Shown: positions 1 through 41,331 of the stretch, piece by piece
How the letters are laid out: each line of letters begins with the position of its first letter
Position numbering within the stretch: the stretch's first letter is position 1
NCBI GenBank assembly: GCA_017541025.1
Contig: JAFXZY010000023.1
Span: 1 to 41,331, forward strand
Direction of reading: 5' to 3'
Origin: Bacteroidaceae bacterium
GTDB lineage: Bacteria; Bacteroidota; Bacteroidia; Bacteroidales; Bacteroidaceae
DNA: 41,331 nt
Made by a program: the position numbers and the translations under genes
The notes under the pieces: model-generated
Told to the model about the DNA's origin: nothing
Seen by the model: only the letters and a program-made list of their open reading frames with translations
The model's database searches: none

Positions 1-170
1 CAAGTCGCATCGTGGGGTAAGGGGATGGTGGCTACATATTGATGTTGTGCTGTTGCTTTTTACTGAAAGCTGCTACTAACGACTCATAAATCTACCCTTA
101 ATCGTGTATTGGATGATAGTTGCGGATTTTAGGGTTATTAAAAAACTGTGGTTGAATTATGATTTTCTAG

Positions 171-191
171 GGCAAAAGTATGTCTTTTGCC
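171..191. other. 8-bp perfect hairpin, possible weak terminator
   Basis: The bases GGCAAAAG (171-178) and CTTTTGCC (184-191) form a perfect 8-bp stem around a 5-base loop. It lies just beyond the 3' end of the minus-strand gene that stops at 233, so it could help end that transcript, but no T-run follows directly on either strand. I see no convincing gene in bases 1-232; the one open frame there has no recognisable family features. Confidence 0.35.
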
Positions 192-232
192 TGAATCCTC
201 CAAATGTTTGGCCAGTTATTTTAGACTATTCA

Positions 233-721
233 TCACGTGCAGATGGAAAGGACGGTAATGAGGTCTTTGTCGTAATGGAAAACGACGTTGATGTCCATGA
301 CCATTAAATACCGTATCTCTGGACGAATTGTCGGATAGCTGTTCTTTCGGGGTGACTTGGGGAGGTCGCGGAGGTCCCAGCACAAATATTCGAATATGGC
401 GCTGCTGAATCCGATACTCCCGCCACGCTGCTCCTTGTGATAATTAAGGACGGTGTTGAGCTGCGACTCAAAATGTCTGGTAAAGACCATGTTGAAACCA
501 CTCATTCGGATGATGCGCTCGCGCCATTCCTTGAATTCCTTCTTGAATTCCTCTAAGGTGATGACTTCGCCGTGCTTCATCTCGCGTAATGCCAGATCTA
601 AGTCGGAGGGGAGATTCATGATAATACTTTCATGGCGGTCCAAGTCATCAGGCCAATGGACTTTTGTTCTTGGTATGCCGCGTGCTTCGAGTTCTATGCG
701 ATCTTCTTCTGATGTATTCAT
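233..721 (-). CDS. Antitoxin-like plus ParE/RelE-like toxin in one polypeptide
   Basis: The protein has 162 residues. Residues 1-70 are charged and helical, with a segment 'GEVITLEEFKKEF' that resembles the C-terminal part of small ParD/RelB-type antitoxins. Residues 73-162 look like a complete ParE/RelE fold: an opening 'FTRHFESQLNTVLNYHKEQ', a central Leu/Pro stretch, 'IRPEIRYLMV', and an ending 'VFHYDKDLITVLSI' like the usual 'YRI...I.IL.I' strand. Such toxins usually sit in a separate gene next to their antitoxin; here both parts share one frame. The start at ATG 721 is chosen because a promoter -7 box lies at 763-770, which rules out the in-frame ATG at 775. It stands alone, divergent from the surface-protein gene. 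The family reading is from pattern only; it could be an inactive fusion or an unrelated small protein. Confidence 0.55.
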   Translation of the reverse strand: MNTSEEDRIELEARGIPRTKVHWPDDLDRHESIIMNLPSDLDLALREMKHGEVITLEEFKKEFKEWRERIIRMSGFNMVFTRHFESQLNTVLNYHKEQRGGSIGFSSAIFEYLCWDLRDLPKSPRKNSYPTIRPEIRYLMVMDINVVFHYDKDLITVLSICT

Positions 722-762
722 AGGTGTCCTTGTTTTTTTTAGTTGTAGTAAGGTTTTCGCTA

Positions 763-770
763 CAAAGATA
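763..770 (-). promoter_or_regulatory. Bacteroidota -7 box (TATCTTTG)
   Basis: On the minus strand this reads TATCTTTG, a full match to the TAnnTTTG -7 consensus of the Bacteroidota primary sigma factor. It would start transcription near 755, giving a leader of about 35 bases before ATG 721. Confidence 0.65.
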
Positions 771-905
771 TACATTATTATTGTATAGCCATGAATTCAG
801 GCTGTTTTTTGTTGTTGTTTCGTTCATTCAAACAATTTTGAGTGTCAATGCGTAAAATTTTGCCCTCAGAATGCCTGTGAAGGACTTTTTTACGAAAAGA
901 GTTTG

Positions 906-913
906 TAAATTTG
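906..913 (+). promoter_or_regulatory. Candidate -7 box for the surface-protein gene
   Basis: TAAATTTG matches TAnnTTTG and lies about 105 bases upstream of ATG 1018. No clear -33 TTTG is visible at the right distance, so this is only a candidate. The rest of 776-1008 is A/T-rich spacer between divergent genes. Confidence 0.4.
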
Positions 914-1017
914 TAATGAGTTGGGCTGTAGTCCGATGAAGTTTTTCTATTAGAAACTGATATATAATAATTATCAGAAAATAAACCAATCACGATAATA
1001 CTTTAATAATGATCCAA

Positions 1018-4000
1018 ATGAAGAAAGTCTTTCTACTTCTGCTGATTATCTGCACTTTGACTGCACAGGCACAAACCTATTGGGACGGCACGGCCGACAA
1101 GAACCTGCCCGGTGACGGTACTGAGGCAAGTCCCTATCTCATCAGTACGCCCGAGCAACTGGCGGGTTTGGCTGCACGTGTGAATGAGGACGGCGAGGAT
1201 TTTGCCGGCAAGTATATCAAACTGACACAAGACATTTATCTGACGGACCTCTCACAAGAAGGGGAAAACAGGAAGCAATGGACACCTATCGGTGACGTGT
1301 TCTGCGGCAATTATTCCATTGACCCAGAAAGCGGCGAAATTATAAGTCCTGAACGTCAGGAGGCTTTGTTTTGCGGTCATTTTGACGGTGATGACCATAC
1401 CATCTACAACTTATACTATGTACCGGTTGACGACTGGGGAGGAGAGAACTTTGATCCGTATGTCGATGAACTGACCGATGTTGATTTCTCATCGTATAAT
1501 AAGGCTCTTTTTGGAAACATCGCTGGAGGAAGCGTCAAGAACCTGACTATTAACAATGCGCAAATCGCAGGTATAGGTTATGTTGCCTTACTTGCCTGTA
1601 ATGTTAAACAAGGCAGTACTATCAGCAACTGCAACGTACAGGGGCAGTTGTATAGTTTGTCGGCTAGCATGGGAGCCTTCACAGGGGAAAATGAAGGACT
1701 GATAGAGCATTGTAGCGCAAACGTAGAACTGACGCAAGGACGTATAGGCGGCTTTGTCCACACCAATCAAGAGACAGGTGTCATACGTGACTGTTCCGTA
1801 AGCGGAAAGGCTTACTCTACATCGGGTGACATTGGCGGATTTGTGCATACCAATCTCGGACTCATCGAACGATGTTCAGCAAGTGTGGATATACAGGCAC
1901 TATACGGAAAGATCCAAGGTAATGTAGGGGCGGCTGCATACAGGGGACGTTACGCAGGCGGATTCGTTTTTTCCAATATGTACGCTATTGAAGATGGGCG
2001 AGTGTCTCACCAAGGCATCATCCGTGAATGTTATGCCACAGGCAGCCTGCAGAGCAATAATGGCGGAATGTTAGGAGGCTTTGGCATCTGGAATTACGGA
2101 CTCATCGAATCATGCTATACCACCAGCCAAATGAGCCTTGCCGATACCGATGATGGTGCAAGGACCTATATGTCGTTGTTCCTTCAGGAAAATGGTAGTT
2201 ATTTCCGGCACGAGGCTCTGCCGGGTGACTGCATCAACTGTTTTGCAGCAAGCACTTTTGTCTTGCCCGATGCCGACCGTTATGCTTGCGCTCCGTTTAC
2301 AGAACAGTTCAACCACAGTTGGGAAGATGAAGCAAATGGGTTCGTACATTCCCGTGAGATAGGTTGCTATTGGAACAAAGATGCCTTTACGACAACCGGC
2401 GTAGGCCATTCGGTTGCCTATCTGGGGACAGAAAAGACACTCAGTTACATGAAGAGCCAGGCATTTGTTGACGACCTGAACAGGATGGCTGCCCTGTGTG
2501 GAACCAGCACATGGGAGTATCGTTCCGGTGACGTTCCACGGACAACAGGGGTGAAGGCTGCCAACCTGACTGACTACGTTGGAGGCGGCGATGGAACACA
2601 GGCTAATCCGTACCTTGTAAACAATAAGGAGCAACTAGCTAATATAGGATGGTATGTGGATCATGGCTACAACTTTAAGCATCAGTATCTGAAGCAGACA
2701 GCAGACATAGCCTTGAACCTTCCGATGGAGAACTGGGGGCAGGAAATGCCTACGGAGTGGCAACCCATTGGAGGCACTCACCATTTTGGTGATGAGATGG
2801 TGGTGGACGTCGACTATCCGTTTAGTGGCAACTACGATGGCGACTTCCACGAGGTTCAAAATATGTACATTGACAATTCCTTGAAAGCGCAAGGGCTCTT
2901 TGGTATCATCGCAGATGGATGTACGTTCAGAAATTTGGGCGTTACAGGTGCTTATGTCCGTGCCAGCGGCTGTGGCTTGATTGCCGGCAAAGGCGGGGCA
3001 GATAATCACTTCATCCAGTGCCGGACTTCTGGCGACGTAGAGTATCAAGGAACGAATTACGGATATTTCGGCGGCATAGCCGGTTATTTGGATAAGGGTG
3101 CCTTAATTCTTAACTGCACCTCTTCTGCTCGTGTCGCCGGTCCGCAGGACTATACCAGTTCATTTGCTTATACAGGCGGAACTTTAGGTGAGACATTTAT
3201 CAACTGCATTTTCACGGGCGATGTTCCCTGGGCTAAAGACTGGACGGGTTATAGAGCCTCAGCAATGTCTGGCGGTCAATATAACGAGAATGTGTTCTGC
3301 AATGACGACGTTATGCACTATGATAATACTGATGAGTTCAGCTTTGATTCAAAAACAACGGCATGGCTACAGTCGAAGGAATGTGCAAACGTGCTGAACG
3401 ATGCTGTCAGCCGCTGGAACGCTACGCACAGCGAAGACCTGCAGCTGAACTACTGGCAGTGGCAGGAGGGACAGTATTCCCAAGTGTCATCATCAGCAGA
3501 CTATCAGCCGTCTGTTACAATTACCTTTGTAAGCAATGGTGGCACGGAGGTGATAGGTAAATCCTTGGAAGAAGGCAGCAAGGTCAGTGCGCCCAGACGT
3601 CCTACGCGCAAGGGCTACTACTTTGCAGGATGGTATGAGGACGAGGCACTTACCAAGTTCTTCGACTGGGAGAATACAACACTCACAGGAAGTCTTACAC
3701 TCTATGCAAAATGGATTGAGGACCACAGCGACGACGTGGATGTAACCCCGTTCAATAACAAGTTTACCAAGGAATATCATATCAAGACTATCGCCCAGCT
3801 GCGCGGATTGGCACAGGTGGTGAATGGAAAGTGGGATTGGAGCAACTTCGATAAGGAACACCCTGACTTTCAAAATTATGAACCTACGCTACTGGTTGCC
3901 CCACGCACGCTGGAGGGCTGCACCGTCATTTTGGACAACGACCTCGTGCTCAACGACATTACCGACTGGCAGCATTGGGGACATGATGGTTATGCAGAGC

Positions 4001-5802
4001 CTTGGAGGCCTATTGGCGTGATTGATTGGTTGGGTTCTCAATCACGTACTTCATTCCAGGGAACTTTTGACGGACAGGGACACACCATCAGCGGCATGTA
4101 TATTGAGATGAGCGCCGTGAAGGTTTATGACCCACAGCGATACTATTGGGGACTTTTCAGCGAACTTGGCGAGAAAGCAGTTATCAAGAACCTCGGCATC
4201 GAGGCCTCGGTAATCAATGGAAAAAAATATGACGACGTTGAGCATTACATCGGCCAACGCATGGATGCAGTTGGCCTCTTGGCCGGCTATGCCTTTGGGT
4301 CTTCTTTCGAACAATGTTATGCCGTCGGACGTATTATCGAAGATGGCCTCTACCAAAATATGTGCAAAAACATAGGAGGTCTTATAGGCATAGGTGATTA
4401 CTGGGGAGACACCTCTATCTCTCTATCCGATTGCTATGCACGAGTGGATATGGAGGCAAGCCTCTCAAGCGCATCTTACATGACTGGCTACGGTCTGATT
4501 GGTTCGTACGAACCGCGTGGCACCATCACCAACTGCTATAGCGGCGGCAATTCTTACAGAGGGCTTTCATCACGGAGTTCATCTATGACTGTCAAAGGCA
4601 GTTATTACGACAAAGAACTGGTCGTTGTGGAAAACGGCACAGGTACAGCAAAGACCACCGCCGAGATGAAGACGAAGGCCACCTACGAGGGCTGGGACTT
4701 CGAGACCGTCTGGGGTATCAGCAGCACCATTAACGACGGCTATCCCTTCCTGCGTCAGTTCCATCCCGACTTCAAGGAGGATGCCGTACTGACCGGCGCT
4801 CCTGCCGCCATCGCCGACCTCGTCTATACAGGTGAACCGCAGGTACTTATCACGACTGGTATTGCTGAAGGCGGTGAGCTACAATATGCGCTCGGTGCTG
4901 ATGGTGAGTTCTCAACAGCCTTGCCCACTGCAACCAATGCAGGAGACTATACCATATATTATAAAGTGGTGGCTGATGACAGTCATAACAGCCTTCCCGT
5001 AGCCGGTCCGATTAATGTTACCATAGAGAAAGCTATTATGACCATTACCGCCGGCAGCTATACCAAGAAGCAGTATGACCCGATGCCTGAATTCGCTGTC
5101 TCTTACGAGGGCTTCGTCAATAATGAAACAGCGGAGGTGCTGAAGAAGCAACCCGTATTGAGCTGTGAGGCGAATGAAGACAGTGAACCTGGAGTGTATG
5201 ATATCGTGGTGAGCGGAGCGGAAGCACAGAACTACGAAATGAAGTATGTTGTCGGCAAGCTGACCGTCACCGAACCTGACTCCTACACTCTAACCTATAT
5301 GGTAGATGGGGAAGAGTACAGAAGCTTCACTGTCAAGTACAGGGAAAGCATCACGCCTCTGGAAGCACCAGAGAAAGAAGGCTATACCTTCAGTGGTTGG
5401 GATGGACTTCCAAGATCCATGCCAGCGAAGGATGTTGTTGTTAAAGGCTCTTTTACTATCAACAGCTATACGATAACCTATGTGCTTGATGGTGAGATAT
5501 ACACAACGGAGACATTGGAATATGGTGCAAAGGTTATTCCACCTGTTATATCTGGTTTGGAGGATTACACTATCTGGGAAGATGTGCCGGAAACAATGCC
5601 TGCTAAAGACATCACTATCTATGGCAAAGCAAAAGATATAATAGACAGCCTCACTCCAACCCTCTATAGCGGCAAGGGAGAAGTCTTCGACCTAAAGGGC
5701 AGAAAGCTGTCAGCCCCACAGAAGGGTCTGAACATCATCCGCATGAGTGATGGAACCATTAGAAAGGTTATCTATACACCACAGGGACAGGCGGTGAAAT
5801 AA
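1018..5802 (+). CDS. Large GLUG / Listeria-Bacteroides-repeat surface protein
   Basis: A 1594-residue secreted protein. ATG 1018 is preferred to ATG 1009 because it opens directly into a signal peptide (MKKVFLLLLIICTLTAQAQ). After the signal, residues about 40-470, 530-760 and 950-1230 hold many copies of a GLUG-like repeat ('GGFVHTNLGLIERCSA', 'GGFGIWNYGLIESCYT'), which form beta-helical stalks in adhesins. A Listeria-Bacteroides (InlB-type) repeat lies near 833-900 ('GYYFAGWYED...LTLYAKW'), an MBG-like beta-sandwich near 1337-1420, and two more InlB-type repeats near 1422-1534. The C-terminus (1541-1594) has 'VFDLKGRKLSAPQKGLNII', like the short sorting tails of Prevotella surface proteins, probably type IX secretion related. 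The role is likely attachment to host, glycan or other cells; the ligand is unknown. An AraC-type regulator follows it. Confidence 0.85.
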   Translation: MKKVFLLLLIICTLTAQAQTYWDGTADKNLPGDGTEASPYLISTPEQLAGLAARVNEDGEDFAGKYIKLTQDIYLTDLSQEGENRKQWTPIGDVFCGNYSIDPESGEIISPERQEALFCGHFDGDDHTIYNLYYVPVDDWGGENFDPYVDELTDVDFSSYNKALFGNIAGGSVKNLTINNAQIAGIGYVALLACNVKQGSTISNCNVQGQLYSLSASMGAFTGENEGLIEHCSANVELTQGRIGGFVHTNQETGVIRDCSVSGKAYSTSGDIGGFVHTNLGLIERCSASVDIQALYGKIQGNVGAAAYRGRYAGGFVFSNMYAIEDGRVSHQGIIRECYATGSLQSNNGGMLGGFGIWNYGLIESCYTTSQMSLADTDDGARTYMSLFLQENGSYFRHEALPGDCINCFAASTFVLPDADRYACAPFTEQFNHSWEDEANGFVHSREIGCYWNKDAFTTTGVGHSVAYLGTEKTLSYMKSQAFVDDLNRMAALCGTSTWEYRSGDVPRTTGVKAANLTDYVGGGDGTQANPYLVNNKEQLANIGWYVDHGYNFKHQYLKQTADIALNLPMENWGQEMPTEWQPIGGTHHFGDEMVVDVDYPFSGNYDGDFHEVQNMYIDNSLKAQGLFGIIADGCTFRNLGVTGAYVRASGCGLIAGKGGADNHFIQCRTSGDVEYQGTNYGYFGGIAGYLDKGALILNCTSSARVAGPQDYTSSFAYTGGTLGETFINCIFTGDVPWAKDWTGYRASAMSGGQYNENVFCNDDVMHYDNTDEFSFDSKTTAWLQSKECANVLNDAVSRWNATHSEDLQLNYWQWQEGQYSQVSSSADYQPSVTITFVSNGGTEVIGKSLEEGSKVSAPRRPTRKGYYFAGWYEDEALTKFFDWENTTLTGSLTLYAKWIEDHSDDVDVTPFNNKFTKEYHIKTIAQLRGLAQVVNGKWDWSNFDKEHPDFQNYEPTLLVAPRTLEGCTVILDNDLVLNDITDWQHWGHDGYAEPWRPIGVIDWLGSQSRTSFQGTFDGQGHTISGMYIEMSAVKVYDPQRYYWGLFSELGEKAVIKNLGIEASVINGKKYDDVEHYIGQRMDAVGLLAGYAFGSSFEQCYAVGRIIEDGLYQNMCKNIGGLIGIGDYWGDTSISLSDCYARVDMEASLSSASYMTGYGLIGSYEPRGTITNCYSGGNSYRGLSSRSSSMTVKGSYYDKELVVVENGTGTAKTTAEMKTKATYEGWDFETVWGISSTINDGYPFLRQFHPDFKEDAVLTGAPAAIADLVYTGEPQVLITTGIAEGGELQYALGADGEFSTALPTATNAGDYTIYYKVVADDSHNSLPVAGPINVTIEKAIMTITAGSYTKKQYDPMPEFAVSYEGFVNNETAEVLKKQPVLSCEANEDSEPGVYDIVVSGAEAQNYEMKYVVGKLTVTEPDSYTLTYMVDGEEYRSFTVKYRESITPLEAPEKEGYTFSGWDGLPRSMPAKDVVVKGSFTINSYTITYVLDGEIYTTETLEYGAKVIPPVISGLEDYTIWEDVPETMPAKDITIYGKAKDIIDSLTPTLYSGKGEVFDLKGRKLSAPQKGLNIIRMSDGTIRKVIYTPQGQAVK

Positions 5803-5841
5803 AAAGACAGAAGAAATGTTGGTGCTTTGACGGGAAATACG

Positions 5842-5849
5842 TACTTTTG
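5842..5849 (+). promoter_or_regulatory. Promoter for the AraC-type gene (TACTTTTG)
   Basis: TACTTTTG fits the -7 consensus and a TTGG at 5819-5822 sits about 19 bases upstream as a weak -33 element. Transcription would begin near 5856, so the ATG at 5855 cannot be the usual start and ATG 5867 is favoured. Confidence 0.6.
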
Positions 5850-5866
5850 CAGAGATGGAAGACTAT

Positions 5867-6886
5867 ATGAACATATCGGCATTTATGATAGGCCTCTCGA
5901 CGGCCTTCTTTGCCGGCTTCTCCCTGCATATCCTGTTCTGGCGTAAACAACGTACACGCTTCCAGCATGTGCTGGGATGGATTATGGCCGTCTGGGCTCT
6001 ATGGTGCCTAAAGGATATCGTTATCACCTTTCCCGGGATGTACACCACAAAGGTGCTTAACTGGATTTTCATCATTGATGCCTGGTCGGCACTCACCTAT
6101 ACCGTCTTTGTCTTCGAGGCCGTATGGCCCGAATGGACAACAGTCAGACGTCTCGGCATGCTGTCGGTACCCTTTGCCGTCTTTACCTTATTATATTTGT
6201 TGTGGCCTGTTCAGGAAATCATCTATGCCGAGTCGGTGTTCCTCTGGTTCTATGCCTGGACCATTGTCATCATCGGATGGGTAAAGGTGCGTCGGCGCAT
6301 CCGCTATGTGCGTGAGAACTTTTCCAATATCGACAGCATCGATGTGGCATGGCTGAAGCCCGTCTTCGTCTTCGCTGTCATCAGTCAGCTGGCATGGCTC
6401 TTTACCTCGCTCTATGCCACAGTAGTGGGCGATATTCTCTACTATGTATCTGCCGTCCTGCTGTGGCTGATGGTGCTGCACTACAGCTGGGATTTCTGTC
6501 CTATCATAACAGAAAGAGAAGAGGAGAGGAAGCCTGTAAGAAAGAAGGAGGTACCTCCTATTGCCGAGGGAACACTGGAGGAGGTGATGGAAGAGCAGCG
6601 CCTCTATCTGAACAAGGATCTGACACTTGCCGACCTGGCTTTGGCACTCAATACTAACCGCACGTACATCAGCAACTATCTGAGTCAGGTACGCCGACAG
6701 ACCTTCTACGACTACGTCAACCAGTTGCGCATCGAGCGTGTCAGTCTTCCCTTGCTAAAAGAACATCCCGAATATACGTTGGATTATATCGCCATGGCAA
6801 GTGGCTTCGCCTCCATCTCCACATTCCGTCGTGCATTTACCAAACTGACCGGACATACGCCCCGCCAGTTATCCTCTAACCCCTAA
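5867..6886 (+). CDS. Membrane-anchored AraC-family regulator
   Basis: A 339-residue protein with two parts. Residues 1-210 are hydrophobic, with about six membrane helices ('FMIGLSTAFFAGFSLHILF', 'WIMAVWALWCLKDIVI' and so on). Residues 240-339 form an AraC-type DNA-binding domain with two helix-turn-helix units: 'LTLADLALALNTNRTYISNYL' in outline (about 250-270) and the second centred on 'FASISTFRRAFTKLTGHTPRQ'. Membrane-embedded AraC regulators of this layout are common in Bacteroidales and probably sense a signal in the envelope. Start chosen at ATG 5867 from the promoter position. Its target is unknown; the adjacent surface-protein and GH43 genes are candidates. Confidence 0.85.
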   Translation: MNISAFMIGLSTAFFAGFSLHILFWRKQRTRFQHVLGWIMAVWALWCLKDIVITFPGMYTTKVLNWIFIIDAWSALTYTVFVFEAVWPEWTTVRRLGMLSVPFAVFTLLYLLWPVQEIIYAESVFLWFYAWTIVIIGWVKVRRRIRYVRENFSNIDSIDVAWLKPVFVFAVISQLAWLFTSLYATVVGDILYYVSAVLLWLMVLHYSWDFCPIITEREEERKPVRKKEVPPIAEGTLEEVMEEQRLYLNKDLTLADLALALNTNRTYISNYLSQVRRQTFYDYVNQLRIERVSLPLLKEHPEYTLDYIAMASGFASISTFRRAFTKLTGHTPRQLSSNP

Positions 6887-6891
6887 CAACC

Positions 6892-7035
6892 TCAATTTTC
6901 AATGTTTAATTTTCAACTTTCAATTTTCAATTTGATAAAGTTCGCTAACCGCTAACCGCTAACCGAAATTTTCAATTTTCAACTTTCAACTTTCAATTCT
7001 CAATGTTCAACTCTAAACTCTCAACTCTCCTGTCC
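6892..7035. repeat. Dispersed short-repeat tract running into the GH43 gene
   Basis: The gap is made almost entirely of variants of 'caattttcaactttcaa', three copies of 'gctaacc', then 'aactctaaactctcaactctc'. Similar short dispersed tracts recur through the window between and inside genes. The last units (from 7003) are read as the first codons of the GH43 lipoprotein. Confidence 0.85.
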
Positions 7036-7965
7036 CTGTTCCTGACAGCATGTACAACTTCCCTCACAGTTACTAATCCTGTTATCGATGCCGATGCACC
7101 GGACCCTACGGTAATCAGGGTGGGGGATACTTATTATGCTGCAGCTACTTCGGGAAATAACCCGCAGGCCTATGCCCGCTATCAGTCCAAGGACCTGAAG
7201 ACCTGGCAGAAGACGGGCTATGTCTTCGACCAATGGCCTGAGTGGACAAAAGGCGCTTTCTGGGCTCCGGAGTTCTTTGTTATCGGTAACAAGGTGATGT
7301 GTTACTATACAGCCCGTCAGAAGAGCGACGGTACGTCCTGTATCGGTTTGGCTTCTGCCGAGGGACCGGAAGGCGGTTTTGTGGATCATGGGCCCTTTGT
7401 CCGCACTACCAACGAGGCCATAGATGCCTTTGTCTTTGATGATGACGGTCAGCTCTATATCACCTGGAAGGCTTACGGCCTGGACCCCAGCAACCGTCCC
7501 ATAGAGATTCTGGCCCAACGGCTAACCTCGGACGGTATGCATTTGGAGGGCGCTCCCTTTATGTTGCTGCGCGACGATGAGCGTCAGGGAATGGAGGGTC
7601 AGTGTATCTTCCGTGAGGGTAAGTATTACTATATGCTGTATTCCATCCGCGACTGCTGCACTCCGCAGAGCGACTATGCCGTATCTGTTGCCCGAAGCGA
7701 GAAGTTTACGGGGCCCTGGGAGAAGTTCCCGGGCAATCCCATCCTGACGGGCAACAGCAAGGATATTCAGAGTTGCGGTCACGGCACGCTGGTTACTACT
7801 CCCTCGGGCGAGCGTTATTACCTGTGCCATGCCTACTATCTGAACCGGTACAAGGAGGGGCGCAAGGCCATCCTGCAGCATATCAGCATGGGAAAGGACC
7901 TCTGGCCCGCCTTCGGCTCTCCCGGGACGGTAAAGGCCCAGAGCCGGCTGAAGGTGAAGCGGTGA
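7003..7965 (+). CDS. Glycoside hydrolase family 43 lipoprotein
   Basis: A 320-residue five-bladed propeller enzyme likely to cut arabinose- or xylose-containing side chains of plant glycans. It shows the GH43 opening 'DADAPDPTVIRVGDTYY', with D34 as the expected catalytic base, D141 in 'AIDAFVFDDDG' as the pKa-tuning residue, and E198 in 'GMEGQCIFREG' as the general acid. The signal peptide ends in a lipobox LTAC (residues 14-17), so it should be a surface or periplasmic lipoprotein. The first nine codons (7003-7029) are built from the dispersed 'aactctcaactc' repeat, so the repeat supplies the start codon. At 320 residues it is a minimal single-domain member without an accessory sugar-binding domain. 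There is no SusC/D pair beside it, so it is not in a standard polysaccharide-utilisation locus here. Confidence 0.9.
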   Translation: MFNSKLSTLLSLFLTACTTSLTVTNPVIDADAPDPTVIRVGDTYYAAATSGNNPQAYARYQSKDLKTWQKTGYVFDQWPEWTKGAFWAPEFFVIGNKVMCYYTARQKSDGTSCIGLASAEGPEGGFVDHGPFVRTTNEAIDAFVFDDDGQLYITWKAYGLDPSNRPIEILAQRLTSDGMHLEGAPFMLLRDDERQGMEGQCIFREGKYYYMLYSIRDCCTPQSDYAVSVARSEKFTGPWEKFPGNPILTGNSKDIQSCGHGTLVTTPSGERYYLCHAYYLNRYKEGRKAILQHISMGKDLWPAFGSPGTVKAQSRLKVKR

Positions 7966-8046
7966 ACGGGTCCTGCGTTTTTTCGTGATTAAACAAGGTT
8001 TTTCGTGATGACAGAGAATGATGTGCAAGGTTAAGGATAAGTTGCT

Positions 8047-8054
8047 TATCTTTG
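8047..8054 (+). promoter_or_regulatory. Promoter for aquaporin-GTPase operon (TATCTTTG)
   Basis: TATCTTTG is an exact -7 match 37 bases before ATG 8091. It overlaps an in-frame TTG at 8052, which therefore cannot be the start. Upstream, 7966-8046 holds two copies of 'tttttcgtgat' but no other signal. Confidence 0.65.
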
Positions 8055-8090
8055 CAGAAAATAATTTCTGAGAATCAACCTTTATGCATT

Positions 8091-8885
8091 ATGAAAGACT
8101 TTGTCGGTGAGTTAACGGGAACATTTGTTCTTACGCTTTTCGGATGCTGCAGTGTGGCTGTGGCTGTCCTTTTTGGTGAATACAACAGTATTTTTCAGAT
8201 TGGCCTGGTGTGGGGCTTAGGTGTGACGCTGGCCATTTACCTGACCCGCAACATCTGTTGCGCCCATCTGAATCCTGCTGTGTCTGTGGCAATGGCGTTG
8301 GCCGGTCGTTTGAAAGTCCGGAAGCTTCCTCTTTATATTGTTGCCCAGTTGGCAGGTGCCCTGTTGGCCGGAGGGGTACTATATGGTCTCTTCTCGACCT
8401 CCATCTCCCACTATGAAGCTATTCATGATATTGTTCGCGGCACAGCGGCATCGGTTGATACGGCTCGTATGTTCGGCGAGTTCTATCCCAACCCGGGAGA
8501 CGCTACTGTCTCTGTGGTTTCCCTTCCCCTGGCCATGTGTGCTGAGGGTTTTGGAACTTTTCTGCTCGTGTTGTTTATCTTTGCCCTGACGGAGGATTGT
8601 AATGTGGGGCGTCCCAGTTCCGACCTGCAGCCAGTATTTATCGGACTGACGGTGAGCAGTATTATCTTCTTCATAGCTCCGCTGACACAGGCGGGTCTGA
8701 ACCCTGCGCGTGATATGGGCCCCCGGCTCGTAGCCTATCTGGCCGGATGGGGAGACGCTGCCTTGCCCGACGAGGCAGGAGGGTGGTTCTGGGTGTATGC
8801 CCTTGCACCTGTTATCGGTGCCAGCCTGGCTGCCTTTTTCTTTAAATATGTATTGGAACCGGTTCACTTGAAACGTGAATCCTGA
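8091..8885 (+). CDS. Aquaglyceroporin (MIP family)
   Basis: A 264-residue six-helix channel of the major intrinsic protein family. Both half-helix motifs are present: NPA at 61-63 ('AHLNPAVSVAMAL') and NPAR at 204-207 ('AGLNPARDMGPR'). The aspartate right after NPAR (D208) is the usual mark of glycerol facilitators rather than strict water channels, so it most likely passes glycerol and similar small neutral solutes across the inner membrane. The start is ATG 8091 because the promoter overlaps the earlier TTG. It is followed after 8 bases by a CobW-type GTPase and is probably cotranscribed with it. No glycerol kinase is nearby. Confidence 0.9.
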   Translation: MKDFVGELTGTFVLTLFGCCSVAVAVLFGEYNSIFQIGLVWGLGVTLAIYLTRNICCAHLNPAVSVAMALAGRLKVRKLPLYIVAQLAGALLAGGVLYGLFSTSISHYEAIHDIVRGTAASVDTARMFGEFYPNPGDATVSVVSLPLAMCAEGFGTFLLVLFIFALTEDCNVGRPSSDLQPVFIGLTVSSIIFFIAPLTQAGLNPARDMGPRLVAYLAGWGDAALPDEAGGWFWVYALAPVIGASLAAFFFKYVLEPVHLKRES

Positions 8886-8893
8886 AACTTGAA

Positions 8894-9991
8894 ATGAAAC
8901 GAAATATGAATCAGACAAGACTTATTCTTTGTGGTGGTTTCCTCGGAGCAGGTAAGACTACCTTGATTTGGGATGTGGCCCAGCGCCTGATAGCGCAGGG
9001 AAAACGTGTAGGACTTATTACCAACGATCAGGCTCCGGAACTTGTTGACAGCCGTCTGCTGAAACAGGCTACACCGCATGTGGCCGAGGTGGCAGGCAGT
9101 TGCTTCTGCTGCAACTTCAATGGCTTTGTGGAGGCCATCAGGTCGTTGCGGAAAGATGTGGAGGCCGATGTTATCCTGGCAGAGCCTGTAGGCAGTTGTG
9201 CCGACCTGACGGCTACCATCGTACGGCCACTAAAGAAATATTACAATACAGAGGTAATAGTTTCGCCATTAACTGTGCTGAGCGACCCAACCAGGCTGAA
9301 GTCTATCCTATATGGTGGTGACGGCGGTCTGCACGAAGATGCGGCATACATTTACCGTAAGCAGTTGGAAGAGAGCGAGGTGATACTTATTACCAAGACA
9401 GATCTTTTGAGCGAAGAGGAACTGGAGAAACTGATAAGGGATACCCAGGCATGTTTCCACCACACGAAGGTGATGGCAGCCAGTACGATGAACGGGACAG
9501 GTATCAGAGAGTGGTTCAAGGAAGTGGCCAACCGTCAGGGTGAGGGTAAGAAGATTCTTGACATCAACTACGACAAATACGCACATGGTGAGGCCGTATT
9601 GGGATGGTTGAACGGTACCATTGCACTTACAGGGCAGAATGCGTATTGGGATTCGTTGCTAAAGGATATCATGACAGGTATCTGCCGGATGCTGAAAAAG
9701 GAGAAGCTAAGGGTAGGGCACATCAAGGTTATTGCCGAGAACGGCGAACAGTATGCTGTGGGTAATATCACGGGTGATGTATCGACTTTGCAGTTGCGTG
9801 GTTCTGCAGGCAGGGGTGATAATCTGAAACTGATTATCAACGCCCGTGTGGAGACGACACCGGAACATCTGGACGAGTTGATTCGCGATGTGCTTCTCGA
9901 GGCTATTGACGGTCAGTACACGGATGAAGTGCTGGCCTGGCGTTACCTTCAGCCCGGACGCCCCAACCCTACATACAGGATGGCAGATTAA
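8894..9991 (+). CDS. CobW/COG0523-type P-loop GTPase
   Basis: A 365-residue cytoplasmic protein. It has a Walker A loop 'GGFLGAGKTTL' (about 14-24), a CxCC metal-binding motif 'SCFCC' (C70, C72, C73), a switch segment 'ILAEPVGSC' (E97) and a guanine-recognition motif 'ITKTD' (166-170). CobW/COG0523 proteins use GTP to load metal ions, often zinc or cobalt, into target proteins. The C-terminal half (about 210-365) does not match the usual CobW C-terminal domain closely, so this is a divergent branch. It sits in a two-gene unit with the aquaglyceroporin and is closed by the terminator at 10021. The client protein is unknown. The start could also be ATG 8906, which would drop four residues. Confidence 0.8.
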   Translation: MKRNMNQTRLILCGGFLGAGKTTLIWDVAQRLIAQGKRVGLITNDQAPELVDSRLLKQATPHVAEVAGSCFCCNFNGFVEAIRSLRKDVEADVILAEPVGSCADLTATIVRPLKKYYNTEVIVSPLTVLSDPTRLKSILYGGDGGLHEDAAYIYRKQLEESEVILITKTDLLSEEELEKLIRDTQACFHHTKVMAASTMNGTGIREWFKEVANRQGEGKKILDINYDKYAHGEAVLGWLNGTIALTGQNAYWDSLLKDIMTGICRMLKKEKLRVGHIKVIAENGEQYAVGNITGDVSTLQLRGSAGRGDNLKLIINARVETTPEHLDELIRDVLLEAIDGQYTDEVLAWRYLQPGRPNPTYRMAD

Positions 9992-10020
9992 AGAAAACTT
10001 TGTTTAGGCAGAACATAAGA

Positions 10021-10062
10021 AACAGCTCCTGAAATCGGCATTAGGAGCTGTTTTTGCGTTTT
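10021..10062 (+). terminator. Rho-independent terminator
   Basis: AACAGCTCCT (10021-10030) pairs with AGGAGCTGTT (10043-10052) in a 10-bp stem with a 12-base loop, followed by 'TTTGCGTTTTT'. It ends the aquaporin-GTPase unit and separates it from the large cluster downstream. Confidence 0.85.
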
Positions 10063-10098
10063 TAAGGGTAAAATGAAGACTATTTCGAGATTTACTTA

Positions 10099-10106
10099 TA
10101 TCTTTG
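10099..10106 (+). promoter_or_regulatory. Promoter for the two-component genes and possibly the whole cluster
   Basis: TATCTTTG is an exact -7 match, 33 bases before ATG 10139. No good -33 TTTG is seen. No other terminator is apparent until after 34340, so this could be the main promoter of the kinase, regulator and the cluster behind them. Confidence 0.6.
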
Positions 10107-10138
10107 TGCCATAAAAACGTGATTTAGGATTTTATTCC

Positions 10139-11143
10139 ATGAAAATCGACAAATCGATTCATAAAATACTGTTGGCCAGTTTGGTATGCACCGTTTTTGC
10201 CAGTTATCCCAACCTTCTTTTCATAAGCTGGGAATGGAGTTGTGTGCCCGCAGACCAGCGCGGATGCTACATCGACAGTACGCTGATTCGCTTTTTCCTG
10301 TTTTGGGTCCTTTCTGTGTGCTCGCTTTTTTTTAACCGGCACTATCTGAAAAGCGCCCAGCTAAAAAGCCGCATACTGCCTAACCTGGCATTTATCATTG
10401 TTGCCTATGGAATCTACAAGGGAATCACAGCTCTTATCTGTTCGGGATTTGACGGAAAGCCAATCATCCTTACGTTCCAGTTCTTCGTAATAGGCATGAT
10501 GGGTATGCTATTGGGTTACACCAGCTATCTGAGCCTTATCCACCAGAAGAAAGAGGAGGAGTTGCAGCAACTGAAGATAGAGAGTCTTCAGAGCAGGTGT
10601 ACCGCGCTGACAAACCAGATTAATCCGCACTTCTTCTTTAATTCCCTGAGTGGAATCAGCAGCCTGGTCAGGAAAAAAGACGAGCGGCTCACCATCTGCT
10701 ACATCGACCATCTGAGCGACATCTTCCGTTATATCCTTCAGAGTGAACGAAAGGGCCTTGTACCGCTGGAGGAGGAACTGGCCTTTGCCCGTTCTTTCTG
10801 CGAAATTATGGAAGTGCGGTATGCCGGTAAGTTGGACGTTCACATTGATGTACCCGATGACTGCCTGAACCTGTCGGTTCCCGTACTTGCCCTCCTTCCG
10901 TTAATAGAGAATGTTACGGTGCATAACATGATAGACAGCGAACACAAGATGAGGATAGATATTGTGATGAACAAAGAGAGGGAACTGATGGTAATAAACC
11001 CCCTCTATCCCAAACAATACAAGCCCGATACCCACGGAACCGGTCTGTGTAACCTGGAAAAGCGTTTTGCCTTGCTGATGAACCGGCAGATCAGGGTAGA
11101 GAAGACGGACAGGGAATTTGTTGTTTTTTTGCCGTTAGGATAG
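10139..11143 (+). CDS. LytS-type sensor histidine kinase
   Basis: A 334-residue inner-membrane kinase. Four membrane helices cover about 9-27, 50-66, 82-102 and 111-134, with little room for an external sensor domain. A short coiled linker (135-155) leads to the His_kinase motif 'NQINPHFFFNSLSGI', with H164 the phosphorylated histidine. The ATP-binding part is compact, with an N-box-like 'LLPLIENVTVHN' and a G-box 'GTGLCNLEKRF' (300-310). The paired LytTR regulator starts one base after its stop. Lacking an external domain, it may sense a membrane state or a lipid, which would suit control of the isoprenoid and redox genes downstream; that is inference. Confidence 0.9.
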   Translation: MKIDKSIHKILLASLVCTVFASYPNLLFISWEWSCVPADQRGCYIDSTLIRFFLFWVLSVCSLFFNRHYLKSAQLKSRILPNLAFIIVAYGIYKGITALICSGFDGKPIILTFQFFVIGMMGMLLGYTSYLSLIHQKKEEELQQLKIESLQSRCTALTNQINPHFFFNSLSGISSLVRKKDERLTICYIDHLSDIFRYILQSERKGLVPLEEELAFARSFCEIMEVRYAGKLDVHIDVPDDCLNLSVPVLALLPLIENVTVHNMIDSEHKMRIDIVMNKERELMVINPLYPKQYKPDTHGTGLCNLEKRFALLMNRQIRVEKTDREFVVFLPLG

Positions 11144-11144
11144 T

Positions 11145-11912
11145 ATGAAAGTATTGATTATAGAAGACGAAACAGCAGCCAGCGAGAATCTCATTGCCAT
11201 GCTGCAAGAGATCGACCCGGGAATCGACGTCCTGCAGGTGCTGGAGAGTGTTCAGCAAACGGTCAGGTGGCTAAGCAGCAATCCTGCTCCGGACCTCATC
11301 TTTATGGATATCCACCTGAGCGACGGCTCAGCTTTCACGCTCTTTCAGGAGATGGAGGTCACCGTCCCCATTGTGTTCACCACTGCTTACGACCAGTATG
11401 CGCTGGATGCATTCTCGGTAAACAGTGTTGACTATCTGCTTAAGCCTATCAAGATGTCTGAACTGGTACGTGCTTTGGACAAGTTCAAGCGCTGGACTCA
11501 TAGCGATGTGATGGAATACCTTCAGCGTATGTTGAAGATGAAGCCTGAAGGCGGCACAGAGCGTACCTCTTCCTTCCTCGTACCCGTGAAGGACCGGCTT
11601 GTACCTGTGGCGCTGGACGAGGTGGCATGTATCTACAGTACCGACCGTAAGACTCAGATTTACCTGAAGTCCGGACAGATGATGCTCTACAACCGTTCCT
11701 TGGACTCTATCATAGTGGGGCTTGACCCCTCGCGGTTCTTCCGTGCCAACAAGCAATACATCGTGGCACGTGATTGTGTGAAGGAGATTATTGTCTGGTT
11801 CGACAATCGTCTGCTGCTGAAAATGCCGATTGAGTTGCCGGAACCTCTCTTCGTGAGTAAAAACAAGGCTTCGGAATTCAAGAACTGGATGACCTCCCCC
11901 GAGGGGAATTGA
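11145..11912 (+). CDS. LytTR-type response regulator
   Basis: A 255-residue DNA-binding regulator. The receiver domain (1-120) has acidic residues E7/D8, the phospho-acceptor D55 in 'DLIFMDIHLSDG', T79/T80 and K100 in 'VDYLLKPIK'. A LytTR domain (about 145-245) follows, with 'FLVPVKDRLVPVALDEVACIY' in outline and 'RFFRANKQYIVA' before the end. It is translated directly after the kinase. Only a 48-base repeat-rich gap lies before the ferredoxin gene that opens the cluster, so it is the obvious candidate regulator. LytTR sites are short imperfect direct repeats; I could not identify one with confidence near 10060-10130 or 11913-11960. Confidence 0.92.
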   Translation: MKVLIIEDETAASENLIAMLQEIDPGIDVLQVLESVQQTVRWLSSNPAPDLIFMDIHLSDGSAFTLFQEMEVTVPIVFTTAYDQYALDAFSVNSVDYLLKPIKMSELVRALDKFKRWTHSDVMEYLQRMLKMKPEGGTERTSSFLVPVKDRLVPVALDEVACIYSTDRKTQIYLKSGQMMLYNRSLDSIIVGLDPSRFFRANKQYIVARDCVKEIIVWFDNRLLLKMPIELPEPLFVSKNKASEFKNWMTSPEGN

Positions 11913-11960
11913 ATAATTGAAAATTGAAAATTGAGCATTGAGCATTGATAATTGATAATT
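11913..11960. repeat. Dispersed A/T-rich repeat tract
   Basis: The gap consists of variants 'attgaaaattgaaaattgag', 'cattgagcattg' and 'ataattgataatt'. It is the same family of short tracts as at 6892-7035 and contains no evident promoter or terminator. A TTG at 11952 inside it is in frame with the next gene but is less likely as a start than ATG 11961. Confidence 0.8.
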
Positions 11961-12671
11961 ATGAATTTGAAAATAACTATATGTGCCTGTTCCTCGCGGA
12001 GTTTCATCGACCGCTCTGCTATAGCTAAAGTGGCAGCTACGGCACAGAATGCCGGGATGGAGGTGACGCTGGTGAGCGACCTTTGCGAGTTGTGCGAGAC
12101 GAAAGCGGAAGCTGTACACGAGATAGCCTCCACCACTATTGTCGCCTGTCATCCCAGAGCCGTAAAGTGTCTGATGGCCTTTGCCGGCGAAGAACATACA
12201 GAAAGCCTGAACCTGCGCAGCCGGTCGGCAGACGATGTGCTGAAAGACTTAGGTGTCCAGTCGGCCCCGCTCACTGCCGAAGATGTTGATGAATGGTTGC
12301 GCAAGATGGAAGATATGCCGCAGCGGTTGGGCGAAGATGCCTGGTATCCTGTTCTTGATAAGGATATGTGTGCCGAATGTGGCAAGTGTCTGGAATTCTG
12401 CCCCTTTGGCGTTTACGAGATGGTGGAAGACCGCATTCGGGTGGTTCATCCCCAGCATTGCAAGAACAACTGTCCTGCTTGTGCCCGCACCTGTCCCGCC
12501 ACTGCCATCATCTTTCCCAAGTACGACCGCAGCCCGATAAACGGAGGGGAGGAGAGGCAGGAGAGAGCAATCCAGCTGGATACAAAGACGCTGTATGCGC
12601 AGGCCCTTCGCGAGCATCTGGCAGCCAGAATACAGAAACCTATAACGATAAAACGACTCTCCGACAAATGA
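11961..12671 (+). CDS. HdrA-N-like ferredoxin with two [4Fe-4S] sites
   Basis: A 236-residue soluble protein. Residues 1-80 resemble the N-terminal domain of HdrA-type heterodisulfide reductases: an opening 'ITICACSSRSFIDRSAIAKV', then 'LCELCETKAEAVHEI' and 'TTIVACHPRAV'. Residues 137-178 carry two Fe-S sites: C137, C140, C143, C147 ('CAECGKCLEFCPFG') and C167, C171, C174, C178 ('CKNNCPACARTCPA'). The second has a three-residue first gap, so it is slightly unusual. It has no flavin domain, so it is an electron carrier rather than a full HdrA. Its stop overlaps the radical SAM start (ATGA), which makes it the likely electron donor for that enzyme. The HdrA link is by eye and tentative; the ferredoxin part is firm. 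Confidence 0.8.
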   Translation: MNLKITICACSSRSFIDRSAIAKVAATAQNAGMEVTLVSDLCELCETKAEAVHEIASTTIVACHPRAVKCLMAFAGEEHTESLNLRSRSADDVLKDLGVQSAPLTAEDVDEWLRKMEDMPQRLGEDAWYPVLDKDMCAECGKCLEFCPFGVYEMVEDRIRVVHPQHCKNNCPACARTCPATAIIFPKYDRSPINGGEERQERAIQLDTKTLYAQALREHLAARIQKPITIKRLSDK

Positions 12672-13882
12672 TAACAGCATATACCTCGTTACTGAAAACC
12701 GGTTGGCGTGTGTTCCGACAGACCCCCGTCCGCCTGCAGTGGAAGTTCATCAGGAATTTCTGCTGGCCCAATCTGTGGAATATGCACCGCTTTAAGCAGC
12801 GCCAGAAACGGGGTGAACCTTTCTTCCCGGCCTTTAACATGATTTCCGTCACCGAGACGTGCAACCTGGCATGCAGCGGCTGTTGGGTCAGCAAGGGCGG
12901 ACGAAAGAGTCTTACCATAGAGCAGTTAGACGGCATTATCCTCGAGAGTAAACGTCATGGGTCCCGATTCTTCGGAATATTGGGCGGAGAGCCTTTGATG
13001 TATAAGGGGCTCCTCGGTATCTTCCGGCGGCACCACGACTGTTATTTCCAGCTCTTTACCAATGGTACGCTGCTGACCGACGAGGTAGCCATGGAGCTAC
13101 GCAAAGCAGGTAATGTAACTCCGCTTATCAGTATAGAAGGACTGGAGGCAGAGAGCGACAGGCGGCGTCAGGCGAACGATGTCTATCAGCGTACCCTTCG
13201 TGGCGTCCGAGCCTGCCGGAAGGCCGGGCTCATCTTCGGAGCGGCTGCCAGTATCTGCCGCAACAACTACGACGAACTAGTGAGCCGTCAGCACATCGAA
13301 CGTGTGGCACGCGAGGGTGCTGCCTACCTTTGGTACTACATATACCGTCCGGTCGGTGCCGATGCTCATCCCGAGCAGGCTTTGAGTCAGGAGCAGATCC
13401 GCGGACTCCGTCAGTTCCTGGTAAGCGAGCGTATGGATGCCCCTCTGGTGCTTATAGATGTATATTGGGACGAAAAAGGCAGGGCCATGTGTCCGGGCGC
13501 CACCGGTATGAGTCATCATATCTCCCCGTCGGGAGCGCTGGAGTTCTGTCCGGTAATCCAACTGGCCACAGATTTCCTGAACGAAGATGCCAGCAATATG
13601 ACCGAGCTGTATGCCCATTCGCGGTTCCTTTCCGGTATGCGCCGGCAAGTGGCCCGTACAACCCGCGGCTGCATCGTTATGGACAATCCCGAGCGCATGG
13701 TTCAGCTTTTGCAGGAATACCCCTTGCAGGAGACCACCACGCGCGGCACAGCAATGAAAGAATACCAGAACATGTATAACATACCCAGTCACGATATGGA
13801 GCCGGACCTCATACCCGAGCAAAGCCGACCCTACCGATGGCTGAAAAGAAATTACTTCTTCGGATTTGGAGCATACGGATAG
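12668..13882 (+). CDS. Radical SAM enzyme with SPASM-like C-terminal cysteines
   Basis: A 404-residue enzyme that should cleave S-adenosylmethionine to a 5'-deoxyadenosyl radical. The cluster-binding motif is C65, C69, C72 in 'TETCNLACSGCW', followed by the SAM-contact 'GGEP' (106-109). Three further cysteines, C275 ('MCPGATG'), C294 ('EFCPV') and C335 ('TTRGCIV'), may hold an extra Fe-S cluster like a reduced SPASM domain. ATG 12668 overlaps the ferredoxin stop by four bases; longer in-frame versions run antisense-like through the ferredoxin gene and are discarded. About 60 basic, aromatic residues precede the barrel ('RVFRQTPVRLQWKFIRNFCW') and might touch the membrane. The next gene makes polyprenyl diphosphate, so the substrate may be an isoprenoid lipid, but nothing proves this. 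No small precursor peptide gene is seen. Confidence 0.9.
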   Translation: MITAYTSLLKTGWRVFRQTPVRLQWKFIRNFCWPNLWNMHRFKQRQKRGEPFFPAFNMISVTETCNLACSGCWVSKGGRKSLTIEQLDGIILESKRHGSRFFGILGGEPLMYKGLLGIFRRHHDCYFQLFTNGTLLTDEVAMELRKAGNVTPLISIEGLEAESDRRRQANDVYQRTLRGVRACRKAGLIFGAAASICRNNYDELVSRQHIERVAREGAAYLWYYIYRPVGADAHPEQALSQEQIRGLRQFLVSERMDAPLVLIDVYWDEKGRAMCPGATGMSHHISPSGALEFCPVIQLATDFLNEDASNMTELYAHSRFLSGMRRQVARTTRGCIVMDNPERMVQLLQEYPLQETTTRGTAMKEYQNMYNIPSHDMEPDLIPEQSRPYRWLKRNYFFGFGAYG

Positions 13883-13910
13883 ACACATACCACCAACGTT
13901 GGAGCAACGG

Positions 13911-15344
13911 ATGCATTTACGCAATGCCCTGAAAGCTTTTGTACAGACGCAGCACCTGTGTCCCCCTGTTTCGCTGAAACAGCTGGAGCAGTTGGCTGGT
14001 GCGTTTATCAGCGACCATCCGGACTGCAGCGAAATGCGTCCTTGGCTGATGGTCGAGATTCACAATCAGCTTTGGCTACCTATTGTGGCAGGCATACCCC
14101 GCGAGCGTCGCCTGCTGATGTTGCCTAAATGCCTCAGCCGGTACGGAGAGTGTCAGGCCGAATTCGACGAGTACGGATTGCTCTGTCACCATTGTGGCCG
14201 TTGCCCCATACCCCGTTTGCAGGATAAGGTGGAACAGCTGGGCGGTCTTAGCATTGTAGCAGAAGGATTCACGCAGGTCATCGAACTCATCGAGAGCAGA
14301 GTGATTGATGCTGTTATCGGTGTAAGCTGTCTCGACTCGCTGGAAAAGGCCTTCCCTCTGCTCGTCCGTCATGCGGTGCCGGGACTGGCCATTGCCCTGA
14401 ACGATTCGGGCTGTCGTGATACCCACGTAGATACAGACTATGTGGAGGAACTCTTTGCCATGCTGAGCGAAGAGGCCGGTCCCCAGCTGCTGGACCATGA
14501 TGCCATTCACGATCAGGTGAGCCGATGGTTCGCCCGTTCCGAGTTGGAACAGATTATGCACATTACGGAAGACCGAACCGGGCAGGTCTGTCTCGATTGG
14601 ATGAGTGGCGAGGGAAAACGCTGGCGTCCCTTCCTCCTTTCTGCAGTATGGCAGGCACTTACGGGCAGAACAGATATGCCCATAGATGTGCACCGTGCAG
14701 CCGTAGCCGTGGAATGTTTTCACAAAGCCTCGCTTATCCACGATGATGTCGAGGACCACGATGATACGCGTTACGGACAGCCCACCGTCAATGCCCTGTA
14801 CGGAGACGCCTTTGCCATCAATGCCGGCGACGCTCTGCTGGGGCAGGGCTACCATATTCTGGCAGAGACGGGCAATACGGAACTTATCCGTCTTATAGCC
14901 GATGCCCATGCCAAGTTATGCAGCGGGCAAGGCGAGGAACTGATGTGGGACAAGCGGCCCGTTACGATGGATTTTGTCCTGAACATCTCCCGTAACAAGA
15001 CGGTGCCAGCCTTCGAAGTGTCCCTGATGCTCGGCCTGAGTTGTGCAAAGGGCTTCACCCATCTCCGTCCCATGCTGAAAACCTATTCCGAGGCTTTGGG
15101 TATCGGCTATCAGCTGAAGGACGATTTGGAGGACTTTGTCCAGGACAACGAGCTGGCATGCCACCCATCGGCTGTGCTGGCGCTGAGAACCGAACATCCG
15201 ACATGGACCGACGAACAAGTGAAAACCCAGTTGCAGCAACTGGTTGACAAATACCATCAGCAGGCCCTCGATGCCCTTTCCGAGTTGGACGAACTGGAAC
15301 TGAAACGCCTTCTCTATCAGGTAACAGAAAAGATACTGGGATGA
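13911..15344 (+). CDS. DUF116-like domain fused to trans-polyprenyl diphosphate synthase
   Basis: A 477-residue two-domain protein. Residues 1-200 carry a cysteine pattern (C74, C81, C92, C95, C98; 'LCHHCGRCP') and the 'GLSIVAEGF' and 'VIGVSC' segments that I associate with DUF116, a family of unknown function with probable metal or Fe-S binding. Residues 210-477 are a trans-isoprenyl diphosphate synthase: 'GKRWRP' (235-240), first Asp-rich motif DDVED (278-282), second motif DDLED (404-408). The residues before the first motif are small (A273, S274), as in medium- and long-chain synthases rather than farnesyl synthases, so the product is probably C20 or longer. ATG 13911 is chosen, 28 bases after the radical SAM stop; a TTG at 13866 is a weaker alternative. 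It shares four bases with the next gene. Known synthases are usually free-standing, so the fusion is notable. Confidence 0.85.
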   Translation: MHLRNALKAFVQTQHLCPPVSLKQLEQLAGAFISDHPDCSEMRPWLMVEIHNQLWLPIVAGIPRERRLLMLPKCLSRYGECQAEFDEYGLLCHHCGRCPIPRLQDKVEQLGGLSIVAEGFTQVIELIESRVIDAVIGVSCLDSLEKAFPLLVRHAVPGLAIALNDSGCRDTHVDTDYVEELFAMLSEEAGPQLLDHDAIHDQVSRWFARSELEQIMHITEDRTGQVCLDWMSGEGKRWRPFLLSAVWQALTGRTDMPIDVHRAAVAVECFHKASLIHDDVEDHDDTRYGQPTVNALYGDAFAINAGDALLGQGYHILAETGNTELIRLIADAHAKLCSGQGEELMWDKRPVTMDFVLNISRNKTVPAFEVSLMLGLSCAKGFTHLRPMLKTYSEALGIGYQLKDDLEDFVQDNELACHPSAVLALRTEHPTWTDEQVKTQLQQLVDKYHQQALDALSELDELELKRLLYQVTEKILG

Positions 15345-16036
15345 AGACGCCATTATTATATAAGGTATATAAGTCCTTGCGAAGAGGATGGAAAAGCATG
15401 ACTCCTGATGCACAAAGAGCCATGCGGGCATTCGTGGCTTCGCAGAAAACGGCTCACGGTTACATGAATGCCGGAGGGTGCGAGGATGCTTACTACGGGC
15501 AGTTCGGTCATGTGCTCGAAGCCGTATTCTCTCCCTTCAGACTCCCTGCTACAGGGATTCACCTCTCTGTGCCCGAGAGCAGGAAGCAAGACACCGTATA
15601 TGGGCGTTTCTTCGCATTCCTGGAGAAGGAAATGAAGTTCGGTACAGCGCTTACACCGCTTGCAGATAAGTCCTTCTGCACGCTGCCCACTTCGCTTTCT
15701 GATTCCACCACCAATGCCGTCTGTTGTGTCCTGGCTATGCAACACCAGACGGGCATCCCGTCGGATGAAACGTATGTGAAATGGCTCCAGCAGCGGCAAG
15801 ACGAGAGTGGAGGTTTCCGTGCCAGTGAGGAGGCTCCTATACCAGATCTGCTCAGTACCGCTGTAGCATTGTTCACACTGCGCCTCTTAGGTGCAACTGT
15901 CCGGGATGCCATGCCGTTCGTCCAGGCCCACTGGTTGGAGTCCGGCGGTTTTGCCCCCACTTTGCTTGATGACTATAGCGATGTGGAGTACGTTTTTTAC
16001 GGATTACTTGCATTAGGAAGTATAAATGAAGAATGA
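15341..16036 (+). CDS. Small prenyltransferase-beta / terpene-cyclase-fold protein
   Basis: A 231-residue alpha-alpha barrel-type protein. It has two clear repeats of the squalene-cyclase/prenyltransferase-beta type: 'WLQQRQDESGGFRA' (about 150-163) and 'HWLESGGFAPT' (about 203-213), ending in 'DDYSDVEYVFYGLLAL', which recalls the Asp/Tyr zinc-site region of protein prenyltransferase beta subunits. It is much shorter than either family (usually over 330 residues) and has no DxDD motif. It overlaps the polyprenyl synthase stop (ATGA) and lies three bases before the full cyclase, so it may be a partner subunit or lipid-binding chaperone for that enzyme. Its last codons and the next start ('aaatgaagaatgaaaaatga') resemble the dispersed repeats. 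Confidence 0.7.
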   Translation: MKTPLLYKVYKSLRRGWKSMTPDAQRAMRAFVASQKTAHGYMNAGGCEDAYYGQFGHVLEAVFSPFRLPATGIHLSVPESRKQDTVYGRFFAFLEKEMKFGTALTPLADKSFCTLPTSLSDSTTNAVCCVLAMQHQTGIPSDETYVKWLQQRQDESGGFRASEEAPIPDLLSTAVALFTLRLLGATVRDAMPFVQAHWLESGGFAPTLLDDYSDVEYVFYGLLALGSINEE

Positions 16037-16039
16037 AAA

Positions 16040-17746
16040 ATGAAGAGTGAAGAACTGAAGGAAATGCAGACCGATGCTCTGAACCGACTCATGAAGAGTC
16101 GTTCCCAAGACGGTATGTGGAGAGGCTCGCTTTCGAGCAGTGCCATCTCTACAGCTGTCAGTGTGTTTGCCCTTCAGTGCATCGACTCAGACAGATATGC
16201 TGCACACATCCAGGCAGGCGTGAGATGGTTGCATCAGACCATGAAGGCCGATGGGTCGTGGGGCGACAGTGTGGAAAGTCCGTCCAACACAACGGCCACG
16301 CTGCTTACCTACGTATCGCTCTATGCTGTCGGGCAGGCTCCATCCGAGACCCGCCAATACCTCAGCAGACATTTGGGAGGCGCCAGCGAGGAGGCACTCA
16401 CACAGGGTGTGCTCCGTTACTACGGGCGCGACCTGACGTTCTCTGTCCCCATTCTTATGATGTGTGCACTGGCCGGAGTGGTCACGGACTGGAAGAAAAT
16501 CCCACCCTTCCCATTCGAACTGGCCACTTTGCCACAGCGCCTGTTCCGATATCTCAACCTTCCCGTTGTAAGTTATGCCATTCCTGCCCTCATTGCCATA
16601 GGTGTTTGTCAGATGCAAAAGAAGGGCGGACTCTTATCACCTATCCGCCGGCTCTTTGTTCCCAAGGCCATGCAAGTCTTGCTCCGTATGCAACCTGCCG
16701 ATGGCGGGTTCCTTGAAGCAGCTCCCCTAACGGCTTTTGTGAGTATGTGTCTGGCAGAATCTTCTTTCCGCGAACATGAGGTGACTCAGCGTTGTGCGAA
16801 ATTCCTCACAGATACTATCAGGGACGACGGTTCGTGGCCCATCGACACCAATCTGTCCGGTTGGCTCACCAGCCTCGCCGCAAAAGTCCTGCCGCCCGGC
16901 ACATCCCCTTTCGAGGAACTCTCTTTGCTCATCAGGAGAAATGCTACAACGACGATTCATCCCTTCACTGCTGCCCAGCCAGGCGGTTGGGGATGGAGCG
17001 ACCTTAGTGGCTCCGTGCCCGATGGGGATGATACCAGCGGAGCCCTGGTGGCGCTTCACCATCTAAGCCATGGAACACCCTGCGACGAGGTCCGGAATGG
17101 TCTGAAATGGTTGATGCAACTACAAAACAACGATGGTGGAATGCCAACCTTCTGCAGGGGATGGGGCAGACTTCCTTTTGACCGGAGCTCCCCAGACATC
17201 ACTGCACATGCTATCCTCGCCATGGGACTTTGGCTGCCCTCTCTCGATGGCAAGCTAAAATCAGACGTGCAGAAGAGTCTCGACCGTATGCTCACATGGA
17301 TGGGAAAGAGTGCAGAGGAAAGTAACGGATGGGTACCCCTGTGGTTTGGCGACCAGGATGCTGAGGACGAGAAAGCCCCCGTGTACGGAACTGCTACAGC
17401 TATCGACTATCTGATGTCTGCCCATCACCCCGTTGCCACAGAGCTGGCCGCCTCTCAAATCAACTTTCTCCTCATTTCCCAGAACGAAGACGGAGGGTGG
17501 GGCGGAAACAAAGGTGTGCCATCCAAGGTCACCTATACCTGTCGTGCCCTTGCTGCCCTGAAACATTTTCCCCACCTTTACGAAGAACCCAGACAACGGG
17601 GTTGGGACTATCTCTACCAGCGCTTTAAGGCCGGTACTCTCTACGAACGCGAACCCATCGGACTGTATTTCTCGCGACTCTGGTACTCCGAGGAACTCTA
17701 TAACGTATTATTCCTGTTGAACGCATTAAAAGGAACGACCGCATGA
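16040..17746 (+). CDS. Class II terpene cyclase (squalene-hopene cyclase-like)
   Basis: A 568-residue double alpha-barrel cyclase. The catalytic DxDD motif is intact as D328-G-D330-D331 in 'GSVPDGDDTSGAL', preceded by 'PGGWGW' just as in squalene-hopene cyclases, where the middle aspartate protonates the substrate. QW-type repeats occur along the chain: 'KADGSWGD' (69-76), 'QPADGGFLEA' (218-227), 'RDDGSWP' (261-267), 'LQNNDGGM' (about 366-373), 'QNEDGGWGGN' (about 480-489). It is shorter than squalene-hopene cyclases (about 630) and near the size of bacterial class II diterpene cyclases. No squalene synthase lies in the window, and a polyprenyl synthase is two genes upstream, so the substrate is perhaps a polyprenyl diphosphate or a prenylated compound. 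It overlaps the next gene by four bases. Fold and chemistry are well supported; the product is unknown. Confidence 0.88.
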   Translation: MKSEELKEMQTDALNRLMKSRSQDGMWRGSLSSSAISTAVSVFALQCIDSDRYAAHIQAGVRWLHQTMKADGSWGDSVESPSNTTATLLTYVSLYAVGQAPSETRQYLSRHLGGASEEALTQGVLRYYGRDLTFSVPILMMCALAGVVTDWKKIPPFPFELATLPQRLFRYLNLPVVSYAIPALIAIGVCQMQKKGGLLSPIRRLFVPKAMQVLLRMQPADGGFLEAAPLTAFVSMCLAESSFREHEVTQRCAKFLTDTIRDDGSWPIDTNLSGWLTSLAAKVLPPGTSPFEELSLLIRRNATTTIHPFTAAQPGGWGWSDLSGSVPDGDDTSGALVALHHLSHGTPCDEVRNGLKWLMQLQNNDGGMPTFCRGWGRLPFDRSSPDITAHAILAMGLWLPSLDGKLKSDVQKSLDRMLTWMGKSAEESNGWVPLWFGDQDAEDEKAPVYGTATAIDYLMSAHHPVATELAASQINFLLISQNEDGGWGGNKGVPSKVTYTCRALAALKHFPHLYEEPRQRGWDYLYQRFKAGTLYEREPIGLYFSRLWYSEELYNVLFLLNALKGTTA

Positions 17747-19176
17747 ACGACAAAAAGATTACATGGATTACAATAGGTGTCACCGCCTTCTACCTGTGTC
17801 TGCTTATCTTCTGGCACTTTTACGACCCCAGTAGCCATTTCACCGAGTCGCAGCCAGGAGCCGACCATCGTCCTGCAGGGCATGGCCGTAAGGTGGATGA
17901 TGTGCTGATAGGTGAATTCTTCATGCAAGACTCCTCTCTCCTCTCTCCACTCTCCACTCTCAAAGGGGAATGGCCTTGTTTTCGTGGTGCCCGTTTTGAC
18001 AACCAGGCTACTTTGTCACCAACCGCGAAATGGCTTGAGGGAGATTTTCAGGAGATGTGGTCGGTAGAGACTGGCGAAGGGCATGCTGCTCCCGTTATCT
18101 CTGAAGGTCGTGTGTATGTGCTCGATTATGACGAACAACTGAGTTCCGATGCTTTGCGCTGCCTGGATCTTCAAACGGGCAAACAGTTATGGCGTCGCTG
18201 GTATCGTGTACCCATGAAACGAAACCACGGGTTCTCCCGTACCATTCCGGCTGTAACAGGAGAACTGGTAGTTACCATAGGACCGGAAGGTCATGTAATG
18301 TGCTGCGATAAAATAACCGGCCAGATGCGTTGGAGTATTGATATGAAAAAGCGTTTCGGTACAGAAATCCCGTTCTGGTACACAGGGCAGTGTCCGCTCA
18401 TATACAAGGATATGCTCGTCTTGGCTCCGGCAGGTAAAGACACGCTAATGTTGGGACTCGATGTGAAAACAGGTCAGACACTGTGGGCAACCCCCAACTC
18501 GGTACAATTTAAGATGTCCCACTCCTCCGTCATTCCCATGACCCTGGACGGGGTACCCACTTTCGTATATATCGGTGTCGGAGGCGTGTGTGGCGTTTCT
18601 GCCGAGGCCGGCACCCAAGGCCGTCTGTTATGGAGTGCCCAGGAGTGGCAACCTTCGGTAGTAGCTCCTTCTCCCCTTCAGATATCGCAGAACCAAGTAT
18701 TCCTTGTGGCAGGATATGGGGCAGGTGGAGCATTGCTTCAGGTAAATAAGCAGGGAACTTCCTGGCACGCCGTTATAAAAGATAACTATAAGGCAAGCGA
18801 AGGAATGTCCAGCGAACAACAGACACCCATCAACTATCAGGGTACACTTATAACCATTCTGCCCAAAGACGGAGGCGGCATGCGTGAGCGTCTGGCCATG
18901 TATTCCCCTACCGACATACACCATCCCATCTGGACGTCAGCTGCCGATGAGCGCTTCGGGTTGGGGCCTTACTTAGTTATCGGGGACCGTCTTTTTGCTC
19001 TTAAAGAAGACGGGGAACTGTATGCATATCAGCTGAATGCCAAATCGATGAAACTGCTTCGAAAGCAGAAAATAATAGACGAGGGCGTAGATGCATGGGG
19101 ACCTATGGCATACGCAGACGGGATGCTGATAGTGAGGGATGCAAAGACAATAAAATGCATTAAGGTAGCAAAATAA
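17743..19176 (+). CDS. PQQ-like beta-propeller, single-helix anchored (propeller 1)
   Basis: A 477-residue protein. Residues 7-27 form one membrane helix, so the propeller should face the periplasm. It begins with 'WPCFRGARFDNQ' (77-88), the 'W..FRG' start seen in PQQ-like propellers, then blades marked by 'LDLQTGKQLWRRW', 'DKITGQMRWSI', 'DVKTGQTLWATP'. The length and lack of dehydrogenase motifs fit a non-enzymatic BamB-like or structural propeller; I see no PQQ synthesis genes. A stretch at 64-74 ('SSLLSPLSTLK') is encoded by a dispersed repeat at 17931-17965. It overlaps the cyclase gene by four bases, which ties it tightly to the terpenoid module. It may present or bind the lipid or a redox partner at the membrane surface. 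Confidence 0.85.
   Translation: MNDKKITWITIGVTAFYLCLLIFWHFYDPSSHFTESQPGADHRPAGHGRKVDDVLIGEFFMQDSSLLSPLSTLKGEWPCFRGARFDNQATLSPTAKWLEGDFQEMWSVETGEGHAAPVISEGRVYVLDYDEQLSSDALRCLDLQTGKQLWRRWYRVPMKRNHGFSRTIPAVTGELVVTIGPEGHVMCCDKITGQMRWSIDMKKRFGTEIPFWYTGQCPLIYKDMLVLAPAGKDTLMLGLDVKTGQTLWATPNSVQFKMSHSSVIPMTLDGVPTFVYIGVGGVCGVSAEAGTQGRLLWSAQEWQPSVVAPSPLQISQNQVFLVAGYGAGGALLQVNKQGTSWHAVIKDNYKASEGMSSEQQTPINYQGTLITILPKDGGGMRERLAMYSPTDIHHPIWTSAADERFGLGPYLVIGDRLFALKEDGELYAYQLNAKSMKLLRKQKIIDEGVDAWGPMAYADGMLIVRDAKTIKCIKVAK
17931..17965. repeat. Dispersed repeat inside propeller 1 gene
   Basis: The tract 'ctctcctctctccactctcc' and its neighbours are copies of the 'aactctcaac'-like dispersed unit read in frame as a Ser/Leu-rich linker between the anchor helix and the propeller. 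Confidence 0.65.
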
Positions 19177-19195
19177 GGAATATAAAATTAGATAT

Positions 19196-20200
19196 ATGGA
19201 CAAACGTAGTTTTCTGAAATTATCCGGTTCGCTGACCATAGGAGGAGTGATACTCTTCATTACGGGCCGAGGAATGTGGAAGATGTTCAAGCGTCCCGAG
19301 AAGCTTTTCTATGATTCCAAACGGGTCAGGGGCACTGTTCTGTTAAAGGAAGACGAAGATTTTGTTTCCCCTTATCGTCGCGTAATAGGTTTTCAGGTAC
19401 CTGGTGATATCTGTGCAATGGATGTAAGTGATGGAAGCTTATATATCAGCACACCTAACAATATCTCGGTCTATGGGATAAGTGGTGAGCTGCAGACCAG
19501 CTTCCCCACGCCCAGCGACCTTCGTGACCTTACCGTTCACGAAGGCCTCATCTATGCACTCTTTCCTACCCGTATCGAAGTGTATAATCGTCAGGGAGAC
19601 ATCATACGGAAATGGGATGCTTGCAGTGAAAACTCCGATTATTGTTCGTTTGCAGTTTGTCCTGAAGGTGTTTTCGTAACCGATGCTGCCAACAAGAACA
19701 TCTGCAAGTACAATCCTGACGGAACCCTGGCACGTTTTATTCAAAGCCCCAAGGGTTTCGTCGTTCCAAGTTACTGTTTCGGCATTACCTATGCAGGCGG
19801 AACCGTCTATTGCTCCAATCCGGGGCGTCATCAGGTAGAGAGTTATACGACAGCTGGCGAGTTCATAACCTCCTTCGGCAAATCAGGAACCGAGGCAGGT
19901 GCTTTCAGTGGTTGTTGTAATCCTGTATTCCTTACCTCCTCGAATAATGGCGAACTGATAACCTCGGAAAAAGGCATACCACGTATCAGTTGCTACCGAA
20001 AGGACGGAAAGTTCCGCAGTGTGCTCTTGGACAGCAAAGCATTGGGAGGCGGACATCAGGCCTACTACGTTCGTATGTTGAAGGGCAAACTCATCGTGGC
20101 CGGTGGAGATAAAGTATCAGTTTTCCAATACGACAAGCGATTCGGTGAACAAACAGAGTGCGGGCAATGCAATGCCGATTGTCCCTTAAAAGTATCATAG
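19196..20200 (+). CDS. Exported NHL-type beta-propeller with C-terminal cysteine cluster
   Basis: A 334-residue protein. The N-terminus 'MDKRSFLKLSGSLTIGGV' is a hydrophobic export signal or anchor resembling a twin-arginine signal with one arginine replaced by lysine. Residues about 60-315 form a six-bladed NHL-like propeller ('GDICAMDVSDGSLYI', 'LRDLTVHEGLIYAL', 'FAVCPEGVFVTDAANKNI'). The very end is 'ECGQCNADCPLKVS', a CxxCxxxCP pattern like half of a ferredoxin site, which might share a cluster with the polyferredoxin encoded 17 bases downstream. The propeller also has several scattered cysteines ('FSGCCNP'). It lies between a propeller gene and the Fe-S genes and is probably part of the same envelope complex. 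Confidence 0.75.
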   Translation: MDKRSFLKLSGSLTIGGVILFITGRGMWKMFKRPEKLFYDSKRVRGTVLLKEDEDFVSPYRRVIGFQVPGDICAMDVSDGSLYISTPNNISVYGISGELQTSFPTPSDLRDLTVHEGLIYALFPTRIEVYNRQGDIIRKWDACSENSDYCSFAVCPEGVFVTDAANKNICKYNPDGTLARFIQSPKGFVVPSYCFGITYAGGTVYCSNPGRHQVESYTTAGEFITSFGKSGTEAGAFSGCCNPVFLTSSNNGELITSEKGIPRISCYRKDGKFRSVLLDSKALGGGHQAYYVRMLKGKLIVAGGDKVSVFQYDKRFGEQTECGQCNADCPLKVS

Positions 20201-20217
20201 TTAACGGTTAAAGGAAA

Positions 20218-20787
20218 ATGGATAAAAAGATTAAAAGCCCGATGGAACGCAGGAATTTCCTGCGTACATGCAGTTCTTTCCTGGCCGGAGGTTTAACATT
20301 GGCATCCGGAGGATTTCTCCTGACAAAGGCAAATGGCAGGAAAGGAGATCTGTTCTGGCAGATCGACCCCTACAAATGCACACAGTGCGGACGTTGCGAG
20401 ACTGACTGCGTTCTGACGGTCTCTGCCGTCAAATGCTTCCATGCCAACAGAGTTTGCGGATACTGCGACCTGTGTGGAGGCTATTATCGTCCCGGGGTGA
20501 AGGAACTGGATACTGCCGCAGAGAATATGATGTGTCCCACAGGAGCAATTCGACGTGAATTTGTGGAGGAACCCTATTTTGAATATACTATTGATGAGTC
20601 CCTTTGTACGGGGTGCGGAAAATGTGTAAAGGGTTGTACTTCTTTTGGCAATGGTTCATTGTTTTTGCAGATAGACCAGGAAAAGTGCCAGCAATGTAAT
20701 GAATGTGCGATTGCCCGGGTGTGTCCTTCAAATGCCATAGAACGTGTATCATACGACCAAGCATATAAAATGAAAGATCATGCGTAA
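20218..20787 (+). CDS. Exported polyferredoxin with twin-arginine signal
   Basis: A 189-residue Fe-S protein. The signal 'ERRNFLRTCSSFLAGG' (10-25) has the twin arginine and FLR of Tat substrates, so a folded, cofactor-loaded protein is likely exported or anchored outside the inner membrane. Cysteine groups at 54/57/60/64, 73/80/83/86/106, 130/133/136/140 and 157/160/163/169 suggest up to four [4Fe-4S] clusters, as in NapG- or HmcB-type electron-transfer subunits. The second group is irregular. A Shine-Dalgarno-like 'aagga' precedes the start, which is unusual strength for this phylum. It overlaps the NapH-like gene by eight bases, so the pair probably forms a membrane redox unit. Confidence 0.88.
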   Translation: MDKKIKSPMERRNFLRTCSSFLAGGLTLASGGFLLTKANGRKGDLFWQIDPYKCTQCGRCETDCVLTVSAVKCFHANRVCGYCDLCGGYYRPGVKELDTAAENMMCPTGAIRREFVEEPYFEYTIDESLCTGCGKCVKGCTSFGNGSLFLQIDQEKCQQCNECAIARVCPSNAIERVSYDQAYKMKDHA

Positions 20788-22042
20788 ATTATTATTTGTC
20801 CTCACATCATTGATAAGTGTGAAATCCCTGGCTGTCGCCCGATTTCCCAAACCTGACTTCACATCAGGATACGAATATCCGGACATTGTTCACGGACTCC
20901 CCAATGAGTCGTTCTGGAATGTCCTTGATGTTGTGTTGCTGGTTGGCATGATGGGACTTGTCGTGTGGGCTGCATACAGGAAACGGAGTCGTGCTGTCAT
21001 CTTCTCCATGTCATTGGTTTCCGTTTTGTATTTTGGTTTCTTTCGTAGCGGTTGTGTATGTAGTGTCGGCTCCATACAGAATGTAATAATTGCAGCCGTA
21101 GATGGCGGATATCACTTACCCTTGTATGTACTGCTGGTATTTCTTCTTCCCATCATATTTGCTTTGCTCTTTGGCCGTGTGTTCTGCTCGGGAGTCTGTC
21201 CGTTAGGTGCATTGCAGGAGTTAATTAATGTCAAGAACTTCCGTCTCTCCCGTTCTGTCTCTGTCACTTTATCCATTATTCCATGGATATACTTGGCTTT
21301 CACTATACTTTACGCAGCTACACGCAGTCAGTTCCTTATCTGTCGTTTAGATCCGTTCATCGGGATTTTCCGTTTTGGAGGCGATATTGGTGTGATGTCG
21401 TTTGGTTTCGTGCTGCTGGTGATGTCAGTCTTTGTCGGGCGGCCTTTCTGTCAGTTCATATGCCCGTATGGTGCCTTGCTCAGTGTGTTCAGTGCCTTGT
21501 CCTGGAAGAAACTGGAGATTACCGGTAAGGGGTGTGTCAACTGTGCACTTTGCGGTGTTTCTTGCCCTGTAGATGCCATTCGTGCTCCACAAAGCAATAG
21601 GACTAAGGAAGAGCGGCGGAAAGGTGTAAGACGTGTTATCGTACTTTCTTTATTGTTACCGGTCCTGACCTTTGTGGGAGCAAAGCTTGTGGGGAGCCAG
21701 AGTGATGCATTGAGCCTTGCCCATAAGGATGTATATCTCTACGAACTGCTCCTCCGGCAAGAAGCCAATCCTGAGTTGGAAGAACCATTGGAGGTGGAGA
21801 CCTTTCATGCTATGGGCGGCGATATGGCCGAACTGAAGGAAAAGGTGGATGCTGTGCGTAGCGACTATGTTTTTTATTCCCATCTGGCAGGTGCATTGAT
21901 TGGATTTGTAATAGGTTTCAAGCTGATGAAACTTTCGTTGAAGCGCGGCCGTAAGACCTATGAAATTTCGATGGCTCGCTGTACTATGTGCGGTAAGTGT
22001 TTTAATTATTGTCCCCAAAACCTCAAAACCCCTGAAAAATGA
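20780..22042 (+). CDS. NapH/NosR-like membrane polyferredoxin
   Basis: A 420-residue inner-membrane protein with about seven hydrophobic segments. It has the two CxxxCP motifs typical of NapH, NosR and CcoG: 'CSGVCPLGAL' (C136, C140) and 'CQFICPYGAL' (C224, C228). These are followed by a ferredoxin site C252, C255, C258, C262 and by a second one at the extreme C-terminus, C401, C404, C407, C411. An extra 'SGCVCSVGS' (C92, C94) lies in an early helix region. The N-terminal 20 residues may be a signal or helix. Such proteins pass electrons between quinols, cytoplasmic donors and periplasmic Fe-S proteins. It is flanked by the exported polyferredoxin and propeller 2 and overlaps both, and the NADH module follows, so it is the likely trans-membrane wire. 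Confidence 0.9.
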   Translation: MRKLLFVLTSLISVKSLAVARFPKPDFTSGYEYPDIVHGLPNESFWNVLDVVLLVGMMGLVVWAAYRKRSRAVIFSMSLVSVLYFGFFRSGCVCSVGSIQNVIIAAVDGGYHLPLYVLLVFLLPIIFALLFGRVFCSGVCPLGALQELINVKNFRLSRSVSVTLSIIPWIYLAFTILYAATRSQFLICRLDPFIGIFRFGGDIGVMSFGFVLLVMSVFVGRPFCQFICPYGALLSVFSALSWKKLEITGKGCVNCALCGVSCPVDAIRAPQSNRTKEERRKGVRRVIVLSLLLPVLTFVGAKLVGSQSDALSLAHKDVYLYELLLRQEANPELEEPLEVETFHAMGGDMAELKEKVDAVRSDYVFYSHLAGALIGFVIGFKLMKLSLKRGRKTYEISMARCTMCGKCFNYCPQNLKTPEK

Positions 22043-23787
22043 GAAAACTATATCGTAATATTGCCTTTGTTACGGCAGTCTTCCTGTTAACGCTGACTGC
22101 CATGCTGAGTATAAGCTATTATCAGATGAGGCAGGTTTCGCCCTTAGAGACGGGGGTAATGGAAACCCTGAAGGAGCTGAACGAGACAAACAGCGGGAAC
22201 GAATCGTTACAGGAACAGATACGGGCTTTGGACCTTCTTTCCCGTAAAGCCTATTTCGTGAAGGAGGGACAGCTTAAAATGGGTATCTATTTGTTGCTTG
22301 GCATAGCGGCTGTCTTGTTTACGTGCTTAAACCTCTATTACAAGGAGGCAAAGAATCTGCCCGGGAAGGATTTCGATCCCATCGATGAATGGCTGATAAA
22401 AAGCAGGGCACGCAGCTATCTTTCCTGGGCAGCTGTTGTAGCACTGATTGCCGGCGTGGGACTGGTTGTTTTTCAGCATCTCGGTCCGAAGCCGTCTGCG
22501 GATGAGGAGACATTGGCTGACATACCTAAGGAGGAGCCGACGGCTGACAGGGATAGTGTGGAGGTGAGAATCGACAGTACAGAGGTGAAGGCAGACAGCG
22601 TAGCGGCGGATGCAGACAGTACCGGGGTGGAGGAGATGCCGGAGCTGAAGGTTTCGTCGAAGGCATTCAGGGGTAACAACTCCAGTGGGAAATCCCAGGC
22701 AAGAGGCATTGCCACGTCTTGGAATCTGAAGAACAAGAAGAATATCCTCTGGCAATCAACCATCCCGAAGCATGGGTATAACTCACCGGTCATCACCGGC
22801 AGGAATGTCTTCATCACGGGAGCCGATGAAGGGGCTCGGGAACTTTATTGTTATGATGTGTGGACGGGCGAGCTGCGTTGGACTGTGAAGGCCGACGGTA
22901 TAGCCGGTTCGCCCAGTTCGATGCCCAGTGTGAATGCCGATACCGGACTGGCTGCCAGTACCGTGGCAACTAACGGCGAACAGGTGTGTGCCATCTTTGC
23001 TACAGGTGATGTGATATGTGCCGATATGGACGGGAAGCGGTTGTGGGCAAAGAATTTGGGTCTGCCCGACAACCATTACGGATATGCCTCTTCTCTGCTG
23101 ATGTACGGCAGTATGCTCATCATCCAGTATCAGAATAACACGAATGCTCAGGTTATGGCTCTCAGTGCCAAGACGGGCAATACGATATGGAGCAAGGGAG
23201 CCAAGGACAGGATAGCATGGAGTTCGCCCATCATTGCTACGTTGGGCGGAAAGCCGGCTTTGGTGGTGATGGGTAATCCTGCCATAGCAGCCTACGAATT
23301 GTCTAACGGTAACCAGTTGTGGCGGGTAGAGTGCATGAGCGGAGAAGTAGGTTCGAGTCCTGCAAGTGCCGACGGCATCGTTTACGGAGCCAGCGAGTAT
23401 GCTACGTGTATTGCCATAGACGGTGCCACGGGAGAAACATTATGGGAGGCCGGCGACTATCTGCCCGAGTGTTCCAGTCTGGCTGCCACAAATAACCTGG
23501 TGTTCTGTGCCACAAGTTATGGAATGGTGTGTGCCTATGATGCCAAAACCGGTGAGGTGAAGAAGGAACACGACCTTACCACGCCCTTCTATTCTTCCCC
23601 TGTTATAGTGGACGGAAAAGTGTATCTGTTCAGCAACAGCGGTAAGGCGTATATCTTCTCTGCCAGTACCTTCGATCTGATAACATCGTTCGAGACCGGC
23701 GAGAAGACATTTGCCACTCCGGCTTTTACGGATGGCATGATGATAGTCAGGACGGACAAGTCGCTTTATTGCGTTAAGAAGGAATGA
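22039..23787 (+). CDS. PQQ-like beta-propeller with three N-terminal helices (propeller 2)
   Basis: A 582-residue protein. Three membrane helices lie at about 8-27, 82-99 and 127-147, then an acidic Asp/Ser/Val-rich linker (150-205) with repeated 'DSTEV'/'DSVAADADS' units, then a propeller. The propeller opens at 'SKAFRGNNSSGK' and has the blade signatures 'YDVWTGELRWTVK', 'LSAKTGNTIWSKG', 'IDGATGETLWEAG' and 'YDAKTGEVKKEH'. The region between helices 1 and 2 ('SPLETGVMETLKELNE') is predicted helical and may be periplasmic. It overlaps the NapH-like gene by four bases and probably associates with it. The membrane domain is not one I recognise. A 50-base gap with a G/C-rich repeat-like hairpin ('ccctccttgcgggg') follows. 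Confidence 0.85.
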   Translation: MRKLYRNIAFVTAVFLLTLTAMLSISYYQMRQVSPLETGVMETLKELNETNSGNESLQEQIRALDLLSRKAYFVKEGQLKMGIYLLLGIAAVLFTCLNLYYKEAKNLPGKDFDPIDEWLIKSRARSYLSWAAVVALIAGVGLVVFQHLGPKPSADEETLADIPKEEPTADRDSVEVRIDSTEVKADSVAADADSTGVEEMPELKVSSKAFRGNNSSGKSQARGIATSWNLKNKKNILWQSTIPKHGYNSPVITGRNVFITGADEGARELYCYDVWTGELRWTVKADGIAGSPSSMPSVNADTGLAASTVATNGEQVCAIFATGDVICADMDGKRLWAKNLGLPDNHYGYASSLLMYGSMLIIQYQNNTNAQVMALSAKTGNTIWSKGAKDRIAWSSPIIATLGGKPALVVMGNPAIAAYELSNGNQLWRVECMSGEVGSSPASADGIVYGASEYATCIAIDGATGETLWEAGDYLPECSSLAATNNLVFCATSYGMVCAYDAKTGEVKKEHDLTTPFYSSPVIVDGKVYLFSNSGKAYIFSASTFDLITSFETGEKTFATPAFTDGMMIVRTDKSLYCVKKE

Positions 23788-23837
23788 GTATCCAATAATC
23801 CCTCCTTGCGGGGACGATGAATGTTAAATGGTGAATT

Positions 23838-26249
23838 ATGAATGATACAAAAGAGGTGATCAGCCGGAAGACGGATGCCATTATCGATAGGATTGGCACG
23901 AAACGGGACCAGATTATCCCCCTTCTGCAGGCTATACAGCAAGAGTTCAATTACTTGCCGTCTGACGCTATGGACCGGCTGTACGAGCGTACAGACATAG
24001 ACCGTGCGCAACTCGTCAGCGTGGCATCCTTCTATTCACAGTTGCGGATGATTCCATACGGCAAGCATATTATAAAGGTATGTATCGGAACGGCTTGTCA
24101 TGTGAAGGGGGCAGGCAATGTGTACGATGCTTTTCGGCGTGAGTTGCATCTGGAGGGCGACGATATCACTACCTCGGACGGTAAATACTCTGTCGAGAAG
24201 GTGGCTTGTCTGGGATGTTGTGCACTGGCACCTGTGGTGCAGATCGACCAGAAGATTTTCGGTCATGTATTGCCCGGCAGGGTTCGCGAGGTGCTGGATG
24301 AATTCGAGTCAATGTTATCGGAGGAGGCCCAACCTTCGGATACCGACACCCAGCTCAGCCCTCAGGGAGAGGTGCGTCTTGGCATGGAGAACTGTTGTCA
24401 GGCCAGCGGAACAGCCGAGGTGTATGCAGCCGTGGTGGAGGCTTGCAGGGATTTGGGCATTCATGTGAGAATCAAACCGGTCTCTTGTGTGGGAACATGC
24501 AACCAGGTTCCCCTTATAGATGTGGCAACCCCCGACGGAAACATTGTGCGGTATCCTAATGTTCAGCCCGACGAGGTGAAGGAGATTCTGCTTCACCACT
24601 TCCGGCCGGCTGGCCGTTTCCACCGTTTGCGTCGCCTGCGTAATTCCATCCTGAATCAGATTGACGTGTTCCATTCGGATCAGACCTGGGACAACATTCT
24701 TTTCATCCCTGAGAAGGAACGTACGCAGAGTATAAACACGTTTCTGGACGGACAGTTACGTATCTCGACTGAAGGCTTCGGACGCCTGACCCCCCTCGAC
24801 CTTGATGAGTATCTTTCTATGGGGGGCTTTGAGGCACTGAAGAAAGCCGTAACAGGCATGTCTCCCCGGCAGGTAAGAGACGAGGTGCTGAGGAGCGGCA
24901 TCCGCGGCAGGGGCGGCGGCGGATTCCTTACCGGCAGAAAGTGGCAGTTGGTAGCCGAACAGGAGTTGAGAGTTGAGAGTTTAGAGTTGAGAGGGGAGAG
25001 TTCAGAGTTGAGAGGGCTGCCCATCGTGATTTGCAATGGCGACGAGGGTGACCCGGGTGCTTTTATGGACCGCATTCTGCTGGAGTCTTATCCGCTGCGC
25101 GTGATAGAGGGTATGGTAATAGCAGGATATGCTGTAGGAGCCCGCGAAGGTGTCTTCTATATCCGGGCAGAGTACCCTCAGGCTGTTATCCGAATCCGCA
25201 AGGCACTAGATATGTGTCGCCGCAAGGGGCTGTTGGGAACAAAGCTGTTCGGTACCGGCTTCGCTTTCGATATCCGTGTGTTCGAAGGAGCGGGAGCTTT
25301 TGTGTGCGGAGAAGAAACGGCGCTCATCGCCTCGATGGAGGGCAAACGCGGATTCCCGCATCTTCGTCCGCCCTATCCGGCACAGAAGGGCTTGGACGGC
25401 CGTCCGACGCTTATAAACAATGTGGAGACGCTGAGCCAGATACCCTATATCGTGCATCACGGGGCCGACGAATATGCCAAAGTAGGTACAGAGGGCAGCC
25501 ACGGTACCAAGGTGTTTGCCTTGGCAGGAAAGGTGAATCACGGTGGACTTATCGAAGTGCCGATGGGTACAACGCTGCGTCAGATTGTGGATAAGATAGG
25601 CGGTGGAGTAGAAGGCGGGGAGGCCCTGAAGGCTATACAAATAGGCGGCCCGTCGGGAGGATGCATTCCTGCAGAACTGTGTGACGTTGAGGTGGATTTC
25701 GATGCCTTGAACCAGATGGGCGCCATTATGGGTTCCGGCGGACTGGTGGTGTTGGGCGAAAGCAGTTGCATGGTGGATGTGGCACGTTACTTTACCGCCT
25801 TCACCTGTGCCGAGTCGTGCGGAAAATGCACTTTCTGCCGCATCGGAATCCGACGTATGCTGGACATATTGGACCGGCTTGCCACAGGTAAGGCTAAGAT
25901 GGAAGACATCGGCCAACTGGAGGAATTGGCGCTGAGCATAAAACGGACAGCCCTGTGCGGATTGGGCAAGACTGCTCCTAATCCGGTGCTTTCCACGCTA
26001 CGCTATTTCCGGCACGAATACGAGGAGCACGTACAGGGTATCTGCCGGACGGGGTCGTGCAAGGATATGGTGAAACTGACGATTACGGACGACTGTGTCG
26101 GATGCACGAAATGTTCGCGTGTGTGCCCGTCCGGTGCCATTAAATACACGCCTTACGAAAAGCATGTCATCGATACGGAAAAGTGTACGCAGTGCGGATT
26201 GTGCATAGGAGAGTGTGATTTCAGTGCAATAGTCAAAGTGAAGAAGTGA
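23838..26249 (+). CDS. Fused NuoE / thioredoxin-like ferredoxin / NuoF NADH-oxidising flavoprotein
   Basis: An 803-residue multi-domain electron-transfer protein. Residues 1-160 match NuoE/HydC, with a [2Fe-2S] site at C82, C87, C124, C128. Residues 175-260 are a second thioredoxin-like ferredoxin (C186, C217, C221). Residues 300-720 are NuoF: 'GRGGGGFLTGRKW' (357-369) and 'CNGDEGDPGAFMDR' (399-412) for FMN and NADH, 'GAGAFVCGEETALI' (484-497), and the N3-type [4Fe-4S] site at C661, C664, C667, C707. Residues 750-803 carry two ferredoxin clusters (C753-C763, C783-C793), as in HydB/HndC of bifurcating enzymes. HydC and HydB are normally separate, so this is a fusion. A dispersed repeat adds roughly 20 residues at 374-394, next to the FMN loop. 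The partner is the NuoG-like protein that follows. Likely role: NADH oxidation feeding ferredoxins. Confidence 0.92.
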   Translation: MNDTKEVISRKTDAIIDRIGTKRDQIIPLLQAIQQEFNYLPSDAMDRLYERTDIDRAQLVSVASFYSQLRMIPYGKHIIKVCIGTACHVKGAGNVYDAFRRELHLEGDDITTSDGKYSVEKVACLGCCALAPVVQIDQKIFGHVLPGRVREVLDEFESMLSEEAQPSDTDTQLSPQGEVRLGMENCCQASGTAEVYAAVVEACRDLGIHVRIKPVSCVGTCNQVPLIDVATPDGNIVRYPNVQPDEVKEILLHHFRPAGRFHRLRRLRNSILNQIDVFHSDQTWDNILFIPEKERTQSINTFLDGQLRISTEGFGRLTPLDLDEYLSMGGFEALKKAVTGMSPRQVRDEVLRSGIRGRGGGGFLTGRKWQLVAEQELRVESLELRGESSELRGLPIVICNGDEGDPGAFMDRILLESYPLRVIEGMVIAGYAVGAREGVFYIRAEYPQAVIRIRKALDMCRRKGLLGTKLFGTGFAFDIRVFEGAGAFVCGEETALIASMEGKRGFPHLRPPYPAQKGLDGRPTLINNVETLSQIPYIVHHGADEYAKVGTEGSHGTKVFALAGKVNHGGLIEVPMGTTLRQIVDKIGGGVEGGEALKAIQIGGPSGGCIPAELCDVEVDFDALNQMGAIMGSGGLVVLGESSCMVDVARYFTAFTCAESCGKCTFCRIGIRRMLDILDRLATGKAKMEDIGQLEELALSIKRTALCGLGKTAPNPVLSTLRYFRHEYEEHVQGICRTGSCKDMVKLTITDDCVGCTKCSRVCPSGAIKYTPYEKHVIDTEKCTQCGLCIGECDFSAIVKVKK
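24963..25015. repeat. In-frame dispersed repeat inside the NuoF-like domain
   Basis: About seven imperfect copies of 'agagttgag'/'agagtttag' are read as 'ELRVESLELRGESSELRG'. In NuoF proteins this point is a short surface loop between the 'KW' and the 'CN.DEG.PG' motif, so the tract lengthens it without a frameshift. Confidence 0.85.
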
Positions 26250-26863
26250 TGAAGATAATAGTAAACGGACAAGAAGTGGAGGTGAGCGGACAGCGTGTGC
26301 TCTTGGAGGAACTGCGCCGGTTGGGTTGCGATATCCCCTCGCTGTGTTATGACTCCCAAAGCAAGCACGAGGCATCGTGTATGGTATGCATGGTGCGCAA
26401 CGAGGATACAGACCAGATGATACCCTCGTGTGCTACCTATCCCACGGAGGGAATGCGCATAGATACGGAATCGGAAGATGTGCTGTCCTTGCGTCGCATG
26501 GGAGTGGAGTTGCTGCTGAGCGATCATAAGGCCCGTTGCGGTACGTGCGAGGGGAAGGAGAAGTGCAAGCTCAGGGATTTGTATGTGAGGATGAAGGCAA
26601 AGTGGAACCGTTTCGGTCCTCTGCCGTCTCCCGAGCCAGTAGTGCAGATTCATGTGCAGGGGCACTTGTACTACGAACCTGCCAAGTGCATCCGTTGCGG
26701 CCTCTGTGTCTATAATACCCCCAACGGGTTCACCTTCCGGAACCGTGGTTTTAAAATGCAGGTGGTAATACCCGAAGAAAACAAAAAGAACGTTGATGAA
26801 AAGATTGCTGACTTATGTCCCACTGGTGCTCTTTTTTTGCGCCAGTTGCACACAGATAAATGA
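26249..26863 (+). CDS. NuoG/HydA N-terminal Fe-S module without catalytic domain
   Basis: A 204-residue protein that starts at ATG 26249, overlapping the NuoF stop by one base. It carries a plant-type [2Fe-2S] domain (C33, C44, C47, C61), the His-Cys3 [4Fe-4S] site of NuoG (H93, C97, C100, C106; 'DHKARCGTCEGKEKC') and one further cluster (C147, C150, C153 with C190). It ends there: there is neither the molybdopterin-like domain of NuoG nor the H-cluster domain of [FeFe]-hydrogenase. In HydABC or NAD-dependent formate dehydrogenases this piece links the NuoF flavoprotein to the catalytic unit. Here it probably hands electrons to the NapH-like wire or to the ferredoxin at 11961. The last 68 bases are shared with the start of the next gene in another frame. 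Confidence 0.9.
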   Translation: MKIIVNGQEVEVSGQRVLLEELRRLGCDIPSLCYDSQSKHEASCMVCMVRNEDTDQMIPSCATYPTEGMRIDTESEDVLSLRRMGVELLLSDHKARCGTCEGKEKCKLRDLYVRMKAKWNRFGPLPSPEPVVQIHVQGHLYYEPAKCIRCGLCVYNTPNGFTFRNRGFKMQVVIPEENKKNVDEKIADLCPTGALFLRQLHTDK

Positions 26864-27938
26864 ATACCTGACAGGTGCTCAGGATAGAGACTGGACCATC
26901 TACCGTGGTTCCCCTTCGCTGTGCGGCTATACCGGTTGTGCTTTGCCGGACGCCCCTCAACTGCTATGGAGCGTAGAGACCAGGACGCGAACGGTTGCGG
27001 CACCTGTTGTGTATAACGGGTGGGTCTATACCCTCGACCGCAAGGGTTGTCTGCGGAGATTCTCGATGGAGGGTGATTCTGCTTCGGTCTATGATTTCCA
27101 GACCACAATAGAGGCGTCGTTCGTTGCGGGTGATTCTATGTTGTATGCGGGCAGAACAGACGGTTATGTGAATGCCTACGATATCAATAAGCAGCAGGTG
27201 GTGTGGGAGTTCGAGACGCTGGGGCAGATTTCGGGCTCGCCCAATCTGGTGGACGGCCAGTTGCTGGTGGGCAGCTACGACGGCAGCATGTACACGCTGG
27301 ACAGCAAGTCGGGCCGTAAGACGGGCCAGTTCGAGACGGGCTATTACATCAACGGTACTGCGGCTGTGTGGCAGGGCTACATGATGTTCGGCGGGTGCGA
27401 CAAGTGGGTGCGCGTGGTGGACATCGCTACCGGAACGGTAACGGACTCGGTGGCGCTGGACAGCTACGTTCCTGCCTCGCCAGCCATTCTGGACGGTGTG
27501 GCGTGTGCCTGCGACTACAACGGAAACGTGTATGAAATGAAGCTGGATGGCGGCAAGATATCAAACCTGCGGAAACTGGTTGCAGCAACCGGGGACAACG
27601 CGGAGCAGGACGGTGGAGTGGTGTCTATGCCCACACTGACCCGTACCGATGTCTTTATCCTTTCCGGCGACCGCCACATCTGTTGCATCGGGCGCTCTTC
27701 CGGTCAGGTGCGATGGAAGAAGATGCTGCGCGGAGTGACGGGCGAATGCTCGCCGCTGGTGGCTAAGGACAGAGTGCTTGTCTGTACCAAGGACGGGCAT
27801 GTGTCCATACTCGGTGCAAGGGATGGAACGGAACTGTGGCATTACGAGACGGGCGAACCCATCGTGGCCTCGCCTGCCGTCATCCGGGATTACTTTTTCG
27901 TGTTAACTGCCAGAGGAACATTACTGTGCTTTAAATAA
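26796..27938 (+). CDS. PQQ-like beta-propeller lipoprotein (propeller 3)
   Basis: A 380-residue protein. Residues 1-19 are a signal peptide 'MKRLLTYVPLVLFFCASC', with a cysteine at the end consistent with a loose Bacteroidota lipobox, though the -3 residue is not ideal. The mature part opens with 'DWTIYRGSPSLCGYTG', the same W..YRG start as the other propellers, followed by blades such as 'YDINKQQVVWEFE', 'LDSKSGRKTGQFE', 'IGRSSGQVRWKK' and 'LGARDGTELWHYE'. It should be a lipoprotein on the outer face of the inner membrane or in the outer membrane. The gene begins 68 bases inside the NuoG-like gene, so its translation is likely coupled to the electron module. ATG 26796 is preferred to TTG 26793. 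Confidence 0.83.
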   Translation: MKRLLTYVPLVLFFCASCTQINEYLTGAQDRDWTIYRGSPSLCGYTGCALPDAPQLLWSVETRTRTVAAPVVYNGWVYTLDRKGCLRRFSMEGDSASVYDFQTTIEASFVAGDSMLYAGRTDGYVNAYDINKQQVVWEFETLGQISGSPNLVDGQLLVGSYDGSMYTLDSKSGRKTGQFETGYYINGTAAVWQGYMMFGGCDKWVRVVDIATGTVTDSVALDSYVPASPAILDGVACACDYNGNVYEMKLDGGKISNLRKLVAATGDNAEQDGGVVSMPTLTRTDVFILSGDRHICCIGRSSGQVRWKKMLRGVTGECSPLVAKDRVLVCTKDGHVSILGARDGTELWHYETGEPIVASPAVIRDYFFVLTARGTLLCFK

Positions 27939-27942
27939 AGAA

Positions 27943-28686
27943 ATGATGATAATAGAACTGGAGAATATTACCAAACGATTTGCCGACGGGCAGCGCTCGC
28001 TGACCGTTCTGGACGGGCTCACGTTGCAAGTGGAAGAGGGCGATTTCGTTGCCGTCACCGGAGAGTCGGGGGCAGGAAAGACCACGCTGCTGAATATCCT
28101 CGGTACACTGATAGAGCCCGACGAGGGACGGTATCTGATTAAAGATGAGCCCTGCCCTGATTCCTCCCTCCTTCGGGGGGAGACAGAGGGGGGCCGTGAA
28201 TGGACAGAACGCCTCTGCCGTTTACGCAATAAGGAGATAGGCTTTGTATATCAGGACCACCGTCTGCTGCCTCAGTTCACGGTATGGCAGAATATCCTGC
28301 TTCCGACCCTTGCCACAAAGACAGCCTCTACGGAAGAGGAACAGCAACGGGCACGGGATTTGCTGGATTTCATGGGAATCCTTCCGCTGAAGGAGAGTCC
28401 TGTTACCCAGCTTTCGGGTGGAGAACAGACGCGCGTGGCCATTTGCCGTGCCCTGATAAACCAGCCTTCCATCCTGTTGGCTGACGAACCGACGGGACAG
28501 CTGGATGCTGCAAATGCGCAGACTGTTGTTTCTCTTTTCCAACAGGTGAATACCCAACTGCATACTACCGTCATCATGGTTACCCACTCTGCCGAGGTGG
28601 CAAAGGCTGCCCGCAAGACTTACCGGTTAGAGAATGGAAAACTCTCAACTCTCAACTCTAAACTCTCCTTACATGACATCACATAG
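27943..28686 (+). CDS. ABC transporter ATPase of the MacB/LolD type
   Basis: A 247-residue ATPase with Walker A 'GESGAGKTT' (about 40-48), Q-loop '[11 protein letters not shown]', signature 'LSGGEQ', Walker B 'ILLADEPTG' and switch 'MVTHS'. MacB/LolD ATPases power FtsX-type permeases that extract lipoproteins or push substrates to the envelope by mechanical transmission. Two odd insertions come from dispersed repeats: residues about 69-86 ('[18 protein letters not shown]', from 28148-28200) and the C-terminal '[13 protein letters not shown]' (from 28640-28668). The gene ends inside the permease start region, overlapping by 14 bases. It begins four bases after propeller 3. Confidence 0.92.
28148..28200. 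repeat. G/C-rich palindromic repeat inside the ATPase gene
   Basis: 'cctccctccttcggggggag' and flanking bases form a short hairpin like the C-rich/G-rich palindromic repeats scattered in Bacteroidota genomes. It is read in frame between the Walker A and Q-loop regions. Confidence 0.65.
28640..28668. repeat. Dispersed repeat at the ATPase-permease junction
   Basis: Four copies of 'aactctc'/'aactctaa' sit directly before ATG 28673 and encode the ATPase C-terminal tail. They occupy the place where the permease ribosome-binding site would be. Confidence 0.75.
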
Positions 28687-31600
28687 CCAGAAGTACTACC
28701 GACGTTTCTATCGCCTCGTCGTCTTAGCTGTCATCCTGATGATAGCTGTGCTGACTGGTAGTCTTTTGTTGGGCGACTCTGTACGGGGCACATTGGTACA
28801 GCGTGTAGGTGAACGGTTGGGAAAGACCGAGACCGTTATCACCAGCGGAACGGGATTCATGGACGAGGCGCTGTTAGACCAACCTTTGCTGAATCATGCC
28901 CGGGGCTATCTGCTGATGAACGGATATGTGTCGGTTGGCGAGAAACTGCTTCCTGTCTATGTGTGGGGCACAGATGCCGATACGCTTCAGGCAGGCGAGG
29001 CTCTGGTGAACGAACCTCTCGGCTCTAAACTCTCATCTCTAAACTCTCAACTAATCCTCCATCTCCCTTCCCATAATATGGTACCGTCGGGAAGTCTTTT
29101 TGTTACGAAAAGCTATGCCACCCAGATGCGCCTGCATGTGGTGGGAGTGAAGAGTGTGGAAGATGGCGGCAATATGCTACTACGGAACGAGCAGACCCTG
29201 CCGCTGAATGTCTTCGTGAACCGTCGGCATTTAGCTGAGACGATGGAACTGGAGGGTAAAATAAACTTGGTTCTCTCCGATGATATGATAAGTGACGGAC
29301 AGTTTGCTGCTGTCTGGAATCCTGAACTGTCGGGCATACACATTACGGACTCCTCGCTTACGTACGACAGAGTATTCCTTCCCCATACTGTTGTGGACAA
29401 ACTGACCCCTCCCTATCCCTCCCGAGGGAAGGGGAAATATGTACAGACCTATTTCGCTTATTTGGTGAACGAGATCTCAACTCTCAACTCTCAACTATCA
29501 ACTATCAACTATCCCTTTGTGACTGCGGTTAGCGAATGGCAGGGAGAACCACTCGACGGACAGGAGATGATTCTGTCCGATTATGCCGCCAAGCGGCTTC
29601 ATGTCCTTGAGGGTGACTCGGTAAGCATGAGTTATTTCATTACAGAGAACCTGAAAAACCTCGATACCAGGGAACAGACTTTCGTGGTAAAACGGATCGT
29701 CCCACTCGCCTCTTTCAGGAACGACAGTCTGCTTGTAGCCGATTTCCCCGGTCTGACCCATGTGGAAAAATGCACTGACTGGGATAGCGACCTTCCCATC
29801 GACATGAATAGGATAGAGAAGGAAGACGAGGACTATTGGTATGCCTACCGGCAGACTCCGAAGGCTCTTGTTTCGTACGAGGCTGTAGCCGGTGACTGGA
29901 GTAATGCTTTCGGTTGTGCTACAGCCATGCGTTTCACGTCCCGTCCCGATGTCAGCCTGTTGCCCGGCGATGCCGAGGTGCAGCTGGTTCACCCTCGTGC
30001 CCAAGGGCTGCAGGGAGCTACAGGCGGAGTGGATTTTGCCGGACTGTTCCTCTCGTTGGGTTTCTTCATTATTCTTTCTTCTGTTCTGCTGATGAAGAAC
30101 CCGTTGGTAGAGATGTTCAATCTACGTAGCGGAGAACTCCAGTTATATCGTCAGTTGGGTTTCGGGGACAGGAGAATCAAACGTATGCTCTTCCGCGAGG
30201 TTTTCGGTATCATATTCCTTGCATCCCCCTTAGGTGTAATTGCCGGCTTAGTTTATTCCGGCTTAACGCTATGGCTGTTGGGTAATGTGTGGAGTGGAGC
30301 TACCCATACAGAAGGCTTCTCGTTGCACATACGGCCACTGACACTTCTTGCCGGTTGGCTGGTGGGATTGCTCGTCTGTACTTTTGTCCTGTGGCGTGTG
30401 ATACGGTTAAGGGTTAATGGTTCAGGGTTCAAGATGTCTGATGTAAGATGTAAGATGGAAGATGGAAGAGCACACTTACGGTTCGGGGTTAATGGTTCTG
30501 GAAGCGGTAGCAAATTGCCACTTTATTCTTCATTCTTCATTTTCCTCCTAACCCTCGGGTTGATAGTATTCAATTTCGTCAGCCTTCATAGTATTGCGCT
30601 TTTCGTCATCTGCGGCCTGTTGTGGATTCTGACATGGGGCTTGTTCCTCCGCAACTCTCTCCAAAAGATTCAAAACACCCCTCTGTTCTCTCGTCACCTC
30701 CTGACACGATTATCCATCCGCGCCTTCTCGCGTCAGCATCTTCTGGCATATTGGACGCTTGCCTTGGGCGTATTCGCCGTATTTGCTGTCGGACTGAACC
30801 GCCCTGATTTCAGTCATGCTGACCAGGCCTCGGGAGGGTATCAATACTATGTGGATAGCCGAGTGCCCATACATTACAACCTGAATAATCCCGAAGTACG
30901 GAAAAAGCTTTCGCTCCAGTCCCTGCCGGACAGCACGGTTTTCCTCAGTTTCCTTCGTCACACGCAGGACGAGGCCAGTTGCTTGAATCTCAATCAGGTC
31001 AGCACGCCCACAGTGTTAGGGGTTGACCTTAAGGAGATGGCATCCTTTGGCCTTAACAGTCAACAGTCTCCCCTCTCTCTCGGAGAGGGGCTGGGGGAGA
31101 GGCTCTCAATTTATATCGATGAGGAAGCCCTCCTGTGGAGCCTCAAGAAATCTGTGGGCGACACACTCTTTTACCAGAACGACAGGGGCGAGACGGTGCC
31201 TGTGGTGATAGCCGGTACTTATCCTACAGGTATTTCCCATGGGAATGCAATCATGCCGGTCGAAGATTTCCTGCAGCTGTGGCCTAAGGAAGTAGGTATG
31301 GAAGTGCTGCTCATGAAGTCTTCCCGTCCTGACGAGGCGGCAGAGTTGCTTTCAATAGCCATGAGTGAATACGGTCTTACTATCCAGACCACAGAGGAAC
31401 GCATCCGAATGTTCTTCGAGGTAACAGAGACCTATCTCATCATATTCCTGACCTTAGGCGGATTGGGCCTGTTGCTGGGTATCTTCAGCCTTATGATAAT
31501 CGTTCGTAAGAATCTTACAGCCCAGGCCGATACCATCCGGCAATACCATGCCATGGGCTTCTCCGGTCGCCTGATAAGACAACTGATGTTGCGGGAGAAC

Positions 31601-31786
31601 CTCCTTGTCCCCCTATATGCTGTTCTTGCCGGTGCCACAGGTTCGGTCATCAGTATCAGTGCAAATGTCAGAGGAGCCGGCCTCAATACGCTGCTGCTGG
31701 CCCTTGTCGTTCTGGCTGCTATCTGCCTGTTATTATATTACGGTATTAAAATTATGATTAATCAATCCATTAACAATCCTGAATAA
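28673..31786 (+). CDS. FtsX-family ABC permease with ten membrane helices
   Basis: A 1037-residue inner-membrane protein. One helix near the N-terminus ('RLVVLAVILMIAVLTGSLLL') is followed by a large periplasmic domain, then six helices around 450-700, a second periplasmic domain, and three C-terminal helices ('YLIIFLTLGGLGLLLGIFSL', 'LYAVLAGATGSVISI', 'LLLALVVLAAICLLLYYGI'). This is the ten-helix FtsX duplicate arrangement. With the ATPase it could extract or export a lipid or a lipoprotein; beside a terpenoid module a lipid cargo is attractive but unproven. Five repeat tracts are read through in frame (residues about 117-127, 245-254, 268-281, 578-625, 798-813), mostly in periplasmic loops. 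ATG 28673 is preferred to the ATG at 28634, which would translate the repeat tract. Propeller 4 starts one base after its stop. Confidence 0.88.
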   Translation: MTSHSQKYYRRFYRLVVLAVILMIAVLTGSLLLGDSVRGTLVQRVGERLGKTETVITSGTGFMDEALLDQPLLNHARGYLLMNGYVSVGEKLLPVYVWGTDADTLQAGEALVNEPLGSKLSSLNSQLILHLPSHNMVPSGSLFVTKSYATQMRLHVVGVKSVEDGGNMLLRNEQTLPLNVFVNRRHLAETMELEGKINLVLSDDMISDGQFAAVWNPELSGIHITDSSLTYDRVFLPHTVVDKLTPPYPSRGKGKYVQTYFAYLVNEISTLNSQLSTINYPFVTAVSEWQGEPLDGQEMILSDYAAKRLHVLEGDSVSMSYFITENLKNLDTREQTFVVKRIVPLASFRNDSLLVADFPGLTHVEKCTDWDSDLPIDMNRIEKEDEDYWYAYRQTPKALVSYEAVAGDWSNAFGCATAMRFTSRPDVSLLPGDAEVQLVHPRAQGLQGATGGVDFAGLFLSLGFFIILSSVLLMKNPLVEMFNLRSGELQLYRQLGFGDRRIKRMLFREVFGIIFLASPLGVIAGLVYSGLTLWLLGNVWSGATHTEGFSLHIRPLTLLAGWLVGLLVCTFVLWRVIRLRVNGSGFKMSDVRCKMEDGRAHLRFGVNGSGSGSKLPLYSSFFIFLLTLGLIVFNFVSLHSIALFVICGLLWILTWGLFLRNSLQKIQNTPLFSRHLLTRLSIRAFSRQHLLAYWTLALGVFAVFAVGLNRPDFSHADQASGGYQYYVDSRVPIHYNLNNPEVRKKLSLQSLPDSTVFLSFLRHTQDEASCLNLNQVSTPTVLGVDLKEMASFGLNSQQSPLSLGEGLGERLSIYIDEEALLWSLKKSVGDTLFYQNDRGETVPVVIAGTYPTGISHGNAIMPVEDFLQLWPKEVGMEVLLMKSSRPDEAAELLSIAMSEYGLTIQTTEERIRMFFEVTETYLIIFLTLGGLGLLLGIFSLMIIVRKNLTAQADTIRQYHAMGFSGRLIRQLMLRENLLVPLYAVLAGATGSVISISANVRGAGLNTLLLALVVLAAICLLLYYGIKIMINQSINNPE
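29021..29053. repeat. In-frame repeat tract in the permease (first)
   Basis: 'ctctaaactctcatctctaa' and the next 'actctcaact' are copies of the dispersed unit, read as 'SKLSSLNSQL' in the first periplasmic domain. Confidence 0.75.
29406..29434. repeat. C-rich/G-rich palindrome in the permease (second)
   Basis: 'TCCCTC' pairs with 'GAGGGA' around CC in a C-rich/G-rich palindrome read as 'PPYPSRGKGK'. It belongs to the same class as 28148-28200. Confidence 0.65.
29475..29513. repeat. In-frame repeat tract in the permease (third)
   Basis: Five units of 'tcaactc'/'tcaacta' are read as 'STLNSQLSTINY' in the first periplasmic domain. Confidence 0.8.
30404..30545. repeat. In-frame composite repeat block in the permease (fourth)
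   Basis: Two copies of 'gggttaatggttc' flank 'gatgtaagatgtaagatgg' units, and 'attcttcattcttcatttt' follows. The block encodes a polar stretch ('NGSGFKMSDVRCKMEDGRA') between two helix groups, unlike the rest of the protein in composition. Confidence 0.75.
31066..31110. repeat. Palindromic repeat in the permease (fifth)
   Basis: CCCCTCTC (31070-31077) pairs with GAGAGGGG (31083-31090), followed by 'ctgggggagaggctctc'. This is the classic form of a C-rich palindromic repeat found many times in Bacteroidota genomes. It is read as 'SPLSLGEGLGERLS'. Confidence 0.8.
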
Positions 31787-31787
31787 T

Positions 31788-33044
31788 ATGAAACGTACTC
31801 TTTTTACACTTATCGCTTTTTCCTTTTTCGCTTTCCCCGAGCTACAAGCCCGGAAGGTTACTTTCAGGGGTGCGAACCATTGCGGAATCTTTCCCAACGA
31901 GAAAAATCTCCTGAAACAATGGCCTGCCGAAGGCCCCGAGAAACTGTGGGTGGCAGATGATGCTGGAAAGGGTAACTCCAGTGCATTGGTATGCGACGGA
32001 TTTATCTATACTGCAGGTCTTACCGAGGACGAGCAGAATGAACAGCTGACCTGCTACAAACTGGACGGAACAAAGGCCTGGCAAGTCATCTATGGAAATG
32101 CATGGACGAAGTCTTATCGGGAAACCCGTTCTACTCCCATAATCGACGACAACCGTCTTTATATGGCAAGCAATACGGGCGAACTGGTCTGTCTCAATCG
32201 CGAAGACGGCAAGATTCTATGGTCCGTTAACTACTGGAAAAAATATGGACTCTCGCCCAACGACCAGGGCATCTGCGAGCATCCCTTAATCGATGGCGGT
32301 AAGATTATTGTAACAACCAGTGGTAAGGAAATCTGTATGGCGGCCTTTGATAAACTCACAGGCGAGGTGATTTGGGAGACCAAAGGCTTCGGAGACAAAG
32401 CCACCTATTGCCCTCCAAGTATCATAGAATGGAAAGGACACCGTCAGATCATAGGTGGAACAGAGGAACATATTTTTGGTGTAGATCCCCAAACAGGAAA
32501 AATGGTTTGGAACGACAGCCAGTGGATACCCGCGCCGGAAGCTAAGAAATGGCTGAATGCCATGATTAACAGCCCTGTTTTCTACAAGGGAAAGCTGCTG
32601 GTTAGCCTGGGCGACGGTCATGGTTGTACAATGTACCGGATGGCCGATGACCTCTCTTCAGCCACATTTCTTTGGAAGAATAAGGAAATCGACTTCTACA
32701 TGGGAGGAATGGTAGAGATTGGCGGAGTGGTATATGGAAGCACAGGCGACAAGCATAAATGGGCTGCCCTAGACATAGAGACGGGTAACGTCCTCTACCA
32801 CCAGCCTTGGGGCGGCGGAAAAGGGCGCGGCTCCCTCATCATGGCCGATGATATGTTCTATATGTTCGACGAACGACGCGGTACCATGGGGCTTGCCCGT
32901 ATCAATCCCGAGAAACTCGATGTGGTAAGCGAATTCCGTATTACCGACGGATCGGGTGCCTTCTTTTCTCATCCGACTATTTTCGACGGAGTTCTGTACG
33001 TACGACACGGAACTGCACTTATTGCCTATAACATCAAAAAATAA
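31788..33044 (+). CDS. Secreted PQQ-like beta-propeller (propeller 4)
   Basis: A 418-residue protein with a signal peptide (residues 1-22, 'MKRTLFTLIAFSFFAFPELQA') and no anchor, so it should be periplasmic. The mature part begins 'VTFRGANHCGIFPNEKNLLK', a W-less variant of the W..FRG start, and contains blades such as 'YKLDGTKAWQVIY', 'LNREDGKILWSVN' and 'FDKLTGEVIWETK'. It is a paralogue of the next gene, sharing 'WPAEGPEKLW'/'WPAEGPKLVF', 'DAGKG', 'DERRG' and a closely similar ending ('LYVRHGTALIAYNIKK'). The pair probably arose by tandem duplication. It starts one base after the ABC permease stop. Confidence 0.87.
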   Translation: MKRTLFTLIAFSFFAFPELQARKVTFRGANHCGIFPNEKNLLKQWPAEGPEKLWVADDAGKGNSSALVCDGFIYTAGLTEDEQNEQLTCYKLDGTKAWQVIYGNAWTKSYRETRSTPIIDDNRLYMASNTGELVCLNREDGKILWSVNYWKKYGLSPNDQGICEHPLIDGGKIIVTTSGKEICMAAFDKLTGEVIWETKGFGDKATYCPPSIIEWKGHRQIIGGTEEHIFGVDPQTGKMVWNDSQWIPAPEAKKWLNAMINSPVFYKGKLLVSLGDGHGCTMYRMADDLSSATFLWKNKEIDFYMGGMVEIGGVVYGSTGDKHKWAALDIETGNVLYHQPWGGGKGRGSLIMADDMFYMFDERRGTMGLARINPEKLDVVSEFRITDGSGAFFSHPTIFDGVLYVRHGTALIAYNIKK

Positions 33045-33074
33045 TATTATTCACCAATTAAAAACAAAACACGT

Positions 33075-34340
33075 ATGAAGAAGTTTTTTACTGTACTCCT
33101 CGGTGTATGCATATACACGGGAGCTTTTGCACAGGTTACGCCCTACGGTTGGCGTGGTCCTCAACACAATGGTTTCTATCCCGATAAGGGACTCCTGAAG
33201 GAATGGCCCGCCGAAGGACCCAAGTTGGTTTTCGAAACCAGCGATGCCGGCAAGGGCTATTCGTCACCGGTGGTGGTAGGCGATAAGATTTATCTTACAG
33301 GTATGAACGAGGATGAAACCCAGGAAGTACTGAACTGCTACAATCTGAAGGGAGAAAAGCTTTACACAGTTTCCTACGGTCAGCCTTGGAAGCAGTCTTA
33401 TCCGGACACACGTACCACACCCGCTATTATGGACGGTAAGGTCTATGTCATCAGCGGTATGGGCGAAATCGTGTGCCTCAATGCTGCTGATGGCGCCATC
33501 CTGTGGAAAGTAGACGGCGGCACAAAGTACGAACGTAAGACTGGCAACTGGGGTACTTCAGAGTGTCCGTTGGTTTACGACGATAAAGTAATCTACACCC
33601 CATGCGGTGACCAGACAACAATGGTAGCACTCAATCGCAACACCGGAGAGGAAATCTGGAAGACACGTCCTCTTAATGAGAAATCGGCCTATGTATCTCC
33701 CATTTTGATTGAGTATAAGGGTAAGCGACAGATTATTGGATCTACATCTAAGAATGTCATTGGCGTTAATCCTGACAATGGTGAGATTATGTGGACCTTC
33801 GACAACTGGGGACCCAAATACTCAGGCAAGGAAAGTCGCTGGGATAATATCGCGCCCAACTCTGCCCTCTACAAGGATGGTAAGATTTTCTTCTGTCACG
33901 GCTATGACATCAATGGTTTCCAACTTAAGTTGGCCGACGACCTTAAGAGTGTAGAAGTAACCTGGCGCACTGAGACCCTTGACACACACCACGGAGGCTA
34001 CGTCCTGGTAAATGGAAAGATCTATGGTTCCAACTGGATTAACAACAACGATGGTGCCTGGTGCTGCCTCGATTGGGAGACTGGTAAGACCGATTATGAG
34101 GAGAAATGGTCGGAGGGAGCCGGCAAGGGTTCCATCATCGCAGCCGACAATAAGCTGTTCATCTACGACGAGCGTCGCGGATTTGTCGGCATGGTAAATC
34201 CAACGCCTGAGAAGTTCGATGTTGTAAGCAAGTTCCGCGTAGCGAAGGGTAGTGGTCCGTACTGGTCGCACATGGCTATTGATAAAGGCATCCTTTACCT
34301 TCGTCACGGCGAATACTTTGCTGCCTATAAGATAAAGTAA
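33075..34340 (+). CDS. Secreted PQQ-like beta-propeller (propeller 5)
   Basis: A 421-residue periplasmic protein with a signal peptide (1-20, 'MKKFFTVLLGVCIYTGAFAQ'). It opens with 'YGWRGPQHNGFYPDKGLLKE', and its blades include 'YNLKGEKLYTVSY', 'LNAADGAILWKVD' and 'LNRNTGEEIWKTR'. It is the tandem paralogue of propeller 4 and ends 'GILYLRHGEYFAAYKIK'. It is the last plus-strand gene of the cluster. The 30-base gap before it carries no -7 box that I can see. Codon use is a little more biased to common codons than in neighbours, which hints at higher expression. Confidence 0.87.
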   Translation: MKKFFTVLLGVCIYTGAFAQVTPYGWRGPQHNGFYPDKGLLKEWPAEGPKLVFETSDAGKGYSSPVVVGDKIYLTGMNEDETQEVLNCYNLKGEKLYTVSYGQPWKQSYPDTRTTPAIMDGKVYVISGMGEIVCLNAADGAILWKVDGGTKYERKTGNWGTSECPLVYDDKVIYTPCGDQTTMVALNRNTGEEIWKTRPLNEKSAYVSPILIEYKGKRQIIGSTSKNVIGVNPDNGEIMWTFDNWGPKYSGKESRWDNIAPNSALYKDGKIFFCHGYDINGFQLKLADDLKSVEVTWRTETLDTHHGGYVLVNGKIYGSNWINNNDGAWCCLDWETGKTDYEEKWSEGAGKGSIIAADNKLFIYDERRGFVGMVNPTPEKFDVVSKFRVAKGSGPYWSHMAIDKGILYLRHGEYFAAYKIK

Positions 34341-34344
34341 CTGA

Positions 34345-34375
34345 TGTTAAGAAGTTAAGAAGTTAAGAAGTTAAG
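34345..34375. repeat. Short tandem repeat after the cluster
   Basis: Three to four units of 'aagaagtt' follow the last propeller gene. The space to 34420 between convergent genes shows no strong hairpin plus T-run, so I cannot place a terminator. Confidence 0.75.
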
Positions 34376-34420
34376 CCGATAGTTAACTCTGACAACTTCA
34401 GAAACTTCAGTAAGTTTGTC

Positions 34421-34909
34421 TTAGAAGAGAGAGGCTGCAAGAGAGTACAGGTAACTGCCGAAAGTGATGAGTGCCCATATCATCAGGACGATGAGCAGAA
34501 TGAGGACAATCAGGACAATGGCTGATTGCCAGGCCCGTCGGTTCACCTGCCTGATGACGAATTCGTCTCCATCTACGAAGCCCTGAATCATCTGCATGTT
34601 TTGGACGTTGGCGCGATAGAAGAAGTCTATAACATCGCCGACAAAGAAAGGTATCATGCCCATCAGCATGTCGCGGAGGGCATTGTTCAGTACTGCCAGT
34701 GTGAGCGGAATACTCCTGAGTACACACAACGAGAAATAGACGAACGGCACGACGCAGAGTAGCGCTATGGCATCACCCCAGCCGGGGATGATGCCAATAA
34801 GCGCATCCAGATAGTAGCGGTCCATGTAGCGCGTCAGAAATCCCATGGTGCGATAGACCTTGTTGGCCATCAGCAGCCTACGCCGTACTTCCCGTTCGAC
34901 TTTGTTCAT
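34421..34909 (-). CDS. DUF4112 membrane protein
   Basis: A 162-residue inner-membrane protein. The segment 'YLDALIGIIPGWGDAIALL' is the signature of DUF4112, followed by 'LRDMLMGMIPFFVGDVIDFFYRA', and one long helix near the end ('AIVLIVLILLIVLMIWALITF'). The family is widespread and of unknown function. It starts six bases after the alpha/beta hydrolase stop, so it is the last gene of the minus-strand unit. Confidence 0.9.
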   Translation of the reverse strand: MNKVEREVRRRLLMANKVYRTMGFLTRYMDRYYLDALIGIIPGWGDAIALLCVVPFVYFSLCVLRSIPLTLAVLNNALRDMLMGMIPFFVGDVIDFFYRANVQNMQMIQGFVDGDEFVIRQVNRRAWQSAIVLIVLILLIVLMIWALITFGSYLYSLAASLF

Positions 34910-34915
34910 TTATTG

Positions 34916-36070
34916 TTATTTTAGGTTCTTTGCGAAGAACTCAGCTAAGGTGTCCCAGGGAATCATGTTCTTGGGCTGACCCTTGCCGGCTTTTTCCTCA
35001 TAACCACCGTCATAAAGGTCGCAGTGGGTCGCGTCAGGAATAATGAACAGTTGCTTGTTCTCGGGGTTGGGATTGGGCTCGCCAACAAACTTGTAGCCCT
35101 CTGCCTTACCATCCACCATATAGTGATAGGCAGCCTCACCAAAATAGCGCGAGTGGGCATCGGCACCGTGCATCACGAGAACAGCAGAGCGTATTTCGTT
35201 GATGTAATAGAGGAAGCGGCTGTTAGCGTATGCCTGTGTACCGATAACGCGCCAGCCGTCGTTAGAGTTGCCCGAGCGCTTGTGATAACCACGTGGCGTT
35301 TTGTAGTAATCATAGTAGTCGTGAACGAAGTTTGGTGCCTGTGGAGGTACAGTGTCCAGCACACCGCCAGCCATGGCATTGGGGTCGGCGAGACGCTGCT
35401 TCGAGAGGTTCTCGCGGTTCTTATGACGTGCCTCTTCTACGTCGAAAGCATCGTTGTAGTCGTTACCGCTTACGCGAGTCATATCATACATTGTAGATGC
35501 TACCGTAGCTTTGATGCGTGTATCGGCAGCGGCAGCATTCAGCGCTATGCCTCCCCAACCGCAGATGCCGATGATTCCAATCTTCTCGGCATCCACATTG
35601 TCCTGCTTCGACAGAAAATCGACGGCAGCCATGAAGTCCTCAGTGTTGATGTCGGGTGAAGCCGTGCGACGCGGTTCACCACTGCTCTCACCCGTATAAG
35701 AAGGGTCAAAGGCCAGTGCCACGAAACCACTCTCTGCCATCTTCATGGCATAGAGTCCGCTGCATTGCTCTTTTACGGCTCCGAAAGGACCAGAGACAGC
35801 GATAGCCGGAAGTTTTTTTACTCCTTTAACTTCTTTAACTTCTCTAACTTCTTTCGGAGTATAAAGGTCAGCGGCAAGTGTCAGTCCATACTGTGTCTTA
35901 AACGTCACCTTCTTGTGGCTCACCTTCTCACTCAGCGGGAACACCTTGTCCCACTCCTGTGTCAATTCCAACTTCTCGTCCATATCGTTATTAGTACTTT
36001 GTTTGTTACTGTTTGTGCAGCCTGCCAGTATCGTGCCCAGCAGTATTGCGGCTAATATAGTTTTTTTCAT
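34916..36070 (-). CDS. Alpha/beta hydrolase lipoprotein with a cysteine nucleophile
   Basis: A 384-residue hydrolase with a lipoprotein signal (LAGC, C18). The oxyanion region 'AVSGPFGAVKEQCSGL' and 'ALAFDPSYTGESSGEPR' are as in YcjY/dienelactone-hydrolase relatives. The nucleophile elbow reads 'GICGWGG', with C170 where most hydrolases have serine, as in dienelactone hydrolases; 'DATHCDLYD' near the end supplies the histidine. It should act on small esters or lactones in the envelope. Residues 73-86 ('KEVREVKEVKGVKK') are encoded by a dispersed repeat at 35813-35855. It overlaps the flavin reductase gene by four bases. Confidence 0.88.
   Translation of the reverse strand: MKKTILAAILLGTILAGCTNSNKQSTNNDMDEKLELTQEWDKVFPLSEKVSHKKVTFKTQYGLTLAADLYTPKEVREVKEVKGVKKLPAIAVSGPFGAVKEQCSGLYAMKMAESGFVALAFDPSYTGESSGEPRRTASPDINTEDFMAAVDFLSKQDNVDAEKIGIIGICGWGGIALNAAAADTRIKATVASTMYDMTRVSGNDYNDAFDVEEARHKNRENLSKQRLADPNAMAGGVLDTVPPQAPNFVHDYYDYYKTPRGYHKRSGNSNDGWRVIGTQAYANSRFLYYINEIRSAVLVMHGADAHSRYFGEAAYHYMVDGKAEGYKFVGEPNPNPENKQLFIIPDATHCDLYDGGYEEKAGKGQPKNMIPWDTLAEFFAKNLK
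35813..35855. repeat. In-frame tandem repeat in the alpha/beta hydrolase
   Basis: Four units of 'cttctttaa'/'cttctctaa' encode a charged 'EVKEVKGVKK' loop just before the core strand. Similar 'gttaagaa' units lie at 34345-34375. Confidence 0.8.
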
Positions 36071-36603
36071 ATCTTCTTTCCTAATTCAAATGCATCTTGC
36101 AGTTTGGGGTTTCCTTCTATCTCGCGAGCATCATTCACGCCTCCGCAGAAAAGTGTGCCTGCCAGACGGCTCTTGGGATAGCAGTCTGTCCAACCCTTCA
36201 GGCCGGCTTCTGCTCTCGTCGAAGTATCCTCCTCATCTTCCGCTGCTGTTGACAGCATATAGACATCACGGAACTGATAGTCCATGGGATACATCGCATT
36301 CATGCGGTCTATGAGGGTCTTCATCTGACCGCTCATCTCGTAATAGTAGATAGGTGTTGCCCAGCATACTACATCAGCCTTCAACACCTTGTCCATGATG
36401 TCGTTCACATCGTCGTTAATGACACAGCGGCCTAACTTTTGACAACCCATACAGCCCTTACAGAACTGAATGTTCTTACCAACAAGAGAAATCTTCTCAA
36501 CATCGTTTCCGGCAGCCTTTGCTCCTTCAATAAACTGATCAGCAAGCATGTCGCTGTTTGAACCCCTTCTGAGGCTCGTAGAAATAACAATTACCTTTTT
36601 CAT
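36067..36603 (-). CDS. Flavodoxin-like NAD(P)H:FMN reductase
   Basis: A 178-residue flavoprotein. The N-terminal 'MKKVIVISTSLRRGSNSDML' is the FMN phosphate loop of the flavodoxin-like reductase family, followed by 'FCKGCMGCQKLGRC', the iron-sulfur-flavoprotein-like cysteine stretch, and 'VVCWATPIYYYEMSGQMKTLIDRM'-type FMN ring contacts. It reduces quinones, nitro compounds or iron-sulfur partners in this family; the substrate is unknown. It overlaps the hydrolase gene, and a decayed second flavodoxin gene lies 14 bases upstream. Confidence 0.87.
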   Translation of the reverse strand: MKKVIVISTSLRRGSNSDMLADQFIEGAKAAGNDVEKISLVGKNIQFCKGCMGCQKLGRCVINDDVNDIMDKVLKADVVCWATPIYYYEMSGQMKTLIDRMNAMYPMDYQFRDVYMLSTAAEDEEDTSTRAEAGLKGWTDCYPKSRLAGTLFCGGVNDAREIEGNPKLQDAFELGKKI

Positions 36604-36616
36604 ATTGTTTTCTGAT

Positions 36617-36726
36617 TTATCTGATAAAGTTCATGCCTTGCCACTCTTCGCGTTCAGGGTAATCGATAATGCAGTAAAAGTGTTGCCATTCTTGTTGGCA
36701 CTGCCGTTTAATAATAATGCTTTCAT
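36617..36726 (-). pseudogene. Fusion scar: flavodoxin N-terminus joined to an unrelated C-terminus
   Basis: From ATG 36726 the frame reads 'MKALLLNGSANKNGNT', clearly the start of a flavodoxin-family protein and nearly identical in form to the intact one at 40195. After about 16-20 residues it loses sense and stops at 36631. A second frame through the same DNA reads 'HFYCIIDYPEREEWQGMNF' and ends with TAA at 36617, 14 bases before the reductase start, exactly where the end of a real gene would be. The simplest reading is a deletion that joined the front of one gene to the tail of another in different frames. I do not recognise the tail family. Confidence 0.65.
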
Positions 36727-36736
36727 ATGATATATA

Positions 36737-37453
36737 TTAACAGAATTCAATAATTGCACTTACTTCTTCGCCTATAGACAGAGAGATAATAATCACGTTG
36801 TCGTGTCTGTAGATGGTAGGGATGAGCATGTCGCCAAGTTTTGCAGCCATCCGGTATTCTACCCGAAGACCAGCTACGACGAAATCCTCCGGCAACAGTT
36901 CCATTGCCATGCGGACATAGTTGGCATTGTTCATGTGCTTGTTGTAGTCGATGTCGGCACGGAGCACCTTGATTGGTTCAATAATCTCACCGCCATCTTT
37001 AGGCAGAATGATGCGTCGGTCCTTATAGTTCATTTCCAACTGAGGCTCCAGTTTCATGGATTGTATGGTTGCATCATCTACACGTTTCAGTTTGCCAGCC
37101 GCCTTATCGACGAATGCTCCCATGCTCCATGTCTTATAGCAAGGCTTGCCCTGGGCATCATAAATAAAGGTATTGCGGAATCCGAACATAGGCTTCATGC
37201 CATAGACGGAGGTAGTCACCGTCAGTTCCTCCTTGTATTCCGGCACCCTGACTATTTCCACCTGGCGTGTTGCTAACAGCTGTGCCATGTTCTGCTCTGT
37301 AAAGTACTGCTTCACTCCAGGCTCTGAGTCAATCCACATCTCAGAGCAGTCTTGCATCATCTGTAGGGCGGAAAAGAGTTTCAGCCGTCCCTCGCTGTCA
37401 CAGGCGCTTGTCGTTACTTTGTATTTTAAACTGTACATGTTATTTTTATTCAT
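36737..37453 (-). CDS. Acyl-ACP thioesterase (FatA/FatB type)
   Basis: A 238-residue double hot-dog enzyme that releases fatty acids from acyl carrier protein. The second hot-dog has the active-site motif D169-Y-N171-K-H173-M-N175-N176 ('DYNKHMNNANYV') followed by 'LRVEYRMAAKLGD', as in plant and bacterial FatA. The first half includes 'MYSLKYKVTTSACDSEGRLK' and 'WSMGAFVDKAAGKLKRVDD'. The start is ATG 37453, five bases after the upstream gene; the longer frame reads back through that gene in antisense to sense and is rejected. It is part of the minus-strand unit begun at 38246-38253. A reading as a simple 4-hydroxybenzoyl-CoA thioesterase is less likely given the length. Confidence 0.9.
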   Translation of the reverse strand: MNKNNMYSLKYKVTTSACDSEGRLKLFSALQMMQDCSEMWIDSEPGVKQYFTEQNMAQLLATRQVEIVRVPEYKEELTVTTSVYGMKPMFGFRNTFIYDAQGKPCYKTWSMGAFVDKAAGKLKRVDDATIQSMKLEPQLEMNYKDRRIILPKDGGEIIEPIKVLRADIDYNKHMNNANYVRMAMELLPEDFVVAGLRVEYRMAAKLGDMLIPTIYRHDNVIIISLSIGEEVSAIIEFC

Positions 37454-37458
37454 TGTCT

Positions 37459-38205
37459 TTATAACGTCATCACACGTTTCATCTCCAGATTCTCGTAACC
37501 CTCGGGACAGTGGGTGGAGAGATATACTGTAGGATTGTCCTTGATGAACTGGCGCACGCGGTCGAGTGTCTGGCGGGCAGCAGCCTTGTCCTCGAATACA
37601 ATGCTCAGTTTGTTTGCCTTCAAAGCGGCATCGCAATAAGTCACGTCGCCGTGGAACATATAGAACAGTCCGTCGCTCTCAGCAATGATGATGCTATTGC
37701 CTTTGGTGTGCCCCTTTGCTTCGATAAACCAGATGCCATCGGCTATCTTTTGGGCATGTGGGAAGTTCATGTACGACTCACCATATTGAGCACGGATGAC
37801 GTTGTCACCCTCCAGCTTCATGGCATCGGCATCCTCCGGACCTATATAGATTTTTGCATTCGGGAATTCGCTGATGCAGTCGCTGTGGTCGGGATGCTTG
37901 TGGGTGATGAGAATCTTCGTCACCTGCTCTGGCTTGTAACCAGTGGCTGCAAAAGCGTCCATGTAGTTAGCCACCTTCTCGCCCATGTAGAGTGGGGCGC
38001 CCAACTTTTTGGCAGGGACTGGAAAACTGGCTTTGAATCCTGTGTCGATAAGGATTACCTCGCTACCTGTGTCGATGAGGAAGTTCTGAAGACTGCTGCG
38101 GTAGATAATCTGTTCGTCGAAATTCTCTTTGCCTGCTTCACCACCGAAGGCAAACGGCTGGTTCATGAAACCACCGTCAAACATGCGGATTGCCATAATT
38201 TTCAT
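37459..38205 (-). CDS. Metallo-beta-lactamase-fold hydrolase
   Basis: A 248-residue metal-dependent hydrolase of the lactonase/glyoxalase II type. The metal motif H102-K-H104-P-D106-H107 is intact in 'THKHPDHSD', with further ligands in 'KGHTKGN' and 'FHGDVTYCD' and a final 'STHCPEG'. The start is ATG 38205 because the promoter -7 box is at 38246-38253, which rules out the ATG at 38268. The opening 'MAIRMFDGGFMNQPFAFGG' resembles N-acyl-homoserine-lactone lactonase relatives, but the substrate cannot be told. Confidence 0.9.
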   Translation of the reverse strand: MKIMAIRMFDGGFMNQPFAFGGEAGKENFDEQIIYRSSLQNFLIDTGSEVILIDTGFKASFPVPAKKLGAPLYMGEKVANYMDAFAATGYKPEQVTKILITHKHPDHSDCISEFPNAKIYIGPEDADAMKLEGDNVIRAQYGESYMNFPHAQKIADGIWFIEAKGHTKGNSIIIAESDGLFYMFHGDVTYCDAALKANKLSIVFEDKAAARQTLDRVRQFIKDNPTVYLSTHCPEGYENLEMKRVMTL

Positions 38206-38245
38206 AATCGTTTCGTTTATTAGTTGGTTTATAGGATGTTTTCTG

Positions 38246-38253
38246 CAAATATA
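38246..38253 (-). promoter_or_regulatory. Promoter for the minus-strand operon (TATATTTG)
   Basis: On the minus strand the bases read TATATTTG, an exact -7 match, about 40 bases before ATG 38205. It would drive the metallo-hydrolase, thioesterase, reductase, hydrolase and DUF4112 genes. Confidence 0.65.
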
Positions 38254-38303
38254 AAGAAAAAGTCTCAATATACAATCAATTTTCCTGGAGGCTTTTTCTT
38301 TTT

Positions 38304-38528
38304 TTAGGATTTATTTTGAATTCTCCGATAAAAGCAATGACGTTTTGGGAAATAGATTTCCTTCGCAAAGTGGTCTTCATGGAAGTGGCAGGAGAAGACA
38401 TACATGGGTTTCTCGCTCCGCAGCACACTATCCATCACGCCGCTTGGATCCATCCAGTAATCAAAGACCAGGATAGACTGCTCCGTTTCAAGCACAAACC
38501 CGCTATGGTAGATATATGTCAGTTTCAT
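38304..38528 (-). pseudogene. Truncated metallo-beta-lactamase-fold gene
   Basis: The 74-residue frame begins like a full UlaG-type metallo-hydrolase ('MKLTYIYHSGFVLETEQSIL', 'DYW') and reaches its first metal motif 'SCHFHEDHF', then continues briefly as 'EIYFPKRHCFYRR' and stops. Complete members need at least 200 residues and more metal ligands, so this is a 3'-truncated remnant. What follows (38246-38303) is promoter and A/T-rich sequence with no continuation in another frame that I can find. Confidence 0.75.
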
Positions 38529-38580
38529 GTAGTACGTGTTCCGTTTTTCAACTCCTACCTCAATGCCTAGGGGGAAAGGT

Positions 38581-39474
38581 TCACTTTCTCCATCGTTTCA
38601 GCATCGGGAAGAAACCGTGCATCATCTGCTTGTATTCATCTTTGGTCAACGGCTTGGGCATCTGCTTGTTCACCTCATCTACGAACTGCGAACAATGCTC
38701 AATCATCTCATCCATCGTACAGTTCTGTAAGAACCGACCGTCATGATAGCAGTACTGACAGTAGTCGAAGTTTGTACTGCCATCAGCGTTAGTGCCGCAG
38801 TTTTCTTTCTTCGTGAGAGGCATTCCGCAGCTTTGGCAGAACTGAGGAAGTTGTCCTGGTTGCAGGATTTTCTCTTTTTGTGGGAAGGTAGCTTCATAAG
38901 CTTCAAATGCCTCCGGTTGCTCGTCAGCCACGAAATAACCCTTTGGCGGGCAATAGGTTCCCTCACGATCTCCCCAATAGCCAGGAATCAACTCCTGGGC
39001 AAGGAAATACGGCACTTCAGAATCTCTCGGTTCTGCGTGATAGTGAATCTTCATTTTGCTGGCCAAGTCGAAGCCTGCATGACTATAGAACTCTATGTTA
39101 CCTTCCATCTGTAACAAGCCAATGCCCATTTCCTTGGCCTTCTCCAAGGCATACTTCAGCAACTTGAGCCCATAGCCTTTGCGCTTGTAGTCGGGATGGA
39201 TGCTGATGGGGCCGAATGTCCATGAAGGGAAGTGGCTACCATCATCAAGAATGATCTCAGCCTTGGAGAACATCACATGGCCGATAATCTTACCTTCCTC
39301 CTCCATCACCAAGTCGAGTTCAGGAATAAAGTCAGGGCTCGTTCTATAACGATTGAGCACGAAATGTTCTGTGCACCCTGGGCGATACACATTCCAAAAT
39401 GCCTCGCGCGTAAGGTTCTCCACCTCACGATAATCTTTTGGTTTTTCTATTCTTATGTCCATTGTTTCAGTCAC
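38581..39474 (-). CDS. GNAT acetyltransferase fused to a zinc ribbon
   Basis: A 297-residue protein. Residues 1-175 form a GNAT domain with acetyl-CoA loop 'HPDYKRKGYGLKLL' (K97..G100.G102) and 'NIEFYSHAGFDLASK'. Residues 205-297 hold a putative zinc-ribbon domain with C213, C216, C226, C239, C242 ('FCQSCGMPLTKKENCG', 'FDYCQYCYHDGRF') and a helical tail. The zinc ribbon often stands alone in Bacteroidales proteins; here it is joined to an acetyltransferase. ATG 39462 is an equally possible start. Substrate unknown. Confidence 0.88.
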   Translation of the reverse strand: MTETMDIRIEKPKDYREVENLTREAFWNVYRPGCTEHFVLNRYRTSPDFIPELDLVMEEEGKIIGHVMFSKAEIILDDGSHFPSWTFGPISIHPDYKRKGYGLKLLKYALEKAKEMGIGLLQMEGNIEFYSHAGFDLASKMKIHYHAEPRDSEVPYFLAQELIPGYWGDREGTYCPPKGYFVADEQPEAFEAYEATFPQKEKILQPGQLPQFCQSCGMPLTKKENCGTNADGSTNFDYCQYCYHDGRFLQNCTMDEMIEHCSQFVDEVNKQMPKPLTKDEYKQMMHGFFPMLKRWRK

Positions 39475-39520
39475 TTGAGATTCACTTCCGAATCAAGCCC
39501 ACAAAAGGCGATCTGTCTGT

Positions 39521-40195
39521 TCATTCCTCTTTCGTCATGTTTGCCACACACTTGCCAACCAGTCGCTTTCCTAACTCGTAGGCCTTTTCGAGGTCCATAG
39601 GAAACTGCGTGGCGCGCACCTCTGCCTTGTGAGCCTCGCTGAACGTGGCAGCATCGTAGCGGTCATAGTTCGAGAACTGATAGGTGTCGTAGGAGCATAG
39701 TATCTCCGTGGGACCAAACACGCCGAGTTGATTGGCAGCAGTGTCCATAAGTACGTGATAGTTCATCTGACGATACACCTCTTCGTTAGGGCAGTTCATC
39801 GTATAGATGGTAGCCGAACAGATGCGCTTCAGTACGACGGGCTTGGAGTAGTCAGAGTAGTTGACGGCAGGAAACTCCATTCGCTCCATAAAAGCACGAA
39901 GGGCTGCTGAGGGGTAGCCGCAATAGTTGGGCGAACCGCACACCAGCACATCGGCCTCGACAGCCTTCTGGAGTATGGGCTGCAGGTCGTCCTTGAAAGA
40001 GCAGACTCCTTTCCTGCCTCCCTTGATCTTGCAGGCGAAACACGACATACAGCCCTTGTAGTTCAGACTACGGTCATAAAGATTAACCAGTTCCACCTCG
40101 GCACCAGTCTCTCTGGCACCGTCCATGGCACGCTTCAGCAGTTGTACCGTATTGCCGTTCTTTCGCGGACTTCCGTTGATAAATAATGCTTTCAT
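39521..40195 (-). CDS. Flavodoxin-family NAD(P)H-dependent oxidoreductase
   Basis: A 224-residue flavoprotein with the FMN loop 'INGSPRKNGNT', the cysteine pair region 'YKGCMSCFACKIKGG' and 'VLVCGSPNYCGYPSAALRAF' around the flavin. It belongs to the same broad family as the gene at 36067-36603, and its start closely matches the remnant at 36726. Members reduce quinones or nitroaromatics, or serve as iron-sulfur flavoproteins. It overlaps the MmcQ-like gene by four bases. Confidence 0.87.
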   Translation of the reverse strand: MKALFINGSPRKNGNTVQLLKRAMDGARETGAEVELVNLYDRSLNYKGCMSCFACKIKGGRKGVCSFKDDLQPILQKAVEADVLVCGSPNYCGYPSAALRAFMERMEFPAVNYSDYSKPVVLKRICSATIYTMNCPNEEVYRQMNYHVLMDTAANQLGVFGPTEILCSYDTYQFSNYDRYDAATFSEAHKAEVRATQFPMDLEKAYELGKRLVGKCVANMTKEE

Positions 40196-40623
40196 ATTTT
40201 TAGTGGTTTTGGAATTACTTCTTCTTTGTTTTCGTATATTTGACCCTCGGCATAATCCAAACGAGTTTGTTTCTGCCCTCGCTTTTTCGCATACTTGACC
40301 TTTACAATCTCGTATGAGTTTCGGGTCAGTTCCTTTAACAGGTCATCAGGGGCAGTCAAGGGGTTGATGCCTATCCAGTGTTTGGGTGATTCGTTATATG
40401 GATTGCCGATGTACTCATATTCTGCCTTCAGGTCTTCGATGCGCTCTGGCTGGCACTTCAGTGAAATGACCGAGAAATCATTGCAGTCGAAGAACGAGAA
40501 CATGTGTCCCATGACGTAGAACACCAATACTCCTTCTCCGTTTTTGAACTTCTGGAAAGGCAGTTTCTCCTCTATGTCTTCGCCCAATGACAGGCAGTAC
40601 TCGCGATAGTCTTCTATGTTCAT
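40192..40623 (-). CDS. MmcQ/YjbR-family protein
   Basis: A 143-residue small protein of the MmcQ/YjbR (DUF419) family, with a CyaY-like alpha/beta fold. Family features include the start 'YREYCLSLG..EEKLPF', 'VFYVMGHMFSFFD', 'ISLKCQPER', and 'SPKHWIGINPL' with the final 'NSYEIVKVKYAKK'. It is thought to bind DNA or small ligands, but the role is not settled. It overlaps the flavodoxin gene and is probably in the same transcript. Confidence 0.9.
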   Translation of the reverse strand: MNIEDYREYCLSLGEDIEEKLPFQKFKNGEGVLVFYVMGHMFSFFDCNDFSVISLKCQPERIEDLKAEYEYIGNPYNESPKHWIGINPLTAPDDLLKELTRNSYEIVKVKYAKKRGQKQTRLDYAEGQIYENKEEVIPKPLKI

Positions 40624-40642
40624 GCTACTTTATTTTAAGAGT

Positions 40643-41116
40643 TCAGATTATCTTTTCCAAAAAAACAAATTCTAACTCAGCTGTTATGCTTTTACGTTCA
40701 AATTCCTTATAGCCCATTCTTTGGTACATCCTTAGATTGTTGATACTTCGTGTACTTGTGAATAAGACAAAACGTTTTTGGGGAAAATACGATTCTATCT
40801 CATTTAACAGTTTTGTCCCATAACCGCAATGCCTATAATCAGGGTGAACCATCAGTTTGCCCACTTGAACAGTACCTTCAGTTTGCCATGCACGTATGGA
40901 GCCAATAATCTTGTTGTCTGCCACAAGCTTCAGAATTACCCCTTTATGATATTCTTCAATAACCTCGTCTATTGTTTGCTTCAAAGGTGGAATGTCATTG
41001 CTGCCAAACAGTGCAGCTTCGCTCTGATAGGCAAGATATTGAAGTTGCAGAATCTCCTGCAAATCTTCAAGACAGGCTTTAACGATAACAGGTTTATTCA
41101 TCGTCTGTATTTTCAT
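40643..41116 (-). CDS. GNAT-family N-acetyltransferase
   Basis: A 157-residue acetyltransferase with the acetyl-CoA loop 'HPDYRHCGYGTKLLNEIE' and a closing 'STRSINNLRMYQRMGYKEF', typical of the RimI-like branch. The likely start is ATG 41116; ATG 41101 is possible and the TTG at 41122 is unlikely. It begins two bases after the stop of the partial frame that reaches the window edge. Substrate unknown. Confidence 0.87.
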   Translation of the reverse strand: MKIQTMNKPVIVKACLEDLQEILQLQYLAYQSEAALFGSNDIPPLKQTIDEVIEEYHKGVILKLVADNKIIGSIRAWQTEGTVQVGKLMVHPDYRHCGYGTKLLNEIESYFPQKRFVLFTSTRSINNLRMYQRMGYKEFERKSITAELEFVFLEKII

Positions 41117-41118
41117 TT

Positions 41119-41331
41119 TCAAATTGTTAACCCTAATTTTATCGCTTCATCCAAATAACCAGAACGGCTTATGTCTCCTTTGTCTTTGCTGCCACGAGCC
41201 AAAACCTTGCCAGCATCTTCTGAGTTGAAGAAGTTCAAGCAAAGCTGATACTCGGTAAGGATGCTGTCAAGTTGTTCCTTATTGATCTGACGTGCGTCAA
41301 ACTTCTTGCTGGAGTACCTGCTTCTTGCTAA
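41119..41331 (-). pseudogene. 3' part of a possibly degenerate nitroreductase-like gene (cut by window edge)
   Basis: An open frame of 70 codons enters from the window end. It begins 'RYSSKKFDARQINKEQLDSI', which resembles the N-terminus of NfsB-type nitroreductases, then runs into 'NFFNSEDAGKVLARGSKDKG' and stops at 41119. In intact nitroreductases a stretch with Ser-Ser-x-Asn-x-Gln-Pro-Trp lies between these parts and over 130 residues follow. The frame therefore looks internally deleted and truncated. The family match is short and tentative. Confidence 0.4.

Follow-up and report, generated by a model that had tools for sequence, protein, structure and literature searches.

A Bacteroidales gene run pairing a putative Bfu-driven electron conduit to propeller proteins with a predicted cyclised-isoprenoid pathway

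The window (the whole 41,331-nucleotide stretch analysed, from a gut-type Bacteroidales genome) contains a run of 17 plus-strand open reading frames between positions 11961 and 34340, designated A to Q, with consecutive gaps of −68 to +50 bp. Minus-strand genes, the first at 34421–34909 (−), limit the run at its 3' end. An earlier note on this DNA had described a 17-gene run of terpenoid, redox, propeller and export genes here, and the reading frames, gaps and domain matches confirm it. The run comprises two modules in one operon-like, presumably co-transcribed arrangement: a terpenoid module (A to E: HdrA-like ferredoxin, radical SAM enzyme, DUF116-polyprenyl synthase fusion, toroid and DxDD class II cyclase) and a redox module (F to Q: Tat-type polyferredoxin, NapH-like protein, six propellers, YbbP-like exporter and a Bfu-type NuoEF/NuoG unit). 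The genes, with four upstream neighbours, are listed below.

8052–8885: MIP gene, upstream of the CobW gene
8894–9991, plus: CobW/HypB/UreG-type GTPase (PF02492, 2.6e-23), a possible accessory of the terpenoid module
10139–11143, plus: sensor histidine kinase (PF06580, 2.5e-22), likely regulator
11145–11912, plus: LytTR response regulator (PF04397, 6.1e-16; PF00072, 4.2e-15), likely regulator
11961–12671, plus: A, ferredoxin with two [4Fe-4S] motifs after an N-terminal Cys domain (Fer4 matches)
12668–13882, plus: B, radical SAM enzyme with a Cys-containing C-terminal region (PF04055, 4.2e-20)
13866–15344, plus: C, fusion of DUF116 and an all-trans polyprenyl diphosphate synthase (PF01976, 3.3e-27; PF00348, 3.2e-41)
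15341–16036, plus: D, alpha-alpha toroid, kin of cyclases and RabGGTase beta (PF00432, 3e-5, just below cut-off)
16040–17746, plus: E, class II (DxDD) squalene-hopene-type terpene cyclase (PF13243, 1.2e-24; PF13249, 3.7e-20; motif PDGDDT)
17743–19176, plus: F, membrane-anchored BamB-like propeller with an N-terminal TM segment (PF13360, 2.8e-21), used as marker of the redox module
19196–20200, plus: G, exported NHL-type protein with vicinal cysteines (GCCNP)
20218–20787, plus: H, polyferredoxin with an RR (Tat-type) signal
20780–22042, plus: I, NapH/NosR-like membrane Fe-S protein (TIGR02163, 6e-14, below cut-off)
22039–23787, plus: J, propeller with N-terminal TM segments (PF13360, 2.5e-33)
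23838–26249, plus: K, NuoE-NuoF fusion of Bfu type, with 2Fe-2S thioredoxin-like and C-terminal 2x[4Fe-4S] domains (PF01257, PF01512, PF10589)
26249–26863, plus: L, BfuA/NuoG-N-like Fe-S protein, short form
26796–27938, plus: M, exported propeller, possibly a lipoprotein (PF13360, 2e-26; lipobox-like, non-canonical Cys near residue 18)
27943–28686, plus: N, ABC ATPase of the LolD/MacB class (PF00005, 2.2e-33; best TIGR02211, below cut-off)
28634–31786, plus: O, FtsX-type permease nearest YbbP (PF02687, 1e-8)
31788–33044, plus: P, exported propeller (PF13360, 5e-29)
33075–34340, plus: Q, exported propeller (PF13360, 8.9e-22)

The transcription unit may start upstream of 11961, because the kinase/LytTR pair (10139–11912; gaps of 1 and 48 bp) lies directly upstream of A and because CobW and MIP genes recur beside the cluster elsewhere. 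Among 80 loci examined, a CobW gene was found beside the cluster in 9, a MIP gene in 9, and a kinase and a LytTR gene in the same positions in 11 and 12, respectively; CobW homologues adjoin A in four loci (L081, L104, L188 and L189). The region 9900–12300 contains six promoter-like sites (2.5 expected); elsewhere the promoter and terminator scans gave counts near those of shuffled sequence, and an Rfam search gave no match at the gathering score.

The catalytic motifs of the terpenoid module are well conserved. The best PDB matches of A include HdrA subunits, aligned through its Fer4 part, and its N-terminal Cys domain, whose cysteines are kept in 8/8 aligned rows, is one we take to be HdrA-N-like. 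The CxxxCxxC motif of B is invariant (7/7 rows). C passes the PF00348 cut-off (141.6 versus 27 bits) and carries two Asp-rich motifs in 8/8 rows, the third Asp of the second motif not being invariant; its predicted model matches prenyl synthases in whole-model searches that hardly probe the residues before 169 (the DUF116 domain). D is shortened in the window, and the DxDD motif of E, invariant in 9/9 rows, aligns with the DVDD of 1gsz. By these features, C would make a polyprenyl diphosphate, E (with D) would cyclise it by DxDD protonation, and B, A and DUF116 would modify the product by radical SAM and Fe-S chemistry. Hopanoid synthesis was ruled out: E misses the curated hopene-cyclase cut-off (65 versus 431.1 bits), and squalene is an unlikely substrate, since no member of the SQS/PSY family (PF00494) was found in 18 of 25 cyclase genomes, the window's own (a MAG, 84% complete) included. 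At least 583 cyclase loci were confirmed, indicating a widespread predicted cyclised-isoprenoid pathway, with no product assigned in the literature searched.

The redox module contains a unit, K/L, that the earlier note had called a NuoEF/NuoG-type module; the fusion of NuoE with NuoF and the NuoG-like N-terminus are both present, but the type is Bfu/HydBC rather than complex I. The best PDB matches of K are HydB, StnB and Nfn-Bfu proteins, and a complex-I remnant was ruled out because these best matches are bifurcating HydB-type proteins with extra clusters. The BfuBC core is recognisable, with a BfuB part (NuoF core, thioredoxin-like 2Fe-2S and C-terminal 2x[4Fe-4S] domains) and a NuoE-like BfuC part. 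Of the B2-cluster residues, the His and three Cys occur in the window and in all 28 orthologues compared, which are the loci, out of 68 asked, whose fetched DNA contained the motif. The fifth B2 position (C/T) is Ala in the window and T or C in 24 of the 28, with S in three and V in one. L lacks an insert that four relatives retain. If it works as other Bfu enzymes do, K/L would bifurcate electrons between NAD(H), ferredoxin and a third substrate.

H and I, a candidate membrane-to-periplasm Fe-S relay, have 17 and 15 invariant cysteines, respectively (each in 13/13 rows, from Bacteroidota and PVC bacteria), and TatC is present in 18/18 genomes searched. Both miss the corresponding curated scores (I, TIGR02163 for NapH, 52.1 versus 213.05 bits; H, PRK09476 for NapG, 30.2 versus 269), and I also matches the NosR model below its cut-off. 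Six propeller proteins accompany them, as the earlier note had counted: five of PQQ/BamB type (F, J, M, P and Q) and the NHL protein G, which has no Pfam match at 0.01 and a ScyF/NHL match below cut-off in NCBIfam, while its profile matches NHL-domain PDB entries. The CC pair of G is invariant (15/15 rows), and by fold comparison F is BamB-like. PQQ enzymes were ruled out, since none of the propellers reaches the PQQ dehydrogenase cut-off (F, J, M, P and Q score 29–53 versus 480 bits with TIGR03075). YbbP is the best of 13 PDB matches of the permease O (1.7e-8), with LolE- and BceB-class permeases close behind.

The reading that we favour, tentatively and at rather less than an even chance, is of an electron conduit across the membrane that is driven by the Bfu unit and serves propellers in the periplasm, and to which a dedicated pathway for a cyclised isoprenoid is often joined. 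The soluble K/L unit would exchange electrons with NAD(H) and ferredoxin and pass mid-potential electrons to the membrane protein I, which would hand them to the Tat-exported polyferredoxin H; the candidate recipients would be the propellers F, G (with its vicinal cysteines), J, M, P and Q, predicted to be periplasmic or membrane-anchored. The exporter N/O may extract a hydrophobic molecule from the inner membrane on behalf of this redox machine, and the product of A to E would act in the envelope as a lipid or cofactor auxiliary to the F–Q module. The NADH-driven electron flow to the envelope proposed earlier is retained in part: the components of an electron conduit that links NADH to the membrane are present in the redox half, and we infer the direction of flow. 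We count in favour of this reading the Bfu signature of K, the cysteines of H, I and G, the RR signal of H together with TatC, the DxDD and Asp-rich motifs, the lack of the SQS/PSY family in most cyclase genomes, and the association and linkage of the modules; against it stand the frequent occurrence of either module alone, the Ala at the fifth B2 position, the lost insert of L, and the scores of I and N below cut-off.

The same Fe-S proteins could have another purpose. Radical SAM enzymes require low-potential electrons, and proteins of the NosR type assist an enzyme in the periplasm. The main task of the Bfu unit and the ferredoxins might be to supply such electrons to the radical SAM and DUF116 enzymes and, via H and I, to a periplasmic maturation step, with the propellers as scaffolds or chaperones. 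The radical SAM requirement, the BamB-like fold of F and the NosR match of I would fit such a supply role, as would N/O and the propeller/ABC layout, which presumably resemble nos operons. We nevertheless regard it as doubtful, because the redox operon so often stands without a cyclase, as detailed next, and because A to E are found elsewhere without the redox operon and so do not need it.

Across genomes the two modules are separable in both directions. The cyclase E was missing from 33 of the 44 F-carrying genomes of the order (cyclase profile at 1e-50; another search used a single cyclase sequence at 1e-10), and rechecking these 33 with the profile at 1e-5, in a run without an internal positive control, gave no match; the same profile matched 46 of 199 genomes in a sample of the planctomycete phylum. 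Conversely, 33 of those 46 E-carrying genomes lacked F (thresholds of 1e-50 for the cyclase profile and 1e-100). The redox operon that stands without a cyclase in many genomes of the order includes the exporter; N/O is kept with the redox half in five such loci (L141, L143, L147, L149 and L203), and the isoprenoid as the exporter's dedicated cargo was ruled out on this ground. Nor was DUF116 accepted as evidence that the cyclase-less genomes hide a terpenoid pathway: five of the 33 carry a DUF116 gene, none of them beside a homologue of A, B, D or E in the stretches fetched. In L203 the distance between a DUF116 gene and the GT4-N-O (exporter) end of a redox operon is ~2.4 kb.

At the same time, the modules co-occur in whole genomes beyond chance in two samples (Fisher p = 1.8e-9 and 1.1e-5, with genomes, many of them MAGs, treated as independent). 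All 27 cyclase genomes have an F match at 1e-30 and 22 do at 1e-100; in the other five (G256, G268, G269, G270 and G273) the matches are weaker and probably paralogous. The modules adjoin in at least five orders in four phyla. A linkage survey, in which phyla were assigned by record title, tree position and the phylum searched (L081 and L086 are titled uncultured bacterium), sees ~10 kb per side and scores L093, L096 and L102 at 0 or 1 redox gene, but longer stretches of the genomes of L093 and L096, from Labilibaculum and Marinifilum, contain the whole redox operon beside the cyclase genes, with the module order swapped. On the F tree, the linked state changes nine times, at least eight of them forced (one identical row left out), or eight times with seven forced if L093 and L096 are labelled not linked. 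The E tree was made by a quick method after over-long rows (L072, L089, L092 and L105) were dropped.

Such a pattern might arise with no functional tie at all, if two independently useful anaerobic modules with unrelated products shared mobile or selected islands through common regulation or niche. Both modules do occur alone, five of the 27 cyclase genomes have only weak F paralogues, and 17 of 25 PVC cyclase loci show no linkage within at least 8 kb on either side; modules may also lie apart within one genome. We consider this explanation unlikely given the whole-genome co-occurrence in two samples and the close module spacing retained, in different orders, on separate branches. Judged from gene distribution, the predicted modules are genuinely coupled, but facultatively; since each is often found alone, their functional link may be loose. 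The exporter is not dedicated to the putative isoprenoid as cargo, nor is that isoprenoid a carrier that the redox module must have. The earlier proposal that the isoprenoid is tied to electron flow as carrier, cofactor or cargo is therefore not supported as worded, the redox operon with its exporter often lacking a cyclase and the terpenoid genes often lacking redox genes. The supercluster described earlier is real and conserved, with recurrent linkage in several forms, but cyclase and redox genes do not always co-occur; separate modules with no conserved linkage would have told against it, and the modules are indeed apart in many genomes while the linkage recurs.

Two further readings give the isoprenoid a larger part, and we hold both to be improbable. 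The exporter and propellers might build an envelope polymer of glyco- or lipid type or carry it outward, with the isoprenoid as lipid carrier or anchor and the redox part adjusting that carrier. In several redox operons (L147, L149, L154 and L103) M and N do flank a GT4 glycosyltransferase, and N/O is nearest to a lipid-extracting exporter; set against this, the window's operon has no glycosyltransferase, and polymer export leaves the Fe-S count of H, I, K and L unexplained. The bolder reading, a long shot, is that the cluster makes and uses a new membrane redox lipid, a cyclised polyprenyl with a (possibly sulfur-bearing) head group added by radical SAM chemistry, shuttling electrons between the bifurcating NADH/ferredoxin enzyme and the periplasmic polyferredoxin/propeller machine. 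If true, Bacteroidota and PVC bacteria would have a lipid carrier that is not a quinone, and in lineages with only the redox module a different carrier, for instance an ordinary quinone, would take its place.

Returning to the electron conduit with its facultative isoprenoid pathway, we found no description of the combined system in the literature searched, which left most subscription papers out of reach; to that extent the earlier statement that no such pathway is described holds. Genomes with one module only, with both at separate sites, or with both fused in one order or another, some of them from named strains, allow the isoprenoid's contribution to the electron machine to be addressed directly by comparison and gene removal. 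Named cyclase-carrying strains include Parabacteroides sp. ZJ-118, Carboxylicivirga linearis, Oligosphaera ethanolica DSM 24202 and Marinifilum breve.

Several parts of the cluster resemble known systems and depart from them. YbbAP-TesA, reportedly a type VII ABC system and lipid-extracting exporter, supplies the best PDB match of O, but O is longer (1050 versus 804 aa for YbbP) and no TesA-like gene was found among A to Q. As in NapGH/NosR-type quinol dehydrogenases, an RR polyferredoxin (H) adjoins a membrane protein (I) with CxxxCP and 4Fe-4S motifs, whereas Nap, Nos and cytochrome genes were not found among A to Q. E is homologous to squalene-hopene cyclase and retains its DxDD, but its gene is clustered with those of a DUF116-prenyl synthase and a radical SAM enzyme of its own. 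The fusion seen in C is also found in Pirellula staleyi, as Psta_0175; the passage of PMC5898192 on this protein describes no gene cluster; from archaeal contexts, that paper proposes that DUF116 takes part in electron transfer. Finally, K/L share with the Bfu family of electron-bifurcating enzymes (HydABC, StnABC and Nfn-Bfu, as presented in part of PMC9304861) the NuoE, NuoF, thioredoxin-like 2Fe-2S and C-terminal 2x[4Fe-4S] domains and the B2-cluster residues; the available part of that paper makes no mention of PQQ, propeller, squalene or NapH. They differ in that NuoE is fused to NuoF in K, that the cluster has no hydrogenase or other known third-substrate subunit, and that their partners are NapH-like, polyferredoxin and propeller proteins, a concrete partner set for a Bfu-type enzyme without an assigned third substrate.

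Domain searches bore out the gene types that the earlier note had listed for 11961-34340. The run comprises 17 plus-strand genes (gaps of -68 to +50 bp) in a 3.28 Mb genome of 95 contigs (83.85% complete):

11961-34340, plus strand, order A-B-C-D-E-F-G-H-I-J-K-L-M-N-O-P-Q
A, ferredoxin, Cys-rich N-terminus read as HdrA-like
B, radical SAM protein
C, DUF116-polyprenyl synthase fusion
D, toroid
E, cyclase
F, propeller
G, 19196-20200, NHL protein
H, polyferredoxin
I, NapH-like
J, propeller
K, NuoE-NuoF fusion
L, 26249-26863, short NuoG-like
M, propeller
N and O, ABC ATPase and FtsX permease
P and Q, propellers

A His_kinase/LytTR gene pair lies directly upstream of A, preceded by CobW and MIP genes, which neighbour the cluster elsewhere too (in genomes other than this one), and by a gene for a secreted-looking repeat protein of 1597 aa (1009-5802). 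Degenerate 7-bp tandem repeats of the TCAACTC/GAGTTGA kind (6892-7029, 11907-11960, 24963-25016, 28640-28667, 29023-29052, 29477-29513) are partly intergenic and partly within K, N and O, where they occur in frame-keeping multiples and add residues such as ELRVESLELRGES. The L protein (204 aa versus 320-323 aa in four relatives, about 115 residues shorter) lacks the relatives' Cys-rich insert, which may alter the partner of the window's electron-bifurcating (Bfu) unit. The GCCNP...TSEKG-type motif of G, including its vicinal Cys pair, is kept in 15 of 15 aligned rows, even though four PVC genomes have a G of just 220-240 aa or so.

Constant co-occurrence of cyclase and propellers, as raised in the earlier note, gave way to association beyond chance. 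Among 247 genomes of the order, E is found in 11 and F in 44, including all 11 with E; a cyclase-profile recheck of the 33 F-only genomes returned E in none. There the redox operon stands alone, with the exporter wherever the contig extends that far and, in several, a glycosyltransferase gene (GT; absent from the window) between M and N. In the phylum that includes Planctomycetes bacterium syqfu, 199 genomes were searched: 46 carry E, 19 carry F and 13 both; several cyclase-only loci (Gimesia L101, L100, L176, L178, L179, L193) are arranged GcvH-A-E-C. Fisher tests, counting genomes as independent with no kinship correction, gave p values of 1.8e-9 (order) and 1.1e-5 (phylum). At L203:272-9147, a redox operon ends in GT4-N-O and a stand-alone DUF116 gene lies ~2.4 kb beyond that end; no cyclase was found in that genome.

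A cyclase-profile scan of GTDB contigs confirmed at least 583 loci (80 kept), by title from Bacteroidota, Planctomycetota, Lentisphaerota, Kiritimatiellota and Verrucomicrobiota among the matches listed; within these, the closest cyclases belonged to Bacteroidaceae/Bacteroidales MAGs sampled from the rumen and from guts of other herbivores. Counting loci with 2 kb of room, F follows E within 4.5 kb on the same strand at 34 of 44 Bacteroidota loci and 5 of 23 others. Two or more redox genes occur in the fetched stretch at no fewer than 45 of 98 cyclase loci (at least 36/52 Bacteroidota, at least 9/46 PVC), all undercounts.

Where both modules occur, their order varies. A-E precedes F-L in the window, Oligosphaera L074, L077, L081, L083 and L187. 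Marinifilum sp. N1E240 has Q-Q-F-G-H-I-J-K-L-M-N, P/Q and then A-E on one strand, with no O seen; Labilibaculum sp. K2S has this same layout, also on one strand, but with O present (the stretch stops within C; E adjoins C in L093). L103 reads F-G-H-I, A-E, M-GT-N-O-Q, and L186 reads F-L-GT, A, a different radical SAM gene, E, C; the modules are convergent in L104 and divergent in L068.

In a quickly built E tree, window-type Bacteroidales loci are sister to an Oligosphaera/Victivallales/Planctomycetes syqfu clade (SH-aLRT 91), both sharing the E-then-F order. On the F tree, the F proteins of these two sets lie far apart; well-supported branches place F proteins from genomes without a cyclase in between. 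With neither root nor direction fixed, nine changes of the linked state are needed, at least eight forced by supported branches. The modules would therefore either have joined on several occasions or have had an ancient linkage that was repeatedly broken and rebuilt; either case points to a functional tie.

The earlier note had offered a carrier as one possible role of the isoprenoid; an obligate carrier it cannot be, because each module occurs alone elsewhere. For the same reason the isoprenoid need not be what the exporter transports, the exporter being found with the redox half. The terpenoid half should yield a cyclised polyprenyl product; squalene is an unlikely substrate, since the SQS/PSY family is missing from 18 of 25 cyclase genomes. 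Gene replacements and neighbours at this half include:

L072:5164-6744 (also L091, L095, L105, L107, L110, L186; some Phycisphaerae), radical SAM protein in place of B, nearest TIGR04013 (B12-binding/radical SAM), below cut-off
L101:8359-8811, L104:4770-5264, L188, L189 (several PVC genomes), GcvH-like (lipoyl-carrier type) genes beside terpenoid genes

A GcvH-like gene also adjoins a redox operon (L185). In structure comparison, the fold neighbours of F ranked after BamB include tetrathionate hydrolase; together with the GcvH-like and HdrA-like parts around the terpenoid half, this weakly hints at sulfur chemistry. Judged by its protein families, the redox half would hold parts for electron carriage between NADH/ferredoxin and the periplasm.

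A literature search found no account of the cluster, in keeping with the earlier note, which knew of no described pathway of this composition. The DUF116-polyprenyl synthase fusion is already in print (PMC5898192). The Bfu paper (PMC9304861), in its available text, assigns no role to 17-18 clades and mentions none of PQQ, propeller, squalene or NapH. The cluster would be a variant of Bfu-linked envelope electron transfer, itself a putative role, joined to an unassigned terpenoid pathway.
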